Of a stretch of 64,000 nucleotides of DNA, positions 1 through 64,000 are shown piece by piece. The notes beneath the pieces were generated by a model. That model did no database searches. It had not been told where the DNA came from and was given only the letters and a program-made list of their open reading frames with translations. Both the position numbers and the translations under genes were made by a program. The stretch is taken from assembly GCF_026151205.1 (NCBI RefSeq), contig NC_087072.1, positions 25,197,799-25,261,798 on the forward strand, read 5' to 3'. Origin of the DNA: Bolinopsis microptera (lineage: Eukaryota; Ctenophora; Tentaculata; Lobata; Bolinopsidae). The first letter of the stretch is position 1. Each line of letters starts with the position of its first letter.

Positions 1-930
1 TACACCCTGGACATGCCCCTCTACAATTATATACCTCTTCTCGTAGTTAGCGAATAATATTTGGGCATTTCGGGTAGTGTGGGGTTTATTTCCCATGATT
101 CCGGGCATTTTCTTGCCCTTTAAAACACGAGCAAGACCCTGGGTTGAGATGGAACCGGGACGACGATGAGTTTTTCCACCGCTGAATTTGGGTTGCCCCT
201 TGTACCCCCACCGCCGGATAACTCCCTGGAACCCTCTGTTTATCGTCAACCCACTGATATCAAGATACTGACCCACGAAGAAATGAGATACGTCTATCTT
301 GTAGTTCACTGGTAGAGCTTGTTCAGCAGTGATAAGGAAACTGTGGGTTGCTTGTTTTGGAGTCATGCCAATACTGAAGAAATCCTTTTGTTGAGCCAGG
401 GGTACTTCTTCAATATTATCCTGTTCAAAAGCAGCCAGTTTTATGGACAGCCGCTCATCCTATTATGGTTAAACACCGGTTGACAACTCATCACGTAGTT
501 GTCCTGAATCTCCAGATAAGTTGAAACAACAATGTCCCCAGTCTGAGGAAGGACCTTGTCTCCCCGTGTTTTCTGGCGATCAGGCCCGTTCTCTGCATCC
601 CTCCTGAAACTCAACCTGCTGCACCTCTCCCTCAAACTTCTTATTACCCTCCAGAAACAGTCTCCTGATATTCCGACGGTCGTCTTCTAGGAACTCTTTG
701 TAAAGTGACACGGACTCTGAAGTATGTCCTGTGTAAGAGTGCGGTTGTGGGACCGGGGGAGGGGCAGGAGCATCTCTAACGGCCCTTCTACGAGTATTGG
801 GAGGCTCCTCTGTTTCAGGGTCACGTGCTCTTATAGGGTATCCGAATATATCCTTCTTGATACCTAATGAGAGGGAGCGGGAGGTGGTGAGATGAGGGGA
901 TAGGATCTCAGCTAGCAGTGTTCGTAACAT
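1..930 (-). CDS. MRPL3: Mitochondrial large ribosomal subunit protein uL3m (MRPL3), C-terminus cut by window edge
   Basis: uL3m is a core protein of the mitochondrial 54S/39S ribosomal subunit and binds rRNA near the peptidyl-transferase centre. Reading starts at the ATG at 930 (MLRTLLAEIL...), an N-terminus that looks like a presequence. Downstream come a uL3 segment with TGLIARKHG, LEIQDNYV and SIKLAAFEQDN, then the diagnostic core around 70-230: GFQGVIRRWGYKGQP, THRRPGS, KGKKMPGIMGN. The last residues before position 1 are VEGHVQGV, so only the extreme C-terminus is missing. No intron is visible, unlike most neighbours. The frame breaks three times, near 599, near 560 and near 453. Each break equals one missing base and the three together restore the original frame, so sequencing deletions are likelier than a pseudogene, though an intronless retrocopy is possible. 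Family identity is near certain. Confidence 0.9.
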
Positions 931-1621
931 CCTGACCGGAGATCTTTGTTAGTGACGAGTCATTGGGGAATGGAAATATTGAACACATAGTAATATCATA
1001 ACTTTCAGCGAAAGACATCTTCAATTATAAATACACGCAATTAGGAGAACTTCGTAATGGAAGACGACGACTCTATTGAACTAGTTAAATTGTATTGTGA
1101 AACTGATCGAATTTGTAACACAATTATTGAAAAATTTACTACGATATTATCATAACATTAAATCAAAAAATATTTGAGAATGATAAAAAAGCATTCTACA
1201 AGAGAAAAATCCAAAAATGGATCTAGATTAATTTCAGGAATATCAGGTCTTTTAAAAGTTAAAACAGAAATAAACCCAAACTTCAAGTTCTGGTGAGTCC
1301 TGAATTAAGAGGATTATCTCAGCGGTCGCGATTCTAACTAAAATGCGGTTATTTTTAGAACCTATCTAGGAATAAACTAGATTGGTCAACTATAATTTAA
1401 GTTAACAAAATGTCTAGGAATCTTTGAAACTCATCCAACATAAATAAAAATTGTCTCAGGAATATCAACAAGAATAAAATGTTCGAAAATCAATTACAAT
1501 AAAATACTATGACCATTAAAATAATCAGCAAATAAAAATACCTTCAAATAAAACCTATAAAAATTGATTAAAAACATGTAAAACTCGTAACAATATTGCT
1601 ACAATTATCCCAACTATTTCA
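931..1621. other. Intergenic spacer between MRPL3 and the TDRD12-like gene
   Basis: AT-rich spacer. It contains the presumed MRPL3 upstream region and a 33-codon plus-strand open frame from the ATG at 1057 (MEDDDSIELVKLYCE...), which has no recognisable family. The rest, 1150-1600, is the 3' flank of the convergent TDRD12-like gene. I see no RNA gene or repeat. Confidence 0.5.
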
Positions 1622-2739
1622 CTACTCCAAGCCATCCATGTCATCAGAGTTAGCATCATAGTTGATCTCGTTGAAGAAAGACTTCGTATAGTCGTCTCCG
1701 ATCTCTTCTTCTTCGGTAAGATACTCCTCAGAACTCGGCTCCTCTCCAATACAGATCTCAACCTGAACAGCAAATACATCAAATGGGGAACTCTAGAGAA
1801 AATTTCAATATTGGTGGATTTACCTCTGTGTTTCGATCTCATACAAGGAATTTGTAAACTGTTTAACCGGTGAAGAGTAAAAGTTATGACAACTAAAAAT
1901 GCTCATATTCTGGTCTCACGTTCTCTGCTATTGGTAGTGGAGGAGGCATCACTGTCTCCTCTTCCTCGCTATCAGTTTCATCGTCTGAGTCTACAGCTCT
2001 ACTGAAATCTAATTTAATAGTTCCCTTCTTAGCACCGTTCTGCAGTAACCCTTTCCATTTTACAGGCTCCATCTTCGTGAGTGTGGCTCGCACTTCTGAA
2101 TTGTTTGCAGAAACCTTCATATCCTTCACTTCAGCGAACAGATCGTATCTAGAGAGAAGGAGGTTAAAGGAAAGATTAAAGGTCTGAAGGCATTTTTTGG
2201 AAGAATTGTCAAACTTACATTCAGATTCTATCGAGAAACTGATATGATGGAGGGCACTTGAAGAATGCAATGGCACATCAAAAACTAGTTACTAGTTAAA
2301 AGTCAAAATTCAGCGAGCTTACTTGAACTTGAAGAGAAATCCTGAGTTCCAAGTAGAGAACTCTAGTGTTTTATCCCCAATAAGCAACATCTTGTACTTC
2401 CCCACATCCTTAATCTGAATACTGATGCCAACTTTCCTCTTTCTCTGGTGCCATAAAACTAAAGGTTGTTTTGTGATGCTGTCCAGTCCAATACCTCCTT
2501 TAACCTAGGTAGAAGATATTTTATCGAAATTTGAAGACGACGAAACCAGCAATACAAGAGGATAGAGATTTATTAATTTAGCAGTGCATTAATCTGAATG
2601 TCGCTCAATATCTGGAACATAACTAGGACAACACTCTGGCGTTTACCTCTGTTGGCTGATCAATAGGTGTTGTAATAGGAGCCCGGGTCATGACTGGGGG
2701 CGGGGGATCGTTCAGTGCCAGATCATCTTCCTCTTCTAT
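1622..2739 (-). CDS. TDRD12: TDRD12-like gene, C-terminal CS domain and acidic tail
   Basis: Exons in order: 2647-2739 (IEEEDDLALNDPPPPVMTR...), 2323-2504, 1920-2148, 1824-1858, 1622-1762. The CS (p23-like) domain reads QPLVLWHQRKRKVGISIQIKD, LEFSTWNSGFLFKFK, then YDLFAEVKDMKVSANNSEVRATLTKME and VKWKGLL, the usual beta-sandwich followed by a W-containing strand. CS domains at the C-terminus are known in TDRD12 and fly SoYb/BoYb and may recruit HSP90-type partners. After it come DSDDETDSEEEE and, in the last exon, EEYLTEEEEIGDDYTKSFF ending DDMDGLE and stop at 1622-1624. If the donor after 1920 is not used, reading stops at 1893, giving a slightly shorter alternative C-terminus. Confidence 0.75.
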
Positions 2740-5700
2740 CTGAAGATTTGTGAAACAGTGAAACCCACGTAGCATCAGTGTGTTTAGTAGGTTAGTGAAA
2801 TGTCGAACAACATAATATAGAATCAGTTCTGTTACTCCTCGTGCTACTCAAATCAACACATAAACCTTTTTACTGTGGGGGGGGGGGGTCAACCTCATTT
2901 TACCTCTTTTTACCTCATCCCAATTTTGCCTTTTTTGGCTGGCCTCATGAGGTAAAATGAGGTAAATCTCGGCAAAAATTTTAACAGGTAAAATTCTCTA
3001 AATCGTCAATTTAGTCACGAAGGAGTATGGAAGGAGTTCTAAATGTGTGTTCCTCTAATATAAACAGTAAGAAATGGTTAACTTTAGTCGAGGTCTCAGG
3101 TCTTTACAATGTCGGGAAGTTCCTGCAGGAATTTGCGCATTGCGCTGAAGCGCAAGATTCACAGCGCCAAAAGCGAAGGTCGTAGAGACATGAGACCTTG
3201 ACTAAAGTTAACCATTTCATACCATTACTATAAGAGTATGCCGCTTTCAGAGTCCTGAACACACTCCCATATCTCTTAATCGTCAATTATATGAATTTTA
3301 CCTGCTAAAATATATCATCTTTTACTGATATCATTTTAGTTTAACACTGTTAGTTTTAAAAAAGAAAATAATACTTCACACCAAATTAACACACAATATG
3401 AGAATATAAAAAGGAAGGTTTTCTTGGAGACCTGGACCGAGCATCAAAATAGTGTACATTGCTACTGTCATTGTCAAGACTCAAGAATAAGAGGGTCTAG
3501 TTGTGGGATTATGATGGATAACAGATATGATAAGTGGTAACATCCTACAAAAGAATGTTAGCTTACTAAGGAATTTTCCTCTTACTGAATCATAAAAGAA
3601 TTTAACTAAGTTCCTCCTAGTCCTAAGCATTATCTTGTTTCAGAGGGAATGAGTGATTTAAAAAGATGAGGCCGAAGAGTTAGTTGTGAAGAAGGCATTT
3701 GTACTCTGTAATTTCTAAGCTCATTTTTTTCGATATTTTTAGCTATTTACTGGTCTTGTCTTGACGTATCAGCAAGAGATCACTGGACCTCGTTAGTTGT
3801 TAGTCATGTTATGCTGATACAGTTAGTGACGAGCTATGAAGTAATCATTCGACCTCATTTAATACTGATCCTATCAATGACGAGCTATGAAGTAATCAGT
3901 GGATCTCGTCAATGCTCATCCTGTCCGGACTGTCACTGACGAGTTATAAATGAAGACCTCATTAATTCCCTTGTTCCAAGAAGATATTCCTCTGGTAACA
4001 ACCCCTTCTGGCCTGCTTCTGAACATAATATGAAGATTCGAAAACCTAGTCTACCTTAATTGGAACTTGCTGACTGCATTGGAAAATGGAGAACAATCGA
4101 GAAATGGGCAATTCCACGGTAAGGTTCCACTTGGTGAAAATGAAAAATGTTAAGATAGGCACCTAATTTTGGTTAAAATATGTTCATTAGACTCTTAACC
4201 TTACAGGTCAACAAAAGTTTTTTGTTTCATATTTACTCTAGTAGCAGGGAATAGTTGAGTGTGCACTTCGATGTATACGATTTCTGACAACACAGGGTTG
4301 TTTGATAGATCATTCTTAACCAAAATCGTTTAGGTACGCAATTTGTGTCGCTAGACATAACCCTACAGGGCAAATTTTCTAAATTACCCTCAGTCGCGTA
4401 TACGGGATTTTTGTATTTCAGCTCCTGAAGGTCATAGAGACTTCAATTTTAGCTTAAAATTACCGCAATGGCCATATTTATATACAAGTTATGAAGCAAC
4501 ATAAGGTCTCCAGTGCTTTGTTTTATAGATATTGACAAAAAACTGTTTTTTGGCTCAGCGAACCAAAAATGGGACTGAATTTTGATAACTTGAACTAGGA
4601 AAATCGTAAAGACTTGAATTTTAGCTTAAAATGAGCGCAAACATCACATCTATATACAACTTATAAAGCAATATAAGCCCTTAAATGCTTATTTGTCAAG
4701 ATATTGACAAAAATCGGTCATTTTGGCTACACGCGTGAGGAAAAATACCAAATTGGGCAACAACTTTGGTCTTTTTTTGACCAGTTTTGTGCTCGAAAGT
4801 TATTAAAATGTGCTTTGATTTTGTATATCGGGTGTTTTCTTCCAATATGGGTTTCGGTATAAATCTGGAAGCACCCGGTTCATGGGTGATAAGGGTTAAA
4901 AACCCTAAAACGTCAGGCAATGGGCGAGACAATTGTCTGAATTTGGTTATAAAAACACTTGCACTCTTTGCTAGGGTTTGCTTTTTTCCGCTACAGCGAT
5001 CAGTTTTCTAACTACTAATGCATCCCCCTTTACATCATTCTCTTTTAGATACATGATTTCTATAAGTTCTTAAAGGTACATCCGGCATGATGTAAAGTCT
5101 ATATCAAAGCATTTTAATGTGGTCTTAACAAGTTGCAAGATATTCAAATTCACTAATATAAAACAAAGATTGTAGGTTATCCTTCTTTTACATGACGTAA
5201 TATTGAGTAATTGTGGGCTTTTTGAGGGGGAGGCTATAAAATGGCCGAATATAACTTTAACGTAAACGACCCAATGATAATATTAAACGTAGAATGAAAC
5301 TACTTAAAACTTATTCAGATTCATGGTATCCTGTTTCAAGACGCTTGCTCCTGATTTTTAGCAACAATTTTTATCAACTGACCCCACGACGTTGTAATAT
5401 AATTGTGAGTAGGCAATCACTTGATCTATAAGTTTTGAACGGTAGTTTGTAAAAATAATTACATTCTACAAACATTATACCGTATACGCTCCTACTATGC
5501 AGTATGCAATTACTAGCCTCTGGACTAACTCCCAATCATCTGTCCATATAATGGTGTTTCTGGACAGATAGATGGTGTATGATGCCCTCATGCTAATTTC
5601 AGCGATCTTCATGCAGGCCTTTTTCTCTTTAGTGTTTACGTTCAAGGTGCAGTGGTTCATAAAGGTTTGGAGGCTGCAGTTGTAAATGCCTCGAACTCGA

Positions 5701-8700
5701 ACTCGAACTGCTACTGTCTGGAGCTTGCAATCTCTTCAATTCTGTCAGCTGCTGATATCTCTTCATATTCTTTTCTCTTGATCAGGGGGGAGGTCAAGGC
5801 GAATTTTGACGAATTTTGGCGAATGCCTTAATGGATTTTGGAAATCGCCATAATTAATTGATACATAATTCGCCAAAATTCGCCTTGGCTTCCCCCCTGA
5901 TCAGCAAAGTTCTCCTCATTCAGATGCACCTTCTTTGCTTTATCTGAATAGATCACTACATCTGGTCTCAGTGGTATTACACTAATGTTATGTCTAACAA
6001 TAGCGTTCATAAGTGCTTAAATTTCGAACTAGCGGACCATATTCGGAGGAGAAATTTGGGACAGTTTTTTGCTTGGAAATACTGATTTAATCGAATTTTA
6101 ACCACAAAAATGACTCCCAATAATATTCTTATGGAGAGTGTGGATAAATATTAAATATTTAAAATAATACAGGTTTAACTATAATGAAGTTGTGTCAATA
6201 ATCATGTAAAGAATGATAAATAACCTACCATCTTAGTTTGCTAAACCAATTTGGTATCTTTCCTGTGTAGCCAAAATTATTCAAAATGTAAAACTAAAAG
6301 AAGGATTATAACCTACAATCTTTGTTTTATTAGTGAACTTGAATATCTTGCAACTTGTTAAGACCACATTAAAATGCTTTGATATAGAATTTACATCATG
6401 CCGGATGTACCTTATAGAAATCATGTATCTAAAAGAGAATGATCTAGATGCGGATGATTAGTAGTTAGAAAAAAGCAGAAAAAAGCAAACCCTAGCAAAG
6501 AGTGCAAGTGTTTTTATAACCAAATTCAGACAATTGTCTCGCCCATCGCCTGACATTTTAGGGTTTTTAACCCCTATCACCCATGAACCGGGTGCTTCCG
6601 GATTTATACCGAAACCCATATTGGAAGAAAACACCCGATCTACAACATCAAAGCACATTTTAATAACTTGAGCACAAAACTGGTCAAAAAAAGACCAAAG
6701 TTGTTGCCCAATTTGGTATTTTTCCTCACGCGTGTAGCCAAAATGACCGATTTTTGTCAATATCTTAACAAATAAGCATTAAATGGCTTATATTGCTTTA
6801 TAAGTTGTATATAAATGTGATGTTTGCGCTCATTTTAAGCTTAAATTCAAGTCTCTACGATCTTCCTAGTTCAAGTTACCAAAATTCAGTCCCATTTTTG
6901 GTTCGCTGAGCCAAAAAACAGTTTTTTGTCAATATCTATAAAACAAAGCACTGGAGACCTTATGTTGCTTCAGAACTTGTATATAAATATGGCCATTGCG
7001 GTAATTTTAAGCTAAAATTGAAGTCTCTATGACCTTCAGGAGCTGAAATACAAAAATCCCGTATACGCGACTGAGGGTAATTTAGAAAATTTGCCCTGTA
7101 GGGTTATGTCTAGCGACACAAATTGCGTACCTAAACGATTTTGGTTAAGAATGATCTATCAAACAACCCTGTGTTGTCAGAAATCGTATACATCGAAGTG
7201 CACACTCAACTATTCCCTGCTACTGGAGTAATTGCATTAACTTTTGATTTTTCTCATTCAAAGGAACATTACTCGGAAATGAAAAAAAATCATTCAAATT
7301 TTCAAAGGGCCATAGTTTGGGTATGCAGGAATATTTCTCTATGAAATTCCATACACTTAAGCATAGGCATAAGAATGAGAGCCATGCAAAGTTTCAAAAC
7401 CGTTACTCGAATAATTTTTCTAAAAAATTTCCACAAAGATGGTGTCGCGTCCGTCACAAAATTAAGCAAAAAAGTTTTTTCAGAGCCACATAGTGCTATT
7501 TATATTGAAAAACCGCTGTAACCTATCTCTTCTGAAGGTAAGGGAGTACCGTAGAAATTATCAGGCTTGTATCTTTTAAGAAAAAATTTTTGGAAGGGGG
7601 GTCCCAACTTGTCGCGTCCGTCACATTTTTTTGAAAATGCTCCAAAAAATCTTTTAACAGACTTTAAATGCATTTTTGTTAAAGCTGAGACCGTTCTTAA
7701 CAAAACGATGTTGTCAAATCGAAAATTGGACAGAAAATGACTGAGTTATGTATAATTTTGTATATGCCCATATATGGGCGTACGGCTCACTTTTAGCCAT
7801 TTTTATCCATATTTCCATTATTTTGACTAAAACCAAGACAAATTGAAGTCAAATAAGGTTTGACTATGTTGACTAGACTATCAAATAACATCATATGCAA
7901 TTCAATAATTAAATTTACTGAGTTTTGCCATTTTATTTGCCCTATCCTTTTTCAGGGGTAAAAGGCACAAAAAATGGACTTTACCCTATTTTCGCATATT
8001 TTTGAAGTAAAAATTCAATATCTTCCACATTTTAAACACTAAAGTAATGAAACTTTTGGGAGATGGTCTCAACAGTGTGATGTGTTGAACAGAGATGAAT
8101 GTTTTACCAGAGTTATAAATTTGTTCAAGTAGAGAAATAATTGCTGCCCCTAGATTGATACCCTCGTGTATGCCCAAAATGGACGATTTTGGCTTTTGCA
8201 GACCTCGTGGAAGTACTAGCGGCCTAAAAATTGGCATAAATATAGAATGAAGGTCACTGAACAAGATAATAGTGTCAAATAGAAGATTTGGAGAAATTGA
8301 AAAAAAACGTGTGTCCGTCACAGTCACGTCCGTCACAATTTGAAAATGGCGCCACGCAAACAAAAACTGAGCAATCTCCAAAAAAATGGTATCTCAGAAA
8401 TCCCTCAACCTTTTTCTATCACTGCATGTCCAAATTAGAGATAATAGATAACGTTTTGAGATAGATTTGGGTACCTTCTGAGTAGACACCCAAAAAAGTG
8501 TCATATTTAAGTCGCGTCCGTCACAGGGGTGCTATCTCAGAAAGTAATAATGGTAGGGGTCTGAAATTTTCACACAACCTATAGAAAGGTTAAATGTGGA
8601 CTAATAAATAGTTTAAGCTGATAAAGAAGCAACATCCTGAGCACAACATTCGTTTGAACTTTAAAAAATGGCATAATCGTGGTGTCCGTCACGGTGGAAT

Positions 8701-11700
8701 TGCCCAAATGATAATCAGTGCCAGGATATAATCAAAGTTGAATTTGGAATCCAAGGAAAACCTTCCTTTTTTATACTATCATATTGTGCGTTAGTTTGGT
8801 GTGAAGTATTATGTTTTTTAAAAAAATTAACAGTGTTAAACTAAATTGATATCAGTTAAAGATGATATATTTTAACAGGTAAAATTCATATAATTGACGA
8901 TTAAGAGCTGTAGGAGTGTGTTCAGGACTCTGAAAGTGGCATACTCTTATAGCAATGGTATGAAATGGTTAACTTTAGTCAAGGTCTCATGTCTCTACGA
9001 CCTTCGCTTTTGGTGCTGTGAATCTTGCGCTTCAGCGCAATGCGCAAATTCCTGCAGGAACTTCCCGACATTGTAGAGACCTGAAACCTCGACTAAAGTT
9101 AACCATTTCCTACTGTTTCTATTAGAAGAGCACACATTTAGAACTCCTTCCAAACTCCTTCGTGACTAAATTGACGATTTAGAGAATTTTACCTGTTAAA
9201 AATTGGTGAAAAATATGGGCGTGGCCCAAGTCAGTATTATACGAAACCTTAGAGACACAAAAATTTTTTTGGTTGTTCCCGACCCTATAGAGCAACTAAT
9301 TAGAGGTGATATCTAATTATTTCAACGAAAGGTGGTTTTCTGAACCGCCCTTTATTCTACAGCGAAACATTGAACATGTACATAAGAACTTAGAATAGTA
9401 TGAAGTATGAGTTTATATGAGTAATTTATTATGAAATGACCTTTCACTATGCAATTTCGACTAAATTCATGTAGATATCCAATCCAGTTCCATGCACAAC
9501 TGTTGTTTACATTTGGTCTAGTTAGACACAATTTGTTTCAGAGTGACTCGATAATCGCAATATCAAACTAAGATATTATTTAAATGGTCCATGTCATGCA
9601 ATGCGGAAATATCCCCATAAATTGGCAACTGCCAAAGTGACACTAAAGTTATTGCTAATTCCTTTACAAAACTTAGCAAGTGCTATTAACAATTTCCTAA
9701 TGGATCATGGAAATTGAAATGTTCAATTTTCTTTTCATAAATAATAATTATAATGCGAAGTTTTATTTACCCCAAGTTTTGAGAGTAAGTAGGTTAAACT
9801 GGGAATGCCCCTTCCCAGGGACCACATCACCCCTAATAAACCATTAAATATCATGGGAGACCATGCACAGCCTCGAATTATAGTATAATGACTTCGAATA
9901 AACCTTTTTTGTCTCTAAAAAAAGGCTTAGAAAACTAGATTTATTTACCTCATTTTACCTCATTTTACCTCATCCCAATTTTGCCTTTTTTGGCTGGCCT
10001 CATGAGGTAAAATGAGGTTGACCCCCCCCCTACTGTTTACTTTTTACTGTTTACTGTTTACTGTTTACTGTTTACTGTTTACTGTTTACTGTTTACTGTT
10101 TACTGTTTACTGTTTACTGTTTACTGTTTGAACTACTATTTGATCTATTGAACATCGAGAGACGAAATAAATTGTAGATTGTAGAAAATGTCTACCTTGT
10201 GAGATGAAATACGTTTGTAGAACTGATCACACGCAATACGTGTCCCAAAATCTCTTCTCTTTTCTCTCAGAGCTTTAAACCATTCAGCCAGACCTTCTTT
10301 CTTCAGAATAGTTAATGTCTGAAAAGCAAGTTACAACCAATATTTGAATATTATACCAACCATTTATAACTATCAAGATATATCACATAATTGTATATAA
10401 TTGTATTATAACAACTATTGCTAACCTCTGGTCTATCCAGATCGAGTGAGTTGACGATATCAATGATAGCAGTAGAGTTTGTCCTTCTAGTAGCTTTACA
10501 AACATCTATAATACCCCCTTCCTCTTTGAAGCCTCTGTATATACGCTGACTGCCTGAAATTATTCAAATTAGTATATTTGGGGTAGCGATAAGCGATTGT
10601 AATCACAGAATATAAAAATGGGAAGGTAAAAGGAGAACGAGGCGGAGTCTACGCAGTTCATGATGATGTAGTGTGTGTTTCTGAACCTAGTGGATTTTAG
10701 GTTAAAAGGTATTATAACTATAAAACATACTGGAAGTTTTCTCGACTTCAAATATCCTTGCTAATACGATCAGTACTTTCTCCAGACACTCATCCGAAGA
10801 TTCTCGGACGAACTTGCATAATGTTCGAACATGTCCTGCAGGAATAACACAGTTAAACTATTAAAATATCCGACTTTCCCATTTCAACCTGGTACGTATA
10901 TAACGTAAATAAGCTTTTTAAATCTCCAAAAAATCTTATCTGAAAAGTTTGAAAGTTGAAAATGGAATAACCATTAACCAACCGGTAGCAACAATCTCCT
11001 TGCGAATGTAGTCAGATCCCTTTAACGCGTCCCCTCCTCCCTCTCCCACCGTTATAGCAGTAGCTCCTCCCTCTCCCACCGTGATAGCAGTAGCTAACGT
11101 TTCAATGGCATGTAACACTGCCAGTAACTTAGGGGTCTGGTCCGCTTTGTAGACACACAGCTCACAGAGGGACACTATACACTTGGTCTCCAAGATACAG
11201 TGATTAAACACCTCTGAGATAAGTAGGAGGTTTAGGACGCTAGATTAGCTTTTAACTACTAACAGGACGCTAGATTAACTTAGTTAACAGTGCAGTAAAT
11301 GGTGAGATAAATAATGAGATGTACTTTAAATCTGACTACAGTTTCAGTACATCGTGATATTATTGATAAAGAAATTATCAGTGATAACGATTAGAAGGGT
11401 GTGCTCACCTGTATCTGTGCCGATGGCTGATATAAGGTTAGCCACAGCAGCGTGTAAGGCTGAGGGAGATGCTAGCTTGTCTATTAGAGGTCCTAGAAAC
11501 ACTTCTTGTACCACTTCGTTACTCCAGCCATCTGAAATGGGGAGTAAACCTTCATTAATGCTTGGTTAGTATACACTATACACATCTAGTACTCCTTTTT
11601 GTATCAATATTTACCAACATCGCTACAAAAGGAGAGCTCGAAGCCAAGCATTCAATAATCCGGAATAAAACGAAATTAGATTACGGAGCAGTATAATAAA

Positions 11701-14700
11701 CACGAACCTGATTTTGAGATTACATGAGTGAGAGATCTTATGAGATGATCCAGGATGTCCTGGTCCTGATTTCTAATTTTAGTGAGTCTACATAGAGTCA
11801 CCAGATCAGATGGCGTGATCCTTGAGTCAGGTGATGTTATCTGAGACTCGAGTTTATCAGCTGAACACAACGAGAGGTAATCCTCCTTGCTCTTGTACAA
11901 CTGAAAATAAAAGAATAGCCATAAAATCTGGCTTAAATAACCGCTGAATACGATAGTGTTATAATATTACTTTCGACAATATAAAACGGTACATTTAACT
12001 GTACTATAATGCTATGTTGCGCAACCATGCTGAAGCTTATTTTGACTACGAGAAGCACTTTAACATAATATGCGGACTCCTCGGAGTACAAATAAAAGAT
12101 AAACATCATCTACTGATCAGTAAATAACTCACCGTTTCCATGAGGTCCCCAAAAACACTGTTCTTGATATGAGAGGAGTTCATACCAGCTGGCTCTCTAC
12201 AGAGAATGTCCACAAGACTAGCTCCATCGTCTGTGTAACTCAACTTTACTGTGTACAGATTATCATCATCTGAGGGATATATTATCGTGATATCAAATGA
12301 GGGAGAAATGGTGGAATGTGGTTTAGTGCCCGCTGTATGTAGATATCAAATGAGGGAGGTATGGTGGAATGTGGTTTATGTAGATATCCAAAATGCTCTC
12401 TAGCTTATTATCTTAATAACTAAACATCATTATGTGTTGGTAAATGTGATCCCAAGACTAGCAGTTTGACGGCTTTGTTGAGAATATGTCCCCAAGTTAC
12501 CTGGTCCCTCCATGAGCTCCAGATAGAAGTCCTCCCCCTCTGTAACCTCAGACATAACCTGCTGGTCTGCTGGATTCCAGTACTCTGTTATGGGGCTGAT
12601 ATCTGCTAGTTTACACCGCACTGCTTGGAACGGCAACTGAAGGTAATCATTCCTTGGGTAAATTGTAGGTATAATGCGTATTGTACTCTACAAGACTTTA
12701 TATCACAGAGTGTAACACATTACAATACAATAATATCTTGGCTGTTGAGTGCTACCCGCGATAATTCCCGATGCTTTAGCGGAGGGAACGCGGGGGCACA
12801 TCTGAGGTGACTCGCAGTCTGTCCTCATAATACTATGGCAACCCTTGCGGAAAATTATCGGTTACCAGTGTCCACGACTTTTCGGGGAAATAATTCCCGG
12901 ATAATATTATAAACCTTAAACCAGACTGGTTTAGTAGCTCCGTTTACACTATTCTATGCTTAGTTTTTTATAATTATTTTCATAATATTATAATCTACCT
13001 GATCAACTTTCAAATTCAATATGCCACCAAGATTAACACGAGCTTCCTAGTTATTTGGATTATATATATTATATTATCACAGAGAATCACAGTTAACAGG
13101 ACAGATTACCTCTAAAATACTAGTTATGCGGATTATCACAGAGAATCAGAGTTAACAGGATAGATTACCTCTAAAAGATGAGACGGTACAGAGAATCACA
13201 GTTAACAGGATAGATTACCTCTAAAAGATGAGACGGTATAGAGAATCACAGTTAACAGGATAGATTACCTCTAAAAGATGAGACGGTACAGAGAATCACA
13301 GTTAACAGGATAGATTACCTCTAAAAGATGAGACGGTATAGAGGATCACAGTTAACAGGATAGATTACCTCTAAAAGATGAGACGGTATAGAGAATCACA
13401 GTTAACAGGATAGATTACCTCTAAAAGATGAGACGGTTTAGAGAATCACAGTTAACAGGATAGATTACCTCTAAAAGATGAGACGGTATAGAGAATCACA
13501 GTTAACAGGATAGATTACCTCTAAAAGATGAGACGGTACAGAGAATCACAGTTAACAGGATAGATTACCTCTAAAAGATGAGACGGTACAGAGAATCACA
13601 GTTAACAGGATAGATTACCTCTAAAAGATGAGACGGTATAGAGGATCACAGTTAACAGGATAGATTACCTCTAAAAGATGAGACGGTATAGAGAATCACA
13701 GTTAACAGGATAGATTACCTCTAAAAGATGAGACGGTATAGAGAATCACAGTTAACAGGATAGATTACCTCTAAAAGATGAGACGGTACAGAGAATCACA
13801 GTTAACAGGATAGATTACCTCTAAAAGATGAGACGGTATAGAGAATCACAGTTAACAGGATAGATTACCTCTAAAAGATGAGACGGTACAGAGAATCACA
13901 GTTAACAGGATAGATTACCTCTAAAAGATGAGACGGTATAGAGAATCACAGTTAACAGGACAGATTACCTCTAAAAGATGAGACGGTATAGAGAATCACA
14001 GTTAACAGGATAGATTACCTCTAAAAGATGAGACGGTACAGAGGATCACAGTTAACAGGATATATTACCTCTAAAAGATGAGACGGTACAGAGGATCACA
14101 GTTAACAGGATAGATTACCTCTAAAAGATGAGACGGTATAGAGGATCACAGTTAACAGGATATATTACCTCTAAAAGATGAGACGGTATAGAGAATCACA
14201 GTTAACAGGATAGATTACCTCTAAAAGATGAGACGGTACAGAGGATCACAGTTAACAGGATATATTACCTCTAAAAGATGAGACGGTATAGAGAATCACA
14301 GTTAACAGGATAGATTACCTCTAAAAGATGAGACGGTACAGAGGATCACAGTTAACAGGATAGATTACCTCTAAAAGATGAGACGGTACAGAGAATCAGA
14401 GTTAACAGGATAGATTACCTCTAAAAGATGAGACGGTATAGAGAATCACAGTTAACAGGATAGATTACCTCTAAAAGATGAGACGGTATAGAGGATCACA
14501 GTTAACAGGATAGATTACCTCTAAAAGATGAGACGGTACAGAGGATCACAGTTAACAGGATATATTACCTCTAAAAGATGAGACGGTATAGAGAATCACA
14601 GTTAACAGGATATATTACCTCTAAAAGATGAGACGGTACAGAGGATCACAGTTAACAGGATAGATTACCTCTAAAAGATTGGATTATCACAGAGAATCAC

Positions 14701-17700
14701 AGTTAACAGGATAGATTACCTCTAAAAGATGAGACGGTATAGAGAATCACAGTTAACAGGATAGATTACCTCTAAAAGATGAGACGGTTTAGAGAATCAC
14801 AGTTAACAGGATAGATTACCTCTAAAAGATGAGACGGTTTAGAGAATCACAGTTAACAGGATAGATTACCTCTAAAAGATGAGACGGTACAGAGAATCAC
14901 AGTTAACAGGATAGATTACCTCTAAAAGATGAGACGGTATAGTCTTGACGAAGTTAGAAGGAACAGCTTTATCTTCGTTACCGTAGTCTACAAAATACAC
15001 GTGGTACTTGTCGTGCCACGTTTTCAATACCTCTGCTCTGTACCAGCTGGAATGAGTAATGAGTATTAATGATACTTAAGAATGTTCTTGTTACTTGTGA
15101 ATCAGACAATTACAATTGAAGTGAAAAGCTGAAATTCTAGTAACGTTCCTCCAGTTCTTACCGGTTATCCTTGCTGTATCTCGCCATACAATAAGTGTGT
15201 TTTGGTAACCAGCTGGGTAGTATACTGTCTAAGAGTTTGTTGTTATTAATCCGGTCCTCCATGTCTGCCAAACTAAGGAAAGGGATATCAAATTGTAGAA
15301 AATAAACAGAAGCATTAACGATATCACTGGTATTGTAAATAATATACTAAGTTAAACCAAAGGAACTAAATTAGTTTCTCCAACAAACCAAGAAATGAAG
15401 AATAAATAATCCAACCTGGCCATGTTTTCGACGATATTAACGTTAAGGTTGTGAGGAGACTCTATATGAGAGACACACACCACGTGCTGTGAACTCTTAT
15501 CTACAGTGACACGTGATATCGTGACGTCACTGATCTCATCTGGTACCTCGTCTGGAAGTGCTTCTCTTACAGCTGCTCGTAGCAGTTTTATGTGCTGGGA
15601 GTTGAGAGTGGTTCAGTTGTTGGTTTCGTGTAAATCATCAGTTATCAATTTTAACGTCCGACTGTACAGTTAAGTGTAAGTTAAGTGTAGACCGAGACAT
15701 ATTATCGCTCTCCACAGTGCACACTGCACTGTCGAGCGGAAGGATTTCTATAAACAAGGGGGCAGAAAATTTTTGTTTACAAACAAATATCAAAGTACAA
15801 ACCTCATCATTGGACACACCAAACATGTGGTCAGAGATGACCTTTTTAACACTAAGCTCGGATGACATAAGTTTCAAGTTCTTCAACAGCTGCCTTTTCT
15901 CAAGTGTTCTGAGAAGGGGATAGTTTTAGGTAAGAAAATGGGACAAAGTTTCAGAGTATCAAAGTGCAGTCGAGATTTGAAGTTAAAATTAACATTTCAT
16001 GATTAGATCATGATCACCGGAAATATATCTTAACTTTTCGAGTGAGATTTTGCTGGAAAAAAGTTTCCTATTCTGACTATCCTACCGAGTAGCATTGACA
16101 AACCTGACCCAGAGAGTGTTGCCGAGAGCTAGCTCGATGTTACCCTCCAGCACTTCCCCCACCACCCTACCAACCAACTCTCTCTTACAATAACTGGAGA
16201 AATGTAGATCATTCTCGGTTGGTTTTATCCCGCACACGATAAGCTCAGTGGTAAAGGCAGGACGTTCAGCTAGCCGAGCAGGGAAACGGTACACAGCTTC
16301 CAGCGGGTAGAGTCCTTCTGAGCCGGTGTCCAGGCACTGACCAATTATACCGTCTAGCTTTCCTTCTCGGTCCGCATTGTAACGGATCGACTTGACACGT
16401 GCTCTGTGGTAGCGAAAGTGTGGGTAAATAACGTGTACAATTTGACTATACTCATCAATCTTTAGTTTTTTTAATGAAATAAGTTTTACTGCGTCGAGGA
16501 GTCTTCTCGGATTGGAAATGTCTTAACAGTAAATTAGTTGTTAGAGTGAATTGTTGTGCTTGCCTGTAAAATATCCCGTCCTTCTTGTCTTTCACTCCCA
16601 CTATAACCTCTTTTCCTCGCTTAAGATTTTCTCGTAGTTGGTCCTCGTCTGTAAAAAGATTGAGGGTAATTCTTCGGTAATTTCACAAATGTTATCTAGC
16701 AAATTTAATGGTTTTGTAACAACCATAAGAGCTGAGCGATATCTTAACAAACGATATAACTAGCAGCGTTTCAATGCGCAAATTGCTCATAATGGGATAG
16801 TGTCTTTAACCTATTTTATGATTACACAATGACGATTTTAGAAAAGGTTCTTACAAATGCAAATTTGTAGTGTTACTAACGAAAACGTACCGATAAGGGA
16901 AGGTTTGTCATTGAACCAGCCCTGGACTTTATCACTGTATCTCTGGAACTCCTCCTCAGCATTAGAACAACTACCTGGATCAGGATCAACTGACATTATT
17001 CTACCGTAGAGCCTGTTCCCATCTGCTACCGAGCTTACTTTCACCTGATCAGTTACTTTTTTTAGTTAGAAATTAAACAATATGTCGTTCAAATTCGCAA
17101 ATTATCTCTTACACGCCAGCTTAAAATGTAACCCGTTTGGAATCTCACCCTGATTTTGCCTTTGAGCGGGAGGTTCATAACTTTGAGACTGGATCCGGGA
17201 GCGTCTGTGACGAGGACCACGTGTCTCATCGAACAAGCACGTGCAGTGCAGGAACCGTACTGCCGCAGATAGGGGCACAGATCTTTTCCTGACTTCTCTT
17301 TCTGTCTTATGTTCTGCAAATGATCGCAACTAGTTTGTGGCTTATCTACAATGGATTCTAATTTGATATTATGCCGAATATTTGTTAGCAGCTCTCAACA
17401 ATAATCTGAAAATTGATCTCACCTCGCCCCTGTCAGCTTTTTCTTGAAGACTCTTCGGTACGGTAACACTGTGTCTACTCAGATACTTGACCAGATTGTT
17501 TACACTTTGTGGATCCTCATCCTCCGTTAGGAAGAAGATGGACAGACAATCCTGAGCCTGTGTAATGGGTATGTTAGTGAGAGATTTCAGCGATATGCTA
17601 TTAACACTATCTAAAAGTTACAATTATTCCAAACTGGCCATATCATTCAGTGACTCACTGTAAGAAGCCCCTTCAGATGGGACTCTAAGAAGGACAGCCG

Positions 17701-20700
17701 GTTGTTGAAGGCAGTCAAGCTGCCAGGCATATCATAGTGCAGAATCACATCACAGTCTTGTACACAGTAGCTCGCAGCCATCACGTCGTTAATAACTGGG
17801 ATAAAATACGGTATAAATGATGTACATCATGTGGGGTCTAATTTAGATCAAACCTCTACATTAGGGTAAAAGTTGAGTGTAATCACTAATCTACTTAACG
17901 TTTCGGTTTGACTGTCATGATAGAACGAGTTGTAGTTCCCCCGTTCACTGTGATCTACAAGCACGTGTTGAAAAATGCGCGTGCGCGCTATCAAATAATA
18001 ATTTTGTTTTCGCGTGTTCCTTCGTTAATTATATATTTGTGGACAGCACGGCGTTTGCCATAAATAGGGGCGAAAGTGAAAAGTAGTCAAATTATCGTAG
18101 TAGAAACACTTTTGTTTCCTCTCAAAATCTATTACAAATCAGCATTGAAAGGCAATGAATCATAAAAGGGTGGAATACTCCCATGTGTTGATTCTCCCTC
18201 TCTGTCACGACCTAGTTAATTCAGGTTTTGGAGTTGCAGTAGAATTTAAGTTAAGAACATCTAAAAACATACCCATAGCGCTACCAGGAGACCAGTTTTG
18301 GAGCTGTGAACCATTTGTATCTAATTCGGTGCATGGCACAGCTTTACTTTTTAGTACCTTGCAGATAAAATAGACGTGAACTGAAGTATTAGTACTTAGC
18401 AGTAGAAAATTATAATGGACTGTAAAAAAGTCCCAACTTTGAAGGATTAAAATATATTTGAAAATACACCTGCACCAAGTCTTCAGAGCGAGATTTTACA
18501 AGGATAGCAGTTTTCTTCTTCTTATCACATAACTTTCTTGTCGTAGATATAAAAGAATCTCTTTTGGAAGCTGCACTGGAGAATTCTTCAACGTACTGAA
18601 AGTTAATTAAAAGCATCAAGAAACACAAATCATAACATAGGGCTTTAGAATAAACATTTGACAATACAAAATTCCACAAATTTAATTAAAAACTGCAAGT
18701 TTTATTTCGATTCATACATAATAATATTATGTATGAAACGAAATAAAACTAAGTATTGTATTATTCTCAACATATTATATTGAGAATAATACAAAATGGA
18801 ATATGATATAATATAATGTACGTACGGAAGTGACGCCCCCAAAGAGGGCAGCCTCTGTTCTGTTCAGCAACATGATGATAGGATCCGTCATGAACTGTCT
18901 GATCACAGCGTGGAACACTGGTAACCACACGTCCGAAAAAAGTGTGATCTGACACGCGTGTGCGTATTCCTGTAGTGGTTAAGTTGGAGATTCCATAGAT
19001 TTAAACAGTACACGCGTGTGCGTATTCCTGTAGTGGTTATGTTGGAGATATTCAATAGATTTAAACAGTACAATTTTTAGAAGCGTAAAGAATCGGCATA
19101 GTGTCCTCAAATGAAGCAAGTGAAAACGAGGAGAAATTTTTATGAGTAATCGTATTAAGCTGAAGAGACAGTAGGTAGAATGTTCCATAACAGCAAGTAT
19201 TTAGAACAATAATAACTGTACCTGTTCACTCCTCTCCTCCCTCAACCCTGCTAATATCTGTTGCATGCTCTCTCTATGTCGAGTAAATAGATCATGTGAC
19301 TTATGTAACACCACGTGACAGGTGCAGTTGTAGTAAATACTCCTGAGAAAATACCGGTTTTTAGTTACATGTAATTCAATTTTCACAAGAAATACACCAA
19401 ATCTATATCCTTGTAACCTTCCAACTATAAAAATACTGTCCAGTAAGTCACTTACTTGCCGTCAGAAGGAATGTGTTCGGTGTGGGTTTTATTACTTACT
19501 TGCCGTCAGAAGGAATGTGTTCGGTGTGGGTTACTTACTTGCCGTCAGAAGGAATGTGTTCGGTGTGGGTTACTTACTTGCCGTCAGAAGGAATGTGTTC
19601 GGTGTGGGTTACTTACTTGCCGTCAGAAGGAATGTGTTCGGTGTGGGTTTTATTACTTACTTGCCGTCAGAAGGAATGTGTTCGGTGTGGGTTACTTACT
19701 TGCCGTCAGAAGGAATGTGTTCGGTGTGGGTTACTTACTTGCCGTCAGAAGGAATGTGTTCGGTGTGGGGTACTTACTTGCCGTCAGAAGGAATGTGTTC
19801 GGTGTGGGTTACTTACTTGCCGTCAGAAGGAATGTGTTCGGTGTGGGTTACTTACTTGCCGTCAGAAGGAATGTGTTCGGTGTGGGTTACTTACTTGCCG
19901 TCAGAAGGAATGTGTTCGGTGTGGGTTACTTACTTGCCGTCAGAAGGAATGTGTTCGGTGTGGGTTACTTACTTGCCGTCAGAAGGAATGTGTTCGGTGT
20001 GGGTTACTTACTTGCCGTCAGAAGGAATGTGTTCGGTGTGGGTTACTTACTTGCCGTCAGAAGGAATGTGTTCGGTGTGGGTTACTTACTTGCCGTCAGA
20101 AGGAATGTGTTCGGTGTGGGTTACTTACTTGCCGTCAGAAGGAATGTGTTCGGTGTGTGTTACTTACTTGCCGTCAGAAGGAATGTGTTCGGTGTGTGTT
20201 TTAACCAGGCTGTCAGGAGTTACAATCAAGATGGTCTGAGTGTTCCACAACTCTGCATGAGGACAGCATTTGGACAAGGTATACGCTTTATGGACACTGA
20301 AAAAAGGAGACAGTCCTATAACTACTCATTTTTAAATTAACGATATCGCAATGCAGAATTTGATGCTTAAAGAGAGTGCTTAAAGAGAATGATTCCCGGA
20401 ATCCGTATAATGAACAGAACAAGATGCTATATGCGGAGAATTCCACGACAGACCATAAATACCTGTGATCATTTCGCTGTATTTCAACGAGGTCTACTAT
20501 CAAATGAATGGCTAAGAAGTGATGTGCTGAAATTCATAAAAATGCCATTTATTCCTCAGATATGAAAATAACTACTCAGATGTTATGAACTTACCTTAGA
20601 GAAAATTTCATAGACTCGTCCAGGGACTCTCTACAGTAATTCATAAGCAGATCAGCGTCCTCACAGGATGGTACGATGATCAATATCTTGGGCTGGGGGA

Positions 20701-23700
20701 ATAACAGGAATAAACGTTAAACTGTTACTGCGGATTTGGTTAGAAATGCACAATTTAAATTGGTAAAAACTCCAATGAAACACAATTTTAGACAAATAAA
20801 TGAATAAGATGCTTATGAAACAAGAAAAGTAGCTTATAACTCACGGAGTAAGATCGTGGGAATGTACCATATGTTCCCTTAGCGATGTTGCTAAGCAGGG
20901 GAAGCAGAAAAGTGAGTTCAGTTCGCAGTGTGTTGTCTGGAGGGAACACCAACACCCCGTCTCTACCTGTAATATTACATGTCCAATTAATGGTGCTATT
21001 TCAGGAATATGACTTGTGGTCCATTATCAACACCGGTTGTAATTTGTAGTAGTTGTACAGCAATACTAAAGTAATGGGACTGTAGTATTGCTGTACAACT
21101 ACTACAGAAGTAATCCCGATAACACTCGACCTCTGCCCGATCCAGAGGAAGTCACTATTTTACCTTCACACAGACATCGAACGCTGTAAGAAGATGACGA
21201 TCAGACCTCGTTACCGGTTGTAATTGATATCAGCTGCCGGAGCTCTGAGATGTAGAGTAATACCACAAACATATTGTCAACTTATACCTTATACTTTTCA
21301 TTCTTCTCGATTCAGTAAATCAAGCAGCCACGTGGCAACTAATTAGCCGGCAGATTACTGGAGCCAGCGACGGTTGCAATGATGTGGACCTGACTAAACG
21401 TGACTCCTCATTTAACCCTCTATAACTGTTTTCAGATCATTCGGCTGCGTCAGGAATCAGGATGCAAAGACCCGATTAAGTCTTATCTCAATTAAGAAAG
21501 TGATTGCACATGTAATAATTGAAGTTAAAGCCTTTAATTATTGCTATATATTCTTATCCAAGTTGGCTTTTCTCGGCCCATTTTCTATTATCTGTCCTAG
21601 CAACCGTAATCTTAGAGAAATAAAGGGCCCACCACATTATTACATACCTTGTTATAGCTAGCTTACCCATCTTCTAGTATCAATAACTCTTATTTCAACT
21701 GATTATCTAAACGATTATTAGCTCAGAATTAGGAAGGAGTCTGATTATATCATATTGTAATAAGATAATAGTACAATCATCCTGTGATCCTGTGAGTTCA
21801 GCATGGTCGCAGTGTTGTAACGTTTTACCGTTTTACCGTTTTACCGTTTTACCGTTTTACCTCCCATCCAGTCATTTCACACATCACTAAATGTGATACT
21901 ATCTATTAAAGCCCATATTATATAATGATTGATATTCAAATTAACATTAATTCATAGTTTACGAGTAAAATCATATCATGATTCATGATATTATATCAAT
22001 ATCTCGAACTCTCGAACGCCGACATTAAAACACATAATAAGGAAGATAGGGAAGGTCTCTAATATCCGTCCCCCCTAATCACAATATTACAACCAAATAT
22101 AATTAACCCTCATGTAAACACGGTTCACAGAAAGCTACAATCTGTGAGTCTGAGACTGGAACAGTCTCCCCGACTATCTTGTGGTTATTCGACCAACGAC
22201 CATTTCACGTTAATGTCCATCACCGACACTCGATACTTTATTGTCATCTCAATTCTTTTGGGGAAATTCAGTCGACCGTTGTAACTCAAAAATGGCTCAA
22301 ACTTCAACCATGCATTACCTTATAATGAGCATAGTCTTCACGAAAATGTTATCATCTTTTCGCTAGCCATACAAAGTTTCGCTTCAATGAAGCATAACTT
22401 ATTTTATCTACCAAACAAGTGCAGTCATGGCACGCAGAGCCCCATAAAGAGATTGACCATTACCGGAGGATGCTCATGTTTCATTTTGCCATACTACCGT
22501 CCAGGGATCAGGGGACCTGACAACTGGTAACTTGTTCCTTACTAACGACATTACTCAATCCTAACCAGTTTTTACTGCGTCTCACAGCACGTCATGTCTC
22601 CTTTTCATGGTGGCCATGTAGCGCGTACTTTTCATAATGCTCCTATCCATGGTGCCATGGTTGTTCTGATTTATTTGAAACAAAATCAGATTTTGTTGAT
22701 CAGATGTGCCCATCTGTGACTAAGACTTCCGTTATCTTTATCATTCGTTATTATCAATACGTGAGAGTTTCGTTCCAGAATAATGCTCATTTGTTTCGTT
22801 CAGTTCTCATGACTCCATATTATGTAACATTTAAGTGCGTGGGGAATCGCATTTTAGCTATTCGAACTTTTCCTCTAGAAGTGAAACAAATTCTTCATAC
22901 TATGGAGCCAGGGTGAAATGTGGGTATCAGCAGTTTTCCGCATCACAAATATTATTTTATGACGAGTTGTAAGAGCAGCCTTGCTCTCATCTGTTAACGT
23001 AGTTTCGTAACTATGACATGTAGTTTTGGCTAGGATAACACCTGCATTACTCTGACGGCGATCTTAACCTACTGCCTTATATTTGAGTAAAAAATAACTT
23101 GACCAAAAGTTATTGATCCCACCGTAATCACTTACATTAGTATTTCGGATCATAATTTGCCGCATCTATTATAATTAATAGCAGTAACCGTACCTTTGCG
23201 TCGCATTTGGCGTTAAAAAAACCGCGAATATTGCAACAAAATACCAAACATTTAGTCCAGCTGCCACTACTACACTACTACACTACTACACTACTACACT
23301 ACTACACTACTACACTACTACACTACTACACTACTACACTACTACACTACTACACTACTACACTACTACACTACTACACTACTACACTACTACACTACTA
23401 CACTACTACACTACTACACTACTACACTACTACACTACTACACCACTACACTACTACATAGGCTTCATTGCAAAGTTACGCAATCCCACCAAATACAGTT
23501 CCTGGGATATTTGAGAACCATATTATTGTGATCAACCTAAAAGTTAGGCACTTCGTAACAGACATGTGTGCTCAATAGAATAGGGAAGAAGAGACGGTAA
23601 AGATATCATGTTGTATGGATTATTCGCATATTTGGGATGATGGTTTATTACTCTAGATGCTAGATGTCAAGTCACATACAAAAATCTGTAGATGGCTCTG

Positions 23701-26700
23701 CTGGACAACAAAAAACACGTACCCCAAACCCAAACCTCTACATAAATCCAAACTGCTTTCAAAAACTTTATAGTTTCTCCCTCAATATCAACTTCTAGAG
23801 CAGTGATTATTAAGACGTGTTGAAGCGAGCTCATAGTGTAATGATAGTCGCAAGATTGTGATGTGGTTACTTTGGCTCACATCGCACCATTTCCACTGAG
23901 GTCATTATCTAATTCAATTAGAACGGTGATATGGTTGACTCAATTTATTTAATTGTCATGGTTTTCAATCATCGCGTATCTATTGGACCAGAGGCCAGTG
24001 CTAGGACTTTTACTTTTGTGCAGTGGTAGTATCGGTTTTATATAGCTCGCATTGTTGCACAGTTTCAACCCTCACATGTTATATATAAACACTATACTTC
24101 ATAAAAATTCAGGAATGTTACTTGAGGACACCACGACCCCCTACCCCTCTCCGGGCCCTGTAACGGATCCTAAAGATCCAACCACCTACTATTACCTGGG
24201 GACAGGAGCAACCTCCTGCATCATGCTCACCAACCTACTACTAGCTTTCACTGCAGTTTCTCTGAACTTAGTGGTGATAACGTTCTACTGGAGGAAGCTC
24301 AACAAGACAGTACCCTTTATCTACTTTATCCTGGGAGTCAGTGACCTGTGTACCGGTATCACCACACTTCTCCATTTCTTTACTTTCCTCATCTTCCTTA
24401 TCGTCCAGGCTGAGGAGTCAGCACCCCTTTTCTGGGTAGCTGTCCTCTCTTACTTCTGTACCATTATCTTCTTCAGGTTATCAGCGTTTGTGAGTCTGCT
24501 GTTCTCTGTGATAAGGACTATGAACATCATGTCCCCCTTTACCCGGATTAAGAAGAAAGTAGTGATGGTGTGTATCTTGTTTTATACCGGTATCTGGGTA
24601 TCAGTGTTCCTGGTTGAACTGGTTCTCTTCTCAACCTACAAGGAAGAGGGTCACAACCCTCTCAGCTCTGTTAACTTCTTCAAAAACACCTTCTACGAAC
24701 CTGGTCTCTTGAAGAGCATCCAACACGAATCATCAGGCAAGCCACTGCAAAGCAGGGACATGTTCATCTGGGCACTGTTCCTGACCATTATCCCAATAAC
24801 ACTGCCAGCAGTGGTAGCTGTGGTGCTGACAGGTTTTCAAGTGTTCTACCTTGTGAGGACTGATGGTCAGAGCGCAACAGAGAAGAGTGGGGCTAGGAAG
24901 AACAGGCAGGTTGAGATAACCATTATCATGATAACTCTCCTCTTCTTCGTCTGCTCTAGTTTCGCTCTTCTTCAGCCTGTCTACTGGGCTGACAGGATCA
25001 ACAGTCCAATAGAAAAACTGGACGCTAGAGACCAGTACCTTCTCTTCTACATATTTGGGTACGTGCCCATGTTCGTGAATGCTGCCCTGAACCCGGCCGT
25101 CCTTATTTTGAGAGGAGAGAACCTCCGGAGGTATTTTAAAGGCTTGTTGGGGTCACGTGACAAGACACATAGTGTTCTCATTGGCAACAGGGCTGCTAGA
25201 CCACAAGTTACTTTTAGATCTGGTGTTGAAGAGACTGCGAACTGAAACTGTGAGATGGGACACTGTTACAACAGGTAGTGCAGACTCCCTGGCTCTTATT
25301 GTTGCACTTAAATTGACATAACTTTATTCCTTGCCATCAATTATCTGAGAATTGTTATCACTGAGATAAGAGGTTCGTCTTGAAATAAGAATTCTTTACG
25401 ACTTTACGACTCAAAAATAATGACAGCAAAATTGATAGAAATCGTTTTAAACTTAAATGGTGATATTTATATTTAATGATAGTTCGTTGTTTTAACAAAT
25501 AATTTTACCTTTTTCAAAGAAAGGCCAGCCGTATCTCTGAATCAAGCTAAGATCCGTATGGGACTTTCCCCGGCCTCTGATGTACTGTTCTTTGATTTTC
25601 TTCTCGAAGTTGCAACTCTCTATACTGTTAACTGGTTGCAAGTCTTCACAACCTAATATCAGTGGACAGGCTTGAGGCGAACGCTTGCTGAATATGGGAA
25701 AGATTAGAAAATTGTAACATTTAGCTGCCACAGAAACGCAATCCGAGATTTTTTCTTATATCGAACTCAATGAAATTATATGTTTAAAGATTAGACATTA
25801 GTGTACAAAGTCTTGATATCAAAACATTTCATAACAAAGTACTCACTGAGCATTTAGGTTGAATTGAGGCAGGGCTCCCGATCTAGGAGAATCTCTCCCA
25901 ACAATATCTCGTCCTCTAGCTCTGTCAGAGCCTCCCCCAACACTAGCATCTGTATTGTTTCCTGCCGGACTCCTGTTTCTCCGTGAGTCTGCTGATATGT
26001 TGGCTGTTGAAATGCTTCCTGTAGTCGGTGAGAAGTCAGGACCTTGGGTTGGTCTGGCTGATGACGCCTCTTCTCCTGGTAAGGACTTCCGGGCAAAGCC
26101 TTTCACTATCACTTCCTCATTTATACAAACAGCCTAGAAGATAAGTCCTCGTTGTTGCTGTGATTGAGACTAAAAATCTGATATTTTTGGCAATGGAACG
26201 GAGACGGAAAGGGTCCAACCAATTCTTACTTTCTTAAGATGCCTAAAAATTGGTGAATTTGGGAGTTACCTTTTCACTGACGGTTTTCTGCTTGTACATC
26301 ATGACGTCATACACCCCTGTAACAGGATTCATACTGCAGATCTTGCAGACCACTATCGCTAATTTGATGGACTGCTTGATAAAGTTGATTGCAGCAGTGT
26401 CCCATGTTTCAGTGTCCTCCTTTTCTTTTGCTATCATCCCGTCTTTCATCTTTAATGTTACTGGCTTCACCTGGATATATACTGTCTCCGAATACTGAAC
26501 TTTAAAATAAATAAATGCAAGGTTTCAAATAAACAATGTTTATGATCATGGGATCCGAAACATCAGATAATAACAGATAAAAGTGTCCCTAAAAAAGGAT
26601 TACCTGCGTTAACTGGAACTGTAGTATTTTTGGAGGCCAGCGTTTTATCCCAAACTTCTCCGGGAGCAGCCGGATATCAGATAAAGGAATGTTGATAATC

Positions 26701-27631
26701 ATTGACCTTGTATCTATCTGTTTTGAATTGAGAGATGCATTAGTTGAACGTTATGGACATAGGACGGGTGTGGACTGTGGATAAACCATAAATTGGCTAA
26801 GATCAAAGATGTAAATAAATAATTATTTACACAACATTTTTGGAAATGTCAAAGCTCAAAGGTAATAAGAAAATTTCGATATCGTTTCGAGAAATGGGTT
26901 GATTTTTACATTTCTGATATGAAAAAGTTGAATGTTGCTATCTTTTCTTTTCTCTGCAATGTCTTTTCTTTTCTCTACGATACCTCGATAGTATTTCTGA
27001 TCTCTACTCTTGAAGAAGACAAGCTGCTTTAGCAGCTTATCGGGATCAGCCTGGCAAATTTTCAAAGTCACAAAACATATTTAGAATTACGAAAATGGTA
27101 TCTTTGAAATTGGATAATTTATCGTATCGTAGGTGTATAAAAGCGTGGCACAGTGACTTAATACAAGAAATGATCGGAGGAGAACCAGAGGTGTTACAAG
27201 AAGTACTAACCGCAGGAAGAGAGATGAAGTTGAAAGCAGCGTACTCATCAAGAGCCCGACAGTGTTCATCCTCTTGTTGTGGTGTCAGGTGTAATTCCTT
27301 GAAGTTAGTCTGGTGTGCTCGCTCCGCAGGTGATAAAATTCGAACATAGAAGAATCCTCCACTTGTCACCTAAAAGAGGTGGTTCTTAGAGCAGGGCAAC
27401 ATTCGGTATTCAGTTAGGATGTTAATTATATAAGAAAGTGGCAACACAATTTAGAAAATGTGACGTCATGACATTTCTCGCTGCACTGGTCCACGAAAGG
27501 TAACGATGATAATATTAGCTAACAGCAATTACCTTATCGACTCTGATTTCAACCATGTCACTGTTTTGAAGCAGTTGTTCCATCGTGCTGTTATTCTCTG
27601 CTTCATTTCCAGTTGATTTCATCCTTATCAT
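1622..27631 (-). CDS. TDRD12: TDRD12-like Tudor/helicase/ARM/CS protein, whole gene of about 36 exons
   Basis: TDRD12 (Yb/BoYb/SoYb in flies) acts in germ granules in piRNA biogenesis. Order of modules: N-terminal Tudor (25847-27631), helicase core (17423-25687), CCCH finger (17149-17313), Tudor modules (12133-17044), ARM-like repeats (10196-11900), CS domain (1920-2504), acidic tail. Splice phases agree across most junctions, so the blocks form one gene. The first coding exon is 27533-27631 or starts further upstream; two in-frame ATGs lie there (27631 and 27622). It is transcribed away from HUS1, which lies 0.5 kb upstream on the same strand. The intron at 2740-10195 holds a fold-back element, 12637-14919 a 50-bp minisatellite, and 20967-25508 a nested GPCR. 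At the 3' end a 35-nt exon (1824-1858) leaves the acidic last exon one base out of frame. A coding exon between 17796 and 18469 may have been missed. Confidence 0.88.
2877..10030. mobile_element. 7.15 kb fold-back (inverted-repeat) element with 6-bp target duplication
   Basis: The ends are inverted copies: a G-run plus TCAACCTCATTTTACCTC at 2877 and the reverse complement ending in a C-run at 10030. TACTGT flanks both sides (2871-2876 and 10031-10036), a plausible 6-bp target-site duplication. Inside are nested arms: about 2975-3430 pairs with 8755-9200, and about 4140-5180 with 6305-7210. A small hairpin sits at 5782-5905. The two 60-residue open frames at 3104-3286 (minus) and 8894-9076 (plus) are the same sequence seen through the inverted arms and are not genes. 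There is no transposase, so it is non-autonomous. It lies in the last large intron of the TDRD12-like gene. Confidence 0.75.
3775..3970. repeat. Degenerate repeat of about 60 bp inside the fold-back element
   Basis: Three to four diverged copies containing TGACGAGCTATGAAGTAATC and GACCTCATT-like blocks (3829, 3879, 3936). They have no counterpart in the other arm, so they were added after or outside the inverted duplication. Confidence 0.55.
10031..10129. repeat. 7-bp microsatellite (TTTACTG)n
   Basis: About 13 copies of TTTACTG directly abut the right end of the fold-back element. The first copy overlaps the element's target duplication TACTGT, which suggests the array grew from it. Confidence 0.85.
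10196..11900 (-). CDS. TDRD12: TDRD12-like gene, ARM-like helical repeat exons
   Basis: Exons in order: 11708-11900, 11409-11531, 10983-11213, 10731-10835, 10426-10553, 10196-10318. Residue pattern is that of armadillo/HEAT helices: DQDILDHLIRSLTHVISKS, EVFLGPLIDKLASPSALHAAVANLISAIG, ILETKCIVSLCELCV, KLLAVLHAIETLATAIT, ECLEKVLIVLARIFEVE, AIIDIVNSLDLDRPE, TLTILKKEGLAEWFKALR. Inside 10983-11213 a 33-bp in-frame tandem duplication gives TAITVGEGGATAITVGEGG, probably a lengthened loop. Human TDRD12 as I recall it has no such segment, so this may be an ancestral or lineage-specific extension. Splice phases connect it to the Tudor exons upstream and the CS exons downstream, the latter over a 7.45 kb intron. 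Confidence 0.75.
12133..17044 (-). CDS. TDRD12: TDRD12-like gene, two extended Tudor modules
   Basis: Exons in order: 16891-17044, 16564-16648, 16086-16403, 15803-15908, 15416-15594, 15172-15264, 14920-15046, 12501-12636, 12133-12269. The first module reads NRLYGRIMSVDPDPG, YSDKVQGWFND, then YRARVKSIRYN with GIIGQCLDTGSEG and LEAVYRFPARL. The second is a textbook Tudor core, WYRAEVLKTWHDKYHVYFVDYGNEDKAV split over 15172-15264 and 14920-15046, followed by LPFQAVRCKLADISP and a nuclease-like fold remnant (NLYTVKLSYTDDG). The intron after 16564-16648 starts with GC instead of GT (ACAG|gcaagc), a rare but accepted donor. The intron after 14920-15046 is filled by a 50-bp minisatellite that copies this exon's end. 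Confidence 0.85.
12285..12380. repeat. Duplicated intron segment upstream of a TDRD12-like acceptor
   Basis: A block of about 37 bp starting GATATCAAATGAGGGAG occurs twice (12289 and 12343). On the minus strand it lies just upstream of the acceptor of exon 12133-12269 and holds the pyrimidine-rich part, but not the AG itself. Confidence 0.7.
13080..14943. repeat. 50-bp minisatellite, about 37 copies, built from an exon end plus its 5' splice site
   Basis: Unit is 50 bp with few substitutions. On the minus strand each unit reads CCGTCTCATCTTTTAGAG followed by gtaatc, which is the last coding bases and donor of the TDRD12-like exon 14920-15046. The rest of the unit is early intron. The exon frame read into the array stops at the TAG inside the second unit, so only the exon-proximal donor keeps the protein open. 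Each unit also has TTTTAG two bases before the donor, an acceptor-like sequence beside a donor. Confidence 0.95.
17149..20966 (-). CDS. TDRD12: TDRD12-like gene, degenerate DEAD-type helicase and CCCH finger exons
   Basis: Exons in order: 20845-20966, 20595-20692, 20168-20296, 19222-19342, 18836-18969, 18470-18595, 17659-17795, 17423-17557, 17149-17313. Helicase landmarks are GRDGVLVFPPDNTLRTEL in place of Walker A (no GKT), PKILIIVPSCEDADLL (motif Ia region), TILIVTPDSL (Ib), VVLHKSHDLFTRH where DEAD should stand (motif II), QITLFSDVWLPVF for motif III, KTAILVKSRSE, then DVILHYDMPGS and AFNNRLSFL (motifs V/VI). Loss of the Walker A lysine and of DEAD implies no ATPase activity, as in human TDRD12. 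The finger is CPYLRQYGSCTARACSMRH, spacing C-x8-C-x4-C-x3-H. Between 18470 and 17795 the family alignment is short by about 40 residues. Confidence 0.85.
18699..18796. repeat. Two adjacent AT-rich palindromes
   Basis: Two neighbouring inverted repeats, around 18699-18750 (TTTATTTCG...CGAAATAAA with TACATAATA inside) and around 18755-18797 (TATTATTCTCAA...TTGAGAATAATA). They sit in the intron between two helicase exons. They could be small transposon remnants or hairpins in the pre-mRNA. Confidence 0.7.
18953..19070. repeat. 58/60-bp tandem duplication carrying an exon start and its 3' splice site
   Basis: Two copies, 18953-19010 and 19011-19070. On the minus strand each has CCACTACAG before GAATACGCACACGCGTG, the true acceptor and first bases of exon 18836-18969 plus a decoy acceptor upstream (exon would begin at 19027). 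The copies differ by a 2-bp indel and substitutions. Confidence 0.85.
19449..20206. repeat. 39-bp minisatellite, about 19 copies, built from an exon end plus its 5' splice site
   Basis: On the minus strand each unit reads ACACATTCCTTCTGACGGCAA followed by gtaagt, the 3' end and donor of the TDRD12-like exon 20168-20296. Two units carry a 3-bp insertion. The unit is a multiple of three, so long spurious frames run through it on both strands. In the exon frame the first unit continues GGC AAG TAA, a stop, so downstream donors cannot give an open message. Confidence 0.95.
21048..21107. ncRNA. Perfect 23-bp stem hairpin, possible small-RNA precursor
   Basis: GTAGTAGTTGTACAGCAATA at 21048 is answered by its exact complement ending ACAACTACTAC near 21107, with a loop of about 14 nt. 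It lies in a TDRD12-like intron. Such a short perfect stem could be a miRNA-type hairpin, a miniature transposon or chance; only the pairing is seen here. Confidence 0.35.
23262..23456. repeat. ACTACTACACT microsatellite
   Basis: About 195 bp of alternating ACTAC/TACAC 11-bp units with one substitution near 23443. The open frame through it (HYYTT repeats) is a by-product. Confidence 0.9.
24115..25245 (+). CDS. Rhodopsin-class (family A) G-protein-coupled receptor, intronless
   Basis: A 376-residue receptor from the ATG at 24115 (MLLEDTTTPYPSPG); an in-frame ATG at 24076 would add 13 residues. Seven hydrophobic segments are visible. TM1 has SLNLVV (N1.50), TM2 GVSDLCTG (D2.50), and the TM3 end has VIRTMNI in place of DRY with R134 kept. 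TM5 is WALFLTIIPITLPAVVAVVL, TM6 ITIIMITLLFFVCSSFALLQP, and TM7 ends NAALNPAVLIL, an NPxxY variant without the tyrosine. The N-terminus is Pro/Thr rich with no signal peptide. The ligand cannot be told from sequence; it looks like one of the lineage-expanded orphan receptors of non-bilaterians. The gene is nested, on the opposite strand, in the 4.5 kb intron that splits the TDRD12-like helicase. Confidence 0.85.
   Translation: MLLEDTTTPYPSPGPVTDPKDPTTYYYLGTGATSCIMLTNLLLAFTAVSLNLVVITFYWRKLNKTVPFIYFILGVSDLCTGITTLLHFFTFLIFLIVQAEESAPLFWVAVLSYFCTIIFFRLSAFVSLLFSVIRTMNIMSPFTRIKKKVVMVCILFYTGIWVSVFLVELVLFSTYKEEGHNPLSSVNFFKNTFYEPGLLKSIQHESSGKPLQSRDMFIWALFLTIIPITLPAVVAVVLTGFQVFYLVRTDGQSATEKSGARKNRQVEITIIMITLLFFVCSSFALLQPVYWADRINSPIEKLDARDQYLLFYIFGYVPMFVNAALNPAVLILRGENLRRYFKGLLGSRDKTHSVLIGNRAARPQVTFRSGVEETAN
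25509..27631 (-). CDS. TDRD12: TDRD12-like gene, N-terminal Tudor exons and helicase lead-in
   Basis: Exons in transcript order: 27533-27631, 27211-27369, 26984-27050, 26604-26717, 26270-26495, 25847-26133, 25509-25687. They read MIRMKSTGNEAE..., VTSGGFFYVRILSPAERAH, RDQKYYRGIV (Tudor core), PLSDIRLLPEKFGIKRWPP, then KPVTLKMKDG...WDTAAINFI and AVCINEEVIVKGFARKSL. The order and wording match the N-terminal extended Tudor of vertebrate TDRD12 (KPVTLHI, KWDNAAIQYF, KVCVNDDLV). The exon 25509-25687 ends with a Q-motif-like QRYGWPFFEK, which leads into the helicase after a 4.5 kb intron. Tudor modules in this family bind methyl-arginine on Piwi proteins; whether this one keeps the aromatic cage I cannot tell. 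Confidence 0.85.
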
Positions 27632-28115
27632 ACCTGTAGATTCAAGAAAGTTTATCAAAGTTAGGACTAGCTATTTATTGCACAGAATCTGAGCTTCTTA
27701 GCGAATATATTTTATTGCTTCTTAACGCAATTTTCGTTGAATAAGAAAAAGGACTCCTTTATTACTAAGGACTGCCACCAACAAACGATGCGAATAATAA
27801 GCAGGAAGAAAAGAAAAAATCACAAAATGGCGAATTGGGTAGAGACTATAAACGAATCACGAAAGTTTACTTGAAAAAAAGAAGAATAAAACTAGCTGTT
27901 TTCTTGAACAAGTTTGAAATAGAAAATATGCAATAAATTAGAATTAAATAAAATGTCATGTTAAAATGTGTACAAACAAACAGTTACGCTCCAAAAACAA
28001 AGCTTTCACCAAACTTTGTCCGTTTATTAATTTACTATCCGCACATTGTGGCAGTTCTGTAAAATACGCATCATGGCATTAGGTAATCATCACTTGAATT
28101 CCGATACACAATGCA

Positions 28116-31100
28116 TCAGCTAGTGTCGATGCTAGGGAGGTAATATTGTAACTGAACGTCGTCCTGTAGTAAGAAGAGCTGGAGAGCTCGGTTGTGTACG
28201 ATGTTACAGATAGCTTTGCTCGCTCCCATTCCCTGACTTTGAACGAACAGGAGGAGCTTCTTTATGTCCACTGTTACTTCCGCGCTTGCACGTGACGTGT
28301 CCACCTGCGTTGGGACAGGGGTTACGTATTAGTATATGGGCGATTTCACGTAAAGTAAATTACACTTAGCACAAAAATTTGGCCTTATTCTGACTCTCAA
28401 GCATTACACAAACATAACAGAATCATGATAAATTGCATGAAACATCTCCTATGTACTCCACACACAGCTATATTAAGATTTTTACTCCAACTGCTATGGC
28501 TTTTGAGTGAGGCACGTTTGAAAATGTAAAGTAAATTACAGGGCACAAATTGACATTCCTGACCAACGTGTATTGAAATCTCATTTCGTGCCCAGGTGTG
28601 AGAGTAAACATTTAAATATTTTTCATGCACACTGGCAAATGTCTTGCCTGTACTGGAAAGGGTTTGTTTTGGTAAATGGTTAATAGCTGTGTTCTGTAGA
28701 AGCCTTTGTTCCTTGTAAAGTAAGTTACTCTTTGGTGTCAAGTAGTTTACACTGTTACACAATCCTTTGATTTTAACTGTTTAAAGCTGCCCCTTTGTCT
28801 TTAATTCGTTTGCTAAGTGTATGAACTATGTAATATATGATTAATAATGATATATCAGTTTATCATAAGCCAATTAAGGGGGCCGGGGGGGCCTTCATCA
28901 AAATTTTCTCGAAATTGACTTTATAGTTGTTTCTAATAGAGGGGAGTGATATCTATCAGATGCGTTTGGTCCCATGGAAAAATATTGTTCCTAGACGAAA
29001 TTATGATCGGTCAAATGTCAGCGCTTATGTGTAATTGTATTGCGCGAGCGATTTTCAATTTTTGAAAATCTTGGACCTCAAAAAATCGTCAAAAAACGAG
29101 GTCCAAGATTTCCAAAATCGAATAAAATATGTTTAAAGGCCTATCTCAAAATTCTGTCTGGCTCATCTCTTTTAAATTATCTCTAGAACATATCCTGAAA
29201 GTTTCAAGGTGATTGCTCAAAAAATGTAGGAGAAGATAGATTTTTAGACTCGATTTTCAGGACACGTGATTGAAAATCGCTTGCGCAATACAATTACACA
29301 TAAGTGCTGACCTTTGACCGACAATAATTTCGGCTAGGAATAATATTTTTCCATGGGACCAAAAGCATCTGATAGATATCACTCCCTTCTATCAGAAACA
29401 ACTAAAAAGTCAATTTCGAGGGAATTTTGATGAAGACCCCCCGGCCCCCTTAATTGGTTGATTGATCCACTGATTGGGTCCACAGTTAGCCCAGTTATAC
29501 AGAGTAGGTAGGTGGGCGTAAATGTACGAATGTTTCCCAGCTCAAAAATTTGTGTTCAAGCAGGCCACTGGATTTTCTGTAAAGTAAAGTATTATTTTCG
29601 AAAAGTTAATTTTTAACCATTTTTAACCATTTTTATAGATTTCTTTAATGAAATTCTGACCAGAACCAATCTATTATCACTTTTAAATAACTTTTATTCT
29701 GTTTGACAATCGTTACTTGTTGTGTTTTACTACTATTACTGAATAAAAAGCATATGTGTAAATTACTTGACACGTAAATTACTTGACATGTAACTTACTT
29801 GACGCTGGTATTGACATGATCTGATATCTATGGATCTAAATAAACAAGTACATTATGTCTTGACATCAGAGTTAGCTTGTTTTAGCAAGATTTCAGCAAG
29901 AAATAACAAGAAATGTGGCCAGCAGAAAACTTTTTTGTTTTTTATGTATAGTAATTTACACTAAAAACAGGAGAAAGTAGAATAGCATTGCTCCGAATCT
30001 GCTTCAATTTTGAGTCCCAAATATTGCATACAGCTTCAGTGAAGTGGTATGCACCTTTACGGATCAAGAATTAATGAATATTACAACAATCTCTTTTTAG
30101 TAAACAGCTTTTATTATAGAGTAGTTTTGGCCTGTAAAACATGACAATTTATGGGTATTTTGAAAACGCGATAACACAGAAACGAAGTGAGATATTTATA
30201 AGCGGTTTTTTGTGTCTTACAGTTTATGATCTTCTCTTTCAGACTCCAATCAAAGCTAGTTTCATAACTGAAATTTATATTTTCCCCTCCTTGTTCATGT
30301 TTCATGAAATTGCCCATATAATATAATGAATGAATCACGAGCTGCGATCTTAGAAATTTAAACTATGGTAAGATCACCAGTCGACTGAAGTCGGTAATTA
30401 GAATCGGTCACGAGATAGGCAGCTTTAAGGGGAGAGAAAACAGTGCAGATAAAAACCTCAGAGTCAAGTTGGGGAATATCCAGATCAGTGAAGTAGGTTT
30501 TGGTGGTGACGAGTTCTGTCTTTACAGAAAGTGTTAACTCTCCGGTCCATGCTCCCCGTACTGTCACGTGATTACTCAGATTCTTGATCCGTTCCAGTAC
30601 CTAAACATGTGAGAAACGTCAGAGAAGAAAATCTTAACTTGAGGTGATACTGAAAGGAAATGAGCAGAGAAAGCCGGAGTTTCTACCCACCAAAAACAGA
30701 AAGAGAGGTCCACTAGCCTTGCACTTACATTTCTGAGTCTTTTTAGAGGAGGAAGGTAGAAAGATATGTCAAACTCGGGCATACCAGGTTCCTCGTACTC
30801 GGCCCAGTGTGTTAGAGGTATCAAGTGTACTGGCACGTCGTGTGTTACTAACCTCTGTATTCCTGAACCACCTGCCCAGATGGCTCATTAGAGATTTAGA
30901 GGTATGCTATGATATCATCTGCTTTCTACTCATATTCTTTTGTTGGAATTAACAATCTCTTTCACCGACAAACTCTGTTCCTTTTATAGTTTTATTAATT
31001 GTACTAAAAATGATTAACTAGAAAGTATTGAAACAAAAGAGTTACCAGGGCTAGGAAGCGCTATTTCAACACTCAGACAAGCAGACTGTTTCTTAGCTAA

Positions 31101-31659
31101 CTTGATTTTAACAGAGGAAGCGTTCATAGTGTTACACAGAGACTTGGAGAGGTTCTCGGGGCTGACACTCATCAGGATGGCACCCTTATCATCTTTACCC
31201 TCTATACGGTACTCGTCGAAGAAGCTACTCTGTGTTACCTAAAATTAGAGTGGGGATTTGGTTTCGTTAAATTATTATATACACAACATTATTGAGCAAA
31301 ACAACAAGTTGTATCCGAAACTTGCCAAAAATAAGAAAATATAACTAAAATATTCTCTAGAATCACTACCGTCTGCACAAAAAGTCGACTGAATTAAAGG
31401 AACTTTTAAACTTTTTTAAGGTGCAGCAAGAAAATAAGAACTTATAGAACATTATATTCTTTAAATCAGAATTATCAAGAACACCCACCTCACACCAAAT
31501 AGTAGTTCCACCGCAAACAAGCCTGTCATTCAGAATAAAATACATCTTATCCTCAGTCAGCTTCAAACAACATGTCTTACAGAACTTAGACACTGCGCTG
31601 ATAATGTTCTGTAGCTGAGTTATAGATTGAACATCGAACAGCTTCGCTTTGAATCGCAT
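28116..31659 (-). CDS. HUS1: HUS1 checkpoint clamp component
   Basis: HUS1 forms the 9-1-1 clamp with RAD9 and RAD1, a PCNA-like ring loaded at damaged DNA to activate ATR. Exons in order: 31489-31659, 31046-31238, 30729-30862, 30457-30600, 28116-28314. Residues: MRFKAKLFDVQSITQL, CLKLTEDKMYFILNDRL, GGTTIWCE, VTQSSFFDEYRIEG, LVTHDVPVHLIP, FDISFYLPPLKRLRN, VLERIKNLSNHV, LSVKTELVTTKTYF, ending AICNIVHNRALQLFLLQDDV and LQYYLPSIDTS. Every block matches the human protein in order and the total length is about normal (about 280 residues). The last intron (28315-30456) is large and carries a fold-back element at 28872-29454. Confidence 0.95.
28872..29454. mobile_element. Fold-back miniature element with about 190-bp inverted arms
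   Basis: The left arm begins CCAATTAAGGGGGCCGG at 28869 and the right arm ends with its complement at 29456. The arms run about 190 bp with roughly nine in ten positions matching. A second smaller palindrome sits between them (GGACCTCAAAAAATCG near 29073). No coding capacity; it lies in the last HUS1 intron. Confidence 0.8.
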
Positions 31660-31799
31660 CTTTAGCTGAGATGGACTTTACTCTTGATCATGTTGCATAC
31701 ATTACTGGTAGTTTGTAACTTGTTTTAAATTTCGGTTTTTTGATATTCTTTAAATCAATCATGATAATATTATATAAGACAGCCTGCAGCCATGATTTG

Positions 31800-31975
31800 A
31801 GACCGTTCTTTCAGCCATTTTAATTTTTCGTTCTATTCGCCATATATTTGAACAATGTCTGATCATTCAATTTTAACCAATAATTTGCGAAAATATGTAG
31901 GTACCAACAGTTTTATTGCTAGTTAGAAATGAAAATAGTTTTTGAACTAGAAAATGATAACATAAAAATGGGCTT
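31800..31975 (-). pseudogene. 5' remnant of a third copy of the NERD/helicase gene
   Basis: About 120 bp (CAGCCATTTT... then CAATGTCTGATCATTCAATT and GTTTTTGAACTAGAAAATGA) closely match the promoter/start region of the two downstream copies (37738-37880 and 41712-41850), including the CAT that is the start codon on the minus strand. The coding body is gone; a LINE fragment follows. Confidence 0.75.
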
Positions 31976-33400
31976 AAATACTCTGTATAAAATAATATCT
32001 ATATTATTTGGTCCCTTACTTTTTGTATTGTTTATCAATGATATTCCTCTTGGCCTTTCGGATAATACTGATATTGTTTTGTATGCCGATGATACAAAAA
32101 TCTGGCGTAAAATACATTCATCTTCTGATAATACTAATTTACAAATGGATATAGACTATCTCTCTGACTGGGCACTAAGAAACAAAATGCGATTCCATCC
32201 AGCAAAATGTAAAGTGCTTATTGTTTCAGGAAAACCATCTTTATCTCCTCCATTCGCATACAATCTTGATGGCTCTCCTCTTGTGTATGTAGAGTTAGAA
32301 AAAGATCTTGGAGTCGATGTTACTCCTAAGCTAAGTTGGAATAGTCAGTGCGACAGAATTTATACTAAGGCCTGCCAACAACTTGGTATGGTCAGAAGAG
32401 ATGGCCATATTGTCATTGATCAGAAACGTCGCCGGGCGCTTTACCTCTCCCTGGTTCGTAGCCAATTCGAAAATTGTTCCATAATCTGGCGCCCTTGTAA
32501 TAAATCACTTAGTGATAAATTAGAAAGTCTCCAAAAGAGAGCTATTAAATGGATTCTGTCTGAAGAGGGCCGCAGTTATCCACCTGAGCAATATGTCAAA
32601 AAGTGCAAGCTTGTCGACATTCTCCCTTTGTCTCAAAAGTTTGACTTGAATGATCTTATTTTTTTCCACAAAGTTCTTAACAATTTAATTCCTGTATCAC
32701 TGCCTCACTATCTCTCTTTATATCAGGGCACTTCTCGACTAAGACGTTGCCACCTCGACAGTCTGTCTATTGTGTCATCAATTTTACCTAAGTTAAGTCA
32801 GAATTCACACACCACATGTACCTCAAATAGCCCACTGGCAAAATCATTTTTCTACAGAACCCATATACTGTGGAATGGACTCCCTTTACAGGTAAGACAG
32901 ATTGTGTCTACTAGTCTTTTCAAAGCTGAGGTCACTAAGCATCTATGGAAATGTTTATTGGATAGTGAAACAACAGTCTAGCCTAGTCTCTTTGCTCCCC
33001 ATATTATTATTATTTTTGTTTTATTAATTTTTTTATCTACCTTCCTATACTTTCAACATCATATCACACTTCACCCGCACACCTTCTCACACATTAATGA
33101 CCATTTCAGACCTGTATCTAATGTATCTGGAATTTGACGTATTGAAATACAAATTTTGACTCTATATCCACAGTTATTCACCATGGATTTGTTTGTTATT
33201 AAATAGTTTTTCATAAATTTTTGGATTTAGATTAATTCGATGTAATGGGTCCAAGTTACTGCGGACATAGTTCACTATGTGTTTACCGTGTTTGGGTGCC
33301 CATCATATTTTACAGATGGGGGCGATATTTTGAACGATTCTATTTTATATTCATCTATTGCTGTACTCTGTAAAATTTGAAAAGTATTTAATTAAAAAAA
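31950..33400 (+). mobile_element. 5'-truncated non-LTR retrotransposon with reverse-transcriptase C-terminus
   Basis: An open frame to the stop at 32981 starts within the reverse-transcriptase fingers/palm: GPLLFVLFINDIPLGL, the catalytic VLYADDTKIW, then KCKVLIVSG, DLGVDVTPKLSW, LYLSLVRSQFENCSIIWRPC and the thumb/C-terminal part to LLDSETTV. This is the layout of jockey/CR1-type LINEs. The endonuclease and N-terminal RT are missing, so it is a typical dead-on-arrival insertion. The 3' part (32982-33400) ends in an A-rich stretch near 33391. The frame is intact over 330 codons, so the insertion is probably recent. Confidence 0.85.
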
Positions 33401-34151
33401 AATAAGATAATATTAGATAGAATCAACATTCAATAACAATATAATAGCACACTAAAAATATAAAAATAGTTAACCTTTAAGAAACACACTCAAGGGTAGG
33501 TTTATGGAGCCTAGGTTTTAAAATTTAAAACTGATTGCATAAATTCATAATAATTGTGAATTTATTAAAAGATGTTTTAATGCTGGTATGGAGAGTTTTT
33601 AAAATCTAAAACAGTAATGAAAATAATTTACAGGTTTAAAAGTTTAAATGTGAATTAGACTTCTAAGCTTGCATAACAAATGTTACAAAAAGAATAAATA
33701 AAACATAATATTGACAATGCAGTAAATTAAAATAAATCAGTCACTAAATGTCAAGTTAACAGGACCTCGTACCGTACCTGCAGCCTCAGGAATTTTACAT
33801 TTTTAAGAGTGGGATTTGTTTGAAAGTTTCCATAGAATTGAAGATTTGCTCCAATCCAGAGAGAGACATATTTTGGTTGAGACCATTTTGCGGTACATAT
33901 GTGAAAAGTTAAAGCTGTAACAAGGCTCTGGGCACTTGAATAACACAAATTGGTTATAACATCAGTCATCATATATCATGCGTTTTACCACTCGAATAAT
34001 TAATAAAGGTTACAGGTAATTACAGCTGAAGTAAAACTTAACAATGTTGAAGTAATACTTTAAGGACAGCTAAGGTGTCAGTTACCTGATATCAAAGGTA
34101 ACTAAAAGCACAGTAAAATGAATTTCGCTTATCTTAGCAAAGGTCTTGGTT
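33401..34151. repeat. Duplicated 3' flank shared with RPIA and both NERD/helicase copies
   Basis: The block around 33410-33790 (AATAGAATCAACA, TTTAAGAAACAC, GGGTAGGTTTATG) recurs at 38125-38480, and its start also matches the sequence just past the RPIA stop (41975-42055). It marks the boundary of the duplicated unit. Confidence 0.75.
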
Positions 34152-37100
34152 TTAACTAGAAGGTCTAAGCAAGCAAACAGATCTCTTCCAAAAAGCCACA
34201 GCTTCCTTTGTGGAAAAGTCGTCAACATTACAGTAGTGAACCAAGCCAGTCTTAAAAAGTTCTCGCAGAAAATTGTCAACTTTACTAAAGATAGGTGCCT
34301 CTTGGACCATTGGTCCAACAAATATATCACAATATACTCTGGCTCTACTAACGAGGAGGTAAAATTCTGAGAGAAAGTCTTCAAATGATTTATATTCGAT
34401 AGAAAGATGCGTTATGCAGAGAGGCCATTCAGCAGAGGGAACATTACTAACATGACCCTCTCGGTGAGCCCGCTTATCATCCATAATACATGATATATTT
34501 CTAGTATGAATATCAAACTCTTCGCAATACGTACCGAATGTAAACTGAATTAAATCATCAGAAAAAGTAGCAAGCTTTTTCTTTGGGTGATATGCTAACA
34601 ACAAATCTTGAGCTCACGAACACCACCTTTTAGGACATAAATCGTTGGTTTAATGCCATGTATATTATGCCCACACGAGTTTCCTAAAACATAATCAGAT
34701 TTCAACAAACCTGCACAAATTTTTTGTCTTAAAAAATACAAAAGTTGAAAAATTTCTACAGTGTTTCTAAGATTTTTTGACAAGTGAACCAAAGAACCTT
34801 TAAAGTGATTCATCAGAAGATGAAAGATTGTGCTGCGATGAGGTTCAAATCTCTCTGGCATAGCTGGAGGAGGATGAGTGGGGCCCATATGCCTGAGAAC
34901 ATCAAATGGTATGATTGTGTTGTTAAAGTACTGAGTTATGTCGAAACTTAACCATGTTATAAGTTTGTCGACAACTTCATCAGTCCTATTTCTTCTCTTC
35001 AGGATAGCCAGAAATTCTTCGATACATTCTTTCGTCTGTTCCTTGACAGTGTAACAGAAACATAACTGAGCATCATCAACCAACAGATGATAGAGATATT
35101 TACACACTCGCACTTTCAGCAAATCACTGTATAGTTTTATTTCTTGAAAGCACTTTTCGGTTGTAGAATATAGTAAGGTAACTTCATATTCTCCGTCACG
35201 AGCGTTTTCGAAGAGACAATTTCTAATCCTTGCAAACGTAAGTTTCCAATTACGTTTGACAACAGCAGGGTCAGGTGAAAAACTATTCACCTCAGGAACC
35301 TCTTCCTTACGAGTTAAGTGAATGCTTTTATATCTTATCCCTGCATTTTTGCACACCATCTCGTATTGGTTTAGAGCACTCTGTCCAAAGATAATAACCA
35401 CCACCGGCTTCCCACCACCAGCCACCAGCTTTGCAAGCTCGATCATCTTTCCTTGTAGCAGCACTGACTTGCCGGATCCAGGAGCGCCTGTTATACATAA
35501 GTAATTCTGCTTGCATTTAAAGATGTCTGATTGTTCTTGTGTCAGACATTCAATTCCAAGATATTTCTTAAATAATGGGGAGCTTCCCTTGATTTCTCTG
35601 TTGAATGGGCCTTTTGGTTGTCTAGTGATGGCCGCAGTCTTTAACTTGTGGTCGATTTCCAGAATGCAAGAGGCTAAGCTTTCTCCACCAACGTTCTTAT
35701 TGTTTGTACACCAAAGACCAATCAATATAGGAATAATTTTCTGTATGTTCTTAAACTTTTCAATCATATCTTTCCCTCGTTCACTAATTGCGGCAACTTT
35801 GCGACTAAATAACATTCTTGTCCAAAAATCATCAAAATGCTCGAAATCTTCTTTGAATAGTAAATTACATTGAGTTTCATGATCATCTATTTGTCGAAAC
35901 TTTTTGAATTGAGTTACATTTTTCCAAGAAAGTCTGTTAAAAACACTTAATGAGAATACCGTGGGAGGGTTTTCCAATCCAAGATAGTCGAAAACACCCT
36001 TAATAAGTCTGACTGTGCGATTTCTTTGAACAAGAGATTCCTTGTAACGATCATAAAACATTTTCTCGGGATTTCTACTATTTATATCTGGTGACTTGAC
36101 CTCGAAGACGGCAATATATTGTCCACCGATTACGATAAAGTCGCATTCACCCTCTTCTTCCTGAGGTTTTTTCTTACACCCATCACTGCTATGACTAGAA
36201 ACAAATAGGTCAAACTGTTCATGAGTGTATTTAAACCCGTTCAAAACAAAAACATCTTCCAACGTCTCAAGATGCCTGAATAACTCAACTTCAGCTTCAA
36301 ATTCATCGATTCGCTGTTTTTCCGTCTTCTCCTTTTTACTGAGATCGTCATCATCTCTGGAGAACTTGTCAATGAAGCTCGGGTTATAAGGGGCTGGAGG
36401 AAGTGTGTACGCTCGCTTTATCCCAAATCCATCTCTAGAGGTTTCAAATATAACTTCTCCGTGTTTAAATGTTAGTCCTATCTCGTTTCTAAGTAGGTCA
36501 TATCCAGCCTGCATTATCTTTTCATGAGGTGTGTCTGAAAATGATCCAGGTCAAGATATGATACTAGTTATCTACTGAATAGTTGGGAATTGGGAAAGTA
36601 AAACACAAACTTCAAAGTGAAGGATTTCAACGTAATGGGGAAATAAAACCTATTTCGATGCATTACAGTGCTTTAATCTTGATACTACAGGAAGCTGTCT
36701 GCGAACAATTTGCGAAAAGAGTTTTTACAGTATTGAAAGCTTACAGAGGAAACGTTTTCTCCATCTTCCGTCACTCATATCTGCAGGGGGCTGCTGCTCC
36801 AAACCGGCAGAACCACTCGCAAAATCCTCATAACTAAAATCAGGGAGCTGGGATGTAGTGGCACTGTCACTATCGCTTTCGACGACATCTGGAAAAAATT
36901 AACATTTAAACAATCATTTTCAATCAATGATTGATTTGGACACGAAGGGAAACACACAAATTTGGCTTGGAAACTTCGTTTAATACATCGCTAGAGCCTA
37001 CAAAAAAGAAATAAATTAGTCAGATAAAATCAATCATAATACTCAGTCAAAGAAATTCAAAAATTGATAAAAAGGTCATTCAGATTAGAGAATCTCATGA

Positions 37101-37741
37101 AAGTCGATCAGAAATTGGAATACGATAAAATTGTTTCACTGTCCGCGTGGTAGCTAAAATTTATAAAGAAAAGTTACGCAAAATTTTCAATCAATGAATT
37201 TCTGTTTCATTTATTAGCTTTTCACGCGATTGTATAATCATGTACGACAACCAACTATTTCATCCGTAACTTGAAGACAGCAACATATAATGTACAATTT
37301 GAATTCGAAATCATTGAATAACACCGTTTCATAAGATATGGGAAATTATTATCCTTCATATCCCAGCCTCATACCATCAAATGCATATTTCAAGCCAGAA
37401 CTCTCGTTAGATTTGCCACTTGGGGAGGGTGATGCTTGGGTCGATCCTGCCTAAAAATTACCATCATCTCTATTAAATACACACACTTCGTCGCTTGGAT
37501 ACAAGCATGAATTGATAATTTATTCCTGAATGTTTTTTACTGGTATGAAGTTGCAAGATATTACTCGAACCACTACTAGTTGTAATTTGAAACTTTTAGC
37601 CACGAACTTTTACCATACCTGAATAACAGATTCACCCTCATCAAGTAGTAAAGTTTCAACATCTCTCTCCTCTCTGATAACTCCCCCAAATCCAGGATTA
37701 CATTCAGAACTCTCATTAGTTGAGGGATTTGTCTCAGCCAT
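34152..37741 (-). CDS. NERD-type nuclease fused to a superfamily 1 helicase/ATPase, copy 1
   Basis: Exons in order: 37619-37741 (MAETNPSTNESSECNPGFGG), 37375-37450, 36745-36898 (acidic, DSDSATTSQLPDFSYEDF), 34152-36534. The large exon starts near KIMQAGYDLL. Counting from that Met, NERD nuclease motifs are GECDFIVIGG (D125) and AVFEVK (E138, K140). SF1 parts follow: Q-motif-like LTQEQSDIF, Walker A GAPGSGKS (343-350), Walker B HLLVDDAQ (476-483), LSKNLRNTVEIF, and motif VI FYLLVSRARVYCDIFV. Nuclease-helicase fusions of this type occur in bacteria and in poorly studied animal proteins. The substrate is unknown; DNA/RNA processing or defence is a guess. One frame break near 34605 equals a missing base: the second copy reads through there. 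Otherwise intact, so probably functional. Confidence 0.8.
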
Positions 37742-37959
37742 TTTTGTAATTCGTTCTATTGACCATCTATATGGACAATGTCTGATCATTCAATTTTAAC
37801 CAATAATTTGCGAACTAACAGTTTTATTACTAGTTAGAAATGAAAATATTTTTTGAACTAGAAAATTATAATTATTGAACTAGAAAATGATAATTTTTGA
37901 ACTAAAAAATAATAAAGTAATAATTAGAGCTTATTATATACTTTTTATAAAATAAATAA

Positions 37960-38125
37960 TCAGGTTATAAATACTCTTTATAAATACTCTTTATAAATAC
38001 TCTTTATAAATACTTTTTATAAATACTCTTTATAAATACTCTTTATAAATACTCTTTATAAATACTCTTTATAAATACTCTTTATAAATACTCTTTATAA
38101 ATACTCTTTATAAAATAATCTTAAA
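37960..38125. repeat. 13-bp tandem repeat at the junction between duplicated units
   Basis: About 10 copies of TATAAATACTCTT between the 5' flank of copy 1 and the 3' flank of copy 2. A single remnant ACTCTTTATAAAA is seen at 41938 near RPIA, so the array expanded from a motif already in the flank. Confidence 0.85.
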
Positions 38126-38622
38126 TAGAATCAACAAAAATATAATAGTCAACTAAAAATAATAAAATATTTAGCTTTTAAGAAACACATTCAAGGGTAG
38201 GTTTATGATTGCATAATAATTGTGAATTTATTAAAAAAGTTTTAATGCTGGAGAGATTTTAAAATCTAAAATAATAATTCAAATAAATTACAGTTTTAAA
38301 CTTGAAATAATTTATTTATGCACATAATTTAAAAATGCAAATAATAAATATTACATAAATAATAGATACTACAAAAATAATAAATAATACATATTTACTT
38401 ATTTACAATGCAGTAAATTAAAATAAATCAGTCACTAATTGGCACGGTTAGCACCACCTGGAGCCTCAGGAGTTTTACATTTTTAAGAGTGGAGGTTTGT
38501 TCAAAAACATAAATTTGCTCTAAGGCTCTAAGGAGAGACTAAAAGTACAGTACAACGAATTCCGCTTATCTTAGCAAAGGTCTCGGTTTCAACTAGAAGG
38601 TCTCAGCAAGCAAACAGATCTA

Positions 38623-41600
38623 TCACCTGTAACGTGTTATAACAGCGTGCAAATAATTGTCTGAGCAAGAGTTGTCAACATCAGAGTGGTGAACCAAGCC
38701 AGTCTGAAAAAGTTCTCGAAGAAAATTGTCAACTTTACTAAAGATAGGTGCCTCTTGGATCATTGGTCCAACAAATATATCACAATATACTCTGGCTCTA
38801 CTAACGAGGAGGTAAAATTCTGAGAGAAAGTCTTCAAATGATTTACATTCGATAGAAAGAAGCGTTATGCAGAGAGGCCATTCAGCAGAGGGAACATTAC
38901 TAACATGACCCTCTCGGTGAGCCGTATCATCCATCATAAGTCTCTCATCAGAACTACTTTTCTCTACATGAAACTCAAAGCAATACGTACCGAATGTAAA
39001 CTGAATTAAATCATCAGACAAAGTAACAAGCTTTTTCTCTGGGTGACGTTGTTGCAGCAAATAAACATGGACATCACTTTTTAGGACATAAACCGTTGGC
39101 TTAAAGCCATGTATATTATGCCCACAAGAGTTTCTTAAAATATGATCAGATTTCACTAAACCTGCACAAATTTTCGAAACTTAGCCATGTTATAAGTTTG
39201 TTGACAATTTTATGATCAGGCCTATTTCTTCTCTTAAGGATAGCCAGAAATTCTTCAACACATTCGTTCGTTTGTTCCTTGATAGTGTAACAGAAAAATA
39301 ACTGAGCATCATCAACCAATAGATGATGACAAAGGCACATTTGCAGCAAATCACAGTATTGTGTTAATTTTTGAATGCACTTTTCGGTTGTAGAATATAG
39401 TAAGGTAACTTCATAGACTTTGTCACGGGCGTTTTCGATGAAACATTTTATAAGCCACCCAAGCGTTATTTCCCAATTATGTTCGACAACTTCTTCAAGT
39501 CGTTTCTGTTGTGATCTAAAAATAAAACGCTCAGAAACATTTTATTTGCGAGTTAAGTGTATGCTTTTATATCTTATCCCTGCATTTTTGCAAACATTCT
39601 CGTATTGGTTTAGAGCACTCTGTCCAAAGATAATAACCACCACCGACTTCCCACCACCAGCCACCAGCTTTGCAAGCTCAATCATCTTTCCTTGTAGCAG
39701 CACTGACTTGCCGGATCCAGGAGCGCCAGTTATACATAAGTAATTCTGCTTGCATTTAAAGATGTCTGATTGTTCTTGTGTCAGACATTCAATTCCAAGA
39801 TATTTCTTAAATAATGGGGAGCTTCCCTTGATTTCTCTGTTGAATGGGCCTTTTGGTTGTCTAGTGATGGTCGCAGTCTTTAACTTGTGGTCGATTTCCA
39901 GAATGCAAGAGGCTAGGCTTTGTCCACCAACGTTCTTATTGTTTGTACACCAAAGACCAATCAATATAGGAATAATTTTCTGTATGTCCTTAAACTTTTC
40001 AATCATATCTTTCCCTCTTTCACTAATTGTGGCAACTTTGCGACTGAATAACATTCTTGTCCAAAAATCATCAAAATGCTCGAAATCTTCTTTGAATAGC
40101 AAGTTACATTGAGCTTCATGATCATCTATTTGTCGATACTTTTTGAATTGAGCTACATTTTTCCAAGAAAGTCTGTTAAAAACACTGTATGAGAATACCG
40201 TGGGAGGGTTTTCCAATCCAAGGTAGTCAAAAACACCCTTAATAAGTCTGACTGTGCGATTTCTTTGAACAAGAGATTCCTTGTAACGATCATAAAACAT
40301 TTTCTCAGGATTTCTACTATTCATATCTGGTGACTTGACCTCGAAGACGGCAATATATTGTCCACCGATTACGATAAAGTCACATTCACCCTCTTCTTCC
40401 TGAGGTTTTTTCTTACACCCATCAATGCTATGACTAGAAACAAATAGGTCAAACTGTTCATGAGTGTATTTAAACCCGTTCAAAACAAAAACATCTTCCA
40501 ACGTCTCAAGATGCCTGAATAGCTCAACTTCAGCTTCAAATTCATCAATTCGCTGTTTTTCCGTCTTCTCCTTTTTACTGAGATCGTCATCATCTCTGGA
40601 GAACTTGTCAATGAAGCTCGGGTTATAAGGGGCTGGAGGAAGTGTGTACGCTCGCTTTATCCCAAATCCATCTCTAGAGGTTTCAAATATAACTTCTCCG
40701 TGTTTAAATGTTAGTCCTATCTCGTTTCTAAGTAGGTCATATCCAGCCTGCATTATCTTTTCGTGAGGTGTGCCTGAAAATGATCCAGGTCAAGATATGA
40801 TACTAGTTATCTACTGAATAGTTGGGAATTGGGAAAGTAAAAAACAAACTTCAAAGTGAAGGATTTCAACGTAATGGGGAAATAAAACCTATTTCGATGC
40901 ATTACAGTGCTTTAATCTTGATACTACAGGAAGCTGTCTGCGAACAATTTGCGAAAAGAGTTTTTCCAGTATTGAAAACTTACAGAGGAAACGTTTTTTC
41001 CATCTTCTGTCACTCATATTTACAAGGGGCTGTTGCTCCAAACCGGCAGAACCACTCGCAAAATCCTCATAACTAAAATCAGGGAGCTGGGATGTTGTGG
41101 CACTGTCACTATCGCTTCCGACGACATCTGGAAAAAATTAACATTAAAACAATCATTTTCAATCAATGAATTCCTGTTTCATTTATTAGCTTTTCACGCG
41201 ATTGTATAATCATGTACGACAACCAACTATTTCATCCGTAACTTGAGGACAGCAACATAGAATGTACAATTTGAATTCGAAATCATTGAATAACACCGTT
41301 TCATATAAGATATGGGAAATTATTATCCTTCATATCCCAGCCTCATACCATCAAATGCATATTTCAAGCCAGAACTCTCGTTAGATTTGCCACTTGGGGA
41401 GGGTAATGCTTGTGTCGATCCTGCCTAAAAATTACCATCATCTCTATTAAATACACACACTTCGTCGCTTGGATACAAGCATGAATTGAGCATTGATCCC
41501 TAAATGTTTTTTACTGGTATGAAGTTGCAAGATATTACTCGAACCACTACTAGTTGTAATTTCAAACTTTAAGCCACGAACTTTTACCATACCTGATTAA

Positions 41601-41715
41601 CAGATTCACCCTCATCAAGTAGTAAAGTTTCAACATCTCTCTCCTCTCTTATAACTCCCCCAAATCCAGGATTACATCCAGAACTCTCATTAGTTGAGGG
41701 ATTTGTCTCAGCCAT
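38623..41715 (-). pseudogene. NERD nuclease/SF1 helicase, copy 2, decayed
   Basis: The same 5' exons are present (start codon at 41715) and the large exon is nearly identical to copy 1 from 40753 to about 39545, including the nuclease motif and Walker A. It then stops after HLTRK. The next stretch (39350-39540) is diverged, and the block holding DVLRHMGPTHPPPA and the LRNT motif is deleted, joining TWLS to an unrelated tail near 39170. Motif VI (LLVSRARVYCDIFV) survives at 38623-39156 with a different C-terminal tail (SCSDNYLHAVITRYR). Loss of central helicase motifs means no active helicase; an N-terminal nuclease-only product is conceivable. The near identity of the 5' half indicates recent duplication or gene conversion. 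Confidence 0.8.
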
Positions 41716-42042
41716 TTTTGTAATTCGTTCTATTAACCATCTATGTGGACAATGTCTGATCATTCAATTTTACCGAATCACTAGCGGAATTATGCAGGTA
41801 CCAAGAGGCAGCAGTTTAACAGAAATGAAAAACCTTTTTTGAACAAGAAAATATGTACTTAGATTTTTTACCGTTTAAAATTTATACACAAATACAAGGG
41901 ACATAAAGTAAACCGTGAAGCAGTCATACGTAACTAATACTCTTTATAAAATTAAATCTATAAAATAATCTTAAATAGAATCAACAAAAATATAATGATG
42001 GTCAACTAAAAATATAAAACTATTAAACCTTTAAGAAATGAG
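41716..42042. other. Spacer between duplicated unit and RPIA
   Basis: Holds the 5' flank of copy 2 (to about 41870) and the 3' flank of RPIA. The RPIA-proximal part is the presumed source of the flank copied at 33410 and 38125. Confidence 0.6.
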
Positions 42043-43002
42043 CTAAAGAGCAGGTTTATGAAGCACAGAAACAGACCCATCCTCCATCCCAAAGTAAGCC
42101 ACACTAGCATACCCAACAAATAAACCAGTCTCCACAATCCCTGGGGTCCTTGACAACTTGGTCTCTAAAACATCCCAATTGTGAGGCCCAGTGAACTTAG
42201 CGTCCACCACAAAGTTACTGTTATCTGTTACAACAGGACCTGCTTTGCTCTGTGCCATTCTCAGAACGGGGTCCAAACCAAAACTCCTCAGTTTGTTCAT
42301 TACTGGAACGTATGCCATGGGAACTACTTCAATTGGTATCCCTTTCTTCCACTGGTCTCCCAATTCTTTAGATTTCTTGCGGTAGTCAGCGATCACCACC
42401 ATTTTCTTGCCACACGCAGCTACAATCTTCTCCTGAAGCTGACAGCCGCCCCCTCCCTTTATGAGGGTGAGGGATGCATCACACTCATCTGCTCCGTCTA
42501 TCACTATGTCAAGCTCTGGGGTCTGGGACAGGTCTGAGAGGTCCAGTCCGTTCTCTATTATCAACTGTCTTGCCTGAGATGGACAATTATTGTGTTAAGA
42601 TTCCATATCAAATTAGAATTTGTAGGGACTAAGGTTAATTTTCATTGCAGTTCAGACTTCATTTGATCTGACGATTAGTTAGTAAAATATTCAAAGCCTC
42701 AACACTAAAGTATTCAATATCCATACCTGGAAACTAGTCGGCACACAGGTGACCTTGAACCCGGATTTGTTAACCAAGGCAGACAGATGTTTAACAGCGT
42801 ACACCACCGTACTGCCACTACCCACTCCTAGTCTACATCCGTCATACACGTGCTCTTTAACAGCGCGCTCTGCTGCTGCGTCTTTAGCTTGTTCCACCAT
42901 TGAGGTCATGGTTCTGAAGAGGATAGTTGTGTTCCGAGTGGAGGAGAGTTGTAGAGAGTTGAGGAGAGTTGTGCTGAGAGTGAGGGTTCGACTCAATATC
43001 AT
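42043..43002 (-). CDS. RPIA: Ribose-5-phosphate isomerase A
   Basis: Interconverts ribose-5-phosphate and ribulose-5-phosphate in the non-oxidative pentose phosphate pathway, cytosolic. Two exons, 42727-43002 and 42043-42573, joined in phase at PTSFQ|ARQL. Key blocks: [15 protein letters not shown] (phosphate loop), [26 protein letters not shown] (the active-site Asp pair and GGGG turn), [61 protein letters not shown] and FGMEDGSV. About 268 residues, normal for the family. The first 30 residues ([16 protein letters not shown]...) are Ser/Thr/Arg rich and could be a presequence; an internal ATG at 42909 or 42900 would remove them. Confidence 0.97.
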
Positions 43003-43947
43003 ACAGCAGACATAACCTGGTGATGGGTTTTAATTGTGTGAATAGAAACATGTTTCTAACTGAAAAGATCTTATAACAATTGTTCACAATTGAATGATTA
43101 TACCTTTCAATGAAGGTATAAAATTATTTTGTTTCCTGAATAAGTGGTATCATAAATTACAAGTGAACACTTCATATAAACACTTACAACTGTAACATTC
43201 AATAACATTTAGATAGCATACAATAAAGTAATATTAGTTAGTGTGTTTTTACAATTATTATCATTTTAATTCTAAACACAGTTAAACGTTTACTATTAAT
43301 ATTACAAAAACAAACTTGTATGATACACGTCACATACCCCTGATTTATTAGCTACCTAACGAAATACACGCACTTTAAAATCGGTATAAAACGGTAACAA
43401 TTGATCTGAGGATCGTATCGAAACTTTGAAAAGGGGAAATCATCGTACACACTTATCTGGAAACGGATAAATGAGTAAAGCATATATTTTCAAAACACCG
43501 GTAGCTCAATCAAATGGCTCATCAACAAACTGGTAAGTTTATTTATCGGGAATAAGTTTTTATCAAATTATATGTAGAAATTCACAAATGTTCTAAATCG
43601 AATCGGCGAATACCGAAAAATAATAAACTTTAAAGTAGAGCCGATCATAAAAAGGATTTTATATGAAGCTTGGACTGTTTATACATTAGCTGATATATCA
43701 GAATTCAGTAACGAACAACTTATGCGAATATAAACGTATAGAAATTATGATATCGAAACACTAAACCGTCTACAAAATACAATTGAAGTCAAACGATCAC
43801 GTTATTGCGGGTTACTGAATAGTTATATTATCAGATTCATCAGAATTAAGCTTTAAAGTTTAGCTCATGGCACTAGGAGGAGCGGGAGCCTTGCTTGTAA
43901 AGTTTAGCTCATGGCACTAGGAGGAGCGGGAGCCTTGCTTGTAAAGT
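43003..43947. other. Intergenic spacer with 3' duplications of the BIN3-like gene end
   Basis: 43003-43850 is AT-rich with no gene seen; it should contain the RPIA promoter. 43857-43947 holds two extra copies of the 44-bp repeat described for the BIN3-like stop region. Confidence 0.5.
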
Positions 43948-43984
43948 TTAGCTCATGGCACTAGGAGGAGCGGGAGCCTTGCTA
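43856..43984. repeat. 44-bp tandem repeat, three copies, spanning a stop codon
   Basis: Each unit on the minus strand reads GCAAGGCTCCCGCTCCTCC, then AGTGCCATGAGC TAA and the first 3'UTR bases. The copy nearest the gene (43948-43984) supplies the real C-terminus KAPAPPSAMS and stop; the other two lie in the 3'UTR. Confidence 0.9.
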
Positions 43985-46190
43985 GACTTTCTAGACATCA
44001 TCCTAGCCTTGAGATTGTTCTGGGGGCCAGTAACGATAGACAGAGATCTAAGTCTCTCCATATTAGCCGCAGTGGAGAGTGTCTCTGTGGACTCGACCTC
44101 GTGTATTGCAGGTTCCAGAGTCTTCCATACTCGCTTGTAGTAGGTTAGTTGGGCTAGCAGTAGGGACTCCAGGCATGGCTCAAAGAAATCGTACTTCCCT
44201 TTGCTGATGCAGCGGAGATCCTAGTGAAAGCGTTAGTACAAATTTATAACAATAACATTTAATAATATGAATATAGTAAATCTTTTATTTCATGACCGTT
44301 CATGATTCAGTCGTCGTTGCCAACTTAAATCTAAAAACTGCAGAGTATATCTGAATTACATATATTATAAAGAAAGAATCAACTCATGTACACACATTAA
44401 GTAAGTTATCGTGAGCTTTGGAATGCCTCTCTGTAGCCTCCTTGTGTATTTTAACTGCATTCTTATACTTCTCTATTGGTATCGGGTACTGGTTGTAGTA
44501 CTTATCTACTTTCTTCTTCAGCTGAAAGTTTGTGGGGTTAAGTAGGCGACATTTGAACGGTTACACACAGACAATTTAGATCAAAAAGATTTTAGTAAAC
44601 ATGATATATTATTACTGCGTTGATATCTAATTGTGAATAAGTCTGAAGTAAGTCTAAGATAACTGAATATAAAATAAGAATACAACTTACATTATCAGCC
44701 TCGCTTTTGGCCTGGGCACGTTTCTTAGTTGCACCGTTCATGTTGTTGAAGAGTGAATGAAGTCTCTGCATTGAAGCCTGAGTAGTTAATCGAACATCGT
44801 CCAGCTGGGAGTACGGAACTTTAAGAATTAGGGCGGGATGAATCAAAGAATGTATAGTATTAGCCATTATTCATTGTACGATTACTAAGACTGAATTATG
44901 TAAATGTAGAGCACATGAAGATTAGTTTATGGCATAGATGCTATCACTAAAGATAGCAAAAAAGGGGGGAAGTTGAGATTCCAAAACAAGAATGAAATGA
45001 TATAGAAATGTGTAGATAACGAACCATCTTGTGTCGTTGGGTGGTAATAAGATCGACACATCTTGTCAGAGCAGAGGGATCGAGCCCTATCTTAGATACT
45101 TGCTTCAAACAACTCGACATCTTGTTCTGGCCCTGGACGAACAATGAGGTAATTGCTAAATTGAACGAACATGTAAATTAATAAACTCTACCCATGATTA
45201 AAATTACGGTTTCACCCCAAAATATCGCCCACCATTACTTAACGCGTACCTTGCACAAGTTGAGCTGGCTAGTCTTAACGCGTACCTTGCACAAGTTGAA
45301 CTGGCTAGTCTTAACGCGTACCTTGCACAAGTTGAGCTGGCTAGTCTTAACGCGTACCTTGCACAAGTTGAGCTGGCTAGTCTTAACGCGTACCTTGCAC
45401 AAGTTGAACTGGCTAGTCTTAACGCGTACCTTGCACAAGTTGAGCTGGCTAGTCTTAACGCGTACCTTGCACAAGTTGAGCTGGCTAATCTTAACGCGTA
45501 CCTTGCACAAGTTGAGCTGGCTAGTCTTAATGCGCACCTTGCACAAGTTGAGCTGGCTAGTCTTAACGCGTACCTTGCACAAGTTGAGCTGGCTAGTCTT
45601 AATGCGTACCTTGCACAAGTTGAGCTGGCTAGTCTTAACGCGTACCTTGCACAAGTTGAGCTGGCTAGTCTTAACGCGTACCTTGCACAAGTTGAGCTGG
45701 CTAGTCTTAACGCGTACCTTGCACAAGTTGAGCTGGCTAGTCTTAACGCGTACCTTGCACAAGTTGAGCTGGCTAGTCTTAACGCGTACCTTGCACAAGT
45801 TGAGCTGGCTAGTCTTAACACGTACCTTGCACAAGTTGAGCTGGCTAGTCTTAATGCGTACCTTGCACAAGTTGAGCTGGCTAGTCTTAACGCGTACCTT
45901 GCACAAGTTGAGCTGGCTAGTCTTAACGCGTACCTTGCACAAGTTGAGCTGGCTAGTCTTAACACGTACCTTGCACAAGTTGAGCTGGCTAGTCTTAACG
46001 CGTACCTTGCACAAGTTGAGTGTACCTTGCATTACTTAACGCGTACCTTGCACAAGTTGAGCTGGCTAGTCTTCCAAGACTTGATACCATTGCTTAGAGA
46101 CTGGGTTCTCTTCTCAAGTTTCCTGTACTCCGCAAACAATCGTTCCTCCTCCGTCTGAGGCTGTTTCTTTCTACGAAACAGTGAGGCCAT
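43948..46190 (-). CDS. BIN3: BAR-domain protein related to BIN3/Rvs161/Hob3
   Basis: N-BAR/BAR proteins bend membranes and act in endocytosis and actin-linked trafficking. Exons in order: 46047-46190 (MASLFRRKKQPQTEEERLF), 45025-45132 (GQNKMSSCLKQVSKIGLD), 44691-44818, 44396-44521, 43948-44220. Helix-rich throughout; the signature is near the end, KYDFFEPCLESLLLAQLTYYKRVW, matching the BIN3 DYFQPSFESLI-type block, followed by MERLRSLSIVTGP and a Pro/Ser tail. About 215-225 residues, close to BIN3 (about 250). The exon 2/exon 3 junction leaves one base missing (ATG then TTCCG...), so either the acceptor is misjudged or a base is lost. Intron 1 is filled by a 36-bp minisatellite derived from exon 1's end. 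Confidence 0.75.
45236..46078. repeat. 36-bp minisatellite, about 23 copies, built from an exon end plus its 5' splice site
   Basis: On the minus strand each unit reads CCAGCTCAACTTGTGCAAG then gtacgc, the 3' end and donor of the BIN3-like exon 46047-46190. Variants keep GT and change flanks (gtgcgc, gtacgt, gtacgcatt). Because 36 is a multiple of three the array is open in several frames on both strands (apparent 250-280-residue proteins), but the exon frame stops at a TAA right after the first unit. Confidence 0.95.
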
Positions 46191-46716
46191 CTTATCTTAG
46201 TGAGTTAGGTAACTCACAGGGTGTGTGGTATCTACATTGTTATACCTGTATTGTAGGGGTCAGTTGTCATATTTGTGAGCGAAGAAATACGTAGAGTAGT
46301 AATTGTTATATTATGCTAATGGGAGAGAAATTATTTCAGATTAATGTAATATGTACAGTAGGTTTTTAGTTACCTAAATTCGAAACAGGAAATGATTTTT
46401 CAAAATAGCACATTTTTCCAAATACATATGTGTATTCATTAATAAAAGCAATTATAAATAAGACACAAAATAATTGACATTTGAAGAAATTTTGAATTAA
46501 TTCTGAAAGTTAATTCAGAAAGTTAATGTAATATGTACAGTAGGTTTTTAGTTACCTAAATTCGAAACAGGAAATGATTTTTCAAAATAGCACATTTTTC
46601 CAAATACATATTATGTGTATTCATCAATAAAAGCAATTATAAATAGGACACAAAATAATTTAATTTCAGAATTAATTCAAAATTTCTTCAAATGTCAATT
46701 CGAAAGTCCAAGAAAG
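46191..46716. other. Spacer between BIN3-like and GNB1L genes with a direct duplication
   Basis: A block of about 125 bp starting TAATGTAATATGTACAGTAGG occurs twice in direct orientation (about 46343 and 46523), followed on each side by inverted matches around AATTTCTTCAAATGTCAATT. No gene seen. Confidence 0.7.
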
Positions 46717-48479
46717 TCAATAAAAAGTCCAGAAACTAATTTTACAGTCCCTGCCACTACACACGATCTTGTTATCATAAGTCATCATATCAGTTATTGT
46801 TTCTGGATTATGAGCCTCCACAAGACCCAACAGTTTGTTCTTCTTGCAACTATAAAGTCTCAAACCACCATCCCACCCCGAAACAGCGTACAGTTTACCA
46901 TCACCTCGAATACTGATGTGACTGGAACCCTTGCATTCCAATGGAACAGTGTGGGTTACCTCCGCGGAATATTTCTGATCCGTTCTTGCTGGATTTAAGG
47001 AGTTGACAATTGACTCCAGGGCGTTTTCATCTCCACTGACGGTGCTTTCTTCTTTAGAAGGTGTTCCTTCAGATACCATCCCCTCAGTTATAAGAGACGT
47101 TATCTTGATGGTAGAGTCTGGCGAGGAAGATATTATCTTGTTATCTATTACATCTAATGCTGTGACAATCTCATCGTGTACCTTCACCTCAAGAACCTGG
47201 ATTAAATGGGATCTTACAAATTTGATGTATTGTTCTAAACAGCCGGCAAGCGAAGGTAAAAGCGTAAGATCTTTCACCTGAAATTTAAATATCTGGAGCA
47301 CTTTGGAAGCTCACTAAAACAAACTTTGAAAACATGAACGTTATAAAGTGCGACAATTTAACAAGAATATTGTGGACCCTAAACAAAAACAACAATAAGA
47401 AGTCAATAAAACGTATAACAAAAGAATATGAACCTGTTTAGAAAGATGACGGGAGTCAAACAAAACAATTTGCCCACTCTCATATCCCAGATACACATAG
47501 TTTCCTCTGACAGCAACGCTCCAGCACATTCCTGAACAGGGTTAAAAGTCTCGTTATGTTTAACCGGTAATAAAGGAGCTGAGTATATTCTACAATTAGG
47601 GAGGGTTAGTTCAGAATTCTGTGCAATTTTGCTGTATAAAATGCGACAGCTATCATGTTACTGTTGGCAGTTTTAAATTACGATCTGTACTTATTACTTT
47701 ATCTTACCTTTTTGGTTGTAGTCTGAAGGTTGAAAAGTATTGACAACATTCAATTTATCAGCAACAATACAAGAGATCTGAAAACAATCAAAGTTATGTT
47801 CAGCTACACACTTGCGAGATAATATCAGAGATACCAAATTATTTCTATCATAAAAACAAGAAAGATTATTCATGAGAACATTCCCAACCTTTGATTTCTC
47901 GTCCAGACCGACGAAGCAGTGCCGTTGATCATCAGACAAGGCGAACCTACAAAAGCCAGTACTGGCAACACTACTGGTTCTAACACACTGGCCCTCCTTC
48001 CACAGGGTCAGAGCTCCCTCTCTACCTTGGGACAGAATACCATCGTGTTGCTGGTTCTTCATACACATCACCTGGGCTGCATCCTCGTTATTCTTTAGTC
48101 AGGTTAACTGTGAGATTTGGATACTTTTCCGATAAAATCGACCAGGACTTCCGACTTAGCTTAACTTTTAGTATAAAATGGAACTTGCGGCCGTTGATCA
48201 GCAAACAGAATATGTTGTGTTCAATAAACAGTGTATATCATACATTCTACACACATGTTGCTTATTAAAGGAAATTAACTCGATCATTTAATGAAAACTG
48301 TACCAAAATTGTAAACAGTACCTACTTTTGTGAGCCTTCCAAGTAGCAGTGGGTCTCATTATTTCAGTGTCATATAGCTTTATGTTACCCTCTTCTGAGC
48401 CTGTTACTAAAGTTGTATCCTTTCTACATAACGAGGTAACCACACTCTCACCCCTGATAACATAGTCTGGCCTCATCAT
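46717..48479 (-). CDS. GNB1L: GNB1L-type WD40 protein (ASTRA-associated ASA1 family)
   Basis: GNB1L is a seven-bladed WD40 protein that helps the TTT/HSP90 system stabilise PIKK kinases. Exons in order: 48326-48479, 47889-48076, 47708-47777, 47434-47531, 46717-47196; phases agree when the second exon begins CCCAGGTG. Residues: MMRPDYVIRGESVVTSL, LVTGSEEGNIKLYD, GILSQGREGALTLWKEG, STGFCRFALSDD, YVYLGYESGQIVLFDSR, HDEIVTALDVIDNKIISSS, LYAVSGWDGGLRLYSCKK, NKIVCSGRDCKISFWTFY. The order of SQGR..LTLW, GFCR, GYE.G.VVLWD and the final CSGRD..ISFW is diagnostic of GNB1L. About 310 residues. The block after 47197 reads open for 28 codons but is intron by alignment. Confidence 0.85.
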
Positions 48480-49223
48480 GCACTGGGTACAATAGTTATT
48501 GTCACAACCTCAATCTAAAGTTACTTTTGTTTAAAGAGCAACCAAATGTAATAACCATCATTATTTCTGGGCTAGTAATTGAGGGACAATTTAATATTGG
48601 CATTCACTATTCGCTACTAAGAGATCAATTGTATAGTTATATAGTATACTATCATATTTGCGAAGTAATATATTTCATTCAAGACACTGTATTGAGTACA
48701 TAACTTACTTACTTGCCTATTTGAATAACAATAAGTTCTTACTCTATAGAAACAAAAGATGGGCATATTTTATCACAAAATTTACATGCAACTAACAACA
48801 TTGAAAAAATACATCATCAATAATACCATACAAAGATGATGTTAAAAATAGAAAGCAGAAATGTATCATAATTGTTTATTTAAAATTACCCAGCCATTCT
48901 TCCTATAAAATTCCATACACAGTTTACATGTATTTCCGCATTCTTTCGCTTCCTGTACTTGGCATTAATCATATTTTCCCAATAAGACAACAATAAATCA
49001 GTTCAGTGAAAGAAGTAGAAATCAGAAGCAAAAGGTATTATAACTTTTAGACTGCTTCATAAAGAATCATAAAAATAAAATTCCGTAAGATAAAAATTCT
49101 GTTAAAAATCAAATTTGTACACTAAAAAGTACATTTAAACAGGGAAAAAATGCATGAACTGCAGAAAACACCAGCACAGAACAACTTTCCAGTTAACAGG
49201 GGGTTAGCCATGGTGCCCACTCA
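48480..49223. other. Intergenic spacer
   Basis: AT-rich, no open frame or repeat of note. It should contain the GNB1L promoter and the 3' end of the kinase transcript. Confidence 0.5.
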
Positions 49224-51568
49224 TTAAATAGCAACAGTGTTCTTCATGATGCTATCAGTCTTCAATATAGCACATAATATAGCATCTGACAAGGCTTTAA
49301 TGAGTCCAGTAGCCTGCTTCTTCCCATACACTGCTTTTCCATACTCCTTGAGCTTGCCTTGAAGGTCCTTCTCAATATTCCCGCACCTAGTCTGTAGAGA
49401 ATCAAGCTCTACCGTACGCTTCACTTTCCCCATATCTTTATATATTTGCTCAATTTCCGAATACTGGGTGTAAATGTTGTTACTCACATTATCAGTTGGG
49501 TTAATATGATCTTTTTGTATTCTTTCAAAATCATCGTCATCCACCACAATAAGGGAAAGATGCTTCAGCATAACTATTACGAAATCGGGTTCCTGAACTT
49601 GAGCAACGATAATCCTTATTGATGAACACCGAGACTTAATGACATGGATATATTTGCCGTAAGGATCAGATGGCATAATTATCAATGGAGGTTTCCTCAA
49701 CTTTACACTAATATCCTTGGTATAAGTGAATCTGACACGAACAGGAAACTTCAAAGCCAGACATAAGTGGTCAATTGACTTCATGGAGATGACACTTACA
49801 GCATCTGTACTGCAAATTTCATCCTTACTTAGTTCATACTGTCCAAACCCTTCATTTACATTGATCATGTAGCACAAGTCTCGTTTTCTCAATTCACCCA
49901 CAGATTCAAAAAACGCGTCGGCACTTCTCTCTTCAAGAGGCTTGAAGCACTCAAGAATTACATTTAAATATTTTGCTTGCAGGCTCGGTGAAGCAGTTTT
50001 TCGGAGAGGTGATACTTCTCTAAAAGCATTTGAAAATGTTTTTTTGCCGTTTATATTTGATCCCATTATGGCATCGCTTTTTCTAACTTTGTGTAGATCT
50101 AAGATATCATCAGGTGTTGCTGCTGCAAATGCAGCACAATTGCAGGCTATGTACACCAGAGTACATCCTATGCTCCATAAGTCGATATTTGCACGGTATA
50201 CATCCTTGTCTTTGCCCTTCCATTTTGGTCTGTTTTGTTCGTCAATGTAGCGACCAAGCATGTATGTATCCATATAGTCTATAGAACCTGGCATAAAGGA
50301 AAATTAATCACATCATTAAAACTCTACTACATTATTGAAGACTCAGCACTGCACTTTAGTATGTGGAGCGACTTCCACATAAATATTAAAAACGATACTT
50401 ACCTACAATAGATTTCAACTGAGTTGCTGAGTTACCAGCTTCACTGTCATGATCAGTATACTGCTTGGCAGTCCCCATATCAGCAAGCTTGTAAGTAGTT
50501 GATCCTAAGGAGTGATTTTAACATGAATAATCAAATCTCCTTTCACAAGAAATGTATTACTAAATTAATTCAATTTAAGGTGAACATCTATTTTATTTGA
50601 AGATGATATTATGTAAATTACAAACTTATTAAAAGATACAACAATAAATATCTTTTACTGCTCCTACTATAAATTTATCATATAGGCTGAATCAAATTGA
50701 TAAACAAGATTATCCAAATTCGCTATATTATGATGAAATTACCATCTTTGCTGCTGTAGCTTATCATAATATTATCAGGCTTGATGTCTCTGTGTGCAAA
50801 TTTACAGTCTCTCAAATGTTTGTAGCCTGCTGTGATATCTGGAAGAATACAATATAAAAAGTGACATAGATGCTGCATTTATGGAAATGAGTAGGAAAAT
50901 GAGTTTCATTATGTTTGCAAGCACTCAGGGTCAGGGTCTTTAAGTAAAACTCTTGTCCTCTCTTCAAAAGCTCAGTACCAGATACAAATTAATGAATTAG
51001 CTATTACGTATCTCTACACAGAATTTCACATTAAAATTAAGAGAGACACCCCTAAAATATCATTTCAAGTGTCTGGACTTACCAAGAAGTGCTTTGTGAA
51101 AATCATTTACTTTAACACCAAAAGCATTCTCAAGATTGTTTTTCATATAACACATGAGACTTTCTCCTTGACAGTACTCCAAAATCATGTACTGATTTTT
51201 GTCAGACTCAGCATCTGTAAAGTTATCATTTATTTTAACAGTGCTTGAAATTGCAACAAATTCTTGGGGTAATCATAAATTTTACATCAAGTTTGATACA
51301 GACTATGGTCAAAAAAAGTTTTCATCATTTAAAAATTACGAAGTTAGCTCACATACTTACGGTCTAAGACCTGAATTATATTAGGATGCTTAGGTAGTTT
51401 TTTCAAAATATCTATCTCTTTACGAAAGTGAGCTTTTCCTTGGCTGAACTTTTTCGGTTTTTTTATGGCAACTGATTCTCCTGTTCTTTTATCATATCCT
51501 TTGTATACTGTTGAGAATGATCCATCGCCTAATACCACAAGTGAATTTATATATTCACTTTTTTCCAT
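49224..51568 (-). CDS. TBK1/IKK-epsilon-like protein kinase with ubiquitin-like domain
   Basis: Non-canonical IKK kinases act in innate signalling and selective autophagy. Exons in order: 51363-51568, about 51083-51209, 50743-50838, 50403-50504, 49224-50287. Landmarks: LGDGSFSTVYKG (P-loop), VAIKKP (catalytic Lys), QYMILEYCQGESL and NAFGV (compare TBK1 SNAYGL), FAHRDIKPDNIM (catalytic loop), LADMGTAK (DMG in place of DFG), KSIVGSIDYM with a serine at the TBK1 S172 position, ANIDLWSIGCTLV. After the kinase comes a ubiquitin-like region (VRVRFTYTKDISVKL) and a coiled-coil end. About 530 residues, shorter than TBK1 (729), so the scaffold dimerisation region is reduced. The motif set predicts an active kinase. 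Confidence 0.8.
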
Positions 51569-51965
51569 GGGCTAAATGGAAGAATTTGTATTAGAATAAT
51601 ATGTAATAAAGAAGGATAGAACCATAAATTCAACTGATTTATATAGTAGAGGCTGTGACGGCAAAATTCAGATATAACATGTTGTTTCTCTACTGTACTG
51701 CTTCGAGGCAACACACTCATTAATGCACACCCAGAGGTGTGCCATGGTTACAATTATCCTGCAGTTAATTTACCAGAATGATATGGAAATCCATGATATT
51801 ATTGAGGATTAAATTCATAATTCATTCATTAATAATAAATCAGGAGTATTCTTACCAAAAGACCTTAGAACTTTTAGGAGTACAATTAGGTACATGTGTA
51901 ATGTAAAGAATTACAATTGTCTTATTCTATACTAATAATAATAATTGTGGTTAATACCAACTCAC

Positions 51966-52268
51966 AATAAGACCAGTGGCGTAACGATGGCCCCCGCTGA
52001 CCCACTGTGCAGGGGGGCGCCGTCTTAGGGGGGCGCCAAATCGTCGTTTGAATGTGGGACAATTTTGAAAACTTAACTAAAGTATTAGCAAATCTGCGCA
52101 TTTTGCTCTAGATACACACTTTTTTAGAGATTTTACCGGCGCGTATCCCCTAAAATCACCTAATTTGTTCAATTTTAAGAGGTGGGCACAAAAGGGGAGG
52201 GGGCGCCAACAGGGGGCGCCTTTTCGGCAGGGGGCGCCAACAGGCAACGTTACGCCACTGAATAGGAC
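51966..52268. mobile_element. Non-autonomous hAT-type element with 8-bp target duplication
   Basis: Ends are CAGTGGCGTAAC at 51974 and GTTACGCCACTG at 52260, the common hAT terminus. Flanks are AATAAGAC (51966-51973) and AATAGGAC (52261-52268), an 8-bp duplication with one change. The 287-bp interior is rich in GGGGGCGCC and non-coding. Confidence 0.9.
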
Positions 52269-52304
52269 ATTGGTGGTCGAAATGGTTGTTTATCATGATC
52301 CTCC

Positions 52305-52567
52305 TCACAGGAGGAGCAAAGTGCAAAGAAACTGGCACAAACTGCTACTAACTGCTACTAACTGCTACAAACTGGCACTAACAGCCACAAACTGCTACTA
52401 ACTGCTACAAACTGGCACTAACTGCTACAAACTGGCACTGACTGCTGCAATCGGGCCCACGCATTCGCGCGCCGTTTGCAGCAGTTTGTAGCAGTTTGTA
52501 GCAGTTAGTGCCAGTTTGTAGCAGTTAGTAGCAGTTTGTGACAGTTTCTTTGCACTTTGCTTCTCCT
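52305..52567. mobile_element. Inverted-repeat element with internal 10-bp tandem repeats
   Basis: Left end ACAGGAGGAGCAAAGTGCAA and right end TTGCACTTTGCTTCTCCTGT are near-perfect inverses. Between them are tandem ACTGCTACAA/ACTGGCACTA units on the left and their complements on the right. Probably a miniature transposon. Confidence 0.75.
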
Positions 52568-53640
52568 GTGTCCTTTATTATGCAAATAGTCTCGATATAA
52601 TTTACTTCCTCTAAAGCTATATCTGACACAGAAGTTGCCTCTGTCTACTAAAACATTATATAGATTAGTTCCTAAAGATCAATTTCAAAATCAAAAACAC
52701 CTAACATAAAGTGGCAAATTGTTTTTATTACCTGATAAGACGTTTTATAGCTGATATAAAACGTTTTGATGTAAAAAGTTATTTGAAGTATTTTCTATCA
52801 ATATTGTAAAATAAAGTGAATACAAAATTGCAATTGACAACAGTATTTATAACAAAAATTAGAAATTCCTATATAAGCCGATTTAACCTTAAATGTTATG
52901 ATTTGAAGAAAAATTATAAATTATTCAAACAATATACACATAATTTTCACAATGACCCTATGTAAAAACAAACCTTTAAAAATCAATATATTCCCTATTT
53001 CAAATATTGGGAGAAACATTTGAAAATCACCCTTGGACCGGCCTTGTGGCTCCAAATTTGCTCTAACCAGAGCCCTCTCAGTAGCGCGCAACCGCCGAAG
53101 GAGGTCTACTTGTGAAACAAGCGCATCAATCAGTACGCGTATACACATGCAGCTATGTGAAGCTCCAAATTCAAATCTTAACTATTTATATTAACAAAGT
53201 TTTTTCGCGCACCTCTGTCTCAATTGGAAAAAAATTGGAGGACATCGCCGCTTTGAATAACATCAGTCAACAAGAACAATCATTTTTGCTTCGCAGAACG
53301 TTGCTTTGCTTCGCAGACCAACGATCTCGAAGGGACCAACGATCTCGAAGAGTTGAAATCGTCAATAAAAATAAAACAATTGACATTAATTGAAGTATAG
53401 AATTGATGCAGTTCTTTAAACATTATAATTAAAATATAAAATTTAATTTATTATACCCATAATACCCATTATACCCATTATACCCATATACATTTGACAT
53501 TGCCAATTGCACATTGAATAGGTACAATATCAATAAAAAACATTTAATAGTGCACGTGATTTTGTGCGCGGCTGTGACTGGTTCTAAACGATCATGTGAA
53601 TGCTAGTAACGTGCGCTCTAACATTCAATGAGCATCCGCA
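52568..53640. other. Intergenic DNA without recognised gene
   Basis: AT-rich; short open frames only. Contains a small duplication GACCAACGATCTCGAAGG near 53317-53350 and a TACCCATTA microsatellite near 53453-53487. Confidence 0.4.
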
Positions 53641-53647
53641 CTTTTTT

Positions 53648-53806
53648 TACTGGGCCGCGCTCAGCCTGTCATTCCGCCTAATCTCTATGAACATAATAGC
53701 CTGAGGTCCCCAGGTAAACTTTTTTTCAGGACGATGGAGGTCGTAATTCATTTTCAGCTCGAATTTAGATTCGGCGGAATGACAGGCTGAGCGCGGCCCA
53801 GTAAAT
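53648..53806. mobile_element. Miniature inverted-repeat element, 159 bp
   Basis: Left TACTGGGCCGCGCTCAGCCTG at 53649 and right CAGGCTGAGCGCGGCCCAGTA ending 53805 are exact inverses, with the pairing continuing through ATGACAGG/CCTGTCAT. Non-coding. Confidence 0.85.
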
Positions 53807-53984
53807 CGCAACCACATATCGCAACGTATGCATTTAGCATTACTGAGCCGATACGAGCAGTGAGGGATTTCAAAAATTTAATTATTGTTACAGTGCTTGA
53901 TTGACGATGTCAACCAATCGAGATCGTTGCTCTGCGAAGCAAGTCAACGATCGCGACAAAGAAGCTTAATCATATTGCAAAGAA

Positions 53985-55420
53985 ACATGGATTTAACATC
54001 CTATCCACATGTATGCAGATGACACCCAGCTTTACATTGAGTTTAAGGGGGGGGGGGGGGGGGGGTTCACCCTGATTTTTTTGTGAAACTTGGTTTCGAG
54101 ATAGCAGTTGACCAACAAACTAGGACCGGTGACCGAACTTTTGAGGGGGTCCCGAACCCCAACCACCAACTGCCAAACAGTTCCCGCAGGGCAGCCACGC
54201 CCATATTTGGTCCAAATTAGGCCCAATTTAGCCAAATACCCTGAACATGCTCAAAATACAGATTTAAGGTGCTTTACTTGTAGCTAGTGGTCCCTTGAAC
54301 TCGTATATTATGACGCAATGAAACTACCGGACTGCGATGTATGGGGACTTGCCACCCCATGGCAACATTAAAATATATCTGATTTTATATATATGAATTT
54401 TCATCAAGATTGGACAAAAAATGACTGAGTTATGAGCCAAAAACCATATGACCATATTTGGGCATACGCTCCAAAATTGATAGATTTTGGCCCATAAGTT
54501 AGTCAAATATCAATATTTTTGAATTAAACCAACTTTATATGGAAGGTAAGCATATACTACACATTCTCTATATATGATTATCAGCTCAATATCTACCTAA
54601 CTGTGGATTCTGTGTTCAAATAATCGCAAAAAATGAACAAAATCGCCCATATCTCAGTTCGCGATATTTGTAAAACTGATTTCGCTCAAAACAATAGAAC
54701 TCAATAGGGTTTCAATATTTTTACATGAAATTTTCAGAATCAACGTAGAATCGCATTTCGACCTTAAGTTTTGGGACAGAATTTTGAGTTAGGCCTTTAA
54801 AAAAATTTGGCGGCCAAATTCCAAATTTTGCAATGCGAAATTCAGAGTTTAGGTGTCCTCTTTGATCAATTCCTTACGTTTGAAGACCAAGTCAACTCAA
54901 TCATCAGTTGTTGCAACATCCATTTGACGAACCTTTGAGTCATAGGCTCAAAGCTTAACTATGACCTAAAAAGACAGCTCGTCCACTGCTTGATCTTTTC
55001 AAAACTGGACTATTGCAATGGACTACTATATAATGGCTTACCTGATTTTCTCCTTAGAAACTCCAGAAAGTACAAAATTCCTGTGTTCGATTCTTGTTTG
55101 GTAGAAAAACTATTGCAATGGACTACTATATAATGGCTTACCTGATTTTCTCCTTAAGAAACTCCAGAAAGTACAAAATTCCTGTGTTCGATTCTTGTTT
55201 GGTAGAAAAGCTATTAAAAATGGGACAGTGTTACTCCATTCCTGAAAAAGGCCCATTTTCTTCCAATAAGACAACGAATAGAGTATAAAATTGCTCTAAC
55301 CGCGCCGTATTCAAATGCGTCAACAACATAGCTCCAGACTATATCACCAAATGCATTGACATCAAGAGTCAACCTGTATGTGCAGTGTACTACGAACTGA
55401 ACAAGATTATTTCCTCCTAG
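53985..55420 (+). mobile_element. Broken LINE remnant with interruption and internal duplication
   Basis: HMYADDTQLYIEFK (54008-54046) is the reverse-transcriptase catalytic box. After a G-run and about 750 bp of unrelated repeat, LGVLFDQFLTFEDQVNSII (from 54850) and LVHCLIFSKLDYCNGLLYNGLP (from 54976) give the RT thumb of a CR1/Jockey-like element. A segment of about 95-104 bp (CTATTGCAATGGACTACTAT...) is duplicated in tandem at 55012 and 55110. Frame breaks and stops make it inactive. Confidence 0.75.
54047..54800. repeat. Repeat inserted in LINE remnant, related to the 7-kb fold-back element
   Basis: GGACAAAAAATGACTGAGTTATG and GGGCATACGCTCC here resemble GGACAGAAAATGACTGAGTT and GGGCGTACGGCTC at 7729-7790, so both belong to one repeat family. 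The left edge is a run of about 18 G. Confidence 0.6.
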
Positions 55421-55509
55421 ATGTTCCTCCTGCTCCAAACTATAGTAAAACAGCTCAGAGAAGTTTTTGCTACTGTGGACCCTCCGTTTGAAATAACATT
55501 CCCACATCA

Positions 55510-56163
55510 CTCCATAAAGATCTATATCACACTCTGTTTGAAAGCTATCTTGCATATGGTATAACTGTCTGGGGAGGGGCATCTAACAAAAAACTTGAAC
55601 CTCTGTTCAAAGCACAGAAAATGTGTGCCCGCATAATGTTTGGAGATAAAGAAGCATACTTGGATAAATTTAAAACTAGTGCACGATGCAGACCCTACGG
55701 GGAGCAAATCTTGGGCAAGGAATTCTACAGAAAGGAGCATACAAAACCCCTCTTCAACACTCATGAAATCATGAATGTGCATAATCTGTACTTCTACCAT
55801 TGTATTAATGACATCTTCAAGGTCTTGAAATATAGAACCCCTATATCACTATACTCCCTCTTTGAAACATCTGGCAGACTTGGCAAAGAGACACTCATTC
55901 TCACACCTAAACCATCAGACAGCTACATATACAGAGCAGGGACAATATGGAATACAGTACGACAAAATCTCATGCTAACTACATTCACCTGTTATAAGCC
56001 CAATCACCTCAAATCATCCATAAGAATCACCATCACTCACACTCAAAAGGAAGGAGAACCAAATGACTGGAACTTAGCCTTAAACAGCGTTCGACAAAAT
56101 TCAAAAACTTTAAAATTGACCTTGCCTAGATTACTTAAGCTTGAAAAAGCGGTAATATCTTAG
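55510..56163 (+). mobile_element. Second LINE fragment, reverse-transcriptase C-terminal part
   Basis: Open frame reading YHTLFESYLAYGITVWGG, KLEPLFKAQKMCARIMFG, HEIMNVHNLYFYHCINDIF, AGTIWNTVRQNLM, stop at 56161. This is the conserved C-terminal region after the thumb in Jockey-like elements and differs from the remnant just upstream, so two elements were truncated here. The 3' tail is not clear. Confidence 0.75.
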
Positions 56164-57367
56164 CAAAATATAACTTGCAGCAGCCCCATACCTTGTCATG
56201 AACATAATATCGAAACTACCTCTGTGATCACATCTTTCTCTGGGTGCAAAATGAATATATATAGGTTTATTAGTTTTATAGAAATTTAAAAGTTCTATAG
56301 AAATTTATTATATAAGGATTATAAACATTTTGTTTGTGTGTTTTGAGTTATGCATTTTTATACCTATTTTAGAAGAGATTTTTATAGAATGTTACAAGTG
56401 CAGTAGGGTCAGTTTCAGACGAATTAAGCATAAATGACATCATTGCCATGTCTGAAGTGGTTTGTAAATGGGCCATTGTTAGCCCCAAGCGTTTTGGTCC
56501 CTCATTCCTGCCACTCAGCATTGCCTACTGTAAAGTAGAAATTTTTCTAAGATAATAGAGAAACTGACCTTGTCTCACTAAATTCAACCACTTAGGTACC
56601 ATAATAAAAATACTAACAACCAAATAAAGTTTTTTAAATAATTATATACAATCACCAAAAATATTTCCTCAAGTTTACTTCTAGCTAACTAATTCGTGGT
56701 TTAAGCTCTTATTTTATTTATGATTAAAGGAATGTAAAATAAAACTTTTCGTTTCATTGAAAAAACTTTTCGTTTCATTGAGCTTCCCTATAAATTGAGA
56801 ACATTGACTGATATTGCCTTGTTTAAAAAGAGACTCATCTTTTTGAAAAAGTATTCATATAAGTTTCATAAAATAGCATACTTCATAAATTGCTAAGTTC
56901 TTATGTACATGTTCATTGTTTATGAGTCGCTTTAGATGGCTTGAACTGAATCTTTAGATTTTGAGTTCTCTTTGGCTATAAAGCGATGTATACATTTTTA
57001 GTTATTATTATTATTTTTTTTTTGAAAGAAAGACATGCCATGAGAAGTCAGAAGATTTGAGTGAATTTTATATTATTTAATCATACTGTTCCTGTGCGAC
57101 ATGGTATCTATTTAATTTCAATTCGTCAAAATATTTTATTGTGTTAACGACCTTGAGAAATTAACTTCCGACAAATCTGTTTTAATTAGCAAAATCGAAA
57201 AAATATTAAGGGGCCTGTTAATAATTAATTAAATTATTAACTATTTTAGATTTGATGATAATAATAATAACATCACTTTAAACTTCTATTAATTGTTTCC
57301 ATAATTTAGGAGATACACCATGGCATGTAGTTAATCCATTGGAGAGTGCCCTTGCTCAAAGTATGAA
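56164..57367. other. Intergenic DNA upstream of the SMIM13-like gene
   Basis: AT-rich with a 22-bp tandem duplication at about 56744-56781 (AACTTTTCGTTTCATTGA) and poly-T near 57011. A stretch near 56781-56960 (IENIDxIALFKKRLIFLKK-like in plus frame, then TTATTATTATT) resembles the 3' end of a LINE. No gene called. Confidence 0.4.
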
Positions 57368-57703
57368 ATGGATCTCCATCTGATAGCTGTTTCTGCTGCC
57401 TCAATTTTGGGATCTCTCATCGTTCTTGCTATCTTCATAATCTCAGGTAACAGAATGATTTGTTTATCAAAAGGTGAGCCCTATATTTAAATAATTTGCG
57501 GTACTATAATTTTGTACTTCGTTTGTACTTCCCTATCAATAATTTGTATAAACCATTTTTCAGCGTGGTTTGTCCTATGGAAGCTGCTTCTATCAAAAAT
57601 GCCTGTTTTTAGGGCCATGTTTGGTTTGGACAGAGAAGAAACTGTAGCTGATCAGGCAGCTGTTCCACCTACAGAGAAAGCAAGGAACAGAAAAGTTGAC
57701 TAA
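57368..57703 (+). CDS. SMIM13: SMIM13-like small integral membrane protein
   Basis: Two exons, 57368-57446 and 57564-57703, give a 73-residue protein. Residues 6-27 (IAVSAASILGSLIVLAIFII) form one membrane helix, followed by AWFVLWKLLLSKMPVFRAMFG and a charged tail REETVADQAAVPPTEKARNRK. The post-helix block matches human SMIM13 (WYFVWHLFLSKFKFLREL) in spacing of W, W, LSK and F-R. Donor CTCAG|gtaaca and acceptor tttttcag|CG join in phase. Function of SMIM13 is unknown. An overlapping frame from 57512 is not the start, because it reads through the intron. Confidence 0.75.
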
Positions 57704-58634
57704 GATGTTTTAAATATAAAGTGATTCCTTATTATATTGCAATCATTGAGTGTACTGGCGGTTTTTTCACTATTTTTACTTGGCATAGATCTGCGCTGGT
57801 TGTAAGAAAATGTGCTTGAAAATGTTAGATTTCGTAAAAGTGTTATAAATTCATCATAACAGGCATAAATTACCAACATTAAAATTTGTTTTTCAGATAA
57901 TGACATACAGTTAATCATACTTCATTAATTTGATAAGAGTATAATAATAAGAAATTTAAGAAAAATTTTTAAAGAGATAACTATTAACTATATACATTGA
58001 AAGATCTGCTGTTGTTGTTTTTATATTCTTGTAGGACCATTCGCGTTATTAAGATATTAATAATCATTAAATAAATTTGAATTTTTATCTTTTATGAGTA
58101 GCTGAAATAAGGGGCAAGAGCAAAGCTTTTAAATTATTCAAATTATTATAATTTTTATAAATTTGTTTAAACGATTTCTAAAAGCAAATATGATAGAAAC
58201 GTTTGCTTGACCACACAGTGCGGGAATGCAAAAAAGTTACTGCAAAGTATTTTTGTTGAATTTAGACGACTTCTAGTGGGGACGTGACATAAATATCAAA
58301 GCAGACTTTATTCCAAGTCCCTATCAGTTTTCTTGGCAACTAAGTGTTTTTAATATAATGATCTTAGTGTGTTTTAATTTATGTTCAGAATTTGATGTTA
58401 ACAATTTATTTTCAGTGTCTGCCATTGACTATTTTCATAAGCTGACATTAAACTACAAAAGAGTTTCCTAACCGTAACTACTTTTATCTGCAGCGCATGA
58501 TTATAATTTAAGCTAAAGCTTTAATAAAAAACTTGATGCAAACAGTATTTTATTGTTAACTTTGCCATTGCCATTGTACTGGTTAGAAAAGACTTATTTT
58601 CATGAAGTTAAACCATTTCCTCTGCGGTATAGGA
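57704..58634. other. Intergenic spacer, SMIM13-like to VPS28
   Basis: AT-rich, no repeat or open frame of note. It must hold the VPS28 promoter. Confidence 0.5.
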
Positions 58635-60321
58635 ATGTATTCAGCTAATAGTGGCAGACGTCATGAGAGAAGGTTCGACACAAACAGACCTGAATTATAT
58701 GAGGTTGGTGCATTTTCAATTAGTAAAACCAATCACTATTTAACCAAAGACGCTATTTTAGTTTGTTGTGCATTTGTTGCTTTTAAATTAGATTTATTCC
58801 GAAATTTTCGGAGTATTTAAAAACTCTGTTTTTTAAGAGATGACATCAAAATTCATAAAAATTGTGTCTGCACTCAACCCTAAGTAACTTATTTTAAGCT
58901 AATCTTGTCTGCTACTCAGCATACAGTACAGAAATTTAAAAGATTAATATATAAAACTTGCCAGGAGGTGAAGTTGTTCCGAAATGCTCGTGAAAGGGAA
59001 AAGTATGACAACATGGCTGACTTGTTTGCGCTTATCCAAACACTACAGTGCCTGGAAAAAGCTTACATTAAAGATGCTCTTACAGCTAAAGAATACACTG
59101 AGGCGTGCTCCAAACTTTTAGCACAAGTCAGCGTGAGTATGCAAGCTTCCTTTGTTGAGGCTAGGGGGGGGGGGGGAGGCTACAACACGACTACTGGACC
59201 GTGTCTTATGGCCTGGAATACTTTCCTAATTTATATACATCTGACATTTTGTAGTACATGAACTGAACTGTTGTAACATGGACTGTAAAATTATCTTTGT
59301 CAGTAGTGAATTATGTAATTAATTTAGTGTAACATATTTTGTCGTAGGCAGCATTCAACCTGGTTAAATCGAGTGCCTACCCAGACATACCAACATTTAT
59401 GAAGGAGTATTACTTGGACTGTCCTGCAGCGTTACAGCGAATTGAGGAGGGCAAGCCAATCACTATACAGGATAACCAAGGTGAATACAAAACTTAATTC
59501 TAAATTAATGTAATAATATAATTAAAGTAGTGTCCTGTTTTTTAGCACAGCTGTCCAAAACTACCAAACATTTAATCATCCAAATCATTTCAGGAAATAT
59601 CAGCAAGAGTATAGCTGATGTGATATCTTTGTACATCACTCTGTGTGACAAACTTCAAATGGATATGAGAGCTAAGGATGAGCTGTACACCGATTTGAAA
59701 TGCTTGGCAGATGTTCTAGACCGGATGAGTAACCTACCGTCCGACTTTGATGGCACGAAGAAAGTATATTTCTGGTAAGTTCTTTATGTTATTTCTACGT
59801 CCAAGTATTTAGTATTACTCGATTTTTTCCTTTTTGACTATCGCATATTGCAAAATACACAGTACATCAACTACGAGAAGGAAAAATATACAACTAAAGC
59901 CTCAGGACCAAGGAAATGTAACACTTTAATAATAATTGTTCAACATAAAATCAGGTTCACAATTAAAACTCCGCCCAATTCCAGTCATAATCCTAAGAGA
60001 GTAAGAGCTTAATATATTAAATTATTTTCTTAAGGTAGCTCATTTAACAAGTTGAATTTGCTCAGGGTTGGGGAACTGGACAAGTTGTATTTAACAAGTT
60101 GAATTTGGTCAGGGTTGGGGAACTGGACAAGTTGTATTTAACAAGTTGAATTTGGTCAGGGTTGGGGAACTGGACAAGTTGTATTTAACAAGTTGAATTT
60201 GGTCAGGGTTGGGGAACTGGACAAGTTGTCTGCAGCAGATACGCTAGATGAAGAGCAGGTCAGACAGATGGTATTCGACCTGGAGTCCAGCAGGGAAGCA
60301 TTCGTCCGAACACTTGGATAG
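58635..60321 (+). CDS. VPS28: VPS28, ESCRT-I subunit
   Basis: VPS28 is a core ESCRT-I subunit and links ESCRT-I to ESCRT-II through its C-terminal domain on endosomes. Exons: 58635-58703, 58965-59132, 59348-59480, 59594-59774, 60207-60321. Protein: [14 protein letters not shown]..., [29 protein letters not shown] (near identical to human), [32 protein letters not shown], then the C-terminal four-helix domain [29 protein letters not shown] and [20 protein letters not shown]. About 220 residues, normal length. The last exon is preceded by four tandem copies of its own acceptor; only the last (60206/60207) keeps the frame without added codons. Confidence 0.95.
60037..60230. repeat. 47-bp tandem repeat, four copies, built from an exon start plus its 3' splice site
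   Basis: Each unit reads TTTAACAAGTTGAATTTGGTCAG then GGTTGGGGAACTGGACAAGTT. The AG/GG junctions fall at 60065, 60112, 60159 and 60206. The last is the acceptor of VPS28 exon 5. Since 47 is not a multiple of three, upstream acceptors shift the frame. Confidence 0.93.
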
Positions 60322-61100
60322 GAACTGGGCTTGCTGAAACTTACAGATATTATTCTTTGTTTCATATGAACATAACTTCATAGTTGATCGCTTGGAAATT
60401 CGATGAATTATTTTATTGATGTTCCCTTATATGATAAATTTCGATTAGACTCTGTGAAGATTACCAGAGAAAGTTTGATATTGAATCCTGAATCAAAGTT
60501 AATCGCAGTGTTCGAACTTTAATCATTTATTTTGTCGTTCAGAGCCTTACAGAATTACAACCTCTCAGGTCCTTTTTGTACACTGATCAGACCTTGCATA
60601 ATTAATTTTTTAGATCTGAAATTGAAGCTACGTTTTTAGGATACTGGGTATTAGGTTGCAATATGTTAGCATTTCAAATACCTAACACTGATTTTAAAGG
60701 TGTATTTTAAATGGGCACTTTTTGATAAAATGAGAAATGTAATTTTACCAAATGTTGAACTCGATAACAATTGTACAATTTTGTTCAATATTGTTGTATT
60801 TTGTAAATATTTATGTTCTGATTTTATTATCACGTTTACTTTACATGAAACCAATAATATTATTCATCAGTTCCGTTAGATAAATTTATTTACTCTTCAT
60901 GCTGTTCTACAATATTTAGAATGAAATATTGAAGATAACAGAATTTATATTACAAATTATTTCACAACATCTTGAGTCAAGACTCAAGTATGGTTACATG
61001 TTTCCTAGACTGGAATATAAATGTTTCCATCGATGTTTGCTTTGTATCATACACAACAACTACAAACGCACATTCCCTTGACCCAGATTATCTTAAAGGA
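60322..61100. other. Spacer between VPS28 and CWF19L1
   Basis: AT-rich. An open frame continues upstream of the chosen CWF19L1 start to about 60972, but the residues there (DSSMVTCFLDWN...) have no family match. Confidence 0.5.
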
Positions 61101-62662
61101 ATGTCAAAGGAAACTCTGAAGATCCTGGTGGCTGGAAGTGTGCAAGGAAACTTCAAACAGCTCTGTTCACGTGTAAACACTGTCAACTCAAAAAGTGGAC
61201 CATTTCACCTTCTTCTCATACCTGGTCACGTGATAGGAGATAACGCTGAGTCCTGGCTCAGTCTCAGAGATGGCACTTACAAGCTGGATGTTCCCACTTA
61301 TATCTTAGGTGCTACAAAAGAGTCACATACCGCTTATTTCTCGCATATTGTAGACGGGGAGGTTACAGAAAATGTGACTTATTTAGGAAGGAGAGGTGTG
61401 TACACAACCACTAACGGATTATCTATAGCTTATATCAGTGGTGTGTTCGGAGATGGCATGTCAAATGAGCCTCACTGTTACACTGAAACAGATCTGAACA
61501 TTCTACAGGCTCAGTCAGGCGTTATGAATGGTATTGATATTCTCATCACTAGTCAGTGGCCCTCTGATGTCCTGAGGTACGTTAAAAAACCAGATTTTAA
61601 AGTACCCGAGGGTATTCCTGAGTTGTCACATCTTGTCAACACCATAAAACCTCGGTATCACTTCGTATCAGGCCCGTACTACGAGCGACTCCCCTACCGC
61701 AACCACAAGATCCTGCACGAGAAAGCAACCTATTGTACTCGTTTCCTTTCCTTAGACTGTGCAGGAAATAAAACTAAGAGTAAGTGGTTGTATGCTTTAA
61801 ATTACGTTCCCATGAAACACCTTACTGATGCGGAACTGAGAAAACAACCTGCAGAAACCACAGAAAACCCTTACATTGAGGTTGAAAAAGAGCAAAACAA
61901 AGTAGAGGATTTGAAGCAGCAGCACTTTTACAGCACGGGTGACAAGCGCAAGATGACTGCTGCACCCGGTGGTGCTGACAGCAAGGAGAAGAAGAAAGAG
62001 AGTTGCTGGTTCTGTTTGAAATCACCAAATGTTGAGAAACATTTAGTCATATCTGTTGGTGCTTCGATGTATTTAGCGCTTGCAAAAGGCGCATTAAGCA
62101 ACGACCACGTAATGATTGTCCCGACCAACCACATTAAATGTCAGCAATTCTTGGAACCAAACCAGCAAGAAGACGTAGAAAAGTTCAAACGAGCTTTAAG
62201 AACCCTGAACAGAACAAACAAGAAATCAACGACAGTGTTCTTTGAGCGCAGTCTGTCCACGTCACACATGCAGATACAGGCTGTACCAGTTGCTCGATAC
62301 TCTGTTAACGACATTAAGGACGTGTTCTATACCTTCGCTGATAAGTATAACCTAGAGGTACAGGAAATACCGGTTGGTGAGGATTGGAAGGAAATGGTAC
62401 CTCCTGGAAGTGATTACTTCATTGCTGAGTTCGAAAACCAGGATAAACTGGTGTTTTTGTGTTCTCAGAAAGTCAGGTTCCCTCTTCAGTTCGGCAGGGA
62501 AGTGTTGGCATCGAGGAACTGCTCAACATGCCCAGGAGAGTTAGCTGGAAGGAATGTAAAATATCTAAGGAGCAAGAGGAACATGATGTTAAGCAGTACA
62601 GAAAATCTTTTACCGAGTTTGATCCTTTCAAAGTTGATGATTCAGATAGTGATTCAGATTGA
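61101..62662 (+). CDS. CWF19L1: CWF19L1, lariat-debranching cofactor (CwfJ family), intronless
   Basis: Homolog of yeast Drn1 and fission-yeast Cwf19, nuclear spliceosome-associated proteins that help Dbr1 debranch intron lariats. Start taken at ATG 61101 (MSKETLKILVAGSVQGNF), matching the family N-terminus. Domains: N-terminal calcineurin-like fold without full metal motif (residues 5-230; LLLIPGHVIGD, NVTYLGRRGVYTT, DILITSQWP). Then CwfJ-C1, a HIT-like domain (SCWFCLKSPNVEKHLVISVG, NDHVMIVPTNHI, HMQIQAVPV), and CwfJ-C2 (VRFPLQFGREVLAS, EELLNMPRRVSWKECKISKEQEE), ending in an acidic SDSDSD tail. About 520 residues, normal. The frame shifts near 62514 between GREVLAS and EELLN by one missing base; both halves are conserved, so a consensus error is likely. 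Confidence 0.93.
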
Positions 62663-62958
62663 TAAATTGGTAACAAATCTTGATTTCTTATATTATTATA
62701 ATTTTCATTTTGTGATATAATGCATAATGCATTATAGCATATTGACGAAGCGTTTTCTATTTCAGTTGACACACTTTTTAGTATTTATTGTTGTAATGGA
62801 TAAATTGGTCTTAATTTTGCGAATTTAACTGTTTTATCATCGATTTTCAGAAAAGTAAAATAATCAGAAAAACGATCATGAAATGAATTCAGCGCGTGTA
62901 AATTGTATTGTTACTTTCAGTTTAAATTCAGTTTACTTACTAACCCTCTCCTAGTAGG
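62663..62958. other. Short spacer before the last gene
   Basis: AT-rich, 296 bp, nothing recognised. Confidence 0.4.
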
Positions 62959-64000
62959 ATGACTCTGATATCTCAGTGTAGCCGCTTGTTGGCTCAAACG
63001 TCCTCTCGCAACTTTGCACAAACCTCGGTTCGTGTATACCAGTGTATACTGTGTATACAGTGCAGTGTATACTGTATACCAGTGTATACAGTGTACTCTG
63101 ATATTAAGTCAACTTGGCATGCAAATCATTCTATCAATCTTTGCTTTATCTTGTTAAAAGATTTCAGTCAGCGTCATGTAAATACGACTAACTTGCTAAC
63201 CATGTTTATTTTCAGAGAGCATTCCTTCCTAGTATTTCTGGTTGGAGACAGGGCGGCCGATCAGGTGGTTCTGGTCCCAAATTCAACTATGTGAGTTTAA
63301 CGTGGTATTTAAGTCATCGTAGCTAACGGTTATCCAAAACTCTGAAAATTATTCGTTCCTGTCGACGGAAAATTAAATCATACATGAAGCATTCAGCATT
63401 TCGATTTTACTAGATATGTTTTGCGACAAGTTTTTTCAATCTATATTATTTATATTCCACGATTCTATGAATTTCTTAAATTTTTAACGAGTTTTTCTCT
63501 CCGAAAATAGACCTATGTCTAGAAGGTCGGAAATTTTCACTCTACGTCATGGAAAACGCACAGTTTGTAAAGTTGTAGCGAGAGTGAAATTTTAGCATCA
63601 CGTTACGCGCGTATTTGACGCGCGGTAATGAGACTCTACTCATGGTTACGTGAAATGACAGGTGCCTTCTTGCATGCCATCATCAATACGACTTCTGAGT
63701 TCCTAGTTTATCCTTACCCATTCATAGTTGTTTTTAAAAAAGGATTAAAAACAGACAAATAAGATGAGTAGCTCCTTCATGGTAAAGTTCAGCTATCTCA
63801 CATCCGGAACAAATTTTCGACATTCCAGCTGTGCTTTCCTCATCTCCCAGTCCCAGAAACTTGTTGGTTTATACATTCATCCTACTTCAACTAACGTGCT
63901 GCCGCTATCTGATTGACGTCACTCTTCGCGCCACTGATAACGTTCCAACATTTCAGAGTTATGGATTTGTTGGGTTGCTGGGAGCTGCTGTGTGCAGTGT
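62959..64000 (+). CDS. Unidentified protein with probable mitochondrial presequence, 5' part
   Basis: Exon 1 from ATG 62959 gives MTLISQCSRLLAQTSSRNF, a Ser/Arg/Leu presequence-like start. If the donor at 63027 (ACCTCG|gttcgt) joins the acceptor before 63215, exon 2 (63215-63293) reads RAFLPSISGWRQGGRSGGSG and then PKFNY, and a third exon from 63957 reads SYGFVGLLGAAVCS, a membrane-like helix cut by the window end. The pattern presequence, Gly/Ser linker, helix suits an inner-membrane protein, but I cannot name it. GTGTATAC-type tandem repeats lie just after the exon 1 donor (63032-63095). Confidence 0.5.

Follow-up and report, generated by a model that had tools for sequence, protein, structure and literature searches.

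Why do so many tandem arrays within one stretch of ctenophore DNA lie across the ends of exons? The window, by which we mean the whole stretch analysed, is 64,000 nucleotides of Bolinopsis microptera (contig NC_087072.1, positions 25,197,799 to 25,261,798). A first-pass annotation of it had noticed five arrays copying an exon end together with its splice site, three at donors and two at acceptors, and all five were confirmed by TRF and by reading the flanking exons. It had added that no named system of this kind was known, which is wrong: minisatellite-like duplications of intron/exon boundaries, at both boundaries, are described in amphioxus under the name of mirages, in Adh3, globins and PGBD5 (PMC3087553, PMC3902484). 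The arrays found by TRF in the window, including one at a stop codon that was absent from that annotation, are as follows (unit length x copy number):

13140..14942, minus strand: donor-spanning array, 50 bp x 36.0, at the 3′ end of the tudor-domain exon of a TDRD12-like gene; exon-adjacent donor at ~14920/14919, and an extra degenerate copy at ~13080-13139.
18952..19072, minus strand: acceptor-spanning duplication, 58 bp x 2.1, TDRD12-like gene; the exon runs from ~18969 toward lower coordinates.
19450..20200, minus strand: donor-spanning array, 39 bp x 19.0, where a helicase-like exon of the TDRD12-like gene ends; exon-adjacent donor at ~20168/20167.
43850..43983, minus strand: stop-codon array, 44 bp x 3.1, BIN3-like gene.
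45238..46073, minus strand: donor-spanning array, 36 bp x 23.1, BIN3-like gene, where the first coding exon ends (ATG at ~46190, donor at ~46047/46046).
60042..60229, plus strand: acceptor-spanning array, 47 bp x 4.0, at the last VPS28 exon, which starts at 60207 and is joined by the last copy.

The five junction-spanning arrays have units of 36-58 bp in 2-36 copies and, read against the flanking exons, each unit consists of an exon end plus its splice signal. The three donors all lie on the minus strand (GAG/GTAATC, CAA/GTAAGT and AAG/GTACGC, the slash marking the junction), and the acceptors are one on the minus strand (TACAG/GAAT) and one on the plus strand (GGTCAG/GGTT). In the donor arrays the copy nearest the exon is fused to the exon body, and the intron holds the remaining copies. 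Of each acceptor array, the final copy is the one fused to the exon. In both TDRD12-like donor arrays and in the BIN3-like array, the edge copies are unlike the more uniform inner copies, as judged by eye. In the BIN3-like gene, the 43850..43983 array runs across the stop codon, from the final codons into the beginning of the 3′ UTR, and is a mirage at a coding end, not at a splice site.

The joints of the duplications were compared by eye in the six window arrays and in L031, an array found elsewhere in the genome. In 5 of these 7 arrays, 2-4 bp are common to both sides of the joint: AAG in the BIN3-like donor array, TGT in the TDRD12-like acceptor duplication, CT in the first TDRD12-like donor array, AGC with one extra base in the stop-codon array, and ACCT in L031. 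The VPS28 array has no bases in common at its joint, and the joint of the second TDRD12-like donor array was ambiguous. This sharing would fit slippage or microhomology-mediated duplication.

The gene names given in the first-pass annotation held in part. Pfam recognised the tudor exon (TUDOR, 2.3e-9) and VPS28 (4.9e-56). The BIN3-like gene reads by eye as about five exons from ATG to stop, and gave no Pfam match and no PDB sequence match. Another exon of the TDRD12-like gene (16085-16522) had no Pfam match either, and the helicase-like identity of the exon at the 19450..20200 array comes from reading alone, so that the TDRD12-like label appears backed for the tudor exon and is not supported beyond it.

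What would the extra copies do if they were used? In all five arrays translation ran into a premature stop, whether it was continued beyond the exon-adjacent donor or begun at an upstream copy of the acceptor. At 13140..14942 the stop comes ~15 codons past the exon-adjacent donor, ahead of the second donor; at 19450..20200 a TAA follows immediately; at 45238..46073 the stop is the fifth codon. On the acceptor side, the upstream copy at 18952..19072, read in the presumed exon frame, gives a stop after 8 codons, and the three upstream copies at 60042..60229 give one after 15 codons of reading. In all three donor arrays the next donor lies beyond the stop, so a transcript spliced at any later donor would contain it. 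With premature stops in 5 of 5 cases, the normal protein therefore needs the exon-adjacent copy, and it is presumably this copy that the spliceosome uses. These frames also bear on the idea that repeated donors are selected for, providing redundancy or proteins of variable length. Each array does offer dozens of near-identical donors, and the inner BIN3-like array sits in a 266-codon open frame; the stops found at once or within ~15 codons past the exon-adjacent donor, in 3 of 3 donor arrays and so in the BIN3-like one too, make such selection very improbable.

Taken with the anatomy, the arrays are probably mirage-type minisatellites, tolerated since the exon-adjacent copy is intact, and sited by ordinary duplication. 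A short tandem duplication would by chance cover an exon edge; it would be harmless, with splice site and frame intact in the exon-adjacent copy; and the extra copies, lying in the intron, could then expand and homogenise through minisatellite turnover (slippage, unequal exchange). We infer this order of events and the turnover mechanism. The first-pass annotation had proposed, among other origins, slippage from short duplications, or selection that tolerates such repeats only; duplication of the slippage type together with tolerance fits the anatomy.

Might placement by chance alone be enough, arrays falling anywhere, with no motif preference and the window being a lucky cluster? Arrays were retained if they had a period of 25-130 bp, at least 1.9 copies and at least 85% matches, low-complexity units being excluded. 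Nine arrays of the window passed this filter, 5 of them at junctions, and the probability of at least 5 of 9 is 1.6e-5 to 1.3e-3 assuming 60, 80 or 120 junctions in the window, a figure biased by the window having been picked for the feature. For a comparison outside the window, eighteen 10-kb stretches (180 kb) were sampled at random from contigs C1-C13 below 14 Mb, and here only 1 of 23 filtered arrays was shown to be at a junction, the other 22 having been judged with weak annotation. The exception, at 9597-10000 of L007 and continuing in L072, lies by reading at the donor of a coding exon, which looks zinc-knuckle-like. The difference between 5 of 9 and 1 of 23 gives a Fisher p of 0.003, for a non-random window and weakly annotated random stretches. 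An annotation-free junction score that includes coding potential reached p<0.1 for 2 of 23 random and 2 of 9 window arrays. Its power was low: neither of the true acceptor arrays in the window was picked up, and in L007 it pointed to a wrong site. Thus the window is locally rich in junction arrays, and the 180-kb random sample gave no general junction excess, at low power.

The scarcity of junction arrays in the random sample speaks for chance placement, and so do the arrays that lie fully within long open frames (L003, L074) or across a stop codon. Against it stand the low in-window probability and the strong dependence of array counts on motif described below, AGGTAAGT and AGGTTAGT being far above AGCTAAGT and the reversed strings; placement by chance alone is distinctly unlikely. 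The in-frame minisatellites are at 11034-11095 of the window (minus strand), L074:7089-7442 and L003:7612-9717, and their units of 30, 42 and 66 bp are multiples of three. Together with the stop-codon array, those of L003 and L074 suggest that the same process strikes other parts of exons too. Another repeat of the window, a 101-bp duplication at 55009-55215 (plus strand) with a perfect donor-like string, was excluded as a junction, as its plus-strand reading looks like a reverse transcriptase, which we take to be of LINE type.

A different possibility, raised by the first-pass annotation, is that a process linked to splicing or transcription (R-loops, spliceosome-linked breaks) duplicates exon-intron junctions; the presence of 5 of the 9 filtered window arrays at junctions would agree with it. 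We searched 264.65 Mb of genome, in which contigs C1-C8 and C10-C13 are each of 15-26 Mb, for tandem pairs, defined as motif sites at gaps of 22-52 nt, the number of clusters being estimated as pairs minus triples. The donor motif AGGTAAGT gave 10,772 sites, 1,825 pairs and 1,487 triples, hence ~338 clusters, against 7,977 sites, 44 pairs, 12 triples and ~32 clusters for the reversed string, genome-wide counts which in repeats may be lower bounds. Per distinct site, AGGTAAGT is therefore about 10 times as array-prone as its reversed string (an estimated 338/8,947 versus 32/7,933). Its 1,825 pairs are also far above the 755 of a dinucleotide shuffle, AAGTAGGT, and the 356 of a string with no GT, AGCTAAGT, differences that speak for a splicing-linked process, pair counts being weighed heavily by single large arrays and repeated families.

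The tenfold enrichment was first a candidate for a splice-specific effect, but it rested on the reversed-string control, and this reading was dropped in view of the one-base, shuffle and no-GT controls. A poor donor with one base changed, AGGTTAGT, yielded 4,106 pairs from 14,397 sites (178 pairs from 13,633 sites for its reversed string), and is thus no less array-prone than AGGTAAGT; over C1 0-1.68 Mb, 5 AGGTAAGT and 6 AGGTTAGT clusters were counted among the matches listed. We conclude that arrays prefer AGGT(A/T)AGT-like sequence, a preference that does not follow donor strength. A possible GTT donor was read in the BIN3-like gene, and AGGTTAGT might act as a donor occasionally, so that it may not be a clean splice-dead control if GTT donors are common. 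In the 37 arrays of 20-130 bp from the random sample, units did not surpass matched non-repeat sequence in their best donor score (Fisher combined p 0.25), which also counts against a splicing-linked process.

Two further structures came up with the donor motif. At C1:1164786-1174568, AGGTAAGT recurs mostly at ~1,034-bp steps, which suggests a tandem array with a unit of roughly 1 kb. At C8:7268823-7269127, a 37-bp array has as unit TTATTTCAG followed by GTAAGT, an acceptor directly against a donor, similar to a recursive splice site.

Acceptors were examined in the same way. Genome-wide, the acceptor motif TTTTNCAGG gave 342 pairs (85 when reversed) and the AG-killed version TTTTNCTGG 173 (103 when reversed), a twofold difference in raw pair counts in the direction expected of a splicing-linked process. 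When clusters from C1 to C7:11.3 Mb were counted by eye among the first 100 matches listed for each motif, there were 29 for the acceptor and 40 for the AG-killed motif. Those with at least 2 listed pairs, over the same range and matches, numbered 16 and 12, slightly in favour of the acceptor. Many of the single pairs are seemingly due to chance or to dispersed repeats. All in all, the acceptor motif shows no clear excess of clusters over the AG-killed one.

Do arrays carrying the donor motif lie at real donors? We examined 20 of them at their exon-side edge: 6 from the pair and triple listings, one 79-bp pair (L023), and 13 of 14 from another listing, an 11-bp array at C8:17904441 being excluded. 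For comparison we took 11 AAGTAGGT control arrays and, from C1, 20 AGGTAAGT sites that stand isolated, both sets being judged by a coding score. About 7 of the 20 arrays lie at the end of a plausible coding exon. Pfam matches were found for the exons of L022 (Sushi), L023 (Sushi), L025 (dynein-type) and L037 (WD40-type), only L023 being over the curated cut-off; L031, L033 and L040 were recognised as coding by reading alone. At the other 13 no coding exon was evident, among them L034 (an 11-bp-type repeat) and the pair L021 and L024, which have one 32-bp unit in common. Junction arrays thus recur across the genome.

The coding score was at or over the 90% null level in 6 of 20 arrays, in 6 of 20 isolated sites and in 2 of 11 controls; among these, the L021 and L035 arrays are low-complexity readings, and the isolated sites L059 and L060 gave an identical peptide. 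At the 95% level, the counts were 1 of 20, 2 of 20 and 1 of 11. The score failed to flag L031, L033 and L040. True donors were not shown to be more frequent at donor-motif arrays than at the motif in general, and the equal frequency of coding exon ends at arrays and isolated sites at the 90% level is a further point against a splicing-linked process. Such an origin, this part of the first-pass proposal, is not demonstrated, and the nearest controls, the one-base donor and the AG-killed acceptor, lean the other way. We consider it unlikely.

That arrays favour certain motifs is a separate oddity of this genome. Within the reading that we prefer, ordinary duplication with tolerance, AGGT(A/T)AGT-like sequence is over-represented in arrays, and so donors may be struck partly for their sequence and not for splicing. 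A stronger version, in which AGGT(A/T)AGT-like motifs are a sequence-specific hot spot of tandem duplication, exon ends thus being mutational hot spots and introns growing by mirage arrays, strikes us as rather doubtful; were it true, donor neighbourhoods would be hypervariable between individuals. Other repeats were seen in passing. L012 and L017 (C2, ~0.5-0.85 Mb) hold several 8-bp arrays of CCAGGTAA, TACCTGGT or GTAACCAG, alone or within longer units. TTAGGG tracts occur at many interior places of C1 among the matches listed, and overlapping matches to five TTAGGG repeats numbered 1,932 forward and 1,756 reverse genome-wide.

How do these arrays compare with known systems? They share unit size, homogeneity and turnover pattern with ordinary intronic or coding minisatellites, and differ from them in that the unit includes an exon edge. 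Papers on tandem repeats and splicing have also appeared for C. elegans (PMC4039745) and human (PMC2812944). In the literature searched, junction-spanning mirages were found in amphioxus only, with no report from ctenophores. The Rogers model has introns gained through tandem duplication of AGGT proto-splice sites, as cited in PMC3087553. As in that model, the duplicated segment holds an AG/GT boundary; unlike in it, no new intron was seen in the genes read, ordinary exons bound the introns, and the copies lie inside introns.

The likeness to amphioxus mirages is closer. According to the two amphioxus papers, splicing is undisturbed by mirages, their length is unstable, their units measure 10-160 bp, their edge copies are less homogenised, and the globins concerned are BflGb6/BflGb9 (PMC3087553, PMC3902484). 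The window arrays likewise have a boundary-spanning unit (five arrays), occur at both 5′ and 3′ boundaries, donors and acceptors alike, with copies carrying AG/GT signals, have unit lengths inside that range and, by eye, inner copies homogenised with the boundary copies excluded. They differ in belonging to a ctenophore lineage and in being known here from one assembly's sequence alone. Copy number goes up to 36 in the window and to 44 among the repeats listed, at C1:428574, whereas the two BflGb6 haplotypes have 6 and 3 units. The arrays are thus real, recurrent and of a known type, in a lineage that is new among the literature found. Very long arrays of near-identical donors, one of which has to be chosen, offer a natural test of splice-site selection among identical copies, and junction-spanning minisatellites are hereby extended from amphioxus, the source of the sole reports found, to a ctenophore.
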